Shown here piece after piece: positions 1 through 64,000 of a stretch of 64,000 nucleotides of DNA (within the stretch, counting starts at the first letter, position 1; each line of letters starts with the position of its first letter). Origin of the DNA: Pseudomonas flavescens (GTDB lineage Bacteria; Pseudomonadota; Gammaproteobacteria; Pseudomonadales; Pseudomonadaceae); assembly GCF_013408425.1 (NCBI RefSeq), contig NZ_JACBYV010000001.1, positions 4,712,001 to 4,776,000 of the forward strand. Direction: 5' to 3'. Under the pieces are notes generated by a model. The model did no database searches. It saw only the letters and a program-made list of their open reading frames with translations, and had not been told where the DNA came from. The position numbers were made by a program, and so were the translations under genes.

Positions 1-1
1 C

Positions 2-877
2 AGCGGCAGCCTGCCGTGCGACCGACTGTTCGTGCAGCCCGACGGCAACCTGGGCAGTGCGCCGACCGACCACATCAGCATGTTGCCGCTGACCCACAAC
101 GCCGACAGTTTCGCCTATCTGCCCGCGCACCTGCCCAAGGCCCTGGCTGGCAACGAGGAGAGCTGGGCCTGGCTGGTCGACGAAGGCTGGTGCGGGCACA
201 TCGCCTTGCAGAACGATGCCGCCATCGGTGCCCTCGATGCGGCACTGGCGCTTCAGGCCGGAGGCCTGGCGCACTTCGACAATATCGGCAACCTGCGCCT
301 CGGCGAAATCGACCGCCTCGCCGAGCGGCTGATCGAGAAGCAGCGTCACGGCCACTTCGCGGCGTTCTGGTCGGATGATCGTGAGGCCAGCGAACTGATG
401 CTCGGCCCCAACGTGCATGTGCAGAGCCTGTGGTCGCCGACCCTGATGCAATTGCATCGCGCCGGCGTGCAGTACCGTCTGGCTGCGCCCAAGGAGGGCT
501 ATCGCGCCTGGTTCGGCGGCCTCTCGCTGTCGCGTTGCGTCGAGGGCAAGGTCAAGGACGCTGCCTACGCCTACCTCAACTGGTGGTTGGCCGGCTGGCC
601 TGGCGCGCTGATGGCCAGGCAGGGGTTCTACATCTCCAATCCGCCCCGTGCCCGTGACCATATGTCCGCTGCCGAATGGGACTACTGGTACGACGGCAAG
701 CCTGCCGCAGAGCAGCTTCTGGGCAGTGACGGGCTGCCATTGATCGAGCCCGGCGAAGTGCGTGAAGGCGGCACCTACGCTCAGCGCATGGGCCATATCG
801 GCGTATGGAACGCGGTCATGGACGAGCACAACTATCTGGTGCGGCGGTGGAGCGACTTCTTGCGTGCAGGGCGCTGA
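2..877 (+). CDS. ABC transporter substrate-binding protein (3' part; 5' end outside window)
   Basis: The reading frame is already open at the left edge and runs about 291 codons to a TGA, so the amino-terminal part, including any signal peptide, lies outside the window; the GTG at 32 is probably internal. The visible part has the look of a periplasmic binding protein of the spermidine/putrescine (PotD/PotF) group: alternating helices and strands, and a late YLNWWLAGWPGALMARQG segment of the kind that packs against the ligand cleft, followed by a basic tail. Such proteins deliver small cationic or organic ligands to an inner-membrane ABC permease. No permease genes are visible, so the ligand cannot be named. 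Family assignment rests on overall similarity only. Confidence 0.6.
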   Translation, partial: SGSLPCDRLFVQPDGNLGSAPTDHISMLPLTHNADSFAYLPAHLPKALAGNEESWAWLVDEGWCGHIALQNDAAIGALDAALALQAGGLAHFDNIGNLRLGEIDRLAERLIEKQRHGHFAAFWSDDREASELMLGPNVHVQSLWSPTLMQLHRAGVQYRLAAPKEGYRAWFGGLSLSRCVEGKVKDAAYAYLNWWLAGWPGALMARQGFYISNPPRARDHMSAAEWDYWYDGKPAAEQLLGSDGLPLIEPGEVREGGTYAQRMGHIGVWNAVMDEHNYLVRRWSDFLRAGR

Positions 878-973
878 AGCGCTGACGTAATGCGACAATC
901 AGCGGCGACATCTCGCCGGGGCTGCTGTCCTAGTTGGAGCGAGCCAAGTCGCGGTCACTGAACGGAGTCTTAC

Positions 974-1504
974 ATGCCGATGCCTAGTTTGAAGTTCCTG
1001 CCACTCTGCCTGCTGGCGCTGCCGCTCATGGCGACAGCCCAGCAGCAGATTCAGCCCGGCCTCTGGGAAATCACCTCGAAGAACATGCAACTGGGTGGCA
1101 AAGCGCTGCCGAGCAGCGACGTGATGCTGCAGCAGTTCAAGAACCTGCCCCAGGCGCAGCGCGAGATGATGGAGCGGGCGATGGCCCAGCAGGGTATCCA
1201 GTTGGGCGACAAGGGTGTGCAGTACTGCATCAGCCAGGCGCAGATCGATGCCCAGAACATCCCTCTGCAGGATCCCAACTGCCGCCAGCAGATCACCTCG
1301 CGCGACAACGATCGCTGGGTGTTCAACTTCACCTGTCCGCAGGGCCAGGGGCAGGGCGAGGCGCATTTCCTCGACGACAAGTCCTTCAGCTCCAAAGTCA
1401 GCGGCCAGTTCGACAGCGGTGCCGGTCGTCAGCAGGGCAGCATGGAGTCTGACGCCCGCTGGGTGTCGGCCGATTGTGGTGCGCTGAAGCCGCGTCAGCC
1501 TTGA
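974..1504 (+). CDS. DUF3617 family periplasmic protein
   Basis: A 176-residue protein. A hydrophobic signal peptide (about residues 5-22, ending in an ATAQ-type cleavage site) predicts export to the periplasm. The mature part begins with the QPGLWEIT motif typical of DUF3617 proteins and contains several cysteines (in YCIS, PNCRQ, FTCP and DCG) that could form disulfides, as is usual in that family. GGAG lies a few bases before the ATG. The biochemical role of the family is not established. It stands alone, with no obvious operon partner. Confidence 0.75.
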   Translation: MPMPSLKFLPLCLLALPLMATAQQQIQPGLWEITSKNMQLGGKALPSSDVMLQQFKNLPQAQREMMERAMAQQGIQLGDKGVQYCISQAQIDAQNIPLQDPNCRQQITSRDNDRWVFNFTCPQGQGQGEAHFLDDKSFSSKVSGQFDSGAGRQQGSMESDARWVSADCGALKPRQP

Positions 1505-1643
1505 GGTTGCATCAGCCTGCCGTCGATGTGGATCGGCTCTGAGTGCCATGCTCGAGGGCGCTCCCTCTGGCCTGGGCTTGGCCGAAGTTGCTGCTCAGCC
1601 GGTGTTCGCCAGCAGGATGAGGAAGCGGCTCGCTAGGGCGCGG

Positions 1644-2054
1644 TCATGTGCCTGGCTTCTGTCTCGGCAGCGCATAGAGCGCCATCAGAAACGACGTCAC
1701 TGCGCCCAGGCAGAAGTTGCCGACATGATGGGTTTCCATCGGCAGCACCTCACCCCATACGAGTGCGCCCGTACCACCAGCCAGGCAAACGATCAGCATG
1801 TGCAGAACGCATCGGTGAAGCTGGAAGTATGCGTAAAGCATTGCCAGGCCGAACGCTGGGATTCCATAGAAAAACAGGCTCGTTACGGCTGAAAGAATGC
1901 CGAACCAGAACGTACCCACCACGGTTTCCACGACGCTCATGCTGGTGGTTCGGGCCATCAATTCAAGCGTGCAGAAATACCCAAATATGAACACGCCCAC
2001 CAGCGCCGGGCAGAGGGTGAAGGATGTCACTATGCGTTTGACCGGGTACCACAC
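1644..2054 (-). CDS. Small multispanning membrane protein, unknown
   Basis: A 136-residue hydrophobic protein beginning at a GTG, with AGGG upstream. About four transmembrane helices are visible (roughly residues 8-30, 45-70, 75-100 and 110-130). No family was recognised. It lies directly downstream of the CdiA immunity gene in the same orientation, and its base composition is lower in GC than the flanking DNA, as is that of the immunity gene. This position is where orphan immunity or other cargo genes of CDI loci accumulate, so it may protect against a former toxin tip, but nothing in the sequence proves that. Confidence 0.5.
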   Translation of the reverse strand: MWYPVKRIVTSFTLCPALVGVFIFGYFCTLELMARTTSMSVVETVVGTFWFGILSAVTSLFFYGIPAFGLAMLYAYFQLHRCVLHMLIVCLAGGTGALVWGEVLPMETHHVGNFCLGAVTSFLMALYALPRQKPGT

Positions 2055-2194
2055 AGCCTATCCCTGTAATGAACACGCAGCAGGTGAATTGGAACGCTCT
2101 GGTAAGGGATTTCTCAGGGAAAGACCGCGGCCATTCGAGAAAACCTAATCGGCCTTCTCCTGAATATGCAGTATGCAGGACGTGTATGTATTGC

Positions 2195-2668
2195 TCAGTC
2201 TTCATACAACCGATCAAGCAGTGCCGCGAACGTGGAGGCAACAGGTGAGACCTCTTCCTCGCTACCGGGCACTCCCTCGTGGTGCCAAATCACAACCGGC
2301 GGTTCTTCACTGGGTGGACACTCTCGATAGTCAAAGCACAGCGCATCACCGTTGCCCAGCGCCGAAAAAATCACCAGGCCCGGCACTAACCCCTCGGGTG
2401 GGAATCGTAGCTTGATCTCCATCGTCTCCGTGCAGCCCTCGATATCGCCAAAAGCCAGGAACATACCCGTTCCGGATTCCACCTCTTCTCCGTGCAGGCG
2501 ACTGAAGTACCTGAAATAGGGTCTATCGACGATAAAGGCACCATTGAAACGCTTGACGACGTCCTTGTAGCTGTTAGGAAAAGGTCTGCCCAACTGCTGT
2601 TCGACTGCAGCGATAGCAGCGGAATTACCGTCACCGTAGTAAGAGTCGAACTCGACCGATGTGCTCAT
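2195..2668 (-). CDS. cdiI: SUKH (SMI1/KNR4-type) immunity protein of the CDI system
   Basis: A 157-residue acidic soluble protein. Features of the SUKH/SMI1 fold are visible: an N-terminal helix with EQQLGRPFPNSYKDVVKRFNGA (the LP-x-SYK-x-hhxxxNG signature), a central GMFLAFGD strand-turn and a LPGLVIFSALGNGD-like segment. Proteins of this superfamily are common immunity partners of nuclease-tipped polymorphic toxins. The ATG follows the cdiA stop in the arrangement TGA-A-ATG, so translation is almost certainly coupled and the protein is made with its cognate toxin. It should act in the cytoplasm by binding the CdiA C-terminal nuclease. Function is inferred from family and position. Confidence 0.8.
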   Translation of the reverse strand: MSTSVEFDSYYGDGNSAAIAAVEQQLGRPFPNSYKDVVKRFNGAFIVDRPYFRYFSRLHGEEVESGTGMFLAFGDIEGCTETMEIKLRFPPEGLVPGLVIFSALGNGDALCFDYRECPPSEEPPVVIWHHEGVPGSEEEVSPVASTFAALLDRLYED

Positions 2669-2669
2669 T

Positions 2670-5600
2670 TCATTGCCCCTTGCTCATGGATTCCCAGCCG
2701 ACATGCCGTGCGCCGTCATGAATGGCTTCAGGTACCAGCTGCATCCTGCCTGTATCCTGATGATGGTGCCACGTATAACCCGGAATCTTGCCCATACCTC
2801 CACGAATCGCCTTGGCTTGCTCGCTGCTGAACTGGCCAGCGCTCACGTTACCCGCATCGATCTGCGTCCTCAGGTCTCGTGTAGCCATCCGCAACTGGCG
2901 TTCATAGCTGGCACCGCGGAAGGCCTCAATGTCTAAGCGGGTGTCGAACTTGGATACATCGTCGAAGATAGGAAAACCCTTTTGGTCAAACACCACACGT
3001 ACTGTCGAGCCATCAGGAAGTTCTACGACCTTGTGCTGCCCAGCCAACTTGACATTTGGCTTGTCCAGCGGCGGCACTGTGGTCGACACGACGTTGTCGG
3101 TGCCGTGCTTGCTTTCCAGCTCGGCTCGTATGTCTCTGGAGTTGTAAGGATTGCTGCTACCGATGGCTGTGGGAGCTTCGACCTTGTCGCCGAGCTTCTT
3201 CACGACCCAATCGCCGCCATGGCGAACGATCTTCAAACCGTACTTACCAGCATTGCCGACGAGGACTTGTGTCACGTAGTCCTCTGATTTCTCGGCGATC
3301 AACGCCTCCAGCGTCTTCTCCCCAGAACGAAGTGCCTGGATATCCTGGTAGGCTTCATAGGCGGTCATGCCTTTATCGATCAGCCAGGCAGCACCAATGA
3401 TGACGGGAACCCAAAACGCATTATTTTCTGCTTCAATTTGCGCCGCAGTATTTGCGATGCCAGCTTCGCCACCCGATGCGGCGGTCACGCCTGTAATCAG
3501 AGAGCTGACGATATTTTTGCGGGCTTCTTTTTCCGCTGGCGTCAGTGACCCTCCAGCCTGATTGGTTATCTGCTCCACCAGGTTGTTGATGACGACGCTG
3601 GAGGCCGCGCCCAATGCGCCGCTTCCACAATCGGCGCGCTGTGCCGCGGCTCCAGCACATGCCACTACAGCATGCAGCGCAGTACGTGCGACTTCAGAGT
3701 CGAGTCGGTCAGCAATTATCTTGACCTCTTGCGTCGCCAATCCCTGCATGTAATTGACAGTCGCTGCCTGGAGCATATCGACACCACTACCGGATATGTT
3801 CCCGCCTGCTGCAGCGGTCAAGGCCATCAACACGGCTCGATTTGTGCCACCAAACTCCCAGGCCTGGTTGTCTTTCAGCGTCTGCGTGAGGTGCTGAATA
3901 AGCGCAGGATTCTGTTGATCAACCGGCTTTTGGCGCTCTTGGTCTAGCTCTTGCTGGGCTGCGGTGGACTCCTTGGCCTTGTTGTCGAGGAACGTCCCTA
4001 CCTCTCGAGTAAAGGCGCCTGCGATCTCGAAGCCTGCCCGCATCTCCTCTTCATCGAAGATCGGTTTGAGCGCATTCGAAGTATCGCGATCAGTCGATAC
4101 GTCGCGATTGAGCGAAGCTACGGTCTGCTCGGCGGTCGAGCCCGTGAGCGCCTGCTGGCCGATATCGTCGCGGATCTCGATGGTGGCCGCGCTGATACCG
4201 CTGCGGGTTACGCTGCTCGCGTCGTCCTTGGCGCCCAGTGCCACAGGTAGCGTCGAACTGAAGCCGCCTTCATTGGGCAGCGTACTGCCTGGGGTTTGTG
4301 CGCTGCCTGCCTGGGCGTTGCCTTGTTGATCCTTGCCAATGTTCGCACCGTAGCCGCCGCCAATGCTGATGCTGCTTCCCTCGTACTGGGCTTCGTTCTT
4401 GATATCGCGGGTGGTAAGTGTCGCGGTACTCAGCGTGTTGCGGCCATTGGCGATGGCTGTGTCGGTGCTGGTAATCACGGCGCCCGCCAGGTCGGTATTG
4501 CCGCCAACCATGATCTGGAAGCCGCCATCGCCTGCGCGAATGCCGGATTGTTCGACAACGCTGGCGTATTCGGAGTCGATATCGGTCTTGCCGAAGTTGC
4601 CGGAAATGGAGCTGGCGCCGAAGCAGAAGGGCGGGATGCACAAGCTCAGTCCGGCGCTCATGCTCTTCTCGTCGACCTTGTAGGTGCTGGTGTCCTGCAG
4701 GCTTTCGATGTTGAGATTACGGCCGACGTCAGCAGTGACCTGTTTACCGGTGGCGACGGCTCCCCTGATGTTGGTGTCCCGACCGGATTGCAGGAGGAGC
4801 GCATTGCCTGCATCCACCCGCGTGTTGGCATGGGTGATGTCTTCGCCATCACTTTCACCGCGATTGCCCGCCACCCCGAGGTTGAACGAGAAACCGTTCT
4901 GGCTGCCGAGCGAGAAGCCGATGCCGACGCTCGCACTGCTACCACGGCTATCGCTTTCCTGCTGGATGCTGTCGGTGGCGGCTAGCAGATTGATGTCGCC
5001 CCCGGCGGCCAGTGCTGCATTGTTGCCCGCTTTGATCTGGCTACCGCGAACGGTGATGTGGCTGTCGGTTCCAGCGCCGCTGGCTTGCAGCGATACATCG
5101 TTGCCAGTGGCAACGGTGGACGCGGCGGACGTGTCGCTGCGCTGCACCACGGTGTTGGCGCTTTTTTGTGTGCCCAGAGAAATACTGACGTTGATGCCAC
5201 CCGCCTGGGCCGGGTTCTGGGCAACGGCCGTGGCCGCATTGTTGGCGGCCATCGCCGTGGTGGCCAGCGCCAGGGCCTGCATACGAGTGTTATCGGTTTT
5301 GCTCGACGCCTGCTTCATCTGGTCGGCGGTCTGGATGGCGCTGATCACCGGGTTGGTGAGGGTGACCGAGAGCCCGGACTGCTTGAATTTGGTTTCGCGC
5401 TCTCGTTCACTGAGGTTACGTGCTTCGAGGATATCGATACGCTCGGCGCTGATGTCGACATCCCCTTTTGGTGCAACCACATGGCTGCCGACTTGACGGT
5501 AATCGCCGTCAGCCAGGATCAGCACGTCGCCTTCGGTCGATCCGACCATGCTGCCCACAGCCGTGCGGCGTGTGGAATCATCTTCCACGCTCTGTTTCTG

Positions 5601-8600
5601 CGTGCCGATGGTCAGGGAAAGACCGCCACCGCTGAACAGGCCGCTTTTCTTCTGTGTCTTGTCATGGCGCTCGGTGACGCGATCACTCGCTGCCTCGAGA
5701 TTGATGTCGTTACCGGCCAGCAGAATGGTTTGGTCGGTCGACGCGACGTTACTTCCGCGCAGTGTGATGTCGCGCCCTGCCTGAAGATAGGCCTGCTCGG
5801 CGCTGAAGGTCGAGCCCTCGGCCAGGGTTTGGTCGACCGTGTCTCGTATGGTCGTGGTGGTGCTGGAGAACATCCCGCTCTTGCCCTTGAACTTGTGCGC
5901 CTCGTCGGCGAACTGGTAGTTCTCGGCTTCGGTGAGATTGATGTCGCGGCCGGCGTTCGCCAGCAGCAGGCCTTTTTCACTGTTGACGCTGGCGCCGCGG
6001 GCATTGATGTCCTGGCCAGCGCTGAGCTGCAGCTCGCCGGTGGTCTGGACGATGGAGCCTACCTCGGTACGACTGGCTTCGTTACGCCAGTTGTTGCTGT
6101 TCCAGGTAATGGATTGCTGGTGCGCCTCCGACAGCGTGCCCAGGCTGATGTCTCGACCTGCCGAAAGAAGCGTGGCGCCTTGGCCGGCATTGGCGATCTG
6201 TGCGGCATCCAGCTTCAGGTCATTGCCGGCATCTACCTGCAGCGTGCCGTTGGTACCGCTGACGAACAGGCTCGCGACACGAGACAGGTCTGTCCGGCTG
6301 CCCTGGGCATTGGCGCTGTCCTGGGTCGTCGATGCGATTCGAACGTCTTTTCCGGCATTGACCGACAGTAAATCCACTGCACCCAGCGTACCGCCGATGC
6401 TGTTCAGGTTCTCGCGAGCCTGTACCACGAGTTTGTCTGCCTGAATTCGCCCACCCAGGTTGTCGATGTTCTGCGCATTGATCGCCACGATGCTGCGCCC
6501 ACCGATGCTGCCGCTGTTGAGCAGGTCGCCAGAGAGGTCGAGCTTGAGCTGCTGGCCGGCGATCAGCGCACCGTTGCCGTTGAGGTCGCCGTCGCGCACC
6601 CGCACGTAGACCTGGGGTACCAGTACCTTGCGCGATTCGCCATCGGCCAGCGTCACGGAGCGTTCCACCAGCCACACCACGTCACTGGTCAGTTGCGCCA
6701 TCTGCTCGGCGGTCAGGGCCACGCCGGGTATCAGGTTCCACTCGCTGGCCAGGGTGACGGCGTTGTCGATCAGGGCGCGGTATTGCGCTTCGTCGCTGGC
6801 ATAACCGTCGAGGAAGCGTCGCCCGGTGAGCTGGGCGATCTGCTCGCGAATCAGCTTCTGCTCGTAGAAGCCGTCGCCCAGACGCAGCTGGGTCAGGGCC
6901 GGATCCACGCTCAGGCGTTGCAGCATGTAGTCCGACGACAACCATTGGCGGTAGCTGGCGAAGCGCGGATCGGTTTCGATCAGGTAGCCGCGGGTACCCT
7001 CCGGGTTGGTCTGGAAGATGTTGTTGCTCGGCAGGGCCAGGTTGAGGCCGCCGCTGCGTACCAGATCGGCGATACCCTGGCCATTGTTGAGCAGTACCTC
7101 GACGCCCGGATCCACCTGGCTGACTTGGCGCATGGCGATTTGCGTATTGCTGCCATCTACCGCCGTTTGTCCACGCAGCTCTGTCGGGCTGATGTCGATG
7201 TCCTGGATCAACGGTGCCGGAGTGTAAGCGGTGACGTTGGTGCCCTGGCTATCCCGGCCCTTGCGCTGGATGCGGTAGAAGTTGGTGGCGGTGCCGGCGT
7301 CGCTGGTGACCCTTTGGCCGTCCGCCTCGATGTTGGTCACCTGGGTGGCGCCAACCTGCAGCAGACCGCCGGCGATAATGCGGCTCTTGTCGTTCAGCAG
7401 CTGGTCACCGCTGAACGACAGGTTGCCGCCCGCGAGGATCTGTCCGGGTGCCGAGGTGAGTACGCGGGTTTCGGTGACGGTGCGCTCGTAGTCGTAGCGG
7501 TTGAAGTTGTCGCGCTGGCCATCGGGTGTGGTCAGGTAGTCGACCTCATCGTTGTGCAGGGATATCTCGTCGGGGCGGTAGCGGTTGGGCGAGCCGCTGA
7601 TCTGATAGTCGCGAAGTTGCTCGCGGCTCACCTCGACCTGGGTGGTGCTGAAGTGTTCGTTGGTGTTGCGCAATTCGCGCACGGCCAGATCCAGGCTACC
7701 GAGCGACTCGATGGTGGCACTGGCGTTGCTCAGCAGGTCGGCACGTCCGCTGGCGCGATCGTCAGCGTCCAGCGCGCCGCCGATGGCCATGTCTCCTGCG
7801 CTGAAGATCAGCGCCTGCTCGCGGTTTTCCAGTGTCTGGCTGCCGATGTCCAGCCGTTCGCGAGCGGCCAGCGTGGCGGCGCTATCACCCTCGTCACGGT
7901 TGGACAGCAGGCGACTGGAGATGGCCAGGCGATCTCCATAGAGCTGGCCGGTGCCCAGGTTGTGCACTTCATCGGCCTGTAGACGAACCTGTTGGCCATC
8001 GATCAGGCCGCGGTTGAGCAACTGGCCGTCGACACGCAGATCCACCTCAGTGGCGCTCAACTCAGCGCCGCTGGAATTGTTCAGCGCGGCGCTGCGCAGC
8101 AGCAGGGATTGCCCAGCCTGTAATTGGCCTGCGTTGTTCAGGGTGCCGCCGGCTTCGATGTCCAGCTTGCCGTTGGCCTGCAACCGGCCGGCGAGGCTCA
8201 CGTCGCCTTGCTGGCGCAGGAGCAGATCACCCAGGCTCAGTGCGCGACCGTTGCCGCGCAGGTAGGCAGTATTGAGCGAGAGCAGGCGCCCGGCGACCAG
8301 CTCGCCGCCGTCGTTGATCAGCTCCTGTGCCGTCAGTCTGGCCTCGCCGTTGGTGGCGATGGTGCCACCGCTATTGTCGAGGCGCTGGGCATTGCGCACT
8401 TCCAGCACACCCCCGTCGGTGGCGAGGAGGGTGCCGTTACGGTTATCCAGTTCACGGCTATCGACCAGTACCTGGCGACCCTGGGTATGGCCGTTATCGA
8501 GTACCGCCTGCTGTGCGGTCAGGTACAGTTCGCCATTGCTAAGCAGCGTGCCGCCCGTGCTGTCGACTCGTTGTGCGTTCAACTCCAGGCGATCTTCACC

Positions 8601-10265
8601 GGCATGCTCTACCTTGCCGTCCCTGTTGTTCAGCGTCTTTGCCTTCAGGGTGACCGTATCGGCGTTGCTGGCGATACGCCCCCCGCTGTTGTCGAGGTTT
8701 TCGGAAACCGCCAGCGTGCTGGTCGTTGTGCCGGTTTGCAGCAGTTCACCCTCGACGTTGGACAGCTGGCTGGCGCTTATTGCCAGGTGCTCGGCGCTGA
8801 CCTTGGCGGCATCGCTGCGTAGGGTGCCGCTGGCACTCGCCTGCAGGCTGCCGGTGCTGTCGACCTGGCTGTTGCTCAGGTCGAGGTCGCCGTTGCCGGC
8901 ATTCAGGCTCAGGTCGGCGGCGCGGGTACGGCTGTGGCTGAGGTCGAGGTTGTCACCCTGGACGACGAGCTTGCCGCTGGCATGGTTCTGACCATTGGCC
9001 GCCACCTGGCGTGCCTCGATTTCCAGCTTGGCGGCGCCGCTGGAATTGCCTTGGGCATCGATACCGGCGGCGAGCAGCGAGTCGCGCCCGCTGCGTACAC
9101 GGTCCGCCTGCAGGCGGGTGTCGCCCTGGGCAGCGACCACGCCTGTATTGTCGATGTCGGCCTGGCTGGTCAGGGTCATATCGCCCTTGGCGTAGAGGCT
9201 GCCAGCGTTATCGATGGCTTGGGTGCTGGCCAACTGGGTGTCACCGCTGCTGCTGATGGCGCCCAGGTTCTGCAGCTTGCCATCTGCGCCGATCACCACG
9301 TCGCCGGCCATGGCACCGATCTGCCCGGCATTGCGTACGCCAACTCCTGCCTCGGTACCCACCAGTTTGATCTTGCCGGCGTACATGCCGCCCAGCTGGG
9401 CGACGTCGATGGCCACCTCGGGCTTGGCGCTGCCGTCATCCGCGAGCTTGGTGACTTGGGTATTGTCGGCGTTGACCTCATTGCGTCCGGCAGTGACCTT
9501 GAGGTCCTTGGCCCAGATGCCGGCATTGACCTCCACGCTGCGCGCGATCAGGTCGGTGTAGTCGCTGTCGCGGCTGTCCAGCCCCCGGCCGGTGATGTTC
9601 AGGGTACCGCCCTCGACCTTGAAACCGGTGATGCGGCCATCCTCCATCTGCACGCGGCCGGTGGTCAGGGTCGAGCGATGAGCGTTGATGAAGCCGCAGC
9701 CATCGCAGGTGATACCGGCCGGGTTGGCGATGACCACCTCGGCGCGGCCGCCGGCCACCTCCACGTAGCCACGCAGTTGGCTTGGGTTGCTGGCATTGAC
9801 CTCGTTGAGAATCACCCGGGCGCTGCCGCTGAGGTTCGGGTTACCGTCGATCCAGCCGCCTAGCTGGGTCTGGCTGCTGGTCGCCGAGTTGTTCAGAATC
9901 GCGCCGCGGCCATCCACGTCGAACTGGCTGTAGTTGTTGCGTGAAACACCGGCGGCGCTAGGCGCGGCGATGTTCACCTGCGGTGTGCCGTTGGCACTCT
10001 CCATCACGTTAGGCCGCTGGCCGCCGGGGGCATTGGGGTCGGCGACGATACCGTTGGCCCAGGTCGGCGTGGCCGCGAGGCTGATCAGGCCCAGGGCACC
10101 CATCATGGCAAAGCGCAGGGGCGCGAGTGTGGCGATGCAGCCCGTACCGGCGCTACGCGTTTCGCGCGTGCCAGGGGCCTTGCCCTGGCCGCTGACGTTC
10201 TCCGCCACCACCATGAGCAGACCGCGTGCTTTGTTGAAGATGACTCGATGCAGATGCTTGTTCAT
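2670..10265 (-). CDS. cdiA: CdiA-like filamentous haemagglutinin exoprotein with C-terminal WHH/HNH nuclease toxin
   Basis: A 2531-residue two-partner-secretion exoprotein. The start is the ATG at 10265 (a TTG two codons upstream is not needed); AAAGGGA precedes it. Order of parts: an extended signal peptide (MNKHLHRVIFNKARG, long basic n-region, cleavage after TWA near residue 70), the TPS secretion domain (residues about 70-330, with NPAGITCDGCGFIN and the ITGRGLD turn), a long beta-helical region of haemagglutinin repeats (many DNxGGxI/L repeats to about residue 1900), a pretoxin region, and an EAENNAF motif at about residue 2280 in the place of the VENN junction. The roughly 250-residue tip ends in IPGYTWHHHQ...GRMQLVP...H, the fingerprint of the WHH group of HNH/EndoVII nucleases (His near 2500). 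It should be displayed on the cell surface and deliver the nuclease into neighbouring cells. The acyltransferase and TpsB porin lie just upstream and the immunity gene just downstream. Confidence 0.9.
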   Translation of the reverse strand: MNKHLHRVIFNKARGLLMVVAENVSGQGKAPGTRETRSAGTGCIATLAPLRFAMMGALGLISLAATPTWANGIVADPNAPGGQRPNVMESANGTPQVNIAAPSAAGVSRNNYSQFDVDGRGAILNNSATSSQTQLGGWIDGNPNLSGSARVILNEVNASNPSQLRGYVEVAGGRAEVVIANPAGITCDGCGFINAHRSTLTTGRVQMEDGRITGFKVEGGTLNITGRGLDSRDSDYTDLIARSVEVNAGIWAKDLKVTAGRNEVNADNTQVTKLADDGSAKPEVAIDVAQLGGMYAGKIKLVGTEAGVGVRNAGQIGAMAGDVVIGADGKLQNLGAISSSGDTQLASTQAIDNAGSLYAKGDMTLTSQADIDNTGVVAAQGDTRLQADRVRSGRDSLLAAGIDAQGNSSGAAKLEIEARQVAANGQNHASGKLVVQGDNLDLSHSRTRAADLSLNAGNGDLDLSNSQVDSTGSLQASASGTLRSDAAKVSAEHLAISASQLSNVEGELLQTGTTTSTLAVSENLDNSGGRIASNADTVTLKAKTLNNRDGKVEHAGEDRLELNAQRVDSTGGTLLSNGELYLTAQQAVLDNGHTQGRQVLVDSRELDNRNGTLLATDGGVLEVRNAQRLDNSGGTIATNGEARLTAQELINDGGELVAGRLLSLNTAYLRGNGRALSLGDLLLRQQGDVSLAGRLQANGKLDIEAGGTLNNAGQLQAGQSLLLRSAALNNSSGAELSATEVDLRVDGQLLNRGLIDGQQVRLQADEVHNLGTGQLYGDRLAISSRLLSNRDEGDSAATLAARERLDIGSQTLENREQALIFSAGDMAIGGALDADDRASGRADLLSNASATIESLGSLDLAVRELRNTNEHFSTTQVEVSREQLRDYQISGSPNRYRPDEISLHNDEVDYLTTPDGQRDNFNRYDYERTVTETRVLTSAPGQILAGGNLSFSGDQLLNDKSRIIAGGLLQVGATQVTNIEADGQRVTSDAGTATNFYRIQRKGRDSQGTNVTAYTPAPLIQDIDISPTELRGQTAVDGSNTQIAMRQVSQVDPGVEVLLNNGQGIADLVRSGGLNLALPSNNIFQTNPEGTRGYLIETDPRFASYRQWLSSDYMLQRLSVDPALTQLRLGDGFYEQKLIREQIAQLTGRRFLDGYASDEAQYRALIDNAVTLASEWNLIPGVALTAEQMAQLTSDVVWLVERSVTLADGESRKVLVPQVYVRVRDGDLNGNGALIAGQQLKLDLSGDLLNSGSIGGRSIVAINAQNIDNLGGRIQADKLVVQARENLNSIGGTLGAVDLLSVNAGKDVRIASTTQDSANAQGSRTDLSRVASLFVSGTNGTLQVDAGNDLKLDAAQIANAGQGATLLSAGRDISLGTLSEAHQQSITWNSNNWRNEASRTEVGSIVQTTGELQLSAGQDINARGASVNSEKGLLLANAGRDINLTEAENYQFADEAHKFKGKSGMFSSTTTTIRDTVDQTLAEGSTFSAEQAYLQAGRDITLRGSNVASTDQTILLAGNDINLEAASDRVTERHDKTQKKSGLFSGGGLSLTIGTQKQSVEDDSTRRTAVGSMVGSTEGDVLILADGDYRQVGSHVVAPKGDVDISAERIDILEARNLSERERETKFKQSGLSVTLTNPVISAIQTADQMKQASSKTDNTRMQALALATTAMAANNAATAVAQNPAQAGGINVSISLGTQKSANTVVQRSDTSAASTVATGNDVSLQASGAGTDSHITVRGSQIKAGNNAALAAGGDINLLAATDSIQQESDSRGSSASVGIGFSLGSQNGFSFNLGVAGNRGESDGEDITHANTRVDAGNALLLQSGRDTNIRGAVATGKQVTADVGRNLNIESLQDTSTYKVDEKSMSAGLSLCIPPFCFGASSISGNFGKTDIDSEYASVVEQSGIRAGDGGFQIMVGGNTDLAGAVITSTDTAIANGRNTLSTATLTTRDIKNEAQYEGSSISIGGGYGANIGKDQQGNAQAGSAQTPGSTLPNEGGFSSTLPVALGAKDDASSVTRSGISAATIEIRDDIGQQALTGSTAEQTVASLNRDVSTDRDTSNALKPIFDEEEMRAGFEIAGAFTREVGTFLDNKAKESTAAQQELDQERQKPVDQQNPALIQHLTQTLKDNQAWEFGGTNRAVLMALTAAAGGNISGSGVDMLQAATVNYMQGLATQEVKIIADRLDSEVARTALHAVVACAGAAAQRADCGSGALGAASSVVINNLVEQITNQAGGSLTPAEKEARKNIVSSLITGVTAASGGEAGIANTAAQIEAENNAFWVPVIIGAAWLIDKGMTAYEAYQDIQALRSGEKTLEALIAEKSEDYVTQVLVGNAGKYGLKIVRHGGDWVVKKLGDKVEAPTAIGSSNPYNSRDIRAELESKHGTDNVVSTTVPPLDKPNVKLAGQHKVVELPDGSTVRVVFDQKGFPIFDDVSKFDTRLDIEAFRGASYERQLRMATRDLRTQIDAGNVSAGQFSSEQAKAIRGGMGKIPGYTWHHHQDTGRMQLVPEAIHDGARHVGWESMSKGQ

Positions 10266-10310
10266 GTGCAATTCCCTTTGCGGTGCCAGACCGCAGGCAG
10301 CGTTGGAGAA

Positions 10311-10829
10311 TCAGGCCTCGATAGCCAGTGGGTGGGCGGCGAACCAGGCCTTGGCCTGCTCCGGGATCACGCCGATGCCGTGAAAGGTCTTGACCTTCAG
10401 GCCGCGTGTTTCACCACGGTGGTAAAGCGCGCGAGCGCAGCTGTTGGGGAACACGCGGCTGAGCAGCAGGCGGCTGAGCGCGGCGGTATGGCCGAAGGGG
10501 GCTACCCAGTCGTTGACCCACAGACGGTCGCCGCTGCACCAGTCGGCTTCGTTCATTTCGATCGGCGAGTGGGTCAGGTAACGACGTTCGGTCGTCTCGT
10601 CCAGGCTCAGCCAGGCCAGATAAAAAACCGGGCTGCCGTTCTCACTACCAAGCACGAATTGGCGATGCTTGAGCGCCGGCAACAGCAGGCGCGACAGGCT
10701 GTGCAGGGGGGCATCGCGGTGGGCCTCGGAGTGCATCCACAGCCAGGTGGCGGCACCCAGCACGCTGGCCTCGTTCCACGGTTCGTCGAAGACGGCTGGG
10801 GCAGTGATGTCAAAGGTATCGAAGCGCAT
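10311..10829 (-). CDS. cdiC: Toxin-activating lysine-acyltransferase (HlyC/CdiC family)
   Basis: A 172-residue cytoplasmic protein of the RTX-toxin acyltransferase family. It transfers a fatty acyl group from acyl-ACP to toxin lysines in HlyC. The hallmark stretches are present: LGAATWLWMHSEAHRD, with the expected catalytic histidine at about residue 37, and SGDRLWVNDWVAPFG, with the expected catalytic aspartate at about residue 107. Length matches HlyC (about 170). It sits between cdiB (9-base gap) and cdiA (45-base gap) in one operon, the position of cdiC in CDI loci that carry one. The likely substrate is therefore CdiA, although no acylated lysine can be seen from sequence. Confidence 0.85.
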   Translation of the reverse strand: MRFDTFDITAPAVFDEPWNEASVLGAATWLWMHSEAHRDAPLHSLSRLLLPALKHRQFVLGSENGSPVFYLAWLSLDETTERRYLTHSPIEMNEADWCSGDRLWVNDWVAPFGHTAALSRLLLSRVFPNSCARALYHRGETRGLKVKTFHGIGVIPEQAKAWFAAHPLAIEA

Positions 10830-10838
10830 GGGCGATCC

Positions 10839-12584
10839 TCAGAACGACAGTACGACGGTGAAGGCACTGGTGAAGTCGGCGGTCTCGAAGCCGTCTGGCT
10901 TCTTCAGCGGTGTGCCCCAGGACCAGTCGTAGGAAAGATTGCGATACGACCCGCGCAGGCCGACCACGGCACCAGCCAGGCGCCGGCCGATCAGGTAGTC
11001 GGCGGAGTTGCCGCCGACCTCGCCGTAGTCCACGCCGGCGTAGAGTTCCTGGCCGCTGCTGCCAAGGGCCAGGCCCAGTTCGTTGCTTAGCGTCCAGCCG
11101 CGATCAGCCGAGAGGATGTTCTCGCCATCGAAGCCGCGTACCGTGTAGCGCCCGCCGATGCTGAAACGGTCCTGTGGCACCAGGTTCGTGCGGTTCCACT
11201 GGGCGCGCCAGGCGCCGATGTAGCGCAGGCGTTGATCGTAGGCATTGAAGGGCACCTGCCACTGGGCGTCGGCCTGGACGATCTTTGAGCGTGAAGTGCC
11301 GTCATCGAAAGGCTCCTCGATCGCCTTCAGGGCATCGTGCGCACCGGTGCCGCGGCGGTAGCTCAGGCCCAGGTCGAGCGTGGCCGGGCCGATGAACTCG
11401 CGATGGCCGATGCCCGCCTGCCAGCCGGCCATGCGCCGACGTTGTTGCTCGATTTCGGCGTCATCGATGAAGTTGTCCGAGCTGCGCGTCCACAGGCTGC
11501 CCCACAGGGTGGTCTTGCGCACCGCGTCGCGGTACACCAGACGCGAGAGGCGCATCTCGTTGTTGCGGCTTTCGCCGCGGTACTGGAAGTCCTCGTTCGC
11601 CCCGGCCACGGTCTGGTGGTAATCGTATTCGCTGCTGGTAAAAGCCAGCTGCCAATAACCGTAGGGCACCGAGTAATGCAGCGTATGGCCCTTCGAGCCG
11701 CGGTCGCCGTCCTCGCCACCGCCCAGGTCATGGTTGAAGCTGGCGTAGAACAGGTCGTTGAGCGTCAGCGGGTTGTCCAGCGACAGGGCAACGCTGCCCT
11801 GGTACTTGCCGGTGCTCTTGCTGCCGCCGTTATCCACGGACAGGCTCAGGCGTGCCGGGAAGCGCTGGCGCCAGGCGATCACCACATCGCTTTCGCCGGG
11901 GCCGGCATTGCTGGCGCTGGCCGGCACGATGCGGATATCGGCCTCTACCGTAGGGACGCGCTTGAAGTTTTCCAGGGCCTGCTCGATGTCGCGCAGGTTG
12001 AGCAGGTCGCCAGGGCTCGCCGGCAGGGCATTGAAGGTACTGGCGCGGTTGCTGGTGTCTGCGTCGAAGCGGATGTCGCTGATGCGCCCAGGCAGCAGCG
12101 TCAGGGTCAGGACGCCGCTGTTCAGGTCCTGTGCGCCCGCCAGCACACGGGTGGTGACGTAACCATTGGCGATGATCGCGTTCTGGATGCGCTTCATCGT
12201 CAGGTTGATGCCGCGCGAACCCAGGCAGCGGCCTGACGCCGGATCATCCTCGGGGTTGGCTGCATGCAGTGCCCACTGAAATTGCTCGGCAGCCTCGCCT
12301 GCCAGTTCAATGCTATCGATGCGGAAGCATGGCGTTTCGTTCTCCGGCAGACGGGCCTCGCCCTCATCCTGCTGCTGGGCTTCCAGGCGCACATCCGGCC
12401 GGGCTTCCAGTTGTTCGCGCAGTACACGGTCGCGCTCACGCTGGCGCAGCAGCTCCTCTTCGGGAGTGGCAGCCTGGGTGGCCTGGCTCAACGCCAAGGC
12501 GGCGAGCAGCAATGGGAAAACGCTGCGGCGAGCGCTGGCGTAGGTTGAGCGAGGCGAAACGCGACTCGGAGCGAGTGACTGCAT
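10839..12584 (-). CDS. cdiB: TpsB outer-membrane secretion porin (ShlB/FhaC/CdiB family)
   Basis: A 581-residue outer-membrane protein that exports CdiA in two-partner secretion. ATG 12584 is chosen because AGGGA lies upstream and a signal peptide follows at once (about residues 20-40, SVFPLLLAALALSQATQA). After it come a charged linker, a POTRA_2 region (about 75-150, with the disulfide-type cysteines in TPCFRID and GRCLGSRG), the ShlB-type POTRA (RIQNAIIANGYVTTRV), and a 16-strand barrel containing the loop-6 motif FSIGGRYTVRGFDGE. The protein ends in phenylalanine, as expected for the BAM signal. It is the first gene of the CDI operon (cdiB-cdiC-cdiA-immunity). Confidence 0.9.
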   Translation of the reverse strand: MQSLAPSRVSPRSTYASARRSVFPLLLAALALSQATQAATPEEELLRQRERDRVLREQLEARPDVRLEAQQQDEGEARLPENETPCFRIDSIELAGEAAEQFQWALHAANPEDDPASGRCLGSRGINLTMKRIQNAIIANGYVTTRVLAGAQDLNSGVLTLTLLPGRISDIRFDADTSNRASTFNALPASPGDLLNLRDIEQALENFKRVPTVEADIRIVPASASNAGPGESDVVIAWRQRFPARLSLSVDNGGSKSTGKYQGSVALSLDNPLTLNDLFYASFNHDLGGGEDGDRGSKGHTLHYSVPYGYWQLAFTSSEYDYHQTVAGANEDFQYRGESRNNEMRLSRLVYRDAVRKTTLWGSLWTRSSDNFIDDAEIEQQRRRMAGWQAGIGHREFIGPATLDLGLSYRRGTGAHDALKAIEEPFDDGTSRSKIVQADAQWQVPFNAYDQRLRYIGAWRAQWNRTNLVPQDRFSIGGRYTVRGFDGENILSADRGWTLSNELGLALGSSGQELYAGVDYGEVGGNSADYLIGRRLAGAVVGLRGSYRNLSYDWSWGTPLKKPDGFETADFTSAFTVVLSF

Positions 12585-12788
12585 GGCACATCCCTGTAGG
12601 CCGACGATAACGGTGTGAGGCAATGACCAGCGTGCAGGGCGATGCGTGCCGCTCCGCTTGCGCTGGACGTCTGGTCAGAGCGGAGGCTGGGGAAAAAGTT
12701 GCGGGGTGGAGGTGCCGTTCGTCGGGCTGGATGGTGGGTCTGTGATGCCGCTCACTTTCCGCCTGGGCTTTGCTTCAGGGGCGCGATC

Positions 12789-14228
12789 TCAGAGTATCGG
12801 CGAGATCAGTCGCGCCACGCGCATGCCCAGTTGCTGGAGGCGATGCACGTCGCGGCGGTCGGCGCCGACCAGTTCGCGGGACTGGCTGAAGTCGGTTTCC
12901 AGCATGGCCTCGACCTGGCGGGCGAACGCCGTGTCGACCGTCACCAGGGTGATCTCGAAGTTGAGGCGGAAGGAGCGGTTGTCGAGGTTGGCGCTGCCGA
13001 CCACGCCGATGTCCTGATCGATCAGCGCGACCTTCTGGTGCAGGAAGCCCGGCAGGTAGCGGAAGATTCTCACCCCCGCACGCAGTGCTTCCAGGGCGAA
13101 CAGGCTGGACGCCGCATAGACGATGCGATGATCCGGCCGCGATGGCAGCAGGATGCGCACGTCCACGCCGCGCAGCACGGCCAGGCGCAGCGCGGCGAAC
13201 AGGGCTTCGTCGGGAATGAAGTAGGGGCTGGTCAGCCAGATGCGTTCGCGGGCTGCGTTGAGCATTTCCACGAACAGCAACGAACAGGTTTCCTGGGCGT
13301 CCGCCGGGCCGCTGGTGATCACCTGGCAGAGCATGCCTTCATCCGGGTAGCGTTCCGGTAGCAGCAGTGGTGGTAGTTTGCGGGTCGCCCAGAACCAGTC
13401 CTCGGCGAAGGACTCCTGCAGGCAGGCCACGGCCGGACCGTGCACTTCCACATGGGTGTCACGCCAGGGCGACAGGCTCGGTTTCTCGCCGAGATATTCG
13501 TCGCCGACGTTATGACCGCCCAGGAAGCCCCGCTCGCCATCGACCACCACGATCTTGCGGTGGTTGCGGAAATTCAGCTGGAAGCGATTGAACAGACCAC
13601 CACCGGTGGGAAACGCGTGCATGAACACGCCGCCTTCGCGCAGGCGTTTGATATAGCGGCGTGGAAGGGCGTGGCTGCCCACCGCATCGAACAGAAAGTG
13701 CACCTGCACGCCCGCCGCAGCGCGCTCGAGCAGAACGTCCTGCAGGCGACGACCAAGCTTGTCGTCGTGGACGATGAAGAACTGGATGAGGATCACCTGG
13801 CGCGCCTCGGCCAGTGCCTGGAAGATCGCCTCGAAGGTCGCCTTGCCATCGATCAGCAGGCTCACCTGATTGTTCGCCAGGCAGGGCATGCGACCCAGCC
13901 GCGGCAGGGCACGTAGCTGGCCGTAAGCTTCAGATTCGCCGGCTGCGATGGCTTCCTCGACCCAGGGACGCCAGTCGAGGGCGGCCATGGCCTTGTGCAT
14001 CTGCTTGTCCACCTGACGGCGGGCTTCGATGTAGGCGTAAAAGCGGCTGCGCCCGAAAACCACGTAGGGCAGCAGCGTCAGGTAGGGCATGAAGAATAGC
14101 GACAACGCCCAGGCGATGGCGCCCTGAGCGGTACGTACGGTAAGGATCGCGTGCACGGCAGCTATCGCCCCGAGGCCGTGAATCGCCGCGATCAGATAGC
14201 CGAAGAAATGCTGTATGCCGAATTCCAT
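12789..14228 (-). CDS. cls: Cardiolipin synthase (phospholipase D superfamily)
   Basis: A 479-residue inner-membrane enzyme that joins two phosphatidylglycerol molecules to cardiolipin and glycerol. ATG 14228 was chosen over an upstream start because the protein then begins MEFGIQ, matching Pseudomonas homologues. Two transmembrane helices occupy about residues 8-60. Two HKD motifs are intact: H223-x-K225-x4-D230 followed by [11 protein letters not shown], and H397-x-K399-x4-D404 followed by GSANLDNRS. Length is normal for bacterial Cls. It is transcribed alone, between the CDI locus and the IclR gene. No special regulation is visible. Confidence 0.93.
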
Positions 14229-14323
14229 TGCCGTTCGCTTATTGGCTGCTGTGCCAGCATAGACCACGCTATCGACGCGACGTCACCGATAGAAATCAGC
14301 GTTCCACGTGAAACCCCGGTGAT

Positions 14324-15103
14324 TCAGGCCGCCCGGTAGCCGGCGCTTCGCGATATCTGGGCGGCACTGGTCAGAAGGGTTTCACGCAGGGTTTGGCGAT
14401 TGGCTTCGTCGTCCATCACGGCATCCGGCCCGGACAGGTTGATGGCGGCGACGATATGCCCGCTGTGATCCCGTACCGGGGCGGCGATGGCGGTGGAGTA
14501 GTCCGAGCGATGCAGGACGAAGCCACGGGCGCGATCCTCGTCGCTCATGCGCAGCAGTTCTGGCAGCGTCTTCGGTGCGGGGGCCGGGTAGCCGTCCAGG
14601 CGTACGTGTGCATAGAGCCCCGCCAGGGCGTTTTCATCCAGCTCGCTGAGCAGTACGCGGCCCAGGGCGGTGACGTGGCACGGCAGGCGCGTGCCGATCG
14701 GCACGTTGACCGACAGCCGCTGGGCGGCGAAGGCGCGGTACAGATAGACCACCTCGGAGTGTTCGCGGATGCCCAGATGGCAGGACATCGAGGTACGGTC
14801 GCGCAGGGTGTTGAGGTGCGGCATGGCGATATCCACCAGGTCGCGACTGGCCAGATAGGCGAAGCCGTCGCACAGCACCTGGGGGCCGAGTTCGTAGTTG
14901 TTGGTGCCCAGCTTGTTCAGGTAACCCATGTCGGTGAGGGTGACCAGAATACGGTAGATGGCCGAGACGCTGACGCCCAGGCGCTCGGCGATGAGGTTGC
15001 TGCTCAGGCTGCGCTCGCTGGCATTGAACATCTGCAGGATGCCGAGCCCGCGTTGCAGCGCCGGGACGCGGTAGTCGGTCAGCTCTTCTTTATCGGCGGC
15101 CAT
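14324..15103 (-). CDS. IclR-family transcriptional regulator
   Basis: A 259-residue regulator. A winged HTH lies at about residues 12-75 (VPALQRGLGILQMF...LGVSVSAIYRILVTL) and an IclR effector-binding GAF-like domain at about 85-255, with the typical GTRLPCHVTALGRVLL and DYSTAIAAPVRD segments. ATG 15103 is chosen because the homologous region begins there; the upstream open frame runs through repeat DNA. It lies 131 bases downstream of mgdD in the same orientation, so it is a candidate regulator of the N-methylglutamate dehydrogenase operon. The link is positional only, and the intervening hairpin repeat may separate the transcripts. Confidence 0.85.
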   Translation of the reverse strand: MAADKEELTDYRVPALQRGLGILQMFNASERSLSSNLIAERLGVSVSAIYRILVTLTDMGYLNKLGTNNYELGPQVLCDGFAYLASRDLVDIAMPHLNTLRDRTSMSCHLGIREHSEVVYLYRAFAAQRLSVNVPIGTRLPCHVTALGRVLLSELDENALAGLYAHVRLDGYPAPAPKTLPELLRMSDEDRARGFVLHRSDYSTAIAAPVRDHSGHIVAAINLSGPDAVMDDEANRQTLRETLLTSAAQISRSAGYRAA

Positions 15104-15174
15104 GGGCGAGTCTCTTTCATGGATGGCTCCCGCGTTCCTGAGTGGGAGTATCAGGTGCGTCACAGGATCAGCAG

Positions 15175-15227
15175 CGGACGCGGAGCGTCCTTGGCAGGCG
15201 TTCCCACGCGGCAGCGTGGGAACGATC
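15175..15227. repeat. Double-hairpin genus-type repeat
   Basis: Two adjacent hairpins: GGACGC/GCGTCC (15176-15190) and a perfect 10-base stem GTTCCCACGC/GCGTGGGAAC around a 4-base loop (15200-15223). This pattern recurs in many Pseudomonas genomes as intergenic repeats; a degenerate relative lies at about 63200-63250. It sits between mgdD and the IclR gene and could act as a transcriptional attenuator or terminator for the mgd operon. Confidence 0.7.
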
Positions 15228-15234
15228 ATCGGCC

Positions 15235-15909
15235 TTATTTCAGCGCTTCGATCCCCGCCGGCTTGCCACCGAACTCTTGCATGGCATCGAGCAGCGCGCC
15301 CCACAGGTAATGCGCCGAAGCGCGGTCGCACAACAACTGGAACACTGGCAGCTTTTCCGTGCCTGCGTTGACCACGATGGCATTGAGGCGCGCCACCGAG
15401 GTCTGTGCCACTGCGCCGATCGAAAAGGCATCGGCGCCTAGATCGACACCGCAGACCTTGGCCAGCAGTTCAGGCAGGTGCGCACCGGTCAGTGCCAGCC
15501 AGGCGTGGCTGTCCTGACGGGGCAGCAGGTAGCTGGCCTGGCCGTCGTCGTAGCGCCAGCCGGCTTCATCGGAGGCGATGCGGGCACCACCGTCGGTCAG
15601 GCTGCCGAGCAGGAAATACTCGGTCTGCGACAGGCGCAGCACCAGCTCGCCGCTGCTCTGCAGACGCGCCTGATTGGGTGCATCTGGCAGTTGATAACCC
15701 TTGCCCTGCAGATAGGCCGCGCTATCGGTGCCACGCAAGCCGAGCCGTGGCAGATTGCTCAGGTCGATCAGTGCGCAGCGTTGCAGTTGTTCGCTGTCGC
15801 TTTGCGAGCCGGCGACGAACAGTCGCTCGCCCAGCAGCGTCAGCGGTGCGTTGCCATACAGGTCGTAGAGAGGGCTGCGTTCGGTATGGTCGCGAATGGT
15901 CAGGCTCAT
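15235..15909 (-). CDS. mgdD: N-methylglutamate dehydrogenase subunit D (sarcosine oxidase gamma homologue)
   Basis: A 224-residue protein homologous to the gamma subunit of heterotetrameric sarcosine oxidase (SoxG), a GcvT/YgfZ-like fold without cofactors of its own. ATG 15909 is preferred to a GTG six bases upstream; both overlap or abut the mgdC stop (arrangement GTGATCATG), so translation is coupled. The conserved ALIDLSNLPRLGLRG and SHAWLALTG segments are visible. It is the last gene of purU-folD-mgdABCD. SoxG is the generic alternative name. The N-methylglutamate assignment comes from co-location with gmaS and mgsABC rather than from residues in this subunit. Confidence 0.82.
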   Translation of the reverse strand: MSLTIRDHTERSPLYDLYGNAPLTLLGERLFVAGSQSDSEQLQRCALIDLSNLPRLGLRGTDSAAYLQGKGYQLPDAPNQARLQSSGELVLRLSQTEYFLLGSLTDGGARIASDEAGWRYDDGQASYLLPRQDSHAWLALTGAHLPELLAKVCGVDLGADAFSIGAVAQTSVARLNAIVVNAGTEKLPVFQLLCDRASAHYLWGALLDAMQEFGGKPAGIEALK

Positions 15910-15911
15910 GA

Positions 15912-18809
15912 TCACAGCTCCTGGCGTTTGCTTTCAGGGTCGAAGAACGGCAGTTGCACCACCGCGGCCTGGACAATTTCACCGCCTTCCACGCGAATCG
16001 GAATCTGCGTGCCGGGCGTAGCCTGATCGGCGCCCGCGTAGGCCATGCCGATGATCGCGCCGACGGTCTCGGAGTATTCGCACGAGGTGACGTTGCCGCT
16101 GATGTCCGGGCCCTTGAGCACCAGATGGCCTTCCAGCGGTTTGGTGCTGCCCCTGGGCAGGGTGAAGCCCACCAGCTTGCGTTTGAGGGGCTGCGCTTCG
16201 AGGATCTCGATGCTGCGTTTGCCAACGAAGAAGGGCTTCTTGCGGCCGATGGCCCAGCCCATGTCGATCTCCGCAGGGTGGGTCATGCCATCGGTGTCCT
16301 GGCTGATGATCACGTGGCCTTTTTCCAGGCGCAGCAGGCGCTGGGTTTCCACCCCGAACGGGCGGATGCCCTCGGCCTTGCCGGCCTCCATCAGCGCATC
16401 CCAGAGGTGCTCGCCGAAGCGCGCCGGCACGTGGATCTCGTAACCCAGCTCGCCGACGAAACCGACCCGCAGCAGCCGCGCCGGCACCCCGGCAACGCTG
16501 CCCTCACGCACGCCGAGATAGGGGAAGCCCTCAGCGCCAAGGTCGACATCGCTGCAGAGCTTTTCCAGTACCTGGCGCGACAGCGGCCCGGCCAGGTTGA
16601 CCGCGGCGAAGGCGGCACTGACGTTGGCGATGTCGACGTTCAGGCGCCACTGCGCATTCCACTTGAGCATGCTGCGGTAGACGCGATCCACGCCGCTGGT
16701 GGTCGCCGATACGTAGAAGTGCTGCTCGGCCAGGCGGCAGGCCACCCCGTCATCGATCACCACGCCATCCTCGGCGGTCATCAGCGCGTAGCGGGTACGG
16801 CCGACGGCGAGCTTCTTGAAACCGAAGGTATACATGCGTTCCAGCAGCTCGGCGGCATCCGGCCCGCGGATGTCGAGGCCGCCCAGGGTGGACACGTCGA
16901 TCAGGCCGACCTTCTCACGCACATGGCGGGCCTCGGCCTGCATGCAGGCTTCACGATCTTCGGCCTTGCCGTAGAACGCCGGGCGCTGCCAGACGCCTGC
17001 CGGCATCAGCCTGGCGCCGAGCTCGACATGACGGCGGTGCATGGCGGTCTGGCGATAGGGGTCGAAGCCGCGGCCGGCGATGTGCGCGAGCTTCTCCGCC
17101 GAGAAGGGCGGGCGCGCCGTGGTCACGCCGGTTTCGCTGACGCTGCGGCCGGTGGCATCGGCGACCAGGCGCGCCGTGGGCAGCGCCGAGTGACGTCCCT
17201 GGGACGGCCCCATGCCGACGGTGGAGAAGCGCTTGACCAGTTGCACGTCGCGGTAGCCGTGACGGGTGGCGTTGACGATATCGCGGATCTGCAGGTCTTC
17301 GTCGAAGTCGACGAATTCCTTGCCCTGGGGGTGGGCGAAGATCGGCCAGGGGAAGTTGACCCGGCTGTCGTCCTTGTCCGCGCCGTCTCCCGGAGCGCCG
17401 CCCAGATCGAGGTCGACGAGGGCTTCGCTGGCGGCGCGCTGACCGTCGGCGATTACCCGCTGCAGGTCGTGGCGGCCGTTCACCGAGCCGGCTACGCGGA
17501 GCATCTTCGGCAGGTTATGGATCGAGAACGCCGCATGTTCGTCGGCGTAACGCAGGCTGCCGCCGGCCTGGCAGAGCAACTGGTAGACCGGCATGTAACC
17601 GGCGGACATGCACAACAGGTCGCAATCGATCCGCGTGCTGGCCTCGGCCACCTTGCCTCGAGCGCTGATACGCCTGACGTCGACAGCGCTGATGTGGCGC
17701 GCGTGCTTGTCGGCGAGCGCTTCATACACGGTGTGTCCGGCGTGGCAGGGAATGCCCTTGGCTTGCACCGCAGTGACCAGGCCGGGCGTATCGATACGCT
17801 CGCGCATGTCGACCACCGCGGCGACCTCCACACCCGCGTCAAACAGATCGAGGGCGGCCAGGTAGCCGTCATCGTTGCCGGTCAGTACCACCGCGCGCTT
17901 GCCCGGTTTCACCGCGTACAGGCGCATCAGACGCTGGGCGGCACTGGTCAGCATTACCCCCGGCAGGTCGTTGTTGCGGAAGATCACCGGCTGGTCGAAG
18001 GAGCCGCTGGCGATGATGCACTGCCTGGCGCGCACCTTGTACAGGCGGTTGCCCTGGATCACCGGCAGGTAGTTGTCGGCGAACCAGGCGTTGCACAGGG
18101 CGTGGTCGAGCACGCGGATATTGGCATGGCCCTTCACCGCACTGACCAGTTCTTCGCGCAGGCCCATGGCGGCATTGGCGTCGAGGCCGAAGCGGGCGTA
18201 GGTCAGCGAGCCGCCGAGTACCGGGCTCTGTTCGATCAGCAGTACCTTGGCACCGCCGTTGGCCGCGTGCAGGGCGGCGGACAGGCCCGCTGGGCCGGAG
18301 CCGATCACTGCCAGGTCGCAGAACAGGTAGGCCTTGTCGTGATAGGTCGGCTCGAACCCGAGGTCGAGCACGCCGAGGCCGGCCTTCTTGCGGATCAGCG
18401 GTTCCCAGCGCTTCCACATGCCCTTGGGCTTGTAGAACGCGCGGTAGTAGAAACCTACCGGCATGAACTTGGAGAACTTGCCGAGAATCGCGTCGCGGTC
18501 CTTCTCCAGGCTGCCATTGACGTTCTGTGGGGTGACGCTGATACCGGCAGCGAGCGGGTAGTCGTCCGCCAGCACGTTGGGTTCGTCCGGCAGTTGCACC
18601 AGGGTGTTGGCATCCTGGCCGGCCATGGTCAGCGGGCCGCGGGGGCGGTGGTACTTGAACGAGCGCGACAGCAGCCAGCGGCCATCGCCAGCCAGGGCGC
18701 TGGCGACGGTATCGCCGGCAAAGCCCTGGCACGAGCGGCCGTCGAAGCTGAAGGTCAGTGGTCTGTTGCGGTCGATCAACAACCCCATGGGAGCGGGCAG
18801 GCGGTTCAT
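15912..18809 (-). CDS. mgdC: N-methylglutamate dehydrogenase subunit C (sarcosine oxidase alpha homologue)
   Basis: A 965-residue large subunit. Order: an N-terminal ferredoxin-like/FAD-associated part (FDGRSCQGFAGDTVASAL), a dinucleotide-binding domain with GSGPAGLSAALHAA at about residue 170, a second nucleotide-binding part, and a C-terminal GcvT-type folate-binding domain (from about residue 600; LIDVSTLGGLDIRGPDAAELLERMYT ... GELGYEIHVPARFGEHLW). In the tetrameric enzymes this subunit binds NAD and passes the methylene group to tetrahydrofolate. It is slightly shorter than classical SoxA (about 1000). Its start overlaps the mgdB stop as ATGA. With FolD and PurU upstream, the predicted reaction is N-methylglutamate + THF -> glutamate + 5,10-methylene-THF. 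Confidence 0.85.
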   Translation of the reverse strand: MNRLPAPMGLLIDRNRPLTFSFDGRSCQGFAGDTVASALAGDGRWLLSRSFKYHRPRGPLTMAGQDANTLVQLPDEPNVLADDYPLAAGISVTPQNVNGSLEKDRDAILGKFSKFMPVGFYYRAFYKPKGMWKRWEPLIRKKAGLGVLDLGFEPTYHDKAYLFCDLAVIGSGPAGLSAALHAANGGAKVLLIEQSPVLGGSLTYARFGLDANAAMGLREELVSAVKGHANIRVLDHALCNAWFADNYLPVIQGNRLYKVRARQCIIASGSFDQPVIFRNNDLPGVMLTSAAQRLMRLYAVKPGKRAVVLTGNDDGYLAALDLFDAGVEVAAVVDMRERIDTPGLVTAVQAKGIPCHAGHTVYEALADKHARHISAVDVRRISARGKVAEASTRIDCDLLCMSAGYMPVYQLLCQAGGSLRYADEHAAFSIHNLPKMLRVAGSVNGRHDLQRVIADGQRAASEALVDLDLGGAPGDGADKDDSRVNFPWPIFAHPQGKEFVDFDEDLQIRDIVNATRHGYRDVQLVKRFSTVGMGPSQGRHSALPTARLVADATGRSVSETGVTTARPPFSAEKLAHIAGRGFDPYRQTAMHRRHVELGARLMPAGVWQRPAFYGKAEDREACMQAEARHVREKVGLIDVSTLGGLDIRGPDAAELLERMYTFGFKKLAVGRTRYALMTAEDGVVIDDGVACRLAEQHFYVSATTSGVDRVYRSMLKWNAQWRLNVDIANVSAAFAAVNLAGPLSRQVLEKLCSDVDLGAEGFPYLGVREGSVAGVPARLLRVGFVGELGYEIHVPARFGEHLWDALMEAGKAEGIRPFGVETQRLLRLEKGHVIISQDTDGMTHPAEIDMGWAIGRKKPFFVGKRSIEILEAQPLKRKLVGFTLPRGSTKPLEGHLVLKGPDISGNVTSCEYSETVGAIIGMAYAGADQATPGTQIPIRVEGGEIVQAAVVQLPFFDPESKRQEL

Positions 18810-19102
18810 TGGGCGGCCTCCGGTGCGGCGAAATCGACACGCTGGTCGAACAGTTCACGAGGGTCGAAGGTACGCAGGATCTCGTCGCTGCCGGTGTGGC
18901 GCTCGGCCAGGAACCAGTAGCTCGACGGCGTGTGCATCCACCATTCGGTGACCACACCGAGCAGGTTCTCGCTGTTGAACACGTAGTCGGCCCATTGCGC
19001 GACGCTGCAGGTCGTCGGGTCGGGCATGTGCTTGAGTTCGCCGCCGTAGGTGAATTCGCTGATGTTGCGCGGCCCGTTGAGCGGGCAAGTCATGATCTTC
19101 AT
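18806..19102 (-). CDS. mgdB: N-methylglutamate dehydrogenase subunit B (sarcosine oxidase delta homologue)
   Basis: A 98-residue subunit of the SoxD family (delta). The family core is visible: MTCPLNGPRNISEFTYGGE at the start and WADYVF...GVVTEWWMHTPSSYWFLAERH in the middle. Classical SoxD binds zinc through a CPxCG pair and a later His-x3-Cys pair. Here the second cysteine is replaced (CPLNG) and the late cysteine is absent (HTPSSYW), so the zinc site appears lost. This marks it off from true sarcosine oxidase and fits a divergent N-methylglutamate dehydrogenase-type complex. It starts 13 bases after mgdA and overlaps mgdC by four bases. Confidence 0.82.
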   Translation of the reverse strand: MKIMTCPLNGPRNISEFTYGGELKHMPDPTTCSVAQWADYVFNSENLLGVVTEWWMHTPSSYWFLAERHTGSDEILRTFDPRELFDQRVDFAAPEAAQ

Positions 19103-19115
19103 TGGCTGTAACCCG

Positions 19116-20357
19116 TCAGTGGCTGGCCGCCGTGGCGCCCATTTCGTTGACCTGCTGGAAGCGGCTGAAGCGATCCAGGCCGAACGGTGCGATCAGCTCC
19201 GGCACTTTGCCGCCGCTGGCGACCAGCTCGGCCATGGTCTTGCCGCAGATCGGCGTGGCCTTGAACCCCCAGGTTCCCCAGCCGGCATCCAGGTAGTAAC
19301 CGTCGATGGGCGACAGGCCCATGATCGGGCTGTAGTCCGGGGTCATGTCGGTGATGCCGGCCCACTGGCGCATCAGCTTGGCGTTGGCCATGAAGGGGAA
19401 CATTTCCACTGCCGAGGCCAGCAGGCTTTCCTTGAGGTCCAGGGTCGATCGGGTGTTGTACAGCGGGTAGGGGTCGGAACCTCCGCCAAAGACGATCTCG
19501 CCACGGCTGGTCTGCTGCACGTAGCAATGCAGGGCCGAGGAGCTCACCAGCGGATCGAGGAACGGCTTGAACGGCTGCGTGACCATCGCCTGCAGCGGAT
19601 AGGTGTGGATCGGCGCCTTGATATTCAGCTTGTTCATCAGCAGCGAGCTGGTACCGGCCACCGCCTGAACCACGCAGCCGCACTGAATGGTGCCGCGATT
19701 GGTCTTCACCGCGCGAATGCGCCCGGCCTCGACGACGAAGTCCTGTACCTCGGTGAGCTGGTGAATTTCCACCCCACGCTTGGCTGCGCCCTTGGCGTAG
19801 CCCCAGGCCACGGCGTCGTGGCGCGCGGTGCCGCCGTCGATGTGCCAGAGGCCGGCGAGCACCGGAATATGGCCGGGATCCAGATTCAGGCTCGGCACCA
19901 GCTCGCGGATCTGCTGGCGATCGATCATCTCGGTACGCCCGCCGAAGTGCTTGTTCACTTCGGCGCGCTGGCGGAACGCCCGCACGCTGGCGTCGGTGTG
20001 GGCCAGAGTGAGCTGGCCACGGCCGGAGTACATGATGTTGAAGTCGAACTCGTTGGAGAGGTTTTCGAACATCCGTACCGACTCGATGTAGAACTTCACA
20101 CCCTCGCTGGTCAGGTAGTTGGAGCGGATCACCGCGGTGTTGCGCGCGGTGTTGCCACCCCCCAGGTAGCCTTTCTCCAGCACCGCGATATTGCTGATGC
20201 CGTGGTACCGCGACAGGTAGTAGGCGGTGGCCAGGCCATGCCCGCCGGCGCCGATGATGACCACGTCGTAGGAGGACTTGAGTTCCTTCGGTGCGGGCAG
20301 GTCGACCTCGACGGGATACTCCGACGACAGGCCGTATTTGAGCAGCGAGAAAGGCAT
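19116..20357 (-). CDS. mgdA: N-methylglutamate dehydrogenase subunit A (sarcosine oxidase beta homologue)
   Basis: A 413-residue flavoprotein of the D-amino-acid-oxidase/SoxB family. The dinucleotide-binding motif VVIIGAGGHGLATAYYL lies at about residue 32. The GGTARHDAVAWGYA segment carries the histidine to which FMN is covalently attached in tetrameric sarcosine oxidases. A GWGTWGFKATP motif near the C-terminus completes the FAD site. ATG 20357 overlaps the folD stop by one base (TGATG). It should oxidise the N-methyl group of N-methylglutamate in the cytoplasm. By sequence alone it could be SoxB. The presence of all three N-methylglutamate synthase genes and gmaS next door favours MgdA. 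Confidence 0.86.
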   Translation of the reverse strand: MPFSLLKYGLSSEYPVEVDLPAPKELKSSYDVVIIGAGGHGLATAYYLSRYHGISNIAVLEKGYLGGGNTARNTAVIRSNYLTSEGVKFYIESVRMFENLSNEFDFNIMYSGRGQLTLAHTDASVRAFRQRAEVNKHFGGRTEMIDRQQIRELVPSLNLDPGHIPVLAGLWHIDGGTARHDAVAWGYAKGAAKRGVEIHQLTEVQDFVVEAGRIRAVKTNRGTIQCGCVVQAVAGTSSLLMNKLNIKAPIHTYPLQAMVTQPFKPFLDPLVSSSALHCYVQQTSRGEIVFGGGSDPYPLYNTRSTLDLKESLLASAVEMFPFMANAKLMRQWAGITDMTPDYSPIMGLSPIDGYYLDAGWGTWGFKATPICGKTMAELVASGGKVPELIAPFGLDRFSRFQQVNEMGATAASH

Positions 20358-21235
20358 CAGCGAGCCTCCTGAATGGCCTGGCCGGTCTGCTGACGGGCGG
20401 CGAGGACGGTGTTGTGCATCAACATGGCGATGGTCATGGGGCCGACTCCACCGGGTACCGGGGTGATGGCCGCGGCCACGGGCTGCACGGCAGCGAAATC
20501 CACATCCCCGACCAGGCGGCTTCTGCCGTTTTCTTCGATGCGGTTGATGCCGACGTCGATCACCACGGCTCCGGGCTTTATCCAGCTGGCGCCGATCATT
20601 CCCGGGCGGCCGACGGCGGCGATCACGATGTCGGCCTGGCTGCACAGCTTCTGCGGCTCGATGCTGCGCGAGTGCACCACGCTGACGCTGCAGTTGGCCG
20701 CCAGCAGCAGCGCGGCCATTGGCTTGCCGACGATGTTCGAGCGGCCGACCACCACGGCGTGCTTGCCGGAAAGGTCGCCCAGAGTGTCACGCAGCAGACG
20801 CATGCAGCCGGCTGGCGTGCAGGGTGTCAGCACCGGTCGGCCCTGGCTCAGGCCGCCAACGTTCTCGCTATGGAAACCGTCGACATCCTTGCCAGGGTCG
20901 ATGGCTTGCAGCACGCGCACTTCGTCGATGTGTGTCGGCAGTGGCAACTGCACCAGAATGCCGTGCACGGCCGGGTCGACGTTCAGCGCGCCGACCACGT
21001 CCAGCACCTCGGCGACACTGGCTTCGGCCGGCAGGCGATATTCGAGCGAGCGAATGCCGACTTCACCGGCGCGCAGCACCTTGTTGCGCACGTAGACGTG
21101 GCTGGCCGGATCGTCACCGACCAGCACCACGGCCAGCGCCGGCTCGATGCCCTGAGCGTGCAATTGCTCGACCTCTGCCTGTACGTCGGCGAGTACGCGG
21201 GCGGCCGCGGCCTTGCCGTCGATCAACGGGCTCAT
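20357..21235 (-). CDS. folD: Bifunctional methylene-THF dehydrogenase / methenyl-THF cyclohydrolase
   Basis: A 292-residue FolD of normal length. It oxidises 5,10-methylene-THF to methenyl-THF with NADP and hydrolyses it to 10-formyl-THF. Visible signatures: [14 protein letters not shown] (catalytic lysine), [37 protein letters not shown] (nucleotide-binding) and [10 protein letters not shown]. It overlaps purU by four bases (ATGA) and mgdA by one. It is therefore a dedicated copy for the methylene-THF made by MgdABCD; a housekeeping folD is expected elsewhere in the genome. Confidence 0.95.
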
Positions 21236-22098
21236 CGGAAGATCACCGTGCGGTCGCCATTGAGGAACACGCGGTGCTCGATGTGATATTTCACCGCTCG
21301 CGACAGCGCCACCGTTTCCGTATCGCGGCCAATGGCGACCAGGTCGTCAGGCCTCAGGGCGTGATCCACGCGCTGCACTTCCTGCTCGATGATCGGGCCC
21401 TCGTCGAGATCCGAGGTGACGTAGTGGGCGGTGGCGCCGATCAGCTTCACGCCGCGTTCGAACGCCTGGTGGTAAGGCTTGGCACCCTTGAAGCCGGGCA
21501 GGAAGGAGTGATGGATGTTGATCGCCCGGCCAGCCAGCTGCTTGCACAAATTGTTGGAAAGAATCTGCATGTAGCGCGCCAGCACCACCAGATCGGTGCC
21601 GGTTTCATCGACGATCTTCATCAGCTCGGCTTCCTGCCCGGTCTTGGTGTCCTTGGTCACCGGCAGGTAGATGAAGCGGATGCCCTCGCGCTCGGCCATG
21701 GGACGCAGGTCGAGGTGGTTGGAGACGATGGCGGTGATCTCCATGTTCAGCTCGCCCTTCTGGTGGCGATAGAGCAGGTCGGCCAGGCAATGATCGAACT
21801 TGCTGACCATCAGCAGCACGCGCATGGGTTTGCGGGTGCTGAACAGACCCCAGGTCATGTCGAAGGCGCCCGCCACCGCGGCAAAGCCTTCCTCGATCTT
21901 CGCCAGGTCATCGGTCACGCCGGTGTTGAAACGGAATACCGCGCGCATGAAGAAGGTGCTGCTGACCTCGTCGTCGAATTGCGACATCTCGCTGATGTAG
22001 CACTGATGTTCGGCGAGAAAGGACGCCACCGCGGCGACGATGCCCGACGTGGCCGGGCAACTGATCTTGATCACGTACTGATTCTGGGCGTGCTGCAT
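21232..22098 (-). CDS. purU: Formyltetrahydrofolate deformylase
   Basis: A 288-residue enzyme that hydrolyses 10-formyl-THF to formate and free THF. An N-terminal ACT domain (about residues 5-80, [20 protein letters not shown]) precedes a formyltransferase-like domain with [27 protein letters not shown] (catalytic His) and [19 protein letters not shown]. Length is normal. It is the first gene of purU-folD-mgdABCD, so the operon begins with the THF-recycling step. The upstream region is AT-rich and free of an obvious sigma-54 promoter. Confidence 0.95.
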
Positions 22099-22236
22099 GT
22101 CGGATCCTCTGAAGGGGCGGCGGCAGGGAATTCTTCATGGGTGAATGCGCGGTTCGTCTGTGAAAATATTTTCTTGTGACGAATCTAATTTTCTTGATGG
22201 TGATTTTTATAAGCGAATGTTTTGTTCGTGTCCATG

Positions 22237-22265
22237 CCTGTGGGGAATTTATTTATCCCCACAGG
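22237..22265. repeat. Perfect inverted repeat upstream of purU
   Basis: Two perfect 10-base arms, CCTGTGGGGA (22237-22246) and TCCCCACAGG (22256-22265), around an AT-only 9-base centre. It stands about 140 bases upstream of purU. No T-run follows on either strand, so an operator or transcript-end hairpin are both possible. It does not match the REPIN that follows at 22455. Confidence 0.6.
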
Positions 22266-22454
22266 AATTTATAGGATGTGGTCGCGAGGATAATGGCGAG
22301 GACGTCATCGCCGTTCCCGGCGGCAGTCCGCAGCCAGGTCGCGGGTTCGTCTCTGAGGCGAGAAAACGGAAAGAGGTATGACGCCACCAGCCAGCTCTGT
22401 TCGACCTGGAGGGCGCGCTGTAAGAAGGGCGTTGAGTGCGACGTGAGCTGTTTA

Positions 22455-22572
22455 AAGGCGATAGCGGACCTTCGGTTTGGTGGGCTGAAGCCCACCCTAC
22501 AGCCGCGCATCTAGCCGTAGGGTGGGCTTTAGCCCACCAATTGTCCCCCGACTACGAAAGGCTGCTATCGCC
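22455..22572. repeat. REPIN-type 118-bp element, copy 1
   Basis: A 118-base element bounded by 9-base inverted ends (GGCGATAGC ... GCTATCGCC) and holding two hairpins, GGTGGGCT-ga-AGCCCACC and GGTGGGCT-tt-AGCCCACC. A copy that looks identical over all 118 bases lies at 57707-57824. Such doublet palindromes are non-autonomous REP elements mobilised by RAYT transposases. No RAYT gene is in the window. It lies between the XRE gene end and the purU promoter. Confidence 0.85.
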
Positions 22573-22598
22573 ACATAGCCGCCGAATGAACCCGGCCT

Positions 22599-23198
22599 TC
22601 ACTCCTTGCCGTAGTTCATGATCGACAGCAGGCGGATCGGCACCTGCACCAGCTGTTCCGGGCCGTGGGGAACTTCAGCGTCGAAGGTCAGGCTGTCGCC
22701 GGCCTGCATGGGGTAGAGCTGGTTGCCGTGGCGATAGACCAGTTCACCTTCGAGCAGGTGCAGGAACTCGGTGCCCGGGTGAGAGAAGGTGGGAAACTCC
22801 TCGCTGGCATCGTCCATGCTGACCATATAGGCCTCGAAGCTCTTCTTCGGCCCGCGGGTATGGTTCAGCAGGTGGTAGGTGTGACCTTTCTCGGTACCAC
22901 GACGCACTACTTCCAGGCCTTCGTCGGCCTTCACCAGCAGCGCGCCGCTGCCCTGCTGGTCGTATTGGCTGAACAGTTTGGACATCGGCATGCCCAGCAC
23001 ATCGCACAGTCGACTCAGGGTATCGAGGCTGGTGGATACCTGAGCGTTCTCGATCTTGCTGAGCATGCCCTGGCTGATGCCGGCGATGCGCGCGACTTCG
23101 GCGATCTTCAGTTCCTGAGCCTGGCGCTGACGGCGGATCTGCATGCCGAGGTATTGCTCCAGTTTCAGACGGGGCGGCGTTTCTGTTGATTTGCTCAT
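22599..23198 (-). CDS. XRE-cupin transcriptional regulator
   Basis: A 199-residue regulator with a Cro/C1-type HTH at about residues 17-72 (GMQIRRQRQAQELKIAEVARIAGISQGMLSKIENAQVSTSLDTL) and a C-terminal cupin domain at about 125-195 (HPGTEFLHLLEGELVYRHGNQLYPMQAGDSLTFDAEVPHGPEQL). The architecture is that of PuuR-type regulators that sense small metabolites in amine and amino-acid catabolism. ATG 23198 fits the start of homology, although no clear ribosome-binding site is seen. It is divergent from gmaS and shares with it the promoter region, which contains related AT-rich motifs, so control of gmaS-mgsABC and of its own gene is likely. The effector is unknown. Confidence 0.87.
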   Translation of the reverse strand: MSKSTETPPRLKLEQYLGMQIRRQRQAQELKIAEVARIAGISQGMLSKIENAQVSTSLDTLSRLCDVLGMPMSKLFSQYDQQGSGALLVKADEGLEVVRRGTEKGHTYHLLNHTRGPKKSFEAYMVSMDDASEEFPTFSHPGTEFLHLLEGELVYRHGNQLYPMQAGDSLTFDAEVPHGPEQLVQVPIRLLSIMNYGKE

Positions 23199-23206
23199 GC
23201 AGGGCC

Positions 23207-23226
23207 ATTTTCTAATTATGAATAAT
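23207..23226. promoter_or_regulatory. Putative XRE operator copy at its own leader
   Basis: The stretch ATTTTCTAAT followed by TATGAATAAT is closely similar to ATTTCCTAAT-CG-GAATAAT at 23401-23419 in front of gmaS. Two related AT-rich motifs in one divergent promoter region, one beside the regulator start and one beside the target, suggest autoregulation. Binding has not been shown. Confidence 0.4.
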
Positions 23227-23251
23227 AAATTCGCACCAGGAATGATCAGGC

Positions 23252-23268
23252 TGCTTCGCAACGGTGCA
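23252..23268. promoter_or_regulatory. NtrC-like binding site upstream of gmaS
   Basis: TGCTTCGCAACGGTGCA matches the NtrC dyad TGCACY-N5-RGTGCA at all but two positions. It is centred about 110 bases upstream of the sigma-54 promoter of gmaS, the usual distance for an enhancer. Confidence 0.5.
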
Positions 23269-23366
23269 CGCCGGGCGGTGTGAGATTCCTGCTATGAAAG
23301 CATTTTTCCTCTGTGGATAGAAGAAAACCCGCACGGCAGCTGGGTCGCGCGTGATGTGCTCAAGAT

Positions 23367-23382
23367 TGGCAAGTTGATTGCA
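23367..23382 (+). promoter_or_regulatory. Sigma-54 promoter of gmaS-mgsABC
   Basis: TGGCAAGTTGATTGCA has the required GG-N10-GC spacing and a near-consensus -24/-12 sequence (TGGCA and TTGCA). Transcription would begin near 23394, about 47 bases before the ATG. The imperfect palindrome at 23388-23410 would overlap the start site. Confidence 0.75.
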
Positions 23383-23387
23383 TTCTT

Positions 23388-23410
23388 ATTGGGAAAGTTA
23401 ATTTCCTAAT
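23388..23410. promoter_or_regulatory. Imperfect palindrome at the gmaS transcription start
   Basis: ATTGGGAAA and TTTCCTAAT flank a short centre, forming a 23-base imperfect dyad placed just downstream of the sigma-54 promoter. A repressor bound here would block initiation. The divergent XRE-cupin protein is the natural candidate. Confidence 0.45.
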
Positions 23411-23440
23411 CGGAATAATCATAGAGTCGACAGGAGGCAC

Positions 23441-24778
23441 ATGATGTTGCCAAGTGAAACCCAGCAGATCATCGAGAAACATGCGATCAAGTATGTGCTT
23501 GCCCAGTTCGTGGATATCCACGGCTCGGCCAAGACCAAGTCGGTGCCGGTGTCGGGCCTCGAAGCGGTGGCGGAAGCTGGGGCAGGGTTCGCTGGCTTCG
23601 CCATCTGCGGCATGGGTATGGAGCCCCATGGGCCTGACTTCATGGCCAAAGGCGACCTGTCGACCTTGATTCCCGTGCCGTGGCAGCCGGGTTACGGCCG
23701 GGTGGTGTGCATCGGGCACGTCGATGGCGAGCCCTGGCCTTACGACAGCCGCTATGTTCTGCAGCAGCAGGTGGAGCGCCTCGAGGCGCGCGGCTGGACG
23801 CTCAATACCGGCCTGGAACCCGAGTTCAACCTGATGCGCCGTGACGCCAACGGCACCCTGCAGTTGGTCGACGCCAGCGATAACCTCGACAAGCCATGCT
23901 ACGACTACAAAGGCTTGTCGCGCTCTCGCGAGTTTCTGGAAAAGCTGACGGAGGCGCTGCAGCCGGTCGGCTTCGACATCTATCAGATCGACCACGAAGA
24001 CGCCAACGGCCAGTTCGAGATCAATTACACCTACAGCGACGCCATGGAGTCGGCTGACCGCTTCACCTTCTTCCGCATGGCGGCCGGCGAAATCGCCAAC
24101 GATCTGGGCATGATCTGCTCGTTCATGCCCAAACCGGATCCGAAGCGCGCGGGCAACGGCATGCACTTCCACCTTTCCATCGCCAGTGCCGAGAGCAAGA
24201 ACCTGTTCTTCGATGCCAGCGACAAGAACGGCATGGGCCTGTCGAAACTCGCTTATCACTTCGCCGCCGGCTTGCTGGCTCACGGCCCGGCGCTGTGCGC
24301 CTTCGCCGCGCCGACGGTGAATTCCTACAAACGTCTGGTGGTCGGCAACTCGTTGTCCGGCGCCACCTGGGCGCCGGCCTTCATCGCCTTTGGTGCCAAC
24401 AACCGCTCGGCGATGGTGCGTGTGCCCTATGGTCGCCTGGAATTCCGCCTGCCGGATGCCGGCTGCAATCCTTATCTGGTCAGCGCCGCGATCATCGCTG
24501 CCGGGCTGGACGGTATCGACCGGCAACTGATGCCCGATCAGATCTGTAACGAAAACCTCTACTCGCTCGGCCTGGAAGCCATTGCCGCGAGAGGCATCAA
24601 GACCCTGCCGCAGTCGCTCAAGGAAGCCTGCGATGCGCTGGAGGCCGACCCGCTGTTTGCCGAAGTCATGGGCAAGGAGATCGTCGGTGAGTTCATCAAG
24701 CTCAAGCGCATGGAGTGGGTGGAATACAGCCGCCACGTCTCCGACTGGGAGATCAAGCGCTACACCGAATTCTTCTGA
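23441..24778 (+). CDS. gmaS: Gamma-glutamylmethylamide synthetase (glutamine synthetase-like)
   Basis: A 445-residue glutamine-synthetase-family enzyme that joins methylamine to the gamma-carboxyl of glutamate using ATP. GS landmarks are visible: an N-terminal beta-grasp, [10 protein letters not shown] (metal site), [29 protein letters not shown] and [32 protein letters not shown] lies three bases before the ATG at 23441 and six before a second ATG at 23444, so translation probably starts at the second. True glutamine synthetase is the alternative, but GmaS is favoured by the immediate mgsABC neighbours and the mgd operon. It is probably driven by the sigma-54 promoter upstream and by the XRE-cupin regulator. 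Confidence 0.9.
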
Positions 24779-24850
24779 TCCGACCTTCTCTTCAACCGTT
24801 TCCGGCGCCCGTCCGTGGGTAGGGCGCCTTCTGCCCAGGAGTTTTTAGCT

Positions 24851-25756
24851 ATGTGTGGAATCGTGGGGCTTTACCTGAAAAATCCGCAGCTGGAAGCGCA
24901 GCTCGGCAAGCTGTTCGAACCGATGCTCGAGGCCATGACCGACCGCGGCCCGGACAGCGCCGGCTTCGCCATCTATGGCGATGAAGTGGCCGATGGCTGG
25001 GTCAAGCTGACCCTGCAGGCCACCACGGAGGGCTACGACTTCACCGCCCTGGTGAGCGCCGTGAAGGAAAAGCTCGGTGCCGAGCTGGACTGGTTTCAGA
25101 ACGCCAGCGCCATCGTGCTCAAGATCAAGGCCGAAGAAGCCACCGTACGCGCTGTGTTGAACGAGCTGGCGCCGACCGTGCGCATCATGAGTGCCGGGCA
25201 GAGCATCGAGATCCTCAAGGGCATGGGCTTGCCCAGAGAAATTTCCGAGCGCTTCGGCCTGGCTTCGATGAAGGGCAGCCACATCATCGGCCACACCCGC
25301 ATGGCCACCGAAAGTGCCGTGACCATGGAGGGCAGCCACCCGTTCTCGACCGGTGCCGACCTGTGCCTGGTGCATAACGGCTCGCTGTCCAACCACTTCC
25401 GCCTGCGTCAGGAACTGCGCCGCGAAGGCATTCATTTCGAAACCGAGAACGATACCGAGGTCGCTGCCGGTTACCTGGCCTGGCGTCTGCAGCAGGGTGA
25501 CTCCCTGAAACAGGCCCTGGACAACTCACTGGAGGCCCTCGACGGCTTCTTCACCTTCGCCATCGGCACCCGCAACGGCTTTGCGGTGATCCGCGACCCG
25601 ATCGCCTGCAAGCCGGCGATCCTCGCCGAGACCGATGACTACGTCGCCATGGCCTCCGAATACCAGGCGCTGTCCAGCCTGCCGGGTATCGACAAGGCCA
25701 GGGTCTGGGAACCGGTTCCCGCCACTATGTACATCTGGGAACGCGAGTCGGCCTAA
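24851..25756 (+). CDS. mgsA: N-methylglutamate synthase subunit A (class II glutamine amidotransferase-like)
   Basis: A 301-residue Ntn-hydrolase domain protein homologous to the amidotransferase part of glutamate synthase. The start is fixed at ATG 24851 because the protein must begin MCGIVG, with Cys2 becoming the catalytic N-terminal nucleophile; AGGAG lies upstream. GHTRMATES, DLCLVHNGSLSNH and ENDTEVAAGYLAW are the usual substrate-site motifs. In the N-methylglutamate pathway it hydrolyses gamma-glutamylmethylamide and channels methylamine to subunit C. It is co-transcribed with mgsB (12-base gap) and mgsC (14-base gap). Confidence 0.9.
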   Translation: MCGIVGLYLKNPQLEAQLGKLFEPMLEAMTDRGPDSAGFAIYGDEVADGWVKLTLQATTEGYDFTALVSAVKEKLGAELDWFQNASAIVLKIKAEEATVRAVLNELAPTVRIMSAGQSIEILKGMGLPREISERFGLASMKGSHIIGHTRMATESAVTMEGSHPFSTGADLCLVHNGSLSNHFRLRQELRREGIHFETENDTEVAAGYLAWRLQQGDSLKQALDNSLEALDGFFTFAIGTRNGFAVIRDPIACKPAILAETDDYVAMASEYQALSSLPGIDKARVWEPVPATMYIWERESA

Positions 25757-25768
25757 GGAGCACGCAGC

Positions 25769-26452
25769 ATGAAAACCATCGATCTATCCGTAGCAACCGT
25801 GCGTGACCTCAACCAGGCGCTGCATGACCAGGTCAACAATGTGCAGGACCGCGAGTGGGTGGTCACCCACGCCAATGGCGCGCATAACCTCGCCGTCGGC
25901 GTCAACGAAGCGGTGTCCATCGATATCCAGGGGCATGCCGGCTACTACTGCGCGGGCATGAACCAGAAAGCCTCGATCACCGTACACGGCAACGTCGGTG
26001 TGGGCTGCGCCGAGAACATGATGAGCGGCTATGTACGTGTCAAAGGCAGCGCTTCCCAGGCCGCCGGTGCGACGGCTCATGGCGGCCTGCTGGTGATCGA
26101 GGGCGATGCCGGCGCACGTTGCGGCATTTCCATGAAGGGCATCGACATCGTGGTCGGCGGCAGCATTGGCCACATGAGCTGCTTCATGGGCCAGGCCGGG
26201 CGCTTGGTCGTATGTGGTGATGCTGGCGATGCGCTGGGCGATTCGTTGTACGAGACCAAGATTTTCGTCAAAGGCAGCGTGGAATCGCTGGGCTCCGACT
26301 GCATCGAGAAAGAGATGCGCCCGGAGCACCTGGAAGAGCTGCAAGCGCTGCTCAATCGCGCCGGCTTCAAGGAAAACGCCGCCGATTTCAAACGCTACGG
26401 CTCGGCTCGCCAGCTGTACAACTTCAAAGTCGATAACGCCAGCGCGTACTGA
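25769..26452 (+). CDS. mgsB: N-methylglutamate synthase subunit B (GltB C-terminal GXGXG domain)
   Basis: A 227-residue protein matching the right-handed beta-helix GXGXG domain of the glutamate synthase large subunit. Repeated glycine-rich turns are visible (GHAGYYCAGMNQKASITVHGNVGVGCAENMMSGYVRVKG; AGATAHGGLLVIEGDAGARCGISMKGID; GSIGHMSCFMGQAGRLVVCGDAGDALG). This domain links the amidotransferase and FMN sites in glutamate synthase and is encoded separately here. It has no known independent activity. Confidence 0.9.
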   Translation: MKTIDLSVATVRDLNQALHDQVNNVQDREWVVTHANGAHNLAVGVNEAVSIDIQGHAGYYCAGMNQKASITVHGNVGVGCAENMMSGYVRVKGSASQAAGATAHGGLLVIEGDAGARCGISMKGIDIVVGGSIGHMSCFMGQAGRLVVCGDAGDALGDSLYETKIFVKGSVESLGSDCIEKEMRPEHLEELQALLNRAGFKENAADFKRYGSARQLYNFKVDNASAY

Positions 26453-26466
26453 TCAGGAGCCTCATC

Positions 26467-27789
26467 ATGAGCGATAAACAACCCCCCGTGCTGCGCGAGT
26501 CGGCCACCTTCGATCGTCTGACCATCCAGGAAATCCAGCGCGCCGCCGAAACCGGTATCTACGACATTCGCGGTGGTGGTACCAAGCGCAAGCTGCCGCA
26601 CTTCGACGACCTGCTGCTGCTCGGCGCCAGCGTGTCGCGCTACCCGCTGGAGGGTTACCGCGAGAAGTGCGGCACCGACGTCATTCTCGGCAACCGTTTC
26701 GCCAAGAAGCCGCTGCACCTGAAGATTCCGGTAACCATCGCCGGCATGAGCTTCGGCGCGCTGTCGGCCAATGCCAAGGAAGCCCTGGGCCGTGGCGCCA
26801 GTATCGCCGGTACCAGCACCACCACCGGCGACGGCGGCATGACGCCGGAAGAGCGCGGCCAGTCCCAGCATCTGGTCTATCAGTACCTGCCGTCGCGCTA
26901 CGGCATGAACCCCGACGACCTGCGCAAGGCCGACGCCATCGAGATCGTCCTCGGCCAGGGTGCCAAGCCCGGCGGCGGCGGCATGTTGCTCGGCATGAAG
27001 GTCACCGAGCGCGTGGCGGGCATGCGTACCCTGCCGATTGGCGTGGACCAGCGCAGCGCCTGTCGCCACCCCGACTGGACGGGGCCGGACGACCTGGCGA
27101 TCAAGATCGCCGAGTTGCGTGAAATCACCGACTGGGAAAAACCCATCTACGTGAAGATCGGTGCCAGCCGCCCTTACTACGACGTCAAGCTGGCGGTGAA
27201 GGCCGGTGCTGACGTGATCGTCCTCGACGGCATGCAGGGGGGCACCGCAGCGACTCAGGAAGTGTTCATCGAGCACGTCGGTATCCCGATTCTGCCGGCC
27301 ATTCCGCAAGCCGTGCAGGCGCTGCAGGAAATGGGCATGCACCGCAAGGTTCAACTGATCGTCTCTGGCGGCATCCGCAACGGTGCCGACGTGGCCAAGG
27401 CCATGGCACTGGGCGCCGATGCCGTGGCCATCGGGACGGCAGCGCTGATCGCGTTGGGCGACAACCACCCACGCCTGGACGAGGAGCTGAAGAAGATCGG
27501 TTCAGCCGCCGGTTTCTACGATGACTGGCAGAACGGCCGCGACCCGGCCGGTATCACCACCCAGGATCCGGAATTGTCCAAGCGCCTCGATCCGGTCGAA
27601 GGTGGCCGCCGCCTGGCCAATTACTTGCGTGTGCTGGTGCTGGAAGCCCAGACCATGGCCCGTGCCTGTGGCAAGTCGCACCTGCACAACCTCGATCCCG
27701 AGGACCTGGTGGCGCTGACCGTGGAGTCCGCAGCCATGGCACGGGTGCCGCTGGCTGGCACCAGCTGGGTGCCTGGGCAGGGTTACTGA
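26467..27789 (+). CDS. mgsC: N-methylglutamate synthase subunit C (glutamate synthase FMN domain)
   Basis: A 440-residue FMN-dependent TIM-barrel protein related to the synthase domain of GltB. Conserved parts include IAGMSFGALSANAKEALGRGASIAGTSTTTGDGGM, QGAKPGGGGML, YVKIGASRPYYDVKLAVKAGADVIVLDGMQGGTAATQ, LIVSGGIRNGADVAKAMALGADAVAIGTAALIALG and a late cysteine (ARACGKSHLHNLDPEDLVAL). It should form N-methylglutamate from methylamine and 2-oxoglutarate. It is the last gene of the operon and is followed by a strong hairpin. Archaeal-type glutamate synthase is the alternative, and context favours MgsC. Confidence 0.9.
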   Translation: MSDKQPPVLRESATFDRLTIQEIQRAAETGIYDIRGGGTKRKLPHFDDLLLLGASVSRYPLEGYREKCGTDVILGNRFAKKPLHLKIPVTIAGMSFGALSANAKEALGRGASIAGTSTTTGDGGMTPEERGQSQHLVYQYLPSRYGMNPDDLRKADAIEIVLGQGAKPGGGGMLLGMKVTERVAGMRTLPIGVDQRSACRHPDWTGPDDLAIKIAELREITDWEKPIYVKIGASRPYYDVKLAVKAGADVIVLDGMQGGTAATQEVFIEHVGIPILPAIPQAVQALQEMGMHRKVQLIVSGGIRNGADVAKAMALGADAVAIGTAALIALGDNHPRLDEELKKIGSAAGFYDDWQNGRDPAGITTQDPELSKRLDPVEGGRRLANYLRVLVLEAQTMARACGKSHLHNLDPEDLVALTVESAAMARVPLAGTSWVPGQGY

Positions 27790-27800
27790 TAGCATCCGTC

Positions 27801-27830
27801 GGCCGGCCTCTCTCTGGGGGGCCGGCTTTC
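27801..27830 (+). terminator. Terminator after mgsC
   Basis: A 7-base GC stem, GCCGGCC (27802-27808) with GGCCGGC (27820-27826), followed by a short pyrimidine run, 12 bases after the mgsC stop. Confidence 0.7.
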
Positions 27831-27838
27831 CTCAGGCT

Positions 27839-27878
27839 GTGTGAAAAACTCCGCGTTCGACCGGCCGGTTTTTCACAC
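27839..27878. repeat. Inverted repeat between mgsC and the SMR gene
   Basis: Perfect 11-base arms GTGTGAAAAAC and GTTTTTCACAC around an 18-base GC-rich loop. It could be a second terminator or an operator for the SMR gene that starts 31 bases later. Confidence 0.55.
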
Positions 27879-27909
27879 GGCCTGTTTCGCGTAGTGGAAG
27901 GGAATTCGA

Positions 27910-28245
27910 ATGACTGCATCCTGGGCCTGGATGACACTGCTCGCCGCCGGCATCTGCGAAGTGATGTACGCCTCCGCCATTCCTCGTACCCAGGGCTTCA
28001 CGCGGCTTTGGCCGAGCCTTTACTGCATCGTCTTCATCGCCCTGAGCATGTACCTGCTGGCGCTCTCGGCCCGCTACCTGCCAATGGGCACCGCCTATGC
28101 CGTGTGGGTCGGTATCGGTGCGGTCGGCACGGCGATCTACGGCATCGTCTACCTCAACGAACCCGCTACGCTGGCGCGACTCGTTTGCCTGGTGCTGATC
28201 ATCTGTGGAGTGGCCGGCCTGAAGCTGTTCAGTCCGGTGGGCTGA
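27910..28245 (+). CDS. Small multidrug resistance (SMR) family transporter, Gdx/SugE-like
   Basis: A 111-residue protein with four transmembrane helices and the conserved membrane-embedded glutamate in helix 1 (AAGICEVMY, Glu17). The following TQGFTRLWPSL resembles the SugE/Gdx (guanidinium exporter) branch. SMR proteins act as proton-coupled dimers for cationic compounds. GGAAGGGA precedes the ATG. Its position directly after mgsC suggests a role in handling methylated or cationic amines, either expelling excess or moving a pathway intermediate. The substrate is not predictable from sequence. Confidence 0.85.
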   Translation: MTASWAWMTLLAAGICEVMYASAIPRTQGFTRLWPSLYCIVFIALSMYLLALSARYLPMGTAYAVWVGIGAVGTAIYGIVYLNEPATLARLVCLVLIICGVAGLKLFSPVG

Positions 28246-28395
28246 GCCCGGGGCGATCGATTCGCCCAGGCGCCAGCCCTGAGCGAATTGGCTGCGCACG
28301 TGTGCCATCGGGTTGTGTCGTTCAGCACCCAGGTTCGTCGAAGAGGTGCTGGCCGTCAGCCGACCCAGAGCGTGCTCCGGGTGCGGCTGGCAGGC

Positions 28396-28734
28396 TCAGA
28401 GGGCGGCGTCGTCCAGTTCGCCGGTTCTGATCCGTACGATGCTTTCCAGGTTCTGGATGAATACCTTGCCATCGCCGATCTTGCCGGTGCGGGCGGTTTT
28501 CAGGATGACGTCCACGGCGTGTTGACAGAGGTCGTCCGACACCACCATTTCCAGCTTGATCTTGGGCAGCAGTTGCACCTCGTATTCGGCGCCCCGGTAG
28601 ACCTCCGTGTGCCCTTTCTGTCGGCCGTAGCCCCTGGCTTCGGTGGCCGTGACGCCGTTGACGCCAACGTCGGTGAGCGCTTCACGCACGGCGTCGAGCA
28701 GGAAGGGCTTGATGATCGCGGTGATCAGTTTCAT
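28396..28734 (-). CDS. glnK: PII nitrogen regulatory protein GlnK
   Basis: A 112-residue PII protein of exact family length. The T-loop sequence GHTEVYRGAEYEVQLLPK includes the uridylylation site Tyr51, and the B-loop KTARTGKIGDGKVFI is present. It binds ATP/ADP and 2-oxoglutarate and closes Amt channels when nitrogen is sufficient. It follows amt by 11 bases, the reverse of the common glnK-amtB order. It is probably co-transcribed from the sigma-54 promoter upstream of amt. Confidence 0.95.
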   Translation of the reverse strand: MKLITAIIKPFLLDAVREALTDVGVNGVTATEARGYGRQKGHTEVYRGAEYEVQLLPKIKLEMVVSDDLCQHAVDVILKTARTGKIGDGKVFIQNLESIVRIRTGELDDAAL

Positions 28735-28745
28735 CGCTGTGACCC

Positions 28746-30065
28746 TCAGTTCGAGTACTTGTAGCCGACTTCGCCATGGGCGGAGAGATCGAGGCCATCA
28801 ACCTCGGTTTCCTCGTCCACGCGCAGCCCACCGCAGACTGCGTCGGCAATCTTGTAAGCGATCAGGCTGGTGATGGCCGAGAAGACAATGCTGAACAGGA
28901 TGGCACCGCCGTTGACCAGCAGCTGGTCGAGCAGGCCGCGGCCTTCGATGAAGCCCTGGCCGCCAATGGCGGCAAGCGCGAACACGGGAGTCAGCAGGCC
29001 GCCGAGGATGCCCGCGACGCCATGCACGCCGAACACGTCGAAGGCATCGTCCAGGCCGATCATCGGCTTGAGCTTTTCTACCGACCAGACGCACACCGGG
29101 CCTGCGATGAAGCCCAGCAGGATGGCGCCCATCGGCCCTACGAAGCCGCAGGCCGGGGTGACGGCCACCAGGCCGGCAATGGCCCCGGACAGCGCGCCGA
29201 ACAGGCTCGGCCGGCCACGGTGTCGCCATTCCACGATCATCCAGCCCAATGCGCCTGCGCAACTGGCGAGCATGGTGTTGACCATCACCAGCATGGCGTA
29301 GCCGTTGGCGGCCAGTGCGCAGCCGCCGCAGAAGCCCAGCCAGCCCACCCACAGCAAGGAGCCGCCGGTAAGGGTCATGGTCATGTTGTGCGGCGTCAGC
29401 GACGGCGTGCCGAAACCGCGACGGCGGCCCAGCAGCCAGGCACCCACCAGTGCGGCGATACCGACGTTGAGGTGCACCACATTGCCGCCAGCGAAGTCCT
29501 GCACGCCGAGATCGAACACCCAGCCACCGCCCCAGGCCATGTGTGCCATGGGGATGTAGTTGATGGTCAGCCACACGGCCATGAACACCATCACCGCGGC
29601 GAACTTCATGCGCTCGGCGAACCCGCCGACGATGATCGCCGGGGTAATGGCCGCGAACAGCAGCATGAACAGGAAGTACAGATACTCCGGGATGGTGCCG
29701 ACTACCGAGTCCTTGGTGATGCCGGCCATGAACAGCTTGTCCAGGCCACCGATCACCGCGTGCAGCGAGCCGCCGTTGGTGAAGGTCAGGCTGTAGCCGT
29801 AGATCGCGAACAGCACCGACATCAGCGATGCGGTGCAGAACACCTGCATGAGAACCGAGAGGACGTTCTTGGTTCGTGCCATACCGCCATAGAACAGCGC
29901 CAGGCCCGGGAGGGTCATCAGCAGTACCACCAGCGAGCAGAGCGCCACGAACGCCGTGTCGCCGCTGTCGATCGGCGCTGCCGCCTCGTCGGCGAGAGCG
30001 GCGGCGCTGGCGAGCACCAGAGGAAAAACCAACATACTGCGGCCTATCTGTGAACACCGAACCAT
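28746..30065 (-). CDS. amtB: Ammonium transporter Amt (AmtB type)
   Basis: A 439-residue channel protein for ammonium (and the analogue methylammonium). A cleavable N-terminal signal (to about residue 25, ASAAALADEA) precedes 11 transmembrane helices. Visible family signatures: the phenylalanine gate region, DFAGGNVVHLNVGIAALVGAWLLG (first pore histidine) and DDAFDVFGVHGVAGILGGLL (second). GGAGG lies upstream of ATG 30065. It is paired with glnK and preceded by a sigma-54 promoter with an NtrC-like dyad, so it should be induced by nitrogen limitation. Confidence 0.93.
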   Translation of the reverse strand: MVRCSQIGRSMLVFPLVLASAAALADEAAAPIDSGDTAFVALCSLVVLLMTLPGLALFYGGMARTKNVLSVLMQVFCTASLMSVLFAIYGYSLTFTNGGSLHAVIGGLDKLFMAGITKDSVVGTIPEYLYFLFMLLFAAITPAIIVGGFAERMKFAAVMVFMAVWLTINYIPMAHMAWGGGWVFDLGVQDFAGGNVVHLNVGIAALVGAWLLGRRRGFGTPSLTPHNMTMTLTGGSLLWVGWLGFCGGCALAANGYAMLVMVNTMLASCAGALGWMIVEWRHRGRPSLFGALSGAIAGLVAVTPACGFVGPMGAILLGFIAGPVCVWSVEKLKPMIGLDDAFDVFGVHGVAGILGGLLTPVFALAAIGGQGFIEGRGLLDQLLVNGGAILFSIVFSAITSLIAYKIADAVCGGLRVDEETEVDGLDLSAHGEVGYKYSN

Positions 30066-30200
30066 TGCCTGTTGCCTCCAACCGACGGGGGATTGAACCG
30101 GCCGCTGTCGGTGGCGAACCGGATCTGCTGCCCCGCGGAAGGTCAGCGCAGAAGCACCGACATATATTCCTGTGGGGCAATTAACTTCCCCTCTGGTAAA

Positions 30201-30215
30201 GCAATAGGCCTGCCA
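30201..30215 (-). promoter_or_regulatory. Sigma-54 promoter of amtB-glnK
   Basis: On the minus strand TGGCAGGCCTATTGC keeps the GG-N10-GC spacing of -24/-12 promoters. It lies 136 bases upstream of the amtB ATG. Confidence 0.65.
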
Positions 30216-30313
30216 GAATCGTTGCGCGCCGAGCTGTTTCAGCTAACCCACTGAGCTCAAAACAATTTGTTACATGTTGGCTGAGGGCCGCGGAATACCT
30301 GAGGTGCGCGCCG

Positions 30314-30330
30314 TGCATTGTCCTGGTGCG
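30314..30330. promoter_or_regulatory. NtrC-like site upstream of amtB
   Basis: TGCATTGTCCTGGTGCG fits TGCACY-N5-RGTGCA with two mismatches, about 100 bases upstream of the sigma-54 promoter. The rest of the 348-base gap between amtB and the small membrane protein gene shows no other feature that I can name. Confidence 0.5.
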
Positions 30331-30413
30331 CAAGGTGTGGGGCTGCTACTTAGTGGGCAGAGCAAGGGCGTGCTGCGAGGGATGACCGGCGGCGGTTGCC
30401 GCCGGTCGAAGGG

Positions 30414-30593
30414 TTATTTCAGCTTGTCGAGTTCTTCATCAGGCAGTGCGTAGCTGTGTTTCTCGTGAATGATGGTCGCGATCAGCGCGTAGAGGCTGAC
30501 GGCGGCGACCAGAAAGCTGATGAAGATCAGGATGGCGGGTTTGTCGGCGAAGGTGAATACAGCGCTGGCACCTTCGTAGGTGGTGATGCTCAT
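30414..30593 (-). CDS. Small single-span membrane protein, unknown
   Basis: A 59-codon gene starting MSITTYEGASAVFTFADKPA, with one clear transmembrane helix (ILIFISFLVAAVSLYALIATII, about residues 21-42) and a charged tail ending PDEELDKLK. GAGGAG stands at ideal distance before the ATG and a TAA ends it. It follows the second amt gene by 48 bases in the same orientation, so it is probably co-expressed and could be an accessory subunit of that channel. No family was recognised. Coding status is supported by the ribosome-binding site, helix and operon position. Confidence 0.65.
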   Translation of the reverse strand: MSITTYEGASAVFTFADKPAILIFISFLVAAVSLYALIATIIHEKHSYALPDEELDKLK

Positions 30594-30641
30594 GGCGATA
30601 CTCCTCGGGATGAGCCGGCCGCCCTTGCGGCCGGCCAGGGG

Positions 30642-32012
30642 TCATTTGGCGGGGGCGGCGGTCAGTGGCGGCTGTGCGGCGTTGCCACCCACCGTACTGC
30701 TCTGCCCGTACATGCTGCTCCACTCCGGATAGGCCTGGGCCGGCACTTCGGTCAGGTCGAGGCCACGTTCCTCGGCATGCGCCGGCACGCGCAGGATGCC
30801 GGCCTTGTTGAGGGCGTAGGAGATGCCGTAGCCGGGGAAGAAGCCCAGCGCGGCCATCACCAGTGCGCCGCCGAGCTGGCCGAAGAAACTGATCTCCGGC
30901 ATGCCGTTCACGTTCGGGTAACCGGCCAGGAAGATGCCGCTGATCAGCAGACCGGCGAAACCGCCGAAGCCGTGCACGGCGAACGCGCCGACGGCATCGT
31001 CCAGCTTGAACTTGAGCAGCAGGTTGTTGACCAGCGGCGCCAGGGCGGAAACGCCCATGCCGATGAGGTAGGCCAGCCCGGGGTGGTAGAGGTCCAGGCC
31101 GGGCGCCACCGAGATGATGCCGACCAGACCACCGGACATCATCCAGTAGGGTTCGCGGGTGGTCAGGTAGGCACCGATCAGGCCGCCGGCGAAACCCATC
31201 AGGGTATTGAAGGAGAAGGCGGAGAGGTTGGTCGGCTGGCCGTAGATGTTGATCCACTGAGCGCCCGAGTTGTAGATGATGCAGCCGCCGAGGAAGCCGA
31301 AGAAGCCGACGATGATCAGCATCAGGCCGACCACGCTCATCGGCATGCTGTGGCCGACGATGGCGTTGGCGCTGCCGTCCGGGTTGAAGCGGCCGATGCG
31401 TGCACCGAGGTTGATCAGCACGCCAAGGGCGAAGAAGCCGGCGATCATGTGCACCACGCCCGCTGCGCCGACGTCATGGTAGCCCCATTTGACGGTCAGC
31501 CAGCCTTCCGGGTGCCAGCCCCAGGCCGCCGCCAGCAGCCAGAGAAAGCCGCCGAGCACGATGGTCATGATGATGAATGCGCTCATCCGCGCGCGCTCGA
31601 TGATCGCCCCGGAAAGAATCGAACCCGTGGTGGCGGCGAACAGCGCGAATGCACCCCAGAAAATACCGGTGGCGTTGTCCTGGATGTTCGGGCCCATGGA
31701 TTGGCTCCACGGCATGCCGGCCATCAGGGCGTCCATGCGCGGTACCAGGCCATCGGGGAAGGCGTTGTAGACCGCCCAGCCGAGCAGGAACACGCTGGGC
31801 ACGATGAAGCCGAACGCGAGGATGTTCTTCACGCCCGCCGCCAGGGCGTTCTTCAGGCGCGAAGCGCCGATCTCGTAAGACAGAAAGCCTGCGTGAATGC
31901 AGATCATCAACGCGGTACACCACCAATAGAACATCTCCATGTTCAGGGTGTTGGTCATTTCGATCAGGGCCTGCAGCTCTTCGAGCGTAGGCGGGGTCTT
32001 CTGTTCTTCCAT
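30642..32012 (-). CDS. amt: Divergent ammonium/methylammonium transporter (Amt family)
   Basis: A 456-residue Amt-family channel from a different branch than the neighbour at 28746. It has no signal peptide and begins with a soluble segment (about 25 residues) before the first helix (MFYWWCTALMICIHAGFLSYEIG). The two pore histidines are present in GYHDVGAAGVVHMIAGF and AVGAFAVHGFGGFAGLL. ATG 32012 is preferred to a GTG one codon earlier. It lies downstream of the tmm-tdm-chemoreceptor genes but has its own near-consensus sigma-54 promoter. Methylammonium uptake is an attractive role in this context but is not proven by sequence. Confidence 0.88.
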   Translation of the reverse strand: MEEQKTPPTLEELQALIEMTNTLNMEMFYWWCTALMICIHAGFLSYEIGASRLKNALAAGVKNILAFGFIVPSVFLLGWAVYNAFPDGLVPRMDALMAGMPWSQSMGPNIQDNATGIFWGAFALFAATTGSILSGAIIERARMSAFIIMTIVLGGFLWLLAAAWGWHPEGWLTVKWGYHDVGAAGVVHMIAGFFALGVLINLGARIGRFNPDGSANAIVGHSMPMSVVGLMLIIVGFFGFLGGCIIYNSGAQWINIYGQPTNLSAFSFNTLMGFAGGLIGAYLTTREPYWMMSGGLVGIISVAPGLDLYHPGLAYLIGMGVSALAPLVNNLLLKFKLDDAVGAFAVHGFGGFAGLLISGIFLAGYPNVNGMPEISFFGQLGGALVMAALGFFPGYGISYALNKAGILRVPAHAEERGLDLTEVPAQAYPEWSSMYGQSSTVGGNAAQPPLTAAPAK

Positions 32013-32109
32013 CACTGAATCCTCGAAAGCGGTTTATTGGAATAAGTGGTGCGCAGGCAGGTCGAGTCGAAAGCTTTATCTTTGATAAACAAAATTTCTT
32101 TTTGAGAAA

Positions 32110-32124
32110 GCAATGAGTGTGCCA
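32110..32124 (-). promoter_or_regulatory. Sigma-54 promoter of the divergent amt gene
   Basis: On the minus strand TGGCACACTCATTGC is an almost perfect -24/-12 element (TGGCAC-N5-TTGC). It lies 98 bases before the amt ATG. Confidence 0.85.
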
Positions 32125-32172
32125 TCAGTAATGGCCATGGCTGGGCTTATCGCGGGCGTTAGCCTCTTTTTC

Positions 32173-32189
32173 TGCACTTTTTCAGTTCA
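32173..32189. promoter_or_regulatory. NtrC-like site upstream of the divergent amt gene
   Basis: TGCACTTTTTCAGTTCA matches TGCACY-N5-RGTGCA with a single mismatch, about 50 bases upstream of the sigma-54 promoter. Confidence 0.55.
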
Positions 32190-32192
32190 TGT

Positions 32193-33212
32193 TCATGGCT
32201 TGTTGCCTGAAGTTGGTTCGCCCGAGCGCTCCTTCTGCAGCATGCCTTGAATCTGCTGCACCGATTCCTGGGTGCGTCGCGCCAGATTGCGCACTTCGTC
32301 GGCGACCACGGCGAAGCCGCGACCCTGATCGCCGGCCCGTGCCGCTTCGATGGCGGCGTTGAGGGCCAGCAGGTTGGTCTGCTCGGCAATGCTGCGAATC
32401 CCCCCGGCGACCTGAGCGATCTGCGTGTAGGTGGCCTGGATGTTGGCTTGTTCGCGCTGGTGCAGCGTGGCGGCGGTCTTCTCGTCGCTGATCTCGCGTA
32501 CGGCGCCGGTGACATACAGCAGGCGGCCCTGGGCATCGCGCAGGCAGCGGCCGCGTTCGCGGTACCACACCTCGCCACGGGTCTTGTGGCGCATGCGGTA
32601 TTCGACGGCGTAGAAGCCATCACCGCCGGTGTCGACCATCGAGGCATTGAAGGCCTGCATGACCTGTTTCAGGTCATCGGCGTTGACCACCTTGAAATAG
32701 CTGTCCCAGCCATCGGGAAATTCCTGGGCGCTGTAGCCGATCAGCTCGCGGAACTGCTCTGACCAGCGAATCAGGTTCTGCGGATGGTCGGGGTCGCCGC
32801 CCACCACGTTCATCGCCCAGCTGCCTTCGGTCAGGGTGCGTTTGGTCAGTTCCCAGACCTGGCGTTCTTCGTCCCAATGGGCGCGCTCGGCTTCCAGCTC
32901 GTGCAGACGCCGCTGGCTGTCGTCACGGGCGTGGAGGAGTTCGTCGATCTGCGCCCGGGCCTCGGCGAGGTCTTCCCGGAGTGCGGCGTACTCCTCTGCA
33001 CTACAGGGCGGCGGCGCCTGGCATTCGGCCTGCTGGCGAATGCGCTGCAATTCGTCCCAGTCGCGCTGCAGCCGCTGCAGGCTGCTGAACAGCCGAGCGT
33101 CGCGCTGCAGATGAGGCTGTGCGGCAGCCGCGCTGGGCTGGCCGTCGAACAGACGGTTGAGCCACTGGCTGAGTTCATCGGCCAGGTTTCGGGATGCATT
33201 GCTGAACCACAT
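32193..33212 (-). CDS. Soluble PAS-containing methyl-accepting chemotaxis-type protein
   Basis: A 339-residue protein without a transmembrane segment. Residues about 35-125 are a charged coiled coil. Residues 130-245 form a PAS_3-type sensor ([28 protein letters not shown] ... [18 protein letters not shown]). Residues 262-325 are a short chemoreceptor signalling hairpin ([44 protein letters not shown]). The signalling bundle is truncated compared with classical receptors, as in cytoplasmic energy or haem sensors. GGAGG precedes ATG 33212. It lies 62 bases after tdm, so it may link amine oxidation or redox state to taxis. Whether it couples to CheA/CheW is unknown. Confidence 0.85.
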
Positions 33213-33274
33213 GGGCCACCTCCGTGAGATCGAATGGCCATCACCAAGCAATTCTCTTTCCACAAGCGGTTCGG

Positions 33275-35620
33275 TTATGCCCGTACCCTGCTCTTGTCCG
33301 GGTCGTAGGCGACGGTGCTGGCGCCGACCTGGGCGCGAATGCGCTTCTGCTGGCCATCGAGCTTGCCTATCTCGACGGCGGTACCCGGCTCGCAGTAGCC
33401 AACATCCAGGCGACACAGGGCGATGTTGCGGCCCAGCAGTGGTGAGCGCGTGGCACTGGTGATCACGCCGACACGGGCCCGGCCGCTGTATACGCCGTCG
33501 CCGTGGGCCGCGGTTTCGTTGCCTTCCAGCTGCAGGCCGACCAGCTTGTGGCGGGGTGCTGCGCTGCGCCTTGCCAGCGCATCGCGGCCGATGAAATCCG
33601 CCGCCTTGCTCCTGAGTGGCACACAGAAGCCAATGCCGGCCTCGAACGGATCGGTCTGGTCGTCGAATTCGTAACCGGCGAAGATCAGCCCGGCTTCGAT
33701 ACGCAGCATGTCCAGCGCTTCGAGACCGAGCGGTACCAGGCCCAGGGGTTCACCGAGCTGCCACAGGCGTTGCCACACCTGCAGCGCATCGTGCGGATGG
33801 CACCAGATTTCATAGCCCAGCTCGCCGGTATAGCCGGTGCGCGACACCATCACGGGGGGGCCGTTGTAGTCATCCAGGCGGCCGACCAGAAAGCGGAACC
33901 AGCCCAGCTCTTCCAGCGCTGGCTGGGTGCCGGGCGTCCAGATCATCTGCGCGAGCAGTTGGCGGCTCAGCGGGCCCTGCACCGCGACGTTGTGGATCTG
34001 CTCGGAGGCGCTCTTTATCCACACCTTCATGCCCAGTTTTGCGGCCTGTTCACGCAGCCAGATGCCGGCGTAGTCCTCGCCACCGATCCAGCGAAACGCA
34101 TCGGCGCCGAGGCGCAGCAGGGTGCCGTCGTCGAGCATGCCGCCGTGCTCGAAGCACATCGCCGAATACACCACCTGACCGACCGCCAGCTTGCGCACGT
34201 CGCGGGTCAGGCAGTGGTCGAGCAGCGCTTCGGCGTCAGGCCCGAGCACCTCGAATTTGCGTAGCGCGGAAAGGTCCATCACCGCCACGCGTTCGCGGCA
34301 GCCGTGGTATTCCTCGGTGGCGCCGTAGCCATCGAAGCGGGTCGGTGTCCAGAAGCCCCGGTAGTCGGCGAACTGCCGGGTGAGGGCCGAGGTACCGGCG
34401 TGAAAGCCGCTTTCGCGGGTCAGCACCGGATCGGCATCTGCTGTTTTTCGAGTGGCCATGGCGAGACTGAAACGCTCCTTCTCGGAATACACGCGGATAT
34501 GGATATCGGTGGGCTGCCAGCCATTGGCGGGGTCGATGTCGTCCGGGCAGGAACTGCTGGCGCAGACCAGATCGGTCAGCGCCTTGAGCAGGACGTAATC
34601 GCCAGGGCGCGACCAGGGTTCGTCCAGCGTCAGGTGCTGGTGCGCGTCGATGGCGGTGTTGTAGAAGAAATTGATCGCCGGCCAGCCGGCGCGCGGGTCT
34701 ACGCCGTGAGCGGCCATGGCGCGGCTGATGTTGTCGCTGCAGTTGGCGTGGCCGAAGTAGCCGTGCGCCTCGTAGTAGCGCGCCGCACAGGCCAGCGCGA
34801 AGGTATCGTGGCGGCCGACGGTATCGCGCACCACCTCCAGCATGGCTTGCATGTCGCGGTCGTAGAAGCGGCTGAACAGGCCCGGCCCCGGGTAGGCGTT
34901 GCCGTTCAGGGTCCGGGTGACGGTGGGGTCGAGGTCGATCTCGCGTCCGGCATCCAGGCCGGCGCGGTCGAAGGCGACGAAATCCGAACACTGGCGCCCG
35001 GCAACGTCGATCACCTGGACGAACTGCCCGGCTGCGACGAGGTAGTCGCGTGCGCTGCCGGGGTGGATGGTGAATTCGTCGATCACCTCACCCAGCGGCG
35101 CGGGAAGTGGCGGCACCCAGAGCCTGCGCGGGTTGGCGCGATGCAGCAGCACGCGGAGTTCACTGGCGCGTTGCTGGCTGTGCACTGCGCTACGCCCACC
35201 AGGGGCGGCGACGATCACGCACAGCGCAGCGCTGGCCAATAATTCGCGGCTGAAGCCTGCGGGTGTGGCGGCGGGCCACAGCCGGGCGGCGGCCGGCAGG
35301 CGGCGACAGTCCACACCACGACGAGTGAGCCCGTTGCTGACGTGAATCGACTCGCGGCTGCCATCGTGCAGCAGGTGGGTGATGGCATCGGCACCAGCGC
35401 TGGCTTGCAGGCCCAGTGCCGCCAGCGCTTCGCGGCCATCCTCGGTGAAGGCCAGCAGTTCGGCAGGCTGGTCGCCCTCGAGGTCGATCACTTCCAGGCG
35501 ATCCCCCGGCTCCAGGGTCAACACCGTCAGCCCGCCAGGAGCCACGCGGTGGCGTTCCAGGTCTGCGGCGCGGGCGAACAGCGCCGGCTCCAGTGGGCGG
35601 CTTGTCACAGGCAGGTTCAT
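33275..35620 (-). CDS. tdm: Trimethylamine-N-oxide demethylase (DUF1989-GcvT fusion)
   Basis: A 781-residue fusion. The N-terminal half (about residues 25-370) is a DUF1989-type domain ([58 protein letters not shown]). Its cysteines are plausible metal ligands. The C-terminal half (about 390-780) is a GcvT-type tetrahydrofolate-binding domain ([48 protein letters not shown]). This architecture is that of Tdm, which cleaves TMAO to dimethylamine and formaldehyde and can pass the formaldehyde to THF. It follows tmm by nine bases, which provides its substrate. A fused urea-carboxylase-associated aminomethyltransferase would be the generic alternative, and context makes Tdm the best call. Confidence 0.88.
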
Positions 35621-35629
35621 GGCAGCGCC

Positions 35630-37000
35630 TCAGCTGGCGGACTTCAGGCGGTCGGTGGGTGCGTCGGCCAGGTAGGCACTCAGCGAATCATCCAGGGCCT
35701 CCAGCCAGGGGGTGTGATGCGGCGTGGCCAGGGTGCCGGTGATCAGTGAGCGATAGCACTTGTCGCGGTAGCCCATGATGTTGTCGTACTTGTCTTTCTT
35801 CCACTGCAGGAAGGTGGCGTTGACCTCGGCGATGTCGAAGCTCGGGTAGTCGGTTGCGGCGATCAACTGGCGGATGTATTCGCCCTGGAATTCGAACATC
35901 TGCTGGGCGCTTTCCAGCGTCTCCTCTTCCTGGCGCCAGGCCAGGTTTTCAGCGTGCATGCCCTCGGCGGCGGGCAGGGCGATGCGCCCGAGAATCACGT
36001 CGCGGGCGTACCAGGCCTGGGCGTCGAACATGTTGAAGCTGTACCACTGATCCTGCATGCCGAGGTAGATCAGCCGCGGGTTCTGCTCCCAGAACACACC
36101 CTTGTAGAGGTTCAGCGGCCACAAGCGATTGCCTGTTTTCAGGCGCAGCGCTTCCGGCAGAAAGGGGAAGTGGTGCTTATAGCCGGTGCACAGGATGATG
36201 GCGTCGATGTGCTTGCAACTGCCGTCTGCGAAGAACGCGGTGCTGCCCTGCACGTGGCTGAGCAGTGGGCGCTCCTCCCAGTTGGCCGGCCATTTGTAGC
36301 CCATCGGCGCGCTGCGGTAGCAACTGGTGATGGAACGGGCACCGTACTTGTAGCACTGCGAGCCGATGTCTTCGGCCGAATAGCTGGCGCCGACGATGAG
36401 CACGTCCTTGCCCTTGAATTCCAGAGCGTCGCGAAAGTCGTGGGCGTGCAAAACGCGTCCGGCGAAGCGCTCGAAACCGGGAAAGTCAGGCACGTTGGGT
36501 GTGGAAAAGTGGCCGCTGGCGACCACCACGTAGTCGAAGGTTTCGCTGTAGGTGCGGTCATGCAGATGATCGTGGGCGGTGACCGTGAACAGCTCGCTGG
36601 CGGCGTCGAAGGTGACGTCGCGCACCACGGTATCGAAGCGGATGGAAGGCCGCACGCCGGCTTTCTCGACGCGTCCCTTGATGTAGTCCCAGAGCACCTC
36701 GCGTGGTGGGTAGGAGCCCATGGGCCGGCCGAAATGCTCGTCGAAGCTGTAGTCGGCGAACTCCAGGCACTCCTTCGGCCCGTTCGACCACAGATAGCGG
36801 TACATGCTGCCGTGCACCGGCTCGCCGTGCTCGTCCAGGCCGGTGCGCCAGGTGTAGTTCCACATGCCGCCCCAGTCGGGCTGCTTCTCGAAGCAGACCA
36901 GCTCGGGAATTTGCGCACCATCGGCCTGGGCGGACTGGAAGGCTCGCAACTGGGCCAGGCCGCACGGGCCGGCGCCGATGATGGCGACTCGTTGGTTCAT
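35630..37000 (-). CDS. tmm: Trimethylamine monooxygenase (flavin-containing monooxygenase)
   Basis: A 456-residue FMO. FAD-binding GAGPCG lies at residues 9-14, the NADPH-binding motif is [13 protein letters not shown], and the FMO identifying motif FxGxxxHxxxF appears as [11 protein letters not shown]. The stretch [40 protein letters not shown] is characteristic of bacterial Tmm. It oxidises trimethylamine to TMAO with NADPH and O2; related methylated substrates such as dimethylsulfide are known for the family. ATG 37000 begins right at the nucleotide-binding strand. It lies between the dmm genes and tdm on one transcript. Confidence 0.93.
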
Positions 37001-37079
37001 GTTCGGTTCTCCGGTTGGCGAGGCGTGGCGATGCTCGGTGCTCCCCTGCAACGCCTGGGAGCGAGCCGGAGCGGGTTTA

Positions 37080-38210
37080 TCAGCCCTTGGCGGTACGTTT
37101 CTTCTTCTCGGGGTCGTCGAAGGGCAGCGTATGGGCGATGGCGCTCACCTCCAGGCTGCCGCGCACCTGCAGCGGCACGCCCTGCTCGGCGATATCGGGT
37201 TCGACCCGGGCGATGGCCATGGAGCGTCCGCTCAGGCGCGAGTACATGGCGCAGGTGATCAGGCCGACCTGACGCCCTTCGTGCCAGAGGCTGTCGCCCC
37301 CCTCGGCGGCTTGCTCGCCATCGAGCAGCACACCGAAGATCCTGAAGCGTTCCTGGCCCTGGCGCCGGTAGTGCTCGGCGGCACCCCGGAAGTCGCGCTT
37401 GCCGGGCGACACGGTGAAGTCCAGGCCCAGCTCCCACAGCGTGTCGCCGGCCTTCTGGTCGGCGAAGGGATACATCTGCGAGTTGTCATAGGGGAAGAAC
37501 AGCAGGTAGCTCTCCACGCGTAGCCAGTCCAGGGCGGTGAAGGCGCAGGGGATGATGCCGTGGCCCTGGCCTTTTTCCAGGATGCCGTCCCAGATCAGCG
37601 GCGCATCGGCGGCCTTGCAGAAGATCTCGTAACCGCGCTCGCCGGTGTAGCCGGTGCGCGAGATCATCACCGGGCGGTCGAACAGCCGGGTCTGCAGGTG
37701 ATGGAAGTAGGGCAGCTCGCCGATGCCGGGTACGTGCTCGGCGAGAAAATCCACGGCTGCCGGGCCTTGCAGGGACAGGTCGTGGAGGTCGTCGTCGAAC
37801 AGAACAGCGACCTGACGACCCTGTGCCGAGCGGATCAGCATCTCGTAGCCGGTACCGGCGCCGTGCACCACCATGAAGGCGTTGGGGCCGGTGCGATAGA
37901 CGATGCAGTCGTCGATGAAGGTGCCGTCCTCGTCGAGCAGGCAGGCGTACACCGACTTGCCGGGATAGAGCTTGGCCATGTCGCGGGTGGTGGCGTAGTC
38001 GAGCAGGCTTTCGGCGTGGGGGCCGACGTAATGCACCTTCTTCAGGCCCGAGACGTCCATCAGCCCGGCGCGGGTGCGGATCGACTCATGATGGTCGGCC
38101 AGATCGCTGGCATAGGTCCAGGCGGTGCCCATGCCGTTCCAGTCTTCCAGGTTCGAACCAAGCGCCAGGTGGCGTTCGCGCAGGGCGCTGATGCGCCATG
38201 AGTTGGCCAT
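37080..38210 (-). CDS. dmmD: Dimethylamine monooxygenase subunit DmmD (GcvT-like folate-binding protein)
   Basis: A 376-residue aminomethyltransferase-fold protein ([79 protein letters not shown]). Such proteins bind tetrahydrofolate. In dimethylamine monooxygenase loci the gene lies beside the haem subunit and probably captures the formaldehyde released as methylene-THF. ATG 38210 gives the usual MANSWRIS start. The long open frame further upstream overlaps dmmA and is not coding. The exact role of the D subunit is inferred from the family and gene order. Confidence 0.85.
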
Positions 38211-38236
38211 GGGAAAATCCTCGTGTAGTGATCGGG

Positions 38237-39253
38237 TCAGGCTTCGGAGTCGAACTGGCGCAGCCAGTCCACCAGGGTCTGGCGGTAGCGGGTCATGCCC
38301 TTGTAGTCGGCGATGGCATCCGGCAGGTCGCGCAGCACGCGGTGCAGGCGGCGCGCCCAGGCCGGGTTGCTGACCAGTTCTTCCATGCTGATCAGGTAGG
38401 TGCGGATGCTGAACAGTACGGCGTTGGAGCGCGGCAGGCGGGCCATCAGCTGCAGCTCCACGCGCAGGTGCACCAGGCGGCCGACGTTGTCCGGGGTGAC
38501 CGAGCCGCGGTCGCTGCCCCATTCGTGAAAGGTCTCCGGCGAGGTGTCCAGGCGTGGGTTGATGGTCAGCGTCCAATTCAGTCGGCGCACCGGGTGGCCG
38601 ACCTGAATGTTCAGCAGAAACTTCAGGGCGCGTTCGAAGATGCCCATCTGGTTGGCCATCGGTACGGGCGAGTGCCACTGTTTGAAGCTCATGCCGGCGT
38701 CGAAACGCAGCGACCAGTCGGCCGGGCAGGTGACCATGCCGGCGTCCATGAACAGGTCGCCGTCACGCTGGTCGAGCACCGCGAAATCGCCCTGCATCTG
38801 CCGGGTGATGTATTCCAGCGGCTCGCACGGCAGGCTGTCGGCAGCGCCAAAGGTGAAGTGCTGATCGATGCCCATGGCCAGGTTGCGCCAGCGCCAGGCC
38901 GTGCCGTTGCGGTCAAGCTGGAAGTGCTGCGGGTAGTCAGCGGCCAGCTGCTGCATCAGCATTTCCAGCAGATCCCAGGCGGCCTGGGCCATGTGCGGCA
39001 TCACCAGGCAGCGCTCGGGGTCGCGCTCCAGAACGCGGGCGCGCTCGGCCATCTCCGACAGGTAATGTTCGTCCACATCGAAGCAGTGCTCGAACACCGA
39101 GCCCGGATCGCGCGACACCGCTGGCTCGATGTTCACCGAGTACATGTAGGCGTCTTCCGGGAACGGAAACGGGAACCGGGCGATGGCGGCCGGGCTGTTG
39201 CGGAAGCTGAAGTCGTCCCGGTAGGTCTCTGCCGGTTTGAAGATCAGGGTCAT
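38237..39253 (-). CDS. dmmA: Dimethylamine monooxygenase haem subunit DmmA (DUF3445, haem-PAS N-demethylase)
   Basis: A 338-residue DUF3445 protein, the haem-dependent oxidative N-demethylase family first characterised in Pseudomonas mendocina, where a PAS fold holds the catalytic haem. The sequence shows the family features: SVNIEPAVSRDPGSVFEHCFDVDEHYL near the start, then a core with PHMAQAAWDLLEMLMQQL, WRWRNLAMGIDQHFTFG, HEWGSDRGSVTPDNVGRLVHLRVELQ and RLPRSNAVLFSIRTYL. It demethylates dimethylamine to methylamine and formaldehyde with electrons from DmmB/DmmC. The gene sits in the order dmmC-dmmB-dmmA-dmmD. Confidence 0.9.
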   Translation of the reverse strand: MTLIFKPAETYRDDFSFRNSPAAIARFPFPFPEDAYMYSVNIEPAVSRDPGSVFEHCFDVDEHYLSEMAERARVLERDPERCLVMPHMAQAAWDLLEMLMQQLAADYPQHFQLDRNGTAWRWRNLAMGIDQHFTFGAADSLPCEPLEYITRQMQGDFAVLDQRDGDLFMDAGMVTCPADWSLRFDAGMSFKQWHSPVPMANQMGIFERALKFLLNIQVGHPVRRLNWTLTINPRLDTSPETFHEWGSDRGSVTPDNVGRLVHLRVELQLMARLPRSNAVLFSIRTYLISMEELVSNPAWARRLHRVLRDLPDAIADYKGMTRYRQTLVDWLRQFDSEA

Positions 39254-39268
39254 GGCACGTCTCCGGTA

Positions 39269-40195
39269 TCAGATATCCAGCAGGATCGGGCTGCCGCAGC
39301 CACGCGAGACGCAGGGCATCAGGCTGGTGGCGCGCTCGGCGGTGGCGAGAAACAGGTCGCGGTGCTCCACGTCGCCTTTCAGGTAGGGCGTCTGGCACTG
39401 GCCGCAGACCCCGCCGCGGCACAGGTTGGGCAGCTCCACGCCCGCACCCTCCAAGGCTTCGAGCAGGCTTTGCTCGGCGCCGACAGCCACCTGACGGCCA
39501 CTGCGCGCCAGTTCCACCATGAAGGGCACGCCCGGCTCCGGCGCGGCGAAGGCTTCCCAGTGCACCCGCGCCGCTGGCCAGCCGAGCGCCAGGCTCTGTT
39601 CGCGCAGGGCATCGAGCAGTGATTGCGGGCCGCAGGCGTAGACGTGAGTGCCGAGCGGGCGATGGCTCAGCAACTGGCCCAGGTCGAGACGTCGGCTGCC
39701 GCTTTCGTAAACGTGCAGGCGCTTGCCCAGCCGCTCGCGGAGGGTCTCCACGTAGGCATCGCTAACCCCGGTGCGGTAGGCGTAATGCAGTTCGAAAGCG
39801 TCGCCGCGGCGCAGCAGTTCGGTGCTATAGGCAAGGAACGGAGTGATGCCGATACCCGCGGCGATCAGCACGTGCAGGCGCGCCGTGCTGTGTAGCGCAA
39901 AGAGGTTGGCCGGCGGCGAGATCCGCAACCGATCGCCGGTCTGCAACTGTTCATGCACATAGCGCGAGCCGCCCCGTGATTGCGCCTGCTGGCGCACGGC
40001 GATCCGGTAGTGGCTGGTGTCGCTCGGGTCGCTGAGCAACGAGTAGGCGTTGCGCTTGCCGTTCGGCAGGTGCACCTGCACGTGGCTGCCAGCGGAAAAG
40101 GCCGGCAGCGTGCCACTCAAGGGCTGGAGCGACAGCTCGCGGATCACCGGGGTGATCATCCGGGGCTCACCGACCCGCACCTCGAAGGCGGTCAT
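39269..40195 (-). CDS. dmmB: Dimethylamine monooxygenase reductase DmmB (FNR-like with C-terminal [2Fe-2S])
   Basis: A 308-residue reductase of the phthalate-dioxygenase-reductase/VanB type. An FMN-binding barrel (about residues 1-100, AGSHVQVHLPNGKRNAYSLLSDP) leads into a nucleotide domain (VLIAAGIGITPFLAY ... YACGPQSLLDALR), then a plant-type ferredoxin with cysteines in LCRGGVCGQCQTP and MPCVSRG (C-x4-C-x2-C and a distal C). It moves electrons from NAD(P)H to the haem subunit. ATG 40195 overlaps the dmmC stop as ATGA; upstream codons of the open frame belong to dmmC in another frame. Confidence 0.9.
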   Translation of the reverse strand: MTAFEVRVGEPRMITPVIRELSLQPLSGTLPAFSAGSHVQVHLPNGKRNAYSLLSDPSDTSHYRIAVRQQAQSRGGSRYVHEQLQTGDRLRISPPANLFALHSTARLHVLIAAGIGITPFLAYSTELLRRGDAFELHYAYRTGVSDAYVETLRERLGKRLHVYESGSRRLDLGQLLSHRPLGTHVYACGPQSLLDALREQSLALGWPAARVHWEAFAAPEPGVPFMVELARSGRQVAVGAEQSLLEALEGAGVELPNLCRGGVCGQCQTPYLKGDVEHRDLFLATAERATSLMPCVSRGCGSPILLDI

Positions 40196-40719
40196 GGTCG
40201 GGCCTGCGCATAGGGCTGGTCGGCATCCGCACAGACGCCGAGGTAGGCACCCAGGCGCTCGGAGAAATGCCGGCGCACTTCCAGCAGCACAGCGCAGTGG
40301 CTGCAGGCTTGCAGATCGGCGGATGTGCCCACCTGCAGGCTGGCGCAATGCACGCAGAACAGCATGCGTCGGCCGCTTTCGCTGCAATGCAGGGTGATCT
40401 CTTCGGCCAGCAGACCGGCTGCTCGTGCCACACCGCGCAGCGACCAGATGAAGGCTTCGTCGCCGTGCAGCTCGAGGTGCACCCCGACCCTGGCTTCGCT
40501 CAACAGCGTGCCCAGCGCCTCGCCCAGCGCGGCTTCGTCGGCGTACTGCGGCAGCGCCAGGTGGCAGAGCTCGCTGGCGTCGATACGGGCCAGCAATTGC
40601 GCCTGTCGTTGCTGACCGGCGTCCTGGGTGACCAGGAGCTGAAGGGTCACCCGCTGGGTAGGGTCGCTGCTGGGGTATCGCGGCACGCTGAAGGGATGCA
40701 GCTCGGCTGTGCGGGTCAT
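40192..40719 (-). CDS. dmmC: Dimethylamine monooxygenase small subunit DmmC, with zinc-ribbon-like cysteines
   Basis: A 175-residue protein, first gene of the dmm-tmm-tdm transcript. AAGGA precedes the ATG. The N-terminal two thirds resemble the small partner protein of dimethylamine monooxygenases. The C-terminal part contains C122-x2-C125 and C139-x2-C142, which looks like a zinc ribbon or rubredoxin-like metal site. It is required with A and B in known systems, but its chemical role is not settled; electron transfer or assembly are both possible. Confidence 0.78.
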   Translation of the reverse strand: MTRTAELHPFSVPRYPSSDPTQRVTLQLLVTQDAGQQRQAQLLARIDASELCHLALPQYADEAALGEALGTLLSEARVGVHLELHGDEAFIWSLRGVARAAGLLAEEITLHCSESGRRMLFCVHCASLQVGTSADLQACSHCAVLLEVRRHFSERLGAYLGVCADADQPYAQARP

Positions 40720-40923
40720 GGCGATCCTTGTTGCTCTGGATTGAAGCGGTCAGGTCATATGTTGGTGCATGGCTGGTGTTTCTCTGTAGGCAAGATAATT
40801 TCCTGCCACGCCTGCGCGCTCAATCCACCTGAGGAGGTATGCCTAAAGGGGTAGTCGCCCTGGTCGAGGCATGGAAGTTGCTGTCGGTAGTGGCCCAACA
40901 CCGCAGAAGACGGGGAGGAGAAC

Positions 40924-41547
40924 ATGCGTGCAGCCGGTTTCGCCCCGGCTCCCGCGGCAGCGTCGAACGCGCTGACCGAACGTGAGGAGCAGACCCTGCA
41001 GCTGATCGCTGCGGGCAACAGCAACAAGCAGATCGCCCGCGAGCTGGGCATCAGCGACGGCACGGTGAAAATCTACGTGCGCAGCCTGCTGCGCAAGTTT
41101 CACCTGCACTCGCGTCTGGAGCTGGCCAGCTGGGTGCATCGGCACACTGGCAAGGCCTCGGCCGGTACCCAGGTCAGCGTTGGGGCAGGGGGTGTCGCAG
41201 GGTTGATCAACGATCTGCCGGTGCTGATCTATCGCGGCGACAACGCCCGCACCTGGTACATGGATTACGTCAGCGAAGGCTGCCTGCAACTGACCGGCTA
41301 CTGCGCCGAATACCTGACCCGCGATCCCGCTCACAGCTTCGGCTCACTGATCCTGGCCGAGTACGCCGATTACGTCTGGTATTGCGTGCAATGCGCCTTG
41401 CTCAAGCACGAGCCCTTTCACCTGCGTTACCGCATCTGCTGCGCCGATGGGCGAATCAAGGAGGTCTGCGAGACGGGGGTTGGCGTGTATTCGGCCACTG
41501 GCGAGGTGCTAGGCGTGGAAGGTGCGATCTTCGAGGTGGCAGGCTGA
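40924..41547 (+). CDS. LuxR-type HTH regulator with C-terminal PAS domain
   Basis: A 207-residue regulator with an unusual order: a LuxR/NarL-type HTH at about residues 15-78 (LTEREEQTLQLIAAGNSNKQIARELGISDGTVKIYVRSLLRKF), then a PAS domain at about 95-205 (LINDLPVLIYRGDNARTWYMDYVSEGCLQLTGYCAEYL ... CCADGRIKEVCETGVGVYSATGEVLGVEGAIFEVAG). No receiver domain is present. GGAGGAG precedes the ATG. It is divergent from dmmC and shares a 204-base promoter region with it, so it is the likely local regulator of dmm-tmm-tdm. The PAS could sense an amine, redox state or a haem ligand. Confidence 0.85.
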   Translation: MRAAGFAPAPAAASNALTEREEQTLQLIAAGNSNKQIARELGISDGTVKIYVRSLLRKFHLHSRLELASWVHRHTGKASAGTQVSVGAGGVAGLINDLPVLIYRGDNARTWYMDYVSEGCLQLTGYCAEYLTRDPAHSFGSLILAEYADYVWYCVQCALLKHEPFHLRYRICCADGRIKEVCETGVGVYSATGEVLGVEGAIFEVAG

Positions 41548-41567
41548 ATAGCCGTTGACCCGAAACG

Positions 41568-41595
41568 AAAGCCCCCGCTCGAGGGCGGGGGCTTT
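41568..41595. terminator. Bidirectional rho-independent terminator
   Basis: Perfect 11-base arms AAAGCCCCCGC and GCGGGGGCTTT around a 6-base loop, with A/T ends on both strands. It separates the LuxR-PAS gene (plus) from the NCS1 permease (minus), which converge here. Confidence 0.9.
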
Positions 41596-41652
41596 CTCAT
41601 GCCGCTATCTGTTTTCCCGGATCAGCCCGGTAGCCTGGCTTGGCCGCCAGCG

Positions 41653-43047
41653 TCAGGCGCGCGACAGGGTGGATATCTGCTTGCGCCGGTACACCGTGTC
41701 GCGACGTGACAGCAGCAGGTACAGCGGCAGGGTAACGACGATCGCCACCAGCCAGGACAGGTCGGCGCCATCGAGCTTGCTGGCCATCGGCCCGGTGTAG
41801 ATCGGCGTGACCGCGAACGGCAGCTGCACCAGGATGCCCACGGCGTAGGCGCTCACCGCGTTGGGGTTGAAGCGCCCGTAGATGCCGCCAGTGGCGTCGA
41901 ACAGTGAAGGGATGTGGTAGCGCTGTTTCTGCACCAGGTAGAAGTCGGCGAGATTGATCACCGCCCAGGGCACCAGCACGATCATCATCGCCAGGATCAG
42001 CTGCATGAAGCGCGAGATGAAGTCCGCAGGCGCGCTGACCGCGACCACGCAGCAGGCCACCAGCAAAATTGCCGAAAGCGCTACCCGGGCCTGACGGCTG
42101 GGTGCCCAGTCGGCGGCGAAGGTTTGTACCGAGGTGATCAGTGCCAATACCGCACCGTACAGGTTCAGGGCGTTGTGGCTGATGATGCTGAGGATGAACA
42201 GCACCATGAGTACCGGGCCGAATACCCCGGTGCTCTGCTTGACCGCGTCCATGGTATCGGTGTCCGCGCTCACCGACAGCGCCACCAGTGTGCCGAACAC
42301 GAAGCACAGCGAGGTACCGAGAACGGCGCCTGTATAGGTGGCGATGAAGGGTTTCCAGATACCCACGTTTTTCGGCAGGTAGCGCGAGTAGTCCGAGGTG
42401 TAGGGCGCGAAGGAGATCTGCCAGATGGCGCCCAGCGAGGCCATCGCCAGCCAGCCGGCGAGGTTGAAGCCGCCACGGCTGGCGAAATCCGCTGGCAGGC
42501 CGTTGGCGAACAGCGCGATGAACCCGGCGAGCAGGCCGATACCCATTACCCAGGTGCCGATGCGGTTGAGGGTGTGGATGAAGTTGTAGCCCAGGATGCC
42601 GATCAGCGTTGCGGCGCAGGCACCGATCAGCACCGCGGCAGGCAGCGGCAGATCCGGCGCCACGGTATGGATCGACTTGCCGGCCAGCACGCAGTTGGAG
42701 ATGAAAAAACCGATGTACAGCACCGCGGCGATCACCACCACCAGCAGGGCGCCGTAACGGCCGAACTGGCCGCGGCTCTGCAACATCTGCGGCAAGCCCA
42801 TTTGCGGGCCCTGCGCCGAAGCCAGACCGAGCACGATGCCGCCGAGCAGGTGGCCGACCAGAATGGCGCAGATCGCCCAGCCAAGGCTGAGATGGAACAC
42901 CTGCACGGCCATGGCGCCGGTGACGATGGGCAGCGGCGCGATATTGGTGCTGAACCAGAGGGTGAACAGATCACGGACACGGCCGTGACGATCGGCATCG
43001 GCGACCTGGCCAACGCTGTTGCTTTCGATGAGCTCTTGCTGGGACAT
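41653..43047 (-). CDS. NCS1-family nucleobase/cation symporter (CodB-like)
   Basis: A 464-residue permease with 12 predicted transmembrane helices. It begins with a typical NCS1 entry (RVRDLFTLWFSTNIAPLPIVTGAM) and contains GYNFIHTLNRIGTWVMG and the SFAPYTSDYSRYLP segment of cytosine/purine permeases. AGGAGAG precedes ATG 43047. It imports a nucleobase-like or related N-heterocyclic compound with a cation; substrate unknown. It lies directly downstream of the flavin monooxygenase gene (270-base gap, containing a GCCCGGC-atg-GCCGGGC hairpin at 43290-43306), so it may serve uptake for that pathway. Confidence 0.85.
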   Translation of the reverse strand: MSQQELIESNSVGQVADADRHGRVRDLFTLWFSTNIAPLPIVTGAMAVQVFHLSLGWAICAILVGHLLGGIVLGLASAQGPQMGLPQMLQSRGQFGRYGALLVVVIAAVLYIGFFISNCVLAGKSIHTVAPDLPLPAAVLIGACAATLIGILGYNFIHTLNRIGTWVMGIGLLAGFIALFANGLPADFASRGGFNLAGWLAMASLGAIWQISFAPYTSDYSRYLPKNVGIWKPFIATYTGAVLGTSLCFVFGTLVALSVSADTDTMDAVKQSTGVFGPVLMVLFILSIISHNALNLYGAVLALITSVQTFAADWAPSRQARVALSAILLVACCVVAVSAPADFISRFMQLILAMMIVLVPWAVINLADFYLVQKQRYHIPSLFDATGGIYGRFNPNAVSAYAVGILVQLPFAVTPIYTGPMASKLDGADLSWLVAIVVTLPLYLLLSRRDTVYRRKQISTLSRA

Positions 43048-43319
43048 GGACTGCTCTCCTGCGCAAATTGGCGACGGCACGCTGCTCCGCGTGAACGGGG
43101 CAGAGCCGGAGGGGATGCGTGGGTGGTTGCGGCTGAGCGGGTCAGCTGCGCCTGTCGCGGGAGAGCCCGCAGACGGGGGAGAACGGGCAGGGGTAGAGCA
43201 GCAAGGTTGTGCGGGACACCATGGGAAAACCTACTTCTTGTCTTTATTCGGATAGGGTTTTGCGTCTCGCCGCAAGGGCGAAGGCCGCCGCCCGGCATGG
43301 CCGGGCAGCGGTTGCGGGC

Positions 43320-44363
43320 TCAGCGGAAGGCTGGCACCACGTGCTGGATGAACAGCTCCAGGGACTTTTTCTTCTCGGCGTGGGGCAGGCTGTTGTCAGC
43401 CCAGAAGCTGAATTCGTCGACGCCCAGCTCCTGGTAGTGACGAATGCGCGCGATGATTTCCTCGGGCGTACCGATCATGGTGTTCTTGCGGATGTTCTCC
43501 AGCTCGAACTCCGGGCGCTCCTTGAATTTCTCTTCGGGGCTCGGCTCCAGCAGGCCGTCGACCGGGGTGATCTTGTTGCCGAACCAGGCATCGAAGGTGC
43601 GGTAGAAGCGCGAGATCGCAGCGGCACCGACCTTCCAGCCCTCGGGGTCGTCTGCCAGGTGTACGTGGGTGTGGCGCAACACCATCAGCTGTGGGCGTGG
43701 CACGTCCGGGTTGTTGGCCAGGGCGGCATTGAACTTGTTGTTCAGGTCGACCACTTCCTCGTCGCCCTTCATCAATGGCGTGACCATCACGTTGCAGCCA
43801 TTGGCGACTGCGAAATTGTGCGAGTCCGGATCACGTGCGGCGATCCACACCGGCGGAAGTGGTTGCTGCAGCGGCTTGGGCGACGAGGTGCTGGTAGGGA
43901 ATTTCCAGATTTCGCCGTCGTGGGCGTAGTCACCTTTCCACAGTGCCTTGACCACCGGCACCATCTCGCGCAGGTACCTGCCGCCATCACTGGCGGGCAT
44001 GCCACCGGCCATGCGATCGAATTCGTACTGATAGGCACCGCGGGCCAGACCGACTTCCATGCGGCCGTTGCTGATCACGTCGAGCAGGGCGCATTCGCCT
44101 GCTACGCGGATCGGGTTCCAGAACGGCGCGATGATGGTGCCGGCACCCAGACGGATAGTGCTGGTACGGGCAGCCAGGTAGGCCAGAATCGGCATCGGGC
44201 TCGGCGAAATGGTGTATTCCATGGCGTGATGCTCGCCAACCCACACGGTGCTGAAACCACCAGCTTCGGCCAGCAGGGTCAGCTCGGTCAGTTGCTCGAA
44301 GAGCTCGCGGTGGCCGACTTCCTGGTCGTAGCGTTCCATGTGGACGAACAAAGAGAATTTCAT
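43320..44363 (-). CDS. LLM-class flavin-dependent monooxygenase (bacterial luciferase family)
   Basis: A 347-residue luciferase-fold TIM-barrel enzyme. Family landmarks: AGGFSTVWVGEHHAMEYTISPSPMPILAYLAARTSTIRLGAGTIIAPFWNPIRVAGECALLDVISNGRMEVGLARGAYQYEFDRM near the start and GTPEEIIARIRHYQELGVDEF near the end. Such enzymes use FMNH2 supplied by a separate reductase, and a stand-alone flavin reductase is present at 59542. GAGGAAAG precedes the ATG. The promoter carries a perfect ATGGTATACCAT palindrome (44451-44462) shared with other operons of the block. Ring-opening oxygenation of an N-heterocycle is my working hypothesis; alkane, EDTA-type or limonene-type substrates are alternatives. Confidence 0.87.
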   Translation of the reverse strand: MKFSLFVHMERYDQEVGHRELFEQLTELTLLAEAGGFSTVWVGEHHAMEYTISPSPMPILAYLAARTSTIRLGAGTIIAPFWNPIRVAGECALLDVISNGRMEVGLARGAYQYEFDRMAGGMPASDGGRYLREMVPVVKALWKGDYAHDGEIWKFPTSTSSPKPLQQPLPPVWIAARDPDSHNFAVANGCNVMVTPLMKGDEEVVDLNNKFNAALANNPDVPRPQLMVLRHTHVHLADDPEGWKVGAAAISRFYRTFDAWFGNKITPVDGLLEPSPEEKFKERPEFELENIRKNTMIGTPEEIIARIRHYQELGVDEFSFWADNSLPHAEKKKSLELFIQHVVPAFR

Positions 44364-44450
44364 GTCGCTTTCCTCGATTTTTATAAAGCCCGGTGCGTTT
44401 GAGGCGCTTTCGGGGCTGGCCGCCGTGCAGGATCACGAGGCTTATGGTTC

Positions 44451-44462
44451 ATGGTATACCAT
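44451..44462. promoter_or_regulatory. GntR/FCD-type operator, site 1 (monooxygenase promoter)
   Basis: Perfect 12-base palindrome ATGGTATACCAT followed by AATATAA, 88 bases upstream of the monooxygenase ATG. Related copies are at 49922, 51138 and 62997. Confidence 0.75.
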
Positions 44463-44512
44463 AATATAAAATACTTTGGCGAGGGGCAGGCGACCAGTGT
44501 TATCGAAAAGCG

Positions 44513-45523
44513 TCAGTGGTTGGCGGCTTGCCAGGCGCTCCAGCGTTGCGCGATGCGCTCGCCGTTGAGGCTCCAGTATTTGAAATCCAGCGTGATCTGC
44601 CCGGTTTTGTGGGCACCGGGCTGGTTCTCCGCCAGCTTGGGGTCCACCAATGCCGAGGCGCCGAGATTGACCGGCGCATAACCGGTCAGCGAGGAAAAGT
44701 CGGCCTGGGGTTTCGGGCTGGTGGCATGGGCGATGAAGGTGCGCGCTGCCGCGACATTGCGCGAACCCCGGGGTATCACCAGAAAGTCACCGGCCACCAG
44801 ATTCTGCTGCCAGCTCATGCCCACCGGGGCGCCCTGATCGTGTAGCGCATTGACCCGGCCGTTCCAGAACATGCCCAGGCTGGCGGTCCCGGAGGCGAGC
44901 AACTGCTGTGATTCGTCACCACTGCCCCACCAGGCGATATCGCCCTTGATGCTGTCGAGCTTCCTGAAGGCGCGATCCAGATCCAGCGGGTACAGCTTGT
45001 CGGCGGCGACCCCGTCGGCGAGCAGGGCTATCTCCAGCACACCTGGGCTCGGCCACTTGTAGAGCGCGCGTTTGCCCGGAAAGGTACTCGTGTCGAACAG
45101 TGCCGCCCAGCTCTGCGGCGCCTCGCGCAGGGCCTGGGTGTTGTAGCCGAGGATGAAGGAAAAATAGAACGAGCCGGCGCCGTAGATGGTGACGAAGCGC
45201 GGGTCGATGGTGCGCTTGGCGATCTGCTTGAAATCCAGAGGTTCGAGCAGCCCTTCCCGGCCGGCCCGCAGGGCGAAATCCGCCTCCACATCGACCACGT
45301 CCCAGGTCACCTGGCCACTCTCCACCATGGCCTTGAAAGCGGCATAGTCGGTGGGCCCGGCCTGCTCGACACGGATGCCGGTCTGCTGGGTGAAGGGTTC
45401 GCTCCAGGCGCGGGTCTGCGCTGCTTGGGTGGTGCCACCCCAACTGACGAAGGTGATGCTCTGCTCGGCATGAGCGGTCGACAACAGCTGCAACCCCAGC
45501 AGCATGGCCAGCACTGTACGCAT
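44513..45523 (-). CDS. ABC transporter substrate-binding protein (PotD/PotF family), paralogue 1
   Basis: A 336-residue periplasmic binding protein. ATG 45523 has GGGAGGGA upstream and starts a signal peptide (MRTVLAMLLGLQLLSTAHA). The mature part opens ITFVSWGGTTQAAQTRAW, the polyamine-binding-protein family start, and includes WDVVDVEADFALRAGREGLLEPLDF and YKWPSPGVLEIALLADGVAADKLYPLDLDRAF. It is a clear paralogue of the protein encoded at 48731, with long stretches nearly the same. It lies downstream of the transporter ATPase gene, separated by a REP-like palindrome. The ligand is unknown; the pathway substrate or a breakdown product is likely. Confidence 0.87.
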   Translation of the reverse strand: MRTVLAMLLGLQLLSTAHAEQSITFVSWGGTTQAAQTRAWSEPFTQQTGIRVEQAGPTDYAAFKAMVESGQVTWDVVDVEADFALRAGREGLLEPLDFKQIAKRTIDPRFVTIYGAGSFYFSFILGYNTQALREAPQSWAALFDTSTFPGKRALYKWPSPGVLEIALLADGVAADKLYPLDLDRAFRKLDSIKGDIAWWGSGDESQQLLASGTASLGMFWNGRVNALHDQGAPVGMSWQQNLVAGDFLVIPRGSRNVAAARTFIAHATSPKPQADFSSLTGYAPVNLGASALVDPKLAENQPGAHKTGQITLDFKYWSLNGERIAQRWSAWQAANH

Positions 45524-45743
45524 GGAAATCCCTCCCGAACGATAAAGACGCCCTGGCTGCCGACCCGGCGAACCTGCCGTGGCCACGCGCCGTACTGGCG
45601 TATTGCAAAATGCGCTCCAGAATGGCGGAGGCGCTGCAGCGGGCGGCGGCAGTGCTATCCGCCCGTTACGCTGGTATTGCGTGGGAAAAGCGGTACCACT
45701 TGCCTGGGCGGGTGTAACGGTTGAGAGGCTTTCAGCGATCCAG

Positions 45744-45786
45744 TGTGGGAGCGGGCATGGACTAGGCGTCCCCGCCCGCTCCCACA
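45744..45786. repeat. REP-like palindrome between transporter genes
   Basis: TGTGGGAGCGGGC (from 45744) and GCCCGCTCCCACA (to 45786) form a 13-base inverted repeat around a 17-base loop. It is a common intergenic palindrome of Pseudomonas. The surrounding 316-base gap (45524-45839) holds nothing else that I can identify. It may also act as a transcript-end hairpin. Confidence 0.8.
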
Positions 45787-45839
45787 GGTTTTGGCGTTGA
45801 CTATGCCGACTGCTTTACCAAGACATATCGCACAACCAC

Positions 45840-46988
45840 TCAGTGCGCTCCGGCGCCCTTGGTCAGGTCGCTCTCGTTCCAGCTGTCGTACAGGCAGGCA
45901 TCGCTGGCGGCCCAGCGCACACGCGCCTGGGCGCCAGGCTGCAGGGGTTGCAGGCCGCTGCCCATGGCCTTGAGGGTCAGGTGGCAGCCGCCGGGTGTGA
46001 CCACGTGGCAGGTCAGGCTCTCGCCAAGGAACACCACTTCGGCGACCTGCACTGGGATCTCGTTCCAGCCCGCTGGCAGGGGCGTCTGCGCAGCGACTTG
46101 TTGCGGCAGCACCTGGGCTTTTTCCGGGCGCAGCATCAGCAGTACGTCCTGATCGTTCTGCAGATTGGCGGTCGGGGTGATCGACAGGCTCTGCTGCTCG
46201 AACTGCACGGCGGCCTGGCCACTGACCTTCGTCCGCAGGAAGTTGGAGTTGCCGAGGAAGGAGGCGACGAAGGCGTTTGGCGGGTTCTGGTAAAGGTCAT
46301 AACCGCTGCCCAGACCGACGATCTTGCCGTGGCTGAAGATGGCGATACGCTGTGACAGGCGCATGGCTTCCTCCTGATCGTGGGTCACGTAGACGATGGT
46401 GATGCCCAGGCGCCGATGCAGGTGACGCAACTCGTCCTGCAGGTCTTCACGCAGCTTCTTGTCCAGCGCGCCGAGGGGTTCGTCCATCAGCAGGATGCGC
46501 GGTTCGTAGACCAGCGCGCGGGCAATCGCCACGCGCTGTTGCTGGCCGCCGGAAAGTTGCGCCGGACGGCGGTGCGCGAACTCGCCGAGCTGCACCAGCT
46601 TGAGCATGGCCTCGACCTGGCGCTGCTGCTCGGCGGCACTCAGTTTGCGGATCGCCAGGGGAAAGGCGATGTTCTGGCGCACGTCGAGGTGCGGAAACAG
46701 CGAGTAGCGCTGGAACACCATGCCGATATCGCGCTTGTGCGGCGGCACGTTGACCAGGGATTTGCCCTCGACCAGGATTTCCCCGGAGCTGGGGGTTTCG
46801 AAGCCGGCCAGCATCGACAGCGTGGTGCTCTTGCCCGAGCCGCTGGAGCCGAGAAAGGTGAGGAATTCGCCCTCCTGGATCTCCAGGGAAATGTTATCCA
46901 CAGCGGTGAAGTCGCCGTAATGCTTGTTCAGGTTGCGCAGGCTGACCAGCGTTTGTGGTGCCCGGTTTTCTTGGATGACAGCACTCAT
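45840..46988 (-). CDS. ABC transporter ATP-binding protein (PotA-type)
   Basis: A 382-residue ATPase. Walker A is GSSGSGKSTTL, the Q-loop follows in FQRYSLFPHL, the signature is LSGGQQQRVAIARAL and Walker B RILLMDEPLGALD, with the H-loop in VTHDQEEA. A C-terminal TOBE-type domain (about residues 285-380) marks the polyamine/iron/sulfate (CUT-like, PotA) group. GAGGAG precedes ATG 46988. Gene order from the promoter is binding protein - permease - permease - ATPase, so all four form one importer. Confidence 0.93.
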   Translation of the reverse strand: MSAVIQENRAPQTLVSLRNLNKHYGDFTAVDNISLEIQEGEFLTFLGSSGSGKSTTLSMLAGFETPSSGEILVEGKSLVNVPPHKRDIGMVFQRYSLFPHLDVRQNIAFPLAIRKLSAAEQQRQVEAMLKLVQLGEFAHRRPAQLSGGQQQRVAIARALVYEPRILLMDEPLGALDKKLREDLQDELRHLHRRLGITIVYVTHDQEEAMRLSQRIAIFSHGKIVGLGSGYDLYQNPPNAFVASFLGNSNFLRTKVSGQAAVQFEQQSLSITPTANLQNDQDVLLMLRPEKAQVLPQQVAAQTPLPAGWNEIPVQVAEVVFLGESLTCHVVTPGGCHLTLKAMGSGLQPLQPGAQARVRWAASDACLYDSWNESDLTKGAGAH

Positions 46989-47005
46989 GAAATTCTCCTC
47001 GGCAC

Positions 47006-47815
47006 TCAGGCTTTGACGTCGGTGCGCCGGCGCACGATGGCGGCGATGACCATGACCAGCAGGGAAAGACCGATCAGCAGCGTCGAGGCGACGGCGATCA
47101 CGGGGGTGAGATCCTGGCGCAGCGTCGTCCACATCTTCACCGGCAGCGTCTGCAGGCCGGGGCTGGCCATCATCACGCTGAGCACCACTTCGTCCCAGGA
47201 AACCAGGAAGGCGAACAGGCCGCCGGCCACCAGGCCCGGACGGATCGCCGGGAAGGTCACCTTGACGATGGCCTGCAGGCGCGTGGCGCCGCAGATCACC
47301 GCGGCATCCTCGATGGACTGATCGAACAGCTTCAGCGAGTTGATGATCGAGATGATGGTAAACGGCAGCGCGACGATCACGTGGCTGACCACGAAGGCGA
47401 ACAGCGTGCCGGTGTAGCCGAGCTTGAGGAACAAGGCGTAGACCGCCACGGCGATGATCACCAGTGGCACGATCATCGGCAGGGTGAACAGCGCGAACAG
47501 CAGCTCACGGCCAGGGAAGCGGCCACGTACCAGGGCGAAGGCGCTGGGCATGCCGATGGCGACCGCGCAGATGGTCGTCAGCAAGGCCACCTTGAGGCTG
47601 ACCAGCGCCGAGTCCATCCACTGGGCGTTGGAGAAGAACTGCCCGTACCACTTGAACGTCCAGCCCGGTGGCGGAAACACCAGCCACTGCGAGGAGCCGA
47701 ACGACAGCAGCACGATGAACAGAATCGGTAGCAGCAGGAACACGGCGATCAGCGCGGTGACCGTATTGAGGCCGTAGCGCAGGCCGCGGCCCATGGCATT
47801 GGGTGACAGCAGCAT
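47006..47815 (-). CDS. ABC transporter permease (PotC-type)
   Basis: A 269-residue inner-membrane permease with six predicted helices and the EAA-type coupling loop (DAAVICGATRLQAIVKVTFPAIRPGL). It is the second of two permeases of the Pot-type importer, six bases from its neighbour. No substrate information can be read from it. Confidence 0.9.
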   Translation of the reverse strand: MLLSPNAMGRGLRYGLNTVTALIAVFLLLPILFIVLLSFGSSQWLVFPPPGWTFKWYGQFFSNAQWMDSALVSLKVALLTTICAVAIGMPSAFALVRGRFPGRELLFALFTLPMIVPLVIIAVAVYALFLKLGYTGTLFAFVVSHVIVALPFTIISIINSLKLFDQSIEDAAVICGATRLQAIVKVTFPAIRPGLVAGGLFAFLVSWDEVVLSVMMASPGLQTLPVKMWTTLRQDLTPVIAVASTLLIGLSLLVMVIAAIVRRRTDVKA

Positions 47816-47820
47816 GGCGT

Positions 47821-48729
47821 TTACCTCGCAGTGCTGGAAGCCACCGGCGATTCCGGTTGCAGCTTCAAGTAGACGTAGAACAGCACCAGCGTGATGAGGA
47901 TCAGCAAGGCTGCCGCCGCGCTGGCAATGCCCCAGTTAAGGAACGATTGCACCTGCTGGATGATGAATTCGGGCAGCATCATGTTCTGCGCGCCGCCAAG
48001 CAGCGCCGGGGTCACGTAGTAACCCAGGGACATCACGAAGACCATCAGACCACCCGAGAAAATGCCCGGCCTGCACAACGGCAGGAATACCTTGAAGAAG
48101 TTGCGCCATGGGCTGGCGCCGCAGATCGAGCCGGCCTGCAAGACCATCGGGTCGATGGCGCTCATGGTCGCCTGCAGTGGCAGCACGATGAACGGAATCA
48201 TGATGTAGCTCATGCCGATCACCACACCGGTCAGGTTGTGCACCATCTCCAGGGGCTGATCGATGATGCCCATGGCCATCAGCGTCTTGTTCACCACGCC
48301 CGAGGACTGCAACAGCACCAGCCAGGAGTAGGTGCGTGCCAGCAGGCTGGTCCACATCGACAGCAGGACGATATTCAGCAGCCAGCGGCCCCAGCCGCGC
48401 GGCATCAGGGTGATCGCCCAGGCCAGGGGGAACCCCAGCAGCAGGCTGATCACGGTCACCAGCCCGGCTACCGCGAAGGTGTTGAACAGCACCTTGGAGT
48501 AGGCCGAATTGGCGAACAGTTGTGCGTAGTTGCCCAGCCCTGGCTCCGGCTCCAGCACGCCGCGCAGCAGCAGGCCGATCAGCGGCGTCAGGAAGAACAA
48601 CCCGAGGAACAGCAGGGCCGGCAGCAGGTACGGGGCGCCGCGCCAGCGCGCCGCCCGTTCCGCGTTACCGTCGGCGCTGTCGCGCCGACGGTTTGCTGCA
48701 CCGACCTCAGGGGTACGGAGCGCGGTCAT
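47821..48729 (-). CDS. ABC transporter permease (PotB-type)
   Basis: A 302-residue permease with six predicted helices, an N-terminal cytoplasmic extension rich in Arg/Ala, and the EAA loop SICGASPWRNFFKVFLPLCRPGIF. Its ATG follows the binding-protein stop as TGA-A-ATG, so the two are translationally coupled. Part of the importer encoded at 45840-49756. Confidence 0.9.
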   Translation of the reverse strand: MTALRTPEVGAANRRRDSADGNAERAARWRGAPYLLPALLFLGLFFLTPLIGLLLRGVLEPEPGLGNYAQLFANSAYSKVLFNTFAVAGLVTVISLLLGFPLAWAITLMPRGWGRWLLNIVLLSMWTSLLARTYSWLVLLQSSGVVNKTLMAMGIIDQPLEMVHNLTGVVIGMSYIMIPFIVLPLQATMSAIDPMVLQAGSICGASPWRNFFKVFLPLCRPGIFSGGLMVFVMSLGYYVTPALLGGAQNMMLPEFIIQQVQSFLNWGIASAAAALLILITLVLFYVYLKLQPESPVASSTAR

Positions 48730-48730
48730 T

Positions 48731-49756
48731 TCACTTCACCAGCCATTCGTTCCAGCGGGTGGCGATGTCCGCCCCGTTCTTCGCCCAGTAGGCGTAGTCC
48801 AGGGTGATCTGATCGCTCACGTGCGCGGTGGGCAGGTTCGGTGCCAGCACCGAGTCCAGGCGCTGCACGCTGTCGACGTTGACCGGCGCGTAGGCGGTGA
48901 GGTTGGCGAAGTCGGCCTGGCCCTTTGCGCCGCTGGCGTGAGCCAGGAACTTCATGGCCGCGTCCTTGTTCTTGGCACCCTTGGGGATGACCAGGAAGTC
49001 GGCCATGACCAGGTTCTGCTTCCAGCTTGCCGCTACCGGTGCGCCTTCTTCCTGCAAGGCATAGATACGGCCGTTCCAGAACTGACCGAGGCTCGCCTCG
49101 CCGGAAGCCAGGAGTTGCTGCGACTGTGCGCCGCCGCCCCACCAGACGATGTCTTTCTTGATGGTGTCGAGTTTCTTGAAGGCGCGATCCAGATCCAGCG
49201 GGTACAGCTTGTCGGCGGCAACACCGTCAGCCAGCAGGGCCAGTTCGATCACGCCCGGGCTCGGCCACTTGTACAGGGCGCGTTTGCCGGGGTAGGTCGC
49301 GGTGTCGAACAGGGCGCTCCAGTCTTCCGGCTTCTTGTTGCCGAGGCTGCCCTCGTTGTAGCCGAGCACGAAGGAAAAGAAGAACGAACCGACACCGTGA
49401 TCGGAGACGAAGCGCGGGTCGATCTTCTCACGCTCGATGACGCCGAAGTCCAGCGGCTCCAGCAGACCTTCGGCGGCCGCGCGCAGGGCGAAGTCGGCTT
49501 CCACGTCGACCACGTCCCACTGCACGTTGCCGCTCTCGACCATGGCCTTGAGCTTGCCGTAGTCGGTCGGTCCGTCCTGCACCACCGTGACGCCGCTGCT
49601 CTTGCTGAACGGATCCGCCCAGGCGGCCTTCTGCGCGTCCTGGGTGCTACCGCCCCAGCTCACGAAGTTGACGGTTTCGGCAGAGGCCGTGGTGGCGACT
49701 GCTGCACTCAGAATGCTCGCGGCGAGCACCGAGGTCACACCTTTGATAAACACCAT
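48731..49756 (-). CDS. ABC transporter substrate-binding protein (PotD/PotF family), paralogue 2
   Basis: A 341-residue binding protein, first gene of the importer operon. ATG 49756 has GAGGG upstream and a signal peptide (MVFIKGVTSVLAASILSAAVATTASA). The mature start VNFVSWGGSTQDAQKAAW and the later WDVVDVEADFALRAAAEGLLEPLDF match paralogue 1. Upstream, the operator variant ATGGTATTCCAA (49922) connects it to the GntR/FCD regulon. The ligand is unknown. Confidence 0.9.
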   Translation of the reverse strand: MVFIKGVTSVLAASILSAAVATTASAETVNFVSWGGSTQDAQKAAWADPFSKSSGVTVVQDGPTDYGKLKAMVESGNVQWDVVDVEADFALRAAAEGLLEPLDFGVIEREKIDPRFVSDHGVGSFFFSFVLGYNEGSLGNKKPEDWSALFDTATYPGKRALYKWPSPGVIELALLADGVAADKLYPLDLDRAFKKLDTIKKDIVWWGGGAQSQQLLASGEASLGQFWNGRIYALQEEGAPVAASWKQNLVMADFLVIPKGAKNKDAAMKFLAHASGAKGQADFANLTAYAPVNVDSVQRLDSVLAPNLPTAHVSDQITLDYAYWAKNGADIATRWNEWLVK

Positions 49757-49921
49757 CTTGCTTGCCCTCTTTGTTGTGTTTTTTCGCAAGCGAGCGTTGT
49801 GCCCGCTTAACCGGAGCAGTGGATCCAGGGGATCTGAATGGCGGCCGATATCGGGTGCTGTCTTTGTGATTTTCCCTTGCGGGGCACACGATAAACTGGC
49901 TGGCCTTAGGGATATCATATT

Positions 49922-49933
49922 ATGGTATTCCAA
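49922..49933. promoter_or_regulatory. GntR/FCD-type operator, site 2 (transporter promoter)
   Basis: ATGGTATTCCAA differs from the core TGGTATACCA at one base. On the minus strand it reads into ACCATAATATGA, the same downstream extension seen at the monooxygenase site. It lies 166 bases before the binding-protein ATG. Confidence 0.6.
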
Positions 49934-49999
49934 ACTTTCCGCAAGCGCTTTGCCACACTTCTTGTCCCGCTTGCGCAACCGGTCATCCGTGGCCTCCGC

Positions 50000-51106
50000 T
50001 CACTCGAAGGGCACGGTCTCGACAACCTCCAGTTCATAGCCGGCAAGACCCGCGTACTTGAGCGGCGGGCCCAGGTGACGCAGCTTGCCGACGCCGAGGT
50101 CCTGCAGAATCTGTGCCCCGGTGCCGACCTCCGAATAGACCCGTGTCTGCCCGCGATTGAACGGGCGCTGCGGCTGGGTCAGTTGCGGGACGCGCTCGAG
50201 CAGCGCCTGGGACGACTCGTGGTTGGCCAGCACCACGACGACGCCCTTGCCGTCGGCGGCGATGCGTTCCAGAGCGGCCCATAGCGTCCAACTGCGCGGG
50301 CCGGTGTATTCGGCGCCTACCAGATCGCGCAGCGGATCGATGGCATGCACGCGCGCCAGGGTCGGCTCGTCATGACGGATATCGCCCATCACCATGGCCA
50401 TGTGCACGCCCCCGGCGATACGGTCTTCATAGGTGATCAGGCGGAACTCGCCGTGCACGGTGGGCAGCTCGCGTTCGCCGATGCGGGTAATGGTGTGCTC
50501 GGTGCTCAGGCGGTGCTGGATGAGGTCGGCGATGGTGCCGATCCTGATGCCGTGGGAGTGGGCGAAGGCCTCCAGCTGCGGGCGGCGCGCCATGCTGCCA
50601 TCCTCGTTCATGACTTCGACGATCACCGCCGCCGGGGTCAGGCCGGCCAGCCTGGCCAGATCGCAGCCCGCCTCGGTGTGCCCGGCGCGGGTCAGTACGC
50701 CGCCTTCCTTGGCTCTCAGCGGGAAGATGTGGCCGGGCTGCACCAGGTCGGCGGCCTTCGCGCCAGGCGCAACGGCAGTCAGCACCGTGTGCGCACGGTC
50801 GGCGGCGGAAATGCCCGTACTGATGCCGCTGGCGGCTTCGATGGAAACGGTGAAGGCGGTGGAAAACACGCTACCGTTACTCGGTACCATCTGCTCCAGA
50901 CCCAGACGCTGGCAGTGCTCGTCGGTCAGGGTCAGGCAGATCAGCCCGCGGGCTTCACGGGCCATGAAATTGATCGCCTGAGGCGTGCAGAACTGCGCAG
51001 CGAGCAGCAGGTCGCCCTCGTTCTCGCGGTCTTCGTCATCGACCAGCAGCACCATCTTGCCCTGGCGGAAGTCATCGATGAGTTCACGGATGGGATGGAA
51101 GGGCAT
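50000..51106 (-). CDS. ribB: 3,4-dihydroxy-2-butanone 4-phosphate synthase with inactive GTP-cyclohydrolase-II-like domain
   Basis: A 368-residue RibBA-like protein. The N-terminal DHBP synthase domain (about residues 1-205) is intact: [11 protein letters not shown] (metal and acid residues), [15 protein letters not shown] and [15 protein letters not shown]. The C-terminal half has the GTP cyclohydrolase II fold but lacks the three zinc cysteines, as in many pseudomonad RibB proteins, so only ribulose-5-phosphate conversion is expected. It makes a riboflavin precursor. Placement beside a shared operator and a flavin-dependent oxygenase suggests an extra copy dedicated to flavin supply; a housekeeping rib operon is expected elsewhere. 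Confidence 0.88.
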
Positions 51107-51137
51107 GGCGGATCTCGTCGGCTGGGTTATTTTAAAT

Positions 51138-51149
51138 ATGGTATACCGT
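51138..51149. promoter_or_regulatory. GntR/FCD-type operator, site 3 (ribB / DUF1330 divergent promoter)
   Basis: ATGGTATACCGT within AATATGGTATACCGTAATAC, between ribB (minus) and the DUF1330 gene (plus). One regulator bound here could control both. Confidence 0.75.
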
Positions 51150-51179
51150 AATACGAAATCAAATTAAAGGAGGTCAATC

Positions 51180-51473
51180 ATGAAGGGTTACTGGATCGCG
51201 CACGTGGACGTCACCGACCCCGAGCGCTATGTGGAATACACCAAACGCGCCCCGGCGGCCTTCGCCGCCTTCGGTGGCAGATTTCTGGCCCGCGGCGGCC
51301 GCTCCGAAGCCCAGGAAGGCCGGACCACACCACAGCGTAGCGTGGTGATCGAATTCCCATCGTACGATCAGGCCGTCGCCTGCTACCGCTCCGAGGCCTA
51401 CCAGGAAGCCAGCAGCTACCGGGCCGGCGCCGCGCGCTCGGAAGTGATCATCGTCGAGGGCATGGCGCCCTGA
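51180..51473 (+). CDS. DUF1330 family protein
   Basis: A 97-residue ferredoxin-like alpha+beta protein with the DUF1330 start KGYWIAHVDVTDPERYVEYTKRAPAAFAAFGGRFLARGG and the later VVIEFPSYDQAVACYRSEAYQ. AAAGGAGG precedes the ATG. The family is frequent in catabolic gene clusters but has no agreed biochemical function. It is the only plus-strand gene of the block and is divergent from ribB across an operator. Confidence 0.87.
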   Translation: MKGYWIAHVDVTDPERYVEYTKRAPAAFAAFGGRFLARGGRSEAQEGRTTPQRSVVIEFPSYDQAVACYRSEAYQEASSYRAGAARSEVIIVEGMAP

Positions 51474-51600
51474 ATGGATGGCGGAGGGCTGAACGACCGG
51501 GTTCAGCTTTCGCTGCTCGACGCTGGATGCGCCGTTTGCATGGGCTGTTGGCAGGCAACCGAGCCGTCAGGCGTTGACGGACTCGGCCAACCCACTCAGA

Positions 51601-52533
51601 TCAGACCACGCTCTGCGCTGCCAGAAAGGCATCGAGCTCGACGGCCGGCGGACAGGTTGCCGGCCCGCGACGGGTCACCGCAATGGCCGCTGCGGCATTG
51701 GCGCGCGCGGCGGCGGCCTGCTCGGAAAACCCTGCGGCCAGACTGGCCAGAAATACGCCGATGTGGGCATCACCAGCGCCATTGGTATCCAGCGCTTGCA
51801 CGGCAAAGCCCGGTACCTGCTGACGCCAATCGTCGCGGGCCAGCCAGCAGCCCTGCGGGCCGTCACGCAGGATCACCAGTGCTCCTTCCGGCAGGCGTGC
51901 TGTCAGTCGCTGCAGAGCCTGTTCCAGGCTGTCGGCAGCGGTAAATTGCAGGGCTTCTTCACGGTTGCTGCTCCAGATTGCCAGCCGATCAAGTAACTGC
52001 TCGGCGCCTGGTAGAGCCGGGTTGCAGGCCAGCGGGCCCGGATCGAACACCAGAGTGCCGGCAGCACCGCCTTGCTGCAGCCAGCTCAGCAGGGAAGCGG
52101 CCTTGCCGGCATGCAGCAGGCTGTAGCCGCTGACCATCACCCAGTCTTCGGCAGCGGCGGTTTCGTTACGGAGGTCATGGGCCTGCAATACGCCCTCGGC
52201 CCCGACATGGGAAATGAACGAGCGCTCGGCACTGGCGTCGGTCAGCGCGACGCACAGGCCGGTATCGCCGCCCGTGCTCGGCGGCAGGCGGCATTCGATA
52301 CCTTCCACTGCCATTGCGTGGCGCGCCATGTCACCAAAACGACCGACCCCGTGACGACCCAGGTAGCAGGTGCTCAGGCCATTGCGTGCGGCCGCCGCCA
52401 TGACATTGAAACCACCGCCCACCTCGAACGCCGCGCTGCTGGCCAGCACATCCTGGCCGACGCTCGGCAAGGCGTCGACCGCCATCACCAGGTCGACGAC
52501 GACCTGGCCGCTGTACAGCAATCTAGCGGCCAT
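51601..52533 (-). CDS. PfkB-family carbohydrate/nucleoside kinase
   Basis: A 310-residue ribokinase-like kinase. The N-terminal substrate part contains GGGFNVMAAAARNG and the ATP site LDTNGAGDAHIGVFLASLA near the C-terminus holds the catalytic Asp of the GAGD motif. It overlaps the NCS1 permease by 11 bases. With an N-glycoside-hydrolase-like protein and a permease it should phosphorylate a sugar, or a nucleoside released or imported by the same operon. The exact substrate (ribose, pseudouridine or another nucleoside) cannot be fixed. Confidence 0.88.
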   Translation of the reverse strand: MAARLLYSGQVVVDLVMAVDALPSVGQDVLASSAAFEVGGGFNVMAAAARNGLSTCYLGRHGVGRFGDMARHAMAVEGIECRLPPSTGGDTGLCVALTDASAERSFISHVGAEGVLQAHDLRNETAAAEDWVMVSGYSLLHAGKAASLLSWLQQGGAAGTLVFDPGPLACNPALPGAEQLLDRLAIWSSNREEALQFTAADSLEQALQRLTARLPEGALVILRDGPQGCWLARDDWRQQVPGFAVQALDTNGAGDAHIGVFLASLAAGFSEQAAAARANAAAAIAVTRRGPATCPPAVELDAFLAAQSVV

Positions 52534-53986
52534 GGCTGGCCTCGTGAGTCACGGCGGCACGGCGGTCACGACAGCCACCGAGCAGCGCGTAGAGGCCGCC
52601 AGCGACGATGAAGGTGATGATCCAGCCGAGGCCATTGTGGCCAAACCAGGAGTCGGCCAGCCAGCCATGGAACAGCACGTTGTCGGCGCCGATTTTCACG
52701 GTGGTGAAGCTGAAACCCAGCACGATCGCCACTGCCCAGGCACCCAGGGCGCGCCATTCCACGCCGCCGGCGTACCAGTAGGCGCTGCTCGGGCTGACGT
52801 TCATCAGGTCGGCCGCCTCGTAGCGCTGGCGGTGCCGCAAGTCGACCAGGAAGATACCCACCCAGGCGGTGATCGGCACGGCCAGCATGGAGATGAAGGT
52901 GATGAACGGGCCGTAGAAACTCTCGGCGATCAACATGAAATAGATCGAGCCGATGAAGATCACCACGATGTCCACCACCACGGCGTAGACCCGCTTGACC
53001 TTGAGGCCGAGGGTCAGGGTGGTCAGGCCCGCTGAGTAGACCGACAGGTTGTTGGACAGCAGCAAGCCGCCGAACGCGGTGATCAGGTAGGGCACCGCCA
53101 TCCAGGTCGGCAGCAGCTCGCGAATCGCCACGATGGGGTCGGTCGCCGACGCGAGGTGGTCATTACCCACCGAGATCAGGCCACCGAGGGTGATCAGCAG
53201 CACCAGCGGAATTCCCGCGCCAAAGGCCGCCGAGGCCACCAGCCCGGCTGCCCGCACGCTCTTGTGCTGGTAGCGCGACATGTCGGCGCCAGCATTGGCC
53301 CAGCCGATGCCCGTACCCGCGGCCATGGTGCCGACGCCGATCAGCACGGCGGACATCGGCGCCGGTGTCGCCGCCCACACCAGGGCCCAGTCGATATGCA
53401 GGGCCAGAAAGCTGCCAACCACCAGGTTCAGCGCGCCGAACACCCAGGTTGCCCATTTCTGAATCACCAACAACGTGGCATGGCCGAGACCGGACACGCA
53501 CAAGGTGAGCAGCACGAACAGGCCGATGAACAGCAGCGTGAGGAACGGCGCGGACTTGGCCTCCACCGGCGTGCCCTGAATGATCGACACCAACGACAGC
53601 AGTACGAAGGCCGCCGTGGTGGTGTTGACGGTTTCCCAGCCCAGACGCGAGCCAAGCGATACCAGGGTCGGACCGATATTGCCGCGCATGCCGAAGATCG
53701 CCCGCGACAGCGTCAGGCTCGGAGCGCGACCTCGGCGGCCGGCAATCGACAGCAGGCCGACGATGGCGAAGGAGCCACCGGCACCGACAATCGCGACGAT
53801 CAGCGCCTGCCAGATCGACAGCCCCTGGAAGGCGATCAGCGTGGCGCCCAGTGGCAAGCCGAGGATGCTGATATTGGCCGCGAACCAGACCCAGAACAGC
53901 TGCAGCGGATGACCGTTGCATTCATTTTCGGGGACGGGCTCGATGCCGCGGGTTTCCAACTGGCCCACCTGTTCGGATGCACGCAT
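52523..53986 (-). CDS. NCS1-family permease (purine-cytosine permease-like)
   Basis: A 487-residue permease with 12 predicted helices; it starts after AGGAG at ATG 53986, and the region before the helices (RGIEPVPENECNGHPLQLFWVWFAANISILGLPLG) is that of NCS1 purine/cytosine permeases. GIGWANAGADMSRYQHKSV corresponds to the substrate-site segment. It lies between the ADP-ribosylglycohydrolase-like gene and the kinase, so it probably imports the nucleoside or base used by that operon. Confidence 0.88.
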   Translation of the reverse strand: MRASEQVGQLETRGIEPVPENECNGHPLQLFWVWFAANISILGLPLGATLIAFQGLSIWQALIVAIVGAGGSFAIVGLLSIAGRRGRAPSLTLSRAIFGMRGNIGPTLVSLGSRLGWETVNTTTAAFVLLSLVSIIQGTPVEAKSAPFLTLLFIGLFVLLTLCVSGLGHATLLVIQKWATWVFGALNLVVGSFLALHIDWALVWAATPAPMSAVLIGVGTMAAGTGIGWANAGADMSRYQHKSVRAAGLVASAAFGAGIPLVLLITLGGLISVGNDHLASATDPIVAIRELLPTWMAVPYLITAFGGLLLSNNLSVYSAGLTTLTLGLKVKRVYAVVVDIVVIFIGSIYFMLIAESFYGPFITFISMLAVPITAWVGIFLVDLRHRQRYEAADLMNVSPSSAYWYAGGVEWRALGAWAVAIVLGFSFTTVKIGADNVLFHGWLADSWFGHNGLGWIITFIVAGGLYALLGGCRDRRAAVTHEASHGR

Positions 53987-54056
53987 GGCATGACTCCTGC
54001 GATAGTTGCTGTTGTTGGCAGGGCTGAGTGACCGCACGGGCGGCCACCCATGGGGT

Positions 54057-55073
54057 TCAAGTCGTTCGCAAGGCAAGCAATTGGTCGGTCAACGGTGCGA
54101 GGTCGATTTGGCTCACCGCACAGACTTGAGCCAGCGCCGCGCTCGGCCAGGCCTCCAGGCCATGGGTCGCGCCGAGCATGGCGCCAAGGACGGCGGCGAT
54201 GGTATCGGTATCGCCGCCCAGGCTGGCGGCCATGCACAAGGCCTGATAAGGCGTCAGTTGCCCATTGGCGACGGCACGCGCCAGGGCGAAGGCGGCGACC
54301 ACGGACTCCTGGGATGCCACCGAGGTGCCGATCACCTCGTAGATCAAACCGGGCAATGCGTCGGGGCTGGTTGCGTCGCAGAGCCGAGCGCTCCACTCGA
54401 TGCGTGCAGCGATATTGCCGCCCGCCACCCAGTGACCGCGCTTCTGGCCTTCGCGCGCGGCTTCGATGCCCAGAGCCAATGCGCTGGTCAGGTCGTCGCC
54501 ATTGATGCCGGCTGACACCACCGCTGCCACGGCGGCGGCGCTGGCGATACCCAGGCCGGTGTTGTGGGTCACCTGGCAGGCCTGCAGCACCTGAGCCATG
54601 AAATGCTCGTGGTCACGTACATCGGCGGCGATACCCACCGGGGTGATGCGCATCGCCGCACCATTGGTGGTGCCGAAGCGCCCGGCTTGTTCCGGACTGG
54701 CGCCGGCGAGAATCATCTCGATCGCCCGCTTGGTCGAAGGGCCGAGCAGATCCTGCGAACCCTTGGCGCGCATGACCGCTTCCCAGTCGATCAGGCGCTG
54801 TGCCAGGTCAGTCGGTGCGATGCGGCCTTGGCCTGCGACCAGCAGCTCGCCGACCAGAATCGCCTGCTCGGTATCGTCGGTAATAGCGCCAGCCGGCATG
54901 TTCGGGGCGATGGGTTGATCGTCGTCCGCATCGATCAGGCCTTCGATGTGGCCATAGCGCGTGTGAATCTGCTCGCGTGACAGCGATTGAGTCGGCATGC
55001 CGAGCGCATCGCCCAGTGCCAGCCCATGGAATGCGCCGAGCGCGCGGTCTCGCGCCGCGGGAAAAAGGCTCAC
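54057..55073 (-). CDS. ADP-ribosylglycohydrolase (DraG) family protein
   Basis: A 338-residue all-helical protein of the ADP-ribosylglycohydrolase family. Dinuclear metal residues are seen in GLALGDALGMP, GAITDDTEQA and SLGGDTDTIAAVLGAMLG. Members remove ADP-ribose from proteins or hydrolyse other N-ribosides. Beside a PfkB kinase and an NCS1 permease, a small-molecule N-ribosidase is more likely than protein de-ADP-ribosylation. It overlaps the GntR gene by four bases (ATGA). Confidence 0.85.
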   Translation of the reverse strand: MSLFPAARDRALGAFHGLALGDALGMPTQSLSREQIHTRYGHIEGLIDADDDQPIAPNMPAGAITDDTEQAILVGELLVAGQGRIAPTDLAQRLIDWEAVMRAKGSQDLLGPSTKRAIEMILAGASPEQAGRFGTTNGAAMRITPVGIAADVRDHEHFMAQVLQACQVTHNTGLGIASAAAVAAVVSAGINGDDLTSALALGIEAAREGQKRGHWVAGGNIAARIEWSARLCDATSPDALPGLIYEVIGTSVASQESVVAAFALARAVANGQLTPYQALCMAASLGGDTDTIAAVLGAMLGATHGLEAWPSAALAQVCAVSQIDLAPLTDQLLALRTT

Positions 55074-55783
55074 GGTGCGCCTCCGAAATCGAGATGAAGT
55101 TGGAAATGGACGGGGTCGAGGTAGCTCTCGACGCGCTCCATGAAACGCCCGCGGCTATCGAAGGTTTCCCTCACCACCTTGAGGAATACGCTGCCCGGCG
55201 TGCGCTGCAGCTGGCTGGCCGCCTCATCGTCGAGCGGCGCGGCACCGATCCACTGCTTGCCCTGCCCGGCCCGATAGCCATGGGCGGCCAGCGTGGCGGT
55301 CAGCGAGTCGTCGAGCAGGCCCTCCTCGGCCAGGTTCTCCAGGCCATCGCAGGCCGGAATCAGTGCACGCTCGAGGGACACCAGGCTGTCATCGGCAGCC
55401 CGCCGACGGCGCTCGATCAGCATGAAGCGGGCGCGGCCGAAGCGTTCGGCAAACTCCTCTAGCTCCACACCGCTGATGCCCAGCAGCTCGGTCCGTATCT
55501 GCACACCCCCGGCGGCGAGGGCCTGCGCCCAGCCTCCGCCCTGGTGCAGAGGCACGCCGTCGTAGGTGACCACGGAGCCGACCCCCGGCTGGGTGCCGAT
55601 GTAATTGCGTCGCTTGAGCTCGGACAGCGCCTCGCGCAGCGTACCGCGGCTGACATCGAAGGCCGCCGCCAGCTCGTGTTCGCCGGGTAGGCGCTCACCG
55701 GCGCCGAGCACGCCTTGCTCGATGCGTTCGGCCAGGGCGCGAACCACGCGGGTTTTCTTGTCGAATCGAACCTGTCTAATCAT
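55070..55783 (-). CDS. GntR-family regulator with UTRA domain
   Basis: A 237-residue regulator: a winged HTH at about residues 10-75 (RVVRALAERIEQGVLGAGERLPGEHELAAAFDVSRGTLREALSELKRR) and a UTRA ligand-binding domain at about 90-235. ATG 55783 fits the start of homology; no strong ribosome-binding site precedes it. It is the first gene of GntR - DraG-like - NCS1 - PfkB and is translationally coupled to the second, so it probably controls its own operon in response to the imported compound. Confidence 0.88.
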   Translation of the reverse strand: MIRQVRFDKKTRVVRALAERIEQGVLGAGERLPGEHELAAAFDVSRGTLREALSELKRRNYIGTQPGVGSVVTYDGVPLHQGGGWAQALAAGGVQIRTELLGISGVELEEFAERFGRARFMLIERRRRAADDSLVSLERALIPACDGLENLAEEGLLDDSLTATLAAHGYRAGQGKQWIGAAPLDDEAASQLQRTPGSVFLKVVRETFDSRGRFMERVESYLDPVHFQLHLDFGGAP

Positions 55784-55913
55784 GTACAAATTAATAGCGC
55801 CAGATGGGCTCCTCTGCAAGTGCTTTGTGGTCGACGGCAGGCTCGTGGGTTCACAGCGGTTCGGGATCGCCCCTATGGCTGCGGCGCTATGGCGGGCGGC
55901 GGCGCGGCCAGGC

Positions 55914-56477
55914 TCAGCGGATGAAGTGCACCTTGCCGGTGTCGTCGCTGCCCATGTAGATCCCGTAGATGCCCGCTTCGCGTTCGGCGATGTAGCGTTC
56001 GAGAATCTGGCGGATGGCCGGGTAGTAGATCTGCTCCCAGGGGATGTCCTCGGGGGCGAAGAAGCGGCGGGCCAGGGTTTCACTGCCGAAGTACCCGGTA
56101 TCGTGCAGCAGTCGGGCGCGGAAGATCAGGTACACCTCGCTGATCGAGGGCACGCTGAACACCGAGTAGGGGCAGAGGATTTCGGCGACCACGCCGGCCT
56201 CCTCGCGCACTTCACGCAGCGCCGCCTCTTCGGTGGTTTCGCCGTTTTCCATGAACCCTGCGGGCAGTGTCCAGGTGCCGACGCGCGGCGCGATGGCGCG
56301 TTGGCAGAGTAGATAGCGGCCGTCTTGCTCGATGATGCAGCCGGTGATTATCTTCGGGTTTTCGTAATGGATATGCCCGCAGCCGGCGCATACCAGCCGT
56401 GAATGGTCGTCTCCGGCCGGGCGGCGCCGTTCCAGCGTCGCGCCGCCGCATTGCTGACAGAAGCGCGGGCTGGGCAT
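55914..56477 (-). CDS. NUDIX hydrolase with N-terminal zinc ribbon
   Basis: A 187-residue hydrolase. The N-terminus carries a zinc ribbon (FCQQCGG ... CAGCGHIHYENP). The Nudix box is complete (GFMENGETTEEAALREVREEAGV, matching GX5EX7REUXEEXGU). It hydrolyses a nucleoside-diphosphate-linked compound. It is encoded five bases after the GntR/FCD regulator gene, so it belongs to that transcript. The real start is ATG 56477; the long upstream extension of the frame lies within the regulator gene. Its role in the catabolic block is unclear. Confidence 0.88.
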   Translation of the reverse strand: MPSPRFCQQCGGATLERRRPAGDDHSRLVCAGCGHIHYENPKIITGCIIEQDGRYLLCQRAIAPRVGTWTLPAGFMENGETTEEAALREVREEAGVVAEILCPYSVFSVPSISEVYLIFRARLLHDTGYFGSETLARRFFAPEDIPWEQIYYPAIRQILERYIAEREAGIYGIYMGSDDTGKVHFIR

Positions 56478-56482
56478 GAGGG

Positions 56483-57232
56483 TCAGCTCCCGATACGCGG
56501 GTCTTTCAGACCGATGGGGGCGACGATGTCCCGCGCCTTGGCACCTTCCTGTTTGGCTTCCAGGTACTCCAGGGCGACCTTGGCCGCGGCACGTACGTGA
56601 TCGACCGACGCCTGGTGAGCGGCCAGCGGGTCGCCACTCTTGATCGCCTCGACCATCCGCTCCATTTCCTGATTGCTGGTGCTGCGTCGGTTGGTCTGCG
56701 ATACCGAGGTGGCCCGCAGGTAGCTGATGCGCGCCTGCAACTGGCGCAGCTGGGTGGCGGCGATGTCGTTGCCCGAGCCTTCCATCAGCACGTTGTAGAA
56801 CTCCTGAACCGACTCCAGGACGTCCGGCAGCTCGCCCTCTTCGAGGGTCTGGCGGTTGTTCTCCAGCGCGCGCTCCAGGGCGCGGATGTCCTTGGCGCGG
56901 GCGCGCAGGGTGAACAGCTGGACGATCATGCCTTCCAGCACGCAGCGCAACTCGTAGAGATCGCAGGCGTCTTCCAGGGTGATGATCGCCACGCGTGGGC
57001 CCTTGGCGTCGGCGAATTCTACCAGGCCTTCCGACTCGAGATGGCGCAGCGCCTCGCGCACCGAGGTGCGGCTGACCCCCAACCGATCGCACAGATCGCG
57101 CTCCACCAGGCGGTCGCCGGGTAGCAGCTGGAAGTTCATGATGGCGCTGCGCAGCTTGTCCAGAACGATCTCCCGCAGGGTCACGGGGTTGCGGTTGACC
57201 TTGAAGCTATCGTCGATCGGCTGGCGTTTCAT
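56483..57232 (-). CDS. GntR/FCD-family transcriptional regulator
   Basis: A 249-residue regulator with an N-terminal winged HTH (about residues 12-80, REIVLDKLRSAIMNFQLLPGDRLVERDLCDRLGVSRTSVREALRHLESEGLVE) and an all-helical FCD effector domain (about 95-225) with the metal-site type residues in DLYELRCVLEG and DPLAAHQASVDHVRAA. FCD regulators typically bind TNGTATACNA-type palindromes. Four such sites occur in this block, so this is the prime candidate for the shared regulator. The effector is probably a pathway carboxylate. Confidence 0.88.
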   Translation of the reverse strand: MKRQPIDDSFKVNRNPVTLREIVLDKLRSAIMNFQLLPGDRLVERDLCDRLGVSRTSVREALRHLESEGLVEFADAKGPRVAIITLEDACDLYELRCVLEGMIVQLFTLRARAKDIRALERALENNRQTLEEGELPDVLESVQEFYNVLMEGSGNDIAATQLRQLQARISYLRATSVSQTNRRSTSNQEMERMVEAIKSGDPLAAHQASVDHVRAAAKVALEYLEAKQEGAKARDIVAPIGLKDPRIGS

Positions 57233-57269
57233 GGTTAGGGCTCGAGTTATAGGTATGGGATCACTCAAA

Positions 57270-57668
57270 CTATGCCTCGGCCTGCTGGGCTTCGGCATCC
57301 GCTTCGGCGAACGCTTCACGGGCGATGCGGAAGCTGTCGACTGCGGCAGGCACACCGCAGTAAATGCCGACCTGCAGCAGAATCTCGCGGATCTGCTCGC
57401 GGCTGAGGCCGTTGCGCAGGGCGCCGCGAATGTGCAACTTCAGCTCGTGCGGGCGGTTGAGCGCGGAAATCATGGCCAAGTTTATCATGCTGCGTTCCTG
57501 CATCGATAAGCCTTCACGACCCCACACATGCCCCCAGCAGTATTCGGTGACCAGCTCCTGCAGCGGGCGGTTGAAGTCGTCGGCATTCTCCACCGAGCGC
57601 TTCACGTAATCCTCGCCCAGCACCTGGGTGCGGATCTGCAGGCCCTTCTCGTACTTGTCGTTGCTCAT
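57270..57668 (-). CDS. Carboxymuconolactone decarboxylase (CMD) family protein
   Basis: A 132-residue helical protein of the CMD/AhpD superfamily (QELVTEYCWGHVWGREGLSMQERSMINLAMISALNRPHELKLHIRGALRNGLSREQIREILLQVGIYCGVPAAVDSF). No AhpD-type CxxC pair is present, so the gamma-carboxymuconolactone-decarboxylase side of the family is more likely than a peroxidase role. GGGAG precedes the ATG. It lies between the REPIN and the GntR/FCD gene. Its reaction in this block is unknown. Confidence 0.87.
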   Translation of the reverse strand: MSNDKYEKGLQIRTQVLGEDYVKRSVENADDFNRPLQELVTEYCWGHVWGREGLSMQERSMINLAMISALNRPHELKLHIRGALRNGLSREQIREILLQVGIYCGVPAAVDSFRIAREAFAEADAEAQQAEA

Positions 57669-57706
57669 GGTCGCTCTCCCGGTTTAATTCGCAGTGAGGC
57701 CGCTGT

Positions 57707-57824
57707 AAGGCGATAGCGGACCTTCGGTTTGGTGGGCTGAAGCCCACCCTACAGCCGCGCATCTAGCCGTAGGGTGGGCTTTAGCCCACCAATTGTCCCC
57801 CGACTACGAAAGGCTGCTATCGCC
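57707..57824. repeat. REPIN-type 118-bp element, copy 2
   Basis: Appears identical over 118 bases to the element at 22455-22572: same GGCGATAGC/GCTATCGCC ends and same two GGTGGGCT hairpins. It lies 20 bases downstream of the GabD-like gene on the minus-strand transcript and could act as its 3' end. Confidence 0.85.
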
Positions 57825-57844
57825 TTAACCCAGTCGCCTTAACC

Positions 57845-59296
57845 TCAAAGCCCACCCATCAAGGTGTATTTGATTTCCAGATAATCGTCGATGCCATAGT
57901 GCGAGCCTTCGCGGCCCAGGCCCGACGCCTTGATGCCGCCGAAAGGCGCCACTTCGGTGGAAATCAGCCCTTCGTTGATGCCGACCATGCCGTACTCCAA
58001 GCCCTCGCTCATGCGCCAGGCGCGGCCGAGGTCGCGGGTGTAGCAATAAGCGGCCAGGCCGAATTCGGTATCGTTGGCCATGTGCAGCGCTTCGGCTTCG
58101 TCGCGGAAACGGAACACCGCAGCCAGTGGGCCGAAGGTTTCCTCGCGTGCGACCTTCATGCCGGTGGTGACCTCGGCCAGCACCGTGGGCTGATAGAAAC
58201 CGTGGCCCAGTGCGTGACGTTCGCCGCCGCAGATCAGCCTGGCGCCTTTGCCCAGGGCATCGGCGACGTGATCAGCGACTTTATCCACAGCCCGCTCATT
58301 GATCAGCGGGCCCTGTTGCGCGCCTTCGGCAAAACCATCGGCGACCCTCAGTTCGCCTACGCGCTCGGCCAGGCGGGCGACGAAGGCGTCATGGATGCCG
58401 TCCTGGACCAGAAAGCGGTTCACGCACACGCAGGTCTGCCCGGCATTGCGGAATTTGGCGATCAGCGCGCCGTCCACCGCACGCTCCAGATCGGCATCGT
58501 CGAAGACGATGAACGGCGCATTGCCGCCCAGTTCCAGAGAGACCTTCTTCAAGGTGCTGGCGCACTGCTGCATCAACAGCTTGCCGATCGGCGTGGAGCC
58601 GGTGAACGACAGCTTGCGCACCGTGGCGCTGGCGCAGAGCTCGTTGCCGATGGCCACCGCGTCGCCGGTAATCACGTTGAAGATGCCGGGGGGAATGCCC
58701 GCTTCCTCGGCGAGCACCGCCAGCGCCAGTGCGGAAAACGGCGTTTCCGGCGCCGGCTTGACGATGCAGGGGCAGCCAGCGGCCAGCGCCGGGCCGACCT
58801 TGCGGGTGATCATCGCCGCCGGGAAGTTCCACGGCGTGATGGCTGCGACCACGCCAATCGGCTCCTTGGTCACGACGATGCGTGCATCGGGCTTGTGGCT
58901 GGGAATGGTGTCGCCATAGATGCGCTTGGCTTCCTCGGCGAACCACTCGATGAAGCTGGCCGCGTAGAGGATTTCGCCCTTGGCTTCGGCCAGTGGCTTG
59001 CCCTGTTCCAGGGTCAGAATCTCGGCCAGTGCGTCAGCGTTTTCCAGCATCAGCGCATGCCAGCGCTTGAGCACCGCACTGCGTTCCTTGGCGGTGCGCG
59101 CACGCCAGGCTGGCCAGGCGGCATTGGCGGCGGCGATGGCTCGCAGAGCTTCGGCGCTGCCCATGTCGGGTACCCGGCCGATCTCTTCGCCATTGGCGGG
59201 GTTGAAGATGGCTTGGGTGCCGCCTTCATCGGCGGCCAACCACTGGCCATCGAGGTAGGCGTACTGACGAAACAGACGCGACGCTTCAGGTGTCAT
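57845..59296 (-). CDS. gabD: NAD(P)-dependent succinate-semialdehyde dehydrogenase-like aldehyde dehydrogenase
   Basis: A 483-residue aldehyde dehydrogenase closest to GabD. Seen: PWNFPAAMITRKVGPALAAGC, FTGSTPIGKLL (cofactor), LELGGNAPFIVFDDADL (catalytic Glu), NAGQTCVCVNRFLVQ (catalytic Cys followed by a second Cys two residues later) and the C-terminal INEGLISTEVAPFGGIKASGLGREG typical of the GabD branch. It would oxidise succinic semialdehyde to succinate and feed the TCA cycle. A role as the last step of the block is inferred. Glutarate-semialdehyde dehydrogenase is the main alternative. Confidence 0.86.
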   Translation of the reverse strand: MTPEASRLFRQYAYLDGQWLAADEGGTQAIFNPANGEEIGRVPDMGSAEALRAIAAANAAWPAWRARTAKERSAVLKRWHALMLENADALAEILTLEQGKPLAEAKGEILYAASFIEWFAEEAKRIYGDTIPSHKPDARIVVTKEPIGVVAAITPWNFPAAMITRKVGPALAAGCPCIVKPAPETPFSALALAVLAEEAGIPPGIFNVITGDAVAIGNELCASATVRKLSFTGSTPIGKLLMQQCASTLKKVSLELGGNAPFIVFDDADLERAVDGALIAKFRNAGQTCVCVNRFLVQDGIHDAFVARLAERVGELRVADGFAEGAQQGPLINERAVDKVADHVADALGKGARLICGGERHALGHGFYQPTVLAEVTTGMKVAREETFGPLAAVFRFRDEAEALHMANDTEFGLAAYCYTRDLGRAWRMSEGLEYGMVGINEGLISTEVAPFGGIKASGLGREGSHYGIDDYLEIKYTLMGGL

Positions 59297-59402
59297 GGCG
59301 ACTCCGAAATAAAACAGGCCGCGCTCGAGGGTGAGTGAACGCGGCCGTAAAAAGAGGAATTCTTACCGCTACCGACGAGGGCCCTAGAGCCTGTTCAGGA
59401 TC

Positions 59403-59506
59403 GTAGGGTGGACAACGCTTTTTTTGTCCACCATTGCGATTGCAGAGCGGTGGACGGGTCGGGCCGCGTAGGTGAGGCGTCGGCTACGCGCCCCGGTCCA
59501 CCCTAC
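59403..59506. repeat. Intergenic inverted-repeat element
   Basis: GTAGGGTGGAC (59403-59413) and GTCCACCCTAC (59496-59506) are perfect 11-base inverted ends of an element of about 104 bases. Inside are a second GTCCACC/GGTGGAC pair and a short GTAGCC-type hairpin. It resembles widespread mobile intergenic repeats and sits between the flavin reductase and GabD-like genes (245-base gap). It differs in sequence from the 118-bp REPIN. Confidence 0.7.
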
Positions 59507-59541
59507 AACGGTGATTTAGGTTCTCGTCGAAGTCACGTCGA

Positions 59542-60027
59542 TCAAGCCAACGCCGGCAGGGCGCCGAGCTTGCCGCGGTGATAGATCATCGGCACCGGAG
59601 CGACCTCAGGCAGAATCAGGTTCTTCACTGCGCCTACCATGATGGCGTGATCACCGCCGTCGTACTCGCGCCACAGCTCGCACTCGATGATCGCGGCGGC
59701 GTTCTTCAGCAGCGGGTTGCCTTGCTCGCTGAGGGTCCATTCGATGCCTGCGGCCTTGTCCTTGCCCTTGCCGGCGAAGGCATAGGCTTCGGCCTGTTGC
59801 TCGGCAGAGAGCAGGTGAATCGCGAAGCGCTTGCTGTCGCGCAGCACCGGGTAGGAATCGGAGCCGTAGTTGGGGCAGAACAGCACCAGCGCAGGGTCGA
59901 TCGACAGCGCGCTGAAGGCGCTGGCGGTGATGCCGACGATGCCGCCATCCGGGCCCAGCGTGGTAACGATGGTCACCCCCGAGGGGAAGGCGGCCATGAC
60001 GGATTTGTACAGTCCGGGTTCGATCAT
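59542..60027 (-). CDS. Flavin reductase family protein (FMN reductase partner)
   Basis: A 161-residue flavin-reductase domain protein (FPSGVTIVTTLGPDGGIVGITASAFSALSIDPALVLFCPNYGS near the start and HRGKLGALPAL at the end). These proteins reduce FMN or FAD with NAD(P)H and supply it to two-component oxygenases. ATG 60027 is chosen because GAGGAAAG lies upstream; the longer open frame overlaps the ALDH gene. The natural partner is the luciferase-family monooxygenase at 43320, which has no reductase beside it. Confidence 0.87.
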   Translation of the reverse strand: MIEPGLYKSVMAAFPSGVTIVTTLGPDGGIVGITASAFSALSIDPALVLFCPNYGSDSYPVLRDSKRFAIHLLSAEQQAEAYAFAGKGKDKAAGIEWTLSEQGNPLLKNAAAIIECELWREYDGGDHAIMVGAVKNLILPEVAPVPMIYHRGKLGALPALA

Positions 60028-60047
60028 TTGTACTTTCCTCGATGCGC

Positions 60048-61529
60048 TCAGCGCATCACGAACGGGTCGGGCATCGGCGCTTGCGACAGGTTGATCCACA
60101 CCGTTTTCAGTTCGGTGTAGGCGAGTACCGAGTCGATGCCGCTTTCACGGCCGTAGCCGCTGTTCTTGAAACCACCGATCGGCGCCATGGCCGATACGGC
60201 ACGGTAGGTGTTGACCCATATGATGCCTGATCGCACGCCCTTGGCCAGTCGATGGGCGCGGCCTAGGTCGCGGGTCCAGATGCCGGCGGCAAGGCCGAAC
60301 TGCGAGTCGTTGGCCATGGCCAGCGCTTCGGCCTCGTCCTTGAAGCGGATCACCGAGGCCACCGGGCCGAAGACTTCTTCCTGCATGATGGTCATCGAGT
60401 GGTCGTCGCACTCGAACAGGGTCGGCTCGTAATACCAGCCTTCGCCGTCGACCTGAGGGCGTTTGCCACCCAGGCGCAACGTCGCGCCTTCGGCGACGGC
60501 AGTGGCGACCAGACGCTCGACCACGGCCAGTTGCTGAGCGGTGGCCATGGGGCCCATCTCGCTGGCGTCGTCCTGCGGGTTGCCGATGCGGATGCGCTTG
60601 GCGCGTTCGACCAGGCGTTCGACGAATTCGTCGTAGATGCTGTCCTGCACCAGCAGCCGCGACCCGGCCACGCAACTCTGCCCGGAGGCGGCGTAGATGC
60701 CGGCGACCACGCCGTTCACGGCGCTGTCGAGATCGGCGTCGGCGAAGATGATGTTCGGCGACTTGCCGCCCAGTTCCAGTGACAGCTTGGCGAAGTTCTC
60801 CGCACTGGCACGCACCACATGGCGTGCGGTGGCGGCGCCGCCGGTGAAGGCGATCTTGCGTACCAGCGGGTGACTGGTCAGCGCCGCTCCGGTGGTCGGC
60901 CCGTAGCCGGTGACCACGTTGACCACGCCGGCCGGGAAACCCGCTTCGAGTGCCAGGCGAGCCAGTTCGAGGATGGTCGCCGAGGCATGCTCCGAGGGCT
61001 TGAGCACGATGGTGTTGCCCGCTGCCAGGGCTGGCGCGAGCTTGATGGCAGTCAGGTACAGCGGGCTGTTCCAGGGAATGATCCCGGCTACCACGCCAAT
61101 CGGCTCGTGGGTGGTGTAGGCGAACATGTCTGGCTTGTCGAGGGGCAGGGTGCCGCCTTCGAGCTTGTCGGCCAGGCCCGCGGTGTAGTGGAAGAACTCC
61201 GGCAGGTAGCCGACCTGGCCACGGGTTTCGCGGATCAGCTTGCCGTTGTCGCGGCTTTCCAGCTGGGCCAGGGCTTCCTTGTTCTCGGCGATCAGGTCGC
61301 CGAGACGACGCAGCAGTTTGCCCCGTGCAGTGGCGCTCAGGTTGCGCCAGGCCGGGTTGTCGAACGCTGCCTGAGCGGCCTGCACGGCGCGCTCGACGTC
61401 TTCGCCGGCGGCATCCGGGAGCACCGCCCAGGCCTCAGCGCGCGCCGGGTCGAGGCTCTCGAAGGTCTTGCCGGACTGCGCGTCGACCCACTGGCCGTCA
61501 ATGCACATCTGATAGCGTGCGAGTGTCAT
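60048..61529 (-). CDS. Aldehyde dehydrogenase
   Basis: A 493-residue aldehyde dehydrogenase with IIPWNSPLYLTAIKLAPALAAGN, FTGGAATARHVV, LELGGKSPNIIFADADL (catalytic Glu), SGQSCVAGSRLLVQ (catalytic Cys) and GGFKNSGYGRESG. It lies in the operon AA_synth - hydrolase - ALDH - flavin reductase and overlaps the hydrolase gene by four bases (ATGA). It is a different subfamily from the GabD-like enzyme at 57845. It probably oxidises the aldehyde released by the oxygenase; the exact substrate is unknown. Confidence 0.9.
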   Translation of the reverse strand: MTLARYQMCIDGQWVDAQSGKTFESLDPARAEAWAVLPDAAGEDVERAVQAAQAAFDNPAWRNLSATARGKLLRRLGDLIAENKEALAQLESRDNGKLIRETRGQVGYLPEFFHYTAGLADKLEGGTLPLDKPDMFAYTTHEPIGVVAGIIPWNSPLYLTAIKLAPALAAGNTIVLKPSEHASATILELARLALEAGFPAGVVNVVTGYGPTTGAALTSHPLVRKIAFTGGAATARHVVRASAENFAKLSLELGGKSPNIIFADADLDSAVNGVVAGIYAASGQSCVAGSRLLVQDSIYDEFVERLVERAKRIRIGNPQDDASEMGPMATAQQLAVVERLVATAVAEGATLRLGGKRPQVDGEGWYYEPTLFECDDHSMTIMQEEVFGPVASVIRFKDEAEALAMANDSQFGLAAGIWTRDLGRAHRLAKGVRSGIIWVNTYRAVSAMAPIGGFKNSGYGRESGIDSVLAYTELKTVWINLSQAPMPDPFVMR

Positions 61530-62359
61530 GCGACGATCCCCTTTGCGGTGTTCTGCAGCTGGCTGGCCTCTCTGAGGAATTCCAGCAGCATCTGGTTGAC
61601 CAGGCGCGGCGATTCCACGGGCATCATATGCCGTTGTTCGGCCAGTACCACGGCCCTGGCACCTGGAATGCAGCGCGCCAGCTGTTCGGCCATCTGCGGT
61701 GTCGAGCCCGGATCGAGCTCGCCGGTGGCGATCAGGGTCGGCACGCGGATCTCGGCCAGATCGTCGGCCCGATACATGTCCTGGGTGGCGAACAGCGTAT
61801 AGGTGGTCAGGTAGCCCTGGGCATCGTTGCCGGCCAGGGTCTGGCGGATGGCGGTGATCTGCGCCGGGTTGGCCGCCTGGTATTCACGGCTGAACCAGCG
61901 TGACAGCGCCGCTTCGGCATTGGCGTCAGGGCCATGTTCGGCGGCCTGGGCAGTGCGCTCGATGACGCCTGCACGTTGCTCGGGGCTGCGGTTGAACACG
62001 CTGTTGAGTACCACCAGGGCGGCGATGCGCTGCGGGTAGTGCAGCGCGAAGGCGCGAGCCACCAGGCCGCCCATGGAGAAACCGATCACCGTGGCTTGCT
62101 GCTGGCCGAGGTGATCGAGCAGTTCACGCAACTGGTCGGCGTAACCGGCCAGGTCGGTGTCCGCTGCCGGTCGTGGGCTGTCGCCGTGGCCGAGCATGTC
62201 ATAGACGATGACCTGGAAATGCTGGGCCAGGCCAACCACCTGGCCGCCCCACATGTCCTTGGTCAGGCCGACACCGTGGATCAACACCACGGGCTGGCCC
62301 TGGCCGATCACCCGGTAACTGGTGCCGGCGGGGGTGCGTTCAGCGAGATGCCGAATCAT
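61526..62359 (-). CDS. Alpha/beta hydrolase
   Basis: A 277-residue alpha/beta-hydrolase. The oxyanion region is LIHGVGLTKDMW, the nucleophile elbow GFSMGG (Ser95), the acid is in IATGELDPGSTP and the His in LAEQRHMMPVE. ATG 62359 has GGGAG upstream. The family covers esterases, C-C hydrolases, enol-lactonases and amidases. In an operon with an aldehyde dehydrogenase and flavin reductase, hydrolysis of an N-formyl, ester or lactone intermediate is plausible. The substrate is not predictable. Confidence 0.88.
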   Translation of the reverse strand: MIRHLAERTPAGTSYRVIGQGQPVVLIHGVGLTKDMWGGQVVGLAQHFQVIVYDMLGHGDSPRPAADTDLAGYADQLRELLDHLGQQQATVIGFSMGGLVARAFALHYPQRIAALVVLNSVFNRSPEQRAGVIERTAQAAEHGPDANAEAALSRWFSREYQAANPAQITAIRQTLAGNDAQGYLTTYTLFATQDMYRADDLAEIRVPTLIATGELDPGSTPQMAEQLARCIPGARAVVLAEQRHMMPVESPRLVNQMLLEFLREASQLQNTAKGIVA

Positions 62360-62372
62360 GGCCTGCTCCCGA

Positions 62373-62963
62373 TCACTGCGCCTTCTCGGCGGCCAGTTCT
62401 TCCAGATCGATGTAACGGTTACCGATACGCGGATGCAGGCGGCCACCGTTGGCGGCACCCAGTACCACGACGATTTCGTCGGCACGCGGTGCATCTTCGA
62501 TCTGCATTTCCAGGGTGATGTAGTGCGAGCGCAGGCCTTCGTCGTCCTTGTGCATCATCGGAATCTGGATCGAAGTGCCCGGGCCACCGCGCTTGTTGGT
62601 GAAGCTCAGGTAGCTCTTGGCGTTCACCGCTTCGCGGTAGTGATTGCCGAAGCGCAGGGTGTGGATAACGGCCGAGGCGTGCTCGATTTCACCATCGGCA
62701 CCGACCACGGCAGCCTTGCCATAGGCTTCGATCTTGTCGGCACCGCCGATGGCGGCGGTCAGGCGCGCGACCATCAGTTCACCCAGCTCGGAGCAGTTGG
62801 CCTTGATCACGGGTTTGAGGTCTTCGACGAAGCCGTTGCCAACCCAGGGGTTCTTGATCACGACGGCCAGTCCGACCATGGTGACCGGCTTGTCGGTGGC
62901 CTTGCCGCCTTCGATCAGGGTTTCTTCTACATAGCTGACGATCTTGCGAATCTCGAAACTCAT
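62373..62963 (-). CDS. AA_synth (PF06684/DUF1185) family protein
   Basis: A 196-residue protein of the so-called amino-acid-synthesis family (SFEIRKIVSYVEETLIEGGKATDKPVTMVGLAVVIKNPWVG ... GKAAVVGADGEIEHASAVIHTLRFGNHYREAVNAKSYLSFTNKRGGPG). AAAGGAG precedes ATG 62963. The family occurs in catabolic clusters for amino-acid-like or N-heterocyclic compounds, and its true reaction is not established. It is the first gene of the hydrolase/ALDH/flavin-reductase operon, below operator site 4. Confidence 0.85.
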   Translation of the reverse strand: MSFEIRKIVSYVEETLIEGGKATDKPVTMVGLAVVIKNPWVGNGFVEDLKPVIKANCSELGELMVARLTAAIGGADKIEAYGKAAVVGADGEIEHASAVIHTLRFGNHYREAVNAKSYLSFTNKRGGPGTSIQIPMMHKDDEGLRSHYITLEMQIEDAPRADEIVVVLGAANGGRLHPRIGNRYIDLEELAAEKAQ

Positions 62964-62996
62964 GACAGCTCCTTTGGCTGGGTGGTGTTGAGTATT

Positions 62997-63008
62997 ATGG
63001 TATACCAG
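62997..63008. promoter_or_regulatory. GntR/FCD-type operator, site 4 (AA_synth operon promoter)
   Basis: ATGGTATACCAG within TATTATGGTATACCAGAATAC, 34 bases before the AA_synth ATG, so it would overlap the promoter of the AA_synth - hydrolase - ALDH - flavin reductase operon. Confidence 0.75.
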
Positions 63009-63114
63009 AATACACAATATGCAAGCCTCTCTGAACGTCAGGCACAGCGCCGCCTTGGCAGCAATCAGGGACAGCGCCAGCGGACTAAAAATGGTTGTTT
63101 GAGGCAGTTATGAA

Positions 63115-63378
63115 TTGCAAAAGCTGGATCGTCCCCCCGCTCTGCGTGGTACTCCAGCTTGGCGCGCTCCGCTGTCACTTCGCGGGAGGTGCATCGAACG
63201 CGCAGCGTCCTGGCGAGGCGTTCCCACGGGGAGCGTGAGGAACGATCAGTGCGGTGGTCTCGATGGTTGCCACGGGCTGCGTGGTAACCCAGCCCGGGGC
63301 GTTCTGCGCCCGGGCCACGATTGCTTCACTGGAGGTGCAGCGGACGCGCAGTGTCCTGGCCAGGCGTCCCCGTGTGTC
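63115..63378. repeat. Degenerate genus-type repeats
   Basis: Tandemly arranged remnants of hairpins of the GGACGC/GCGTCC and GTTCCCACG/CGTGRGRAAC kind, related to the element at 15175-15227 but broken. Together with operator site 4 they fill the 415-base gap between the AA_synth gene and folE2. No open gene is seen here. Confidence 0.6.
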
Positions 63379-64000
63379 TCAGCGCCAGTTGTGGCTGGCG
63401 CAGGCCACGGCGTCATGGGCATGCAGGCTTTCGGCATGGGTGACCTGGATGTGCAAACCGCCGACGCCGGACATCGCCAGGACCGCCTCATGCAGGCGGC
63501 GGGCGGCGTCCTCGCAGAACATCAGATTCTGGCCGTTGGCCAGGGCAAAGGCCTGTTCGTCAGCGCGTTTGACGGCGGTCTGCACGGCGGTGCCCAGGGC
63601 AGCCTCCGAGCGCTCGAGCAATTCGATGAAGGGCAGGGCGTCAGCATCGCTCTCCAGGCGAATCCGAATCTGTGCATCGCTGCGTTGGCTGTGCGGTGTG
63701 GCGACGATGCCGGAACTGCTGCCCAGCCAGGCATGCATCTGCTCGAAATCCGGCGTGCGCTCGGCGAAGTCGTCGCTGAAGCGCTGCTGGATCAGTTGCC
63801 GCGCCAGGGCCGCCGAGCAGGGGCAGGTCGAGGAGTAATTCACCTGCAAACCCAGCTCCAGATGAAAACCACCCGGGTCGAGATGCGAGCGGATGGTCAG
63901 CGGATAGGCCTTGTAGCCGGACAGTGGGCTGACCAGTGCTGGCCGCTCGATCAGCCACTCGCCGCGCAGATCCAGATGAGCGCATAGCGACAGACCCTGG
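63379..64000 (-). CDS. folE2: GTP cyclohydrolase I type B (FolE2), 3' part; 5' end outside window
   Basis: The frame is open to the right edge, so the gene is cut; 206 codons are visible. Recognisable FolE2 parts are GYKAYPLTIRSHLDPGGFHLELGLQVNYSSTCPCSAALARQLI (with the CPCS metal cysteine) and the C-terminal NLMFCEDAARRLHEAV ... VTHAESLHAHDAVACASHNW. FolE2 is the zinc-independent GTP cyclohydrolase that starts tetrahydrofolate and some queuosine synthesis, often induced under zinc limitation. The TTG that could be taken as a start at 63849 is internal. Confidence 0.88.
   Translation of the reverse strand, partial: QGLSLCAHLDLRGEWLIERPALVSPLSGYKAYPLTIRSHLDPGGFHLELGLQVNYSSTCPCSAALARQLIQQRFSDDFAERTPDFEQMHAWLGSSSGIVATPHSQRSDAQIRIRLESDADALPFIELLERSEAALGTAVQTAVKRADEQAFALANGQNLMFCEDAARRLHEAVLAMSGVGGLHIQVTHAESLHAHDAVACASHNWR

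Follow-up and report, generated by a model that had tools for sequence, protein, structure and literature searches.

The luciferase-type gene cluster in this window (the whole 64 kb stretch of Pseudomonas flavescens DNA that was analysed) is understood, at a probability of roughly 70%, as a trigonelline-type (N-methylpyridinium carboxylate) catabolic regulon. Judged from homology, it most likely imports and opens trigonelline or a close N-methylated relative, and trigonelline itself is the substrate that we infer. Gene content, homology, oxygenase clade, operator and gene linkage are established here, and by sequence the cluster appears to be a widely occurring form of an established pathway rather than the pyridine pathway first proposed. 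The preliminary description had envisaged the two-component, luciferase-type opening of a pyridine-type ring with succinate as the end point; the kind of chemistry is retained, and its nearest counterpart would be the tgn pathway rather than the pyr pathway.

Gene content and the shared operator

All protein families named in the preliminary description are encoded by intact ORFs (Table 1), the ABC importer among them. This importer (44513-49756, minus strand) is of polyamine type with two binding proteins, and its binding proteins and permeases are 58-59% identical to those of the S. meliloti pSymA cluster, which we take to be the trigonelline trc region. The earlier idea of one operator over several operons is borne out: at one mismatch or fewer, TGGTATACCA has four sites in the 64 kb (0.31 expected; matched by 0 of 100 shuffles), all of them upstream of cluster units, and the exact motif is present in just two copies in the 5.95 Mb genome, both at this locus. 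Several relatives also show an operator site between ribBA and DUF1330. TGGTATACCA marks a regulon, the extra ribBA included, and the GntR/FCD protein is, by its family, the probable regulator of the cluster. Extra flavin-precursor synthesis, as anticipated, would be provided by this RibBA, which belongs to the regulon while a second copy (54% identity) is encoded elsewhere in the genome. Thirteen of the 17 window-clade loci contain RibBA, versus none of 80 TgnA-clade loci (the 80 best-matching named loci; the tree included nine of these and put every one in the TgnA clade).

The block of PfkB, NCS1a, ADP-ribosylglycohydrolase and GntR/UTRA genes at 51601-55783 lacks the operator and occurs in only three of the 17 window-clade loci (the window, G592 and G734; 3/13 among those whose stretch has both NUDIX and RibBA), so it is not counted as part of the system and is an unrelated neighbour. 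A riboside or nucleoside substrate, hinted at by PfkB, ADP-ribosylglycohydrolase and NCS1, was rejected on the same two observations. What had been said of an NCS1 permease holds for the gene at 41653-43047, which belongs to the cluster, and fails for the second, which lies outside the system. The Rut pyrimidine pathway likewise combines LLM, flavin reductase and alpha/beta hydrolase families; it was dismissed with RutD at 93.9 versus 238.5 bits and RutF at 67.3 versus 254.75 bits, far under the cut-offs. RutA is represented by no more than a weak PDB match, and the cluster proteins that were scanned did not match isochorismatase. Rfam models at gathering scores gave zero matches in window positions 39-64 kb.

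Table 1. Features of the cluster, its operator sites and the neighbouring amine genes (identities refer to S. meliloti cluster proteins unless stated otherwise)
Feature	Coordinates	Strand	Evidence
N-methylglutamate-dehydrogenase-type genes (soxA/soxB family and neighbour), FolD, PurU	15235..22098	-	soxA 867, soxB 457 bits, both under cut-offs; FolD, PurU above cut-off; 15235-15915 no model match
GmaS-like glutamine synthetase III and mgsABC-type genes	23441..27789	+	TIGR03105 666 bits vs 470; GATase, GXGXG, Glu_synthase domains
TMAO demethylase, trimethylamine monooxygenase, dimethylamine monooxygenase subunits	33275..40719	-	NF053776 1157 vs 1100; NF058570 832 vs 675; NF041259 103 vs 60; HODM_asu-like match, 258 bits
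NCS1 permease of cluster	41653..43047	-	PF02133; 54% to permease of Acinetobacter-type clusters
LLM oxygenase (TgnA-like)	43320..44363	-	PF00296 192 bits; 51%
Operator TGGTATACCA, exact	44452..44461	.	Upstream of LLM
ABC substrate-binding protein 2	44513..45523	-	62% to SBP1; 59%
ABC ATPase	45840..46988	-	PF00005 and TOBE_2; 51% to cluster ORF; start codon set by eye
ABC permease	47006..47815	-	59% to other cluster permease; PotC/PotI model matches, both under cut-off
ABC permease	47821..48729	-	59% to one cluster permease
ABC substrate-binding protein 1 (SBP1)	48731..49756	-	59%; start codon set by eye
Operator, 1 mismatch	49923..49932	.	Upstream of ABC operon
RibBA, extra riboflavin-precursor enzyme	50000..51106	-	NF009132 750 bits vs 693
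Operator, 1 mismatch	51139..51148	.	Between ribBA and DUF1330
DUF1330 protein	51180..51473	+	PF07045; divergent from ribBA, operator between
Second NCS1 permease	52523..53986	-	Not counted in system
NUDIX hydrolase	55914..56477	-	PF00293 and PF14803
GntR/FCD regulator (probable)	56483..57232	-	PF00392 and PF07729; 44%
CMD (PcaC-like)	57270..57668	-	TIGR02425 153.2, just under cut-off 155.7; 79% to CMD of Acinetobacter-type cluster
Succinate-semialdehyde dehydrogenase (SSADH)	57845..59296	-	TIGR01780 721 bits, cut-off 646; 61%, and 70% to Acinetobacter-type cluster
Flavin reductase partner (TgnB-like)	59542..60027	-	PF01613; 34%
Aldehyde dehydrogenase (ALDH)	60048..61529	-	57%
Alpha/beta hydrolase (PcaD-like)	61526..62359	-	PF00561; 33%; TIGR02427 174 bits, under cut-off 256
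AA_synth (PF06684) protein	62373..62963	-	240 bits; 60%
Operator TGGTATACCA, exact	62998..63007	.	Upstream of AA_synth operon

The oxygenase clade and related loci

Trigonelline degradation (tgn) in Acinetobacter baylyi ADP1 is reportedly the subject of Perchat et al. 2018. Like the window, the tgn and S. meliloti systems comprise an LLM, flavin reductase, ALDH, alpha/beta hydrolase, SSADH, AA_synth and a GntR regulator; S. meliloti further has the homologous importer, and Acinetobacter-type clusters (G496, G437) have CMD, DUF1330 and a homologous NCS1 permease. The window departs from tgn in its LLM of a sister clade (50% identity), its ribBA and the adjoining methylated-amine genes, and from the S. 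meliloti stretch in having the TGGTATACCA operator. Homology to the pSymA cluster extends over importer and core enzymes (Table 1), and AA_synth and ALDH are 59% and 56% identical to those of the Acinetobacter-type clusters L179 and L180, whose LLMs are 92-94% identical to NCBI-named trigonelline monooxygenases (P0121-P0123). A weak BLAST match hinted that the S. meliloti flavin reductase carries a fused NUDIX domain, which found no Pfam support at E 0.001.

The core set of LLM, flavin reductase, ALDH, alpha/beta hydrolase, SSADH and AA_synth is complete in the window. TgnA-clade loci carry AA_synth in 79/80 cases, hydrolase and ALDH in 80/80 each, flavin reductase in 74/80 and, counted within the available flanks, SSADH in 14/80. 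AA_synth, CMD, DUF1330 and NUDIX, once listed as additional and unexplained, are all present; AA_synth is near-constant in TgnA-clade loci, and CMD and DUF1330 also occur in Acinetobacter-type clusters. Among the 17 window-clade loci, NUDIX is found in 14, DUF1330 in 13, the cluster NCS1 permease in 13 at the thresholds applied, and CMD in 12; three genomes (G683, G690, G803) have no AA_synth, ALDH or hydrolase genes within 40 kb around the LLM. These three genomes and the inconstancy of CMD and SSADH among related loci count against the trigonelline reading.

The window LLM shares about 50% identity with Acinetobacter proteins bearing the NCBI name trigonelline monooxygenase (50% with P0121), and it falls into a sister clade to TgnA with support of 100/99, outside the TgnA clade proper. 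Its clade occurs in 139 of the 249 species sampled from the genus, more than half of them, and also in several actinobacterial genera; no TgnA-clade match was obtained in the 249 genomes of the genus (E 1e-60; at most eight candidates scored per genome). Nineteen positions, including M193/Q193, Y50/F50 and F115/Y115, are conserved within each of the two clades and different between them; H83/N83, considered as a substrate-defining residue, varies inside the window clade. The 32 positions common to both clades and not shared by a third are not used as evidence because the third clade is more divergent (long branch, three rows). It is to this third clade that neighbourhoods and tree assign a 44%-identical second LLM of four genomes, which had been considered as a TgnA serving a second substrate. 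JGI labels some window-clade proteins (P0056, P0067, P0113) trigonelline monooxygenase, by annotation transfer only, and the NCBI label, among the entries listed, is mostly 'LLM class flavin-dependent oxidoreductase'; no biochemical data for the clade were found in the accessible literature.

Outside the genus, plasmid pDCT5 of Arthrobacter dokdonellae offers a close parallel, with an LLM of 77% identity, two AA_synth genes, hydrolase, ALDH, flavin reductase, NUDIX, SSADH and NCS1 (29% to NCS1b). It differs from the window in a riboflavin kinase in place of RibBA, a tautomerase and a SnoaL-fused reductase; the sole ABC gene listed in 25 kb lies some 11 kb off and encodes a carbohydrate-type permease, and methylamine genes are absent from those listed in 25 kb.

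Methylated-amine genes and the competing readings

Genes for methylamine, dimethylamine and trimethylamine occupy window positions of about 14-41 kb, beyond the region first described. The genes at 23441..27789 are presumably GmaS and mgsABC of N-methylglutamate synthase type, and those of the soxA/soxB family we take to be mgd (N-methylglutamate dehydrogenase), such that the gene content of the N-methylglutamate pathway is found together. LLM is present in 52 of 57 mgsC-bearing versus 87 of 192 mgsC-less genomes of the genus (Fisher p 1e-10, ignoring kinship). Forty of the 52 genomes with both have them on one contig, within 25 kb in 32 (several arrangements) and farther apart in eight; in the other 12 the two genes lie on separate contigs. 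Six clusters examined for arrangement were picked because of their linkage to mgsC; ten others, picked regardless of it, included two linked ones (G325, G750). The linkage argues, indirectly, for a substrate that carries an N-methyl group and would yield methylamine.

A different N-methylated heterocycle, degraded by the same chemistry in a sister pathway to tgn, is a much less probable alternative; candidates are N-methylnicotinamide, N-methylpyridinium, N-methylisonicotinate and homarine. The substrate could differ since the LLM lies in a separate, well supported clade at 50% identity, 19 positions set the clades apart and the hydrolase is divergent (33%); the methylamine linkage, moreover, suits any N-methyl substrate. 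Against it, importer and downstream enzymes stay close to the S. meliloti and Acinetobacter-type clusters, and trigonelline-using species of the genus carry the window clade, and the genus sample gave no TgnA-clade match. Of 48 P. viridiflava isolates, 97.9% use trigonelline, a widespread plant osmolyte, as do 53/53 P. syringae-group kiwifruit strains, and published tests have scored several plant-associated Pseudomonas for this trait; P. coronafaciens is trigonelline-negative (PMC6283537), whereas P. syringae pathovars are positive. The window LLM clade is encoded by P. viridiflava (P0048), a link of phenotype to genotype at the species level, with isolates and genomes from different strains. 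If true, the reading of another heterocycle would mean a second betaine-ring pathway with its own flavin supply and with methylamine directed into the N-methylglutamate pathway.

Somewhat less probable still is a shared niche, in which LLM cluster and amine genes merely co-reside in a betaine/amine island with no common intermediate; being compatible with the other readings, it leaves confidences that do not sum to one. The TMA, TMAO and DMA genes of the window make methylamine without the LLM, and 87 of the 139 LLM-bearing genomes lack mgsC. Yet the adjacency recurs in different gene orders, the clusters of G674 and G722 adjoin Amt-mgsCBA-GmaS with no Tmm/Tdm match within 40 kb, and mgsABC is nearby in two of the 80 TgnA-clade loci (L092, L105).

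The degradation of pyridine, substituted or not, as in Arthrobacter sp. 68b (pyr genes, presumably on plasmid p2MP) is very improbable and was discarded on the p2MP comparison: the enzyme classes are alike (LLM, flavin reductase, SSADH-type dehydrogenases, hydrolase) and p2MP also has nearby riboflavin genes (riboflavin kinase, a RibBA-like stretch) and a DUF1330 gene, but its LLM is just 26% identical and branches apart from every clade in the tree, with a very long branch of its own, an annotated amidohydrolase (the enzyme type expected for the formamide intermediate) stands where the window has an alpha/beta hydrolase, the 25 kb of p2MP covered gave no AA_synth or alpha/beta-hydrolase match, and the methylamine linkage argues against unsubstituted pyridine, which has no N-methyl group.

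Proposed route and its implications

For the trigonelline-type regulon we infer the following reactions, together with the pairing of regulator and operator. The zwitterion would be taken up by the polyamine-type importer and the NCS1 permease, and the flavin reductase would deliver reduced FMN to the LLM oxygenase for direct ring opening. ALDH is suggested to oxidize the ring-opened aldehyde or hydroxybutyrolactone to an N-formyl enamide dicarboxylate, from which the PcaD-like protein, as a putative enamide hydrolase, would release formate, methylamine and 2-formylsuccinate. Loss of CO2 from 2-formylsuccinate would give succinate semialdehyde, spontaneously or with help from the PcaC-like CMD as a possible decarboxylase; an obligatory role gained no support, CMD being found in just 16/80 TgnA-clade loci. 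SSADH would then form succinate, and methylamine would enter the adjoining GmaS/mgsABC/mgd pathway. The GntR/FCD regulator, acting at TGGTATACCA, is predicted to control enzymes, importer and the extra ribBA, the latter providing more flavin for the oxygenase, and the NUDIX hydrolase might serve FMN/FAD housekeeping.

The analysis has importance in offering a testable function for an LLM clade that 139 of the 249 species in the genus sample carry. The genes for AA_synth, import and riboflavin are explained as a single regulon, and a single-locus route is predicted from an N-methylpyridinium ring to succinate and N-methylglutamate. In the lux-rib operons of luminous bacteria, a riboflavin-synthesis gene is co-regulated with a luciferase-family enzyme; the window likewise joins a flavin gene to a luciferase relative, in this case a catabolic one. 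The proposed assignment suggests that catabolic enzymes of the luciferase family, too, can move together with a riboflavin gene of their own.

Gene content and a shared operator

Based on the collective evidence, the cluster is real and co-regulated and is predicted to work like the trigonelline (tgn) pathway, with its luciferase-type oxygenase (LLM) in a sister clade of TgnA, the oxygenase of that pathway; we assign a probability of about 0.7 to a trigonelline-type substrate and route. All gene families listed in the preliminary description are present as intact open reading frames within 41.6-63.0 kb of the window (C1:4712001-4776000 of a 5.95 Mb genome), and the closest species-named match of the LLM is Phytopseudomonas dryadis (93%). 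The proposal that several units stand under one operator holds: TGGTATACCA, at ≤1 mismatch, matches four times in the window compared to 0.31 expected, a number reached in 0/100 shuffles. Exact copies genome-wide are two, both in this cluster; since base composition alone would give an estimated ∼2, operator placement, not copy number, carries weight. Exact copies also occur in relatives: leaving aside the window, L017 and L018, at least one is present in 17 of the 23 stretches scanned, often preceding AA_synth or LLM or situated at RibBA/DUF1330; the other six lack an exact copy, as do the loci of A. dokdonellae and S. meliloti. Because sites are found at RibBA/DUF1330 in the window and in relatives, RibBA appears to be a member of the regulon. 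A second RibBA, 54% identical to that of the cluster, is encoded elsewhere in the genome.

The PfkB/NCS1a/ADP-ribosylglycohydrolase/GntR-UTRA block, which we take to resemble the E. coli yegTUVW set, shows no operator site in the window scan at ≤1 mismatch. Three window-clade loci out of 17 carry it, namely the window, G592 and G734 (3/13 among those whose stretch spans both NUDIX and RibBA), and it is missing at the equivalent place in G750, though inserted in the other three clusters. We treat it as a neighbour, probably outside the system.

Features of the window and of compared loci (window positions unless a locus is named)
Feature	Position	Strand	Remark
Cluster, first part		-	order AA_synth, hydrolase, ALDH, flavin reductase, SSADH, CMD, GntR/FCD, NUDIX
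Intervening block after NUDIX	51601-55783	-	order GntR/UTRA, ADP-ribosylglycohydrolase, NCS1a, PfkB
NCS1a permease	52523-53986	-	
Cluster, last part after PfkB		+, then -	DUF1330 (+), then RibBA, ABC importer, LLM, NCS1b (-)
LLM	43320-44363	-	
NCS1b permease	41653-43047	-	
Operator matches	44452, 49923, 51139, 62998		≤1 mismatch
Inverted repeat, 27 nt	57729-57792		between CMD and SSADH; 93% complementary, 10-nt loop; terminator- or REP-like
Two Amt (ammonium-transporter)-family genes, PAS/MCP-signalling protein	28746-33416		between methylamine and TMA genes
Two-partner secretion pair	2670-12623		2533-aa TPS/filamentous haemagglutinin protein with colicin-DNase-like C-terminus; ShlB-type transporter
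Chemotaxis protein, dCache_1 (Pfam)	L184:16638-18584		G599; methyl-accepting; between flavin reductase and LLM
Isochorismatase-family gene	L177:6665-7378		G717; adjoins LLM and second NCS1-type permease
Alpha/beta hydrolase-flavin reductase fusion	L019:6205-8004		Mesorhizobium ciceri plasmid cluster; 599 aa
Flavin reductase-SnoaL-like fusion	L017:6490-7428		A. dokdonellae plasmid cluster
RibBA-like stretch	L225:15557-16103		Arthrobacter plasmid p2MP; two tblastn pieces, no listed gene, near riboflavin kinase

Relation to trigonelline and pyridine clusters

The S. meliloti pSymA cluster comprises GntR, AA_synth, hydrolase, flavin reductase, LLM, ALDH, NIPSNAP, ABC importer and SSADH, with identities to the window of 51% (LLM), 60% (AA_synth), 57% (ALDH), 61% (SSADH), 58-59% (binding proteins and permeases), 44% (GntR), 33% (hydrolase) and 34% (flavin reductase). 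PMC6297676 cites a paper, Goldmann et al. 1991, whose title places trigonelline genes on the S. meliloti pSym. According to the parts of PMC8269262 consulted, ring opening by TgnA and its reductase TgnB starts bacterial trigonelline degradation, and trigonelline supports better growth of Ruegeria pomeroyi than homarine does. Acinetobacter-type clusters (L179, L180) possess the same core genes as the window (CMD 79, SSADH 70-71, AA_synth 58-59, ALDH 56 and NCS1 permease 54% identical), and the L179 LLM is 92-94% identical to proteins P0121-P0123, named flavin-dependent trigonelline monooxygenase oxygenase component at NCBI. In the chemistry assumed here, reportedly that of Perchat et al. 2018, a two-component flavin oxygenase cleaves the trigonelline ring at C5-C6, followed by a dehydrogenase; a hydrolase is then said to yield CO2, methylamine, formate and succinate semialdehyde, with SSADH last.

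Two maximum-likelihood trees, built on 45 and 46 proteins, place the window LLM in a 17-member clade (Pseudomonas, actinobacteria, Gibbsiella, Nitrincola; support 100/99 in both). The TgnA clade, supported at 100/98 and 93/97, respectively, is separate from it and takes in Acinetobacter, rhizobia, roseobacters, Psychrobacter, Xanthomonas, Paraburkholderia and other groups. Because 19 positions are kept within each clade yet differ between the two, the sequences leave room for a substrate other than TgnA's. An N-methyl heterocycle other than trigonelline as the substrate is, in our estimate, unlikely. The window clade occurs in 139/249 genus genomes (window's own counted; matches partial or split in G636 and G670), and a TgnA-clade match in 0/249 at E 1e-60 with at most eight candidates scored per genome. 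A third LLM clade, 44% identical, is present in 6/249, four of them also with the window clade; all six neighbourhoods were read and three included in the tree. These loci (L169-L174 in G638, G816, G717, G792, G707, G634) have their own AA_synth, flavin reductase, ALDH, hydrolase, CMD and ABC-type ATPase, with SSADH in 5/6, and may constitute a further candidate ring-opening cluster in the genus.

Accessory genes were counted, within flanks read and some incomplete, at the 17 window-clade loci and at 80 TgnA-clade loci, the latter being best matches to a Psychrobacter LLM (64-93% identical; nine of these entered the tree, and each fell within the TgnA clade). The respective counts are 13/17 vs 0/80 for RibBA, 12/17 vs 16/80 for CMD, 13/17 vs 18/80 for DUF1330, 14/17 vs 36/80 for NUDIX, 12/17 vs 30/80 for ABC ATPase and 9/17 (6 of the 17 loci picked for linkage) vs 2/80 for mgsC. 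RibBA and NUDIX would serve FMN supply, and CMD would make decarboxylation of 2-formylsuccinate faster. The dCache_1 protein of G599 could possibly mediate chemotaxis to the cluster's substrate; ORFs of like size (648 aa) occupy its place in G094, G650 and G725 (L020, L186, L187).

The pyridine-pathway analogy with Arthrobacter, drawn in the preliminary description, stands functionally and fails at the family level. Plasmid p2MP (Arthrobacter sp. 68b) encodes an LLM, presumably the pyridine oxygenase PyrA, in two identical copies within a 25 kb stretch; it shares 26% identity with the window LLM and 29% with that of A. dokdonellae. Around it, the 25 kb hold an amidohydrolase, flavin reductase, two genes annotated SSADH, riboflavin kinase, DUF1330 and a RibBA-like stretch, whereas at E 1e-3 neither AA_synth nor an alpha/beta hydrolase is matched there; low identity and differing gene set thus limit the analogy to function. 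Riboflavin genes recur beside LLM catabolic clusters.

Methylamine linkage and trigonelline use

The window at 14.3-41 kb, outside the region first described, encodes soxA/soxB-family genes of N-methylglutamate-dehydrogenase type (model scores below cut-offs), FolD and PurU, along with mgsABC-type genes and a GmaS-like glutamine synthetase of type III. The same interval also holds TMAO demethylase, trimethylamine monooxygenase and subunits of dimethylamine monooxygenase. Searched at E 1e-120, mgsC is present in 57/249 genus genomes: 52 carry both LLM and mgsC, 87 LLM without mgsC, 5 mgsC without LLM, and 105 lack both, which gives a Fisher odds ratio of 12.6 (p 1e-10, uncorrected for kinship). 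The two genes lie on different contigs in 12 of the 52 and on one contig in 40, there within 25 kb (1.8-17.3 kb) in 32 and at 26 kb to 4.5 Mb in eight; by chance alone (about 50 kb of 6 Mb), far fewer than one of the 40 would be this close. Arrangements differ among G674, G722, G690/G803, G632 and G683, read because linked, and G325 (another genus) and G750, two of ten not chosen for linkage; AA_synth, ALDH and hydrolase genes are missing from the stretch read around LLM in G683, G690 and G803. Two of the 80 TgnA-clade loci have mgsABC in their flanks (Sulfitobacter MAG L092, Yoonia L105). An N-methyl substrate explains the linkage of LLM to methylamine genes and pyridine does not; we consider pyridine very improbable.

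The literature searched, with most subscription journals outside coverage, yielded no publication on this Pseudomonas LLM clade; the comparative section of the key tgn paper, Perchat et al. 2018, may already list Pseudomonas. Trigonelline use is tabulated for 97.9% of 48 P. viridiflava isolates (PMC9412563, Table 2), for 33 Psa, 2 Pfm and 18 further P. syringae at 100% each (PMC10890144, Table 2), and as positive in all eight P. syringae pathovar columns, with P. coronafaciens negative (PMC6283537, Table 6). The P. viridiflava protein P0048, 84% identical to the window LLM, falls inside the window clade, and in G656, which holds a 97% match to P0048, there is just one match, and mgsC lies 3 kb off. 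Phenotype and sequence come from different strains, so the link between trigonelline use and the window clade, as drawn from these tables, is suggestive.
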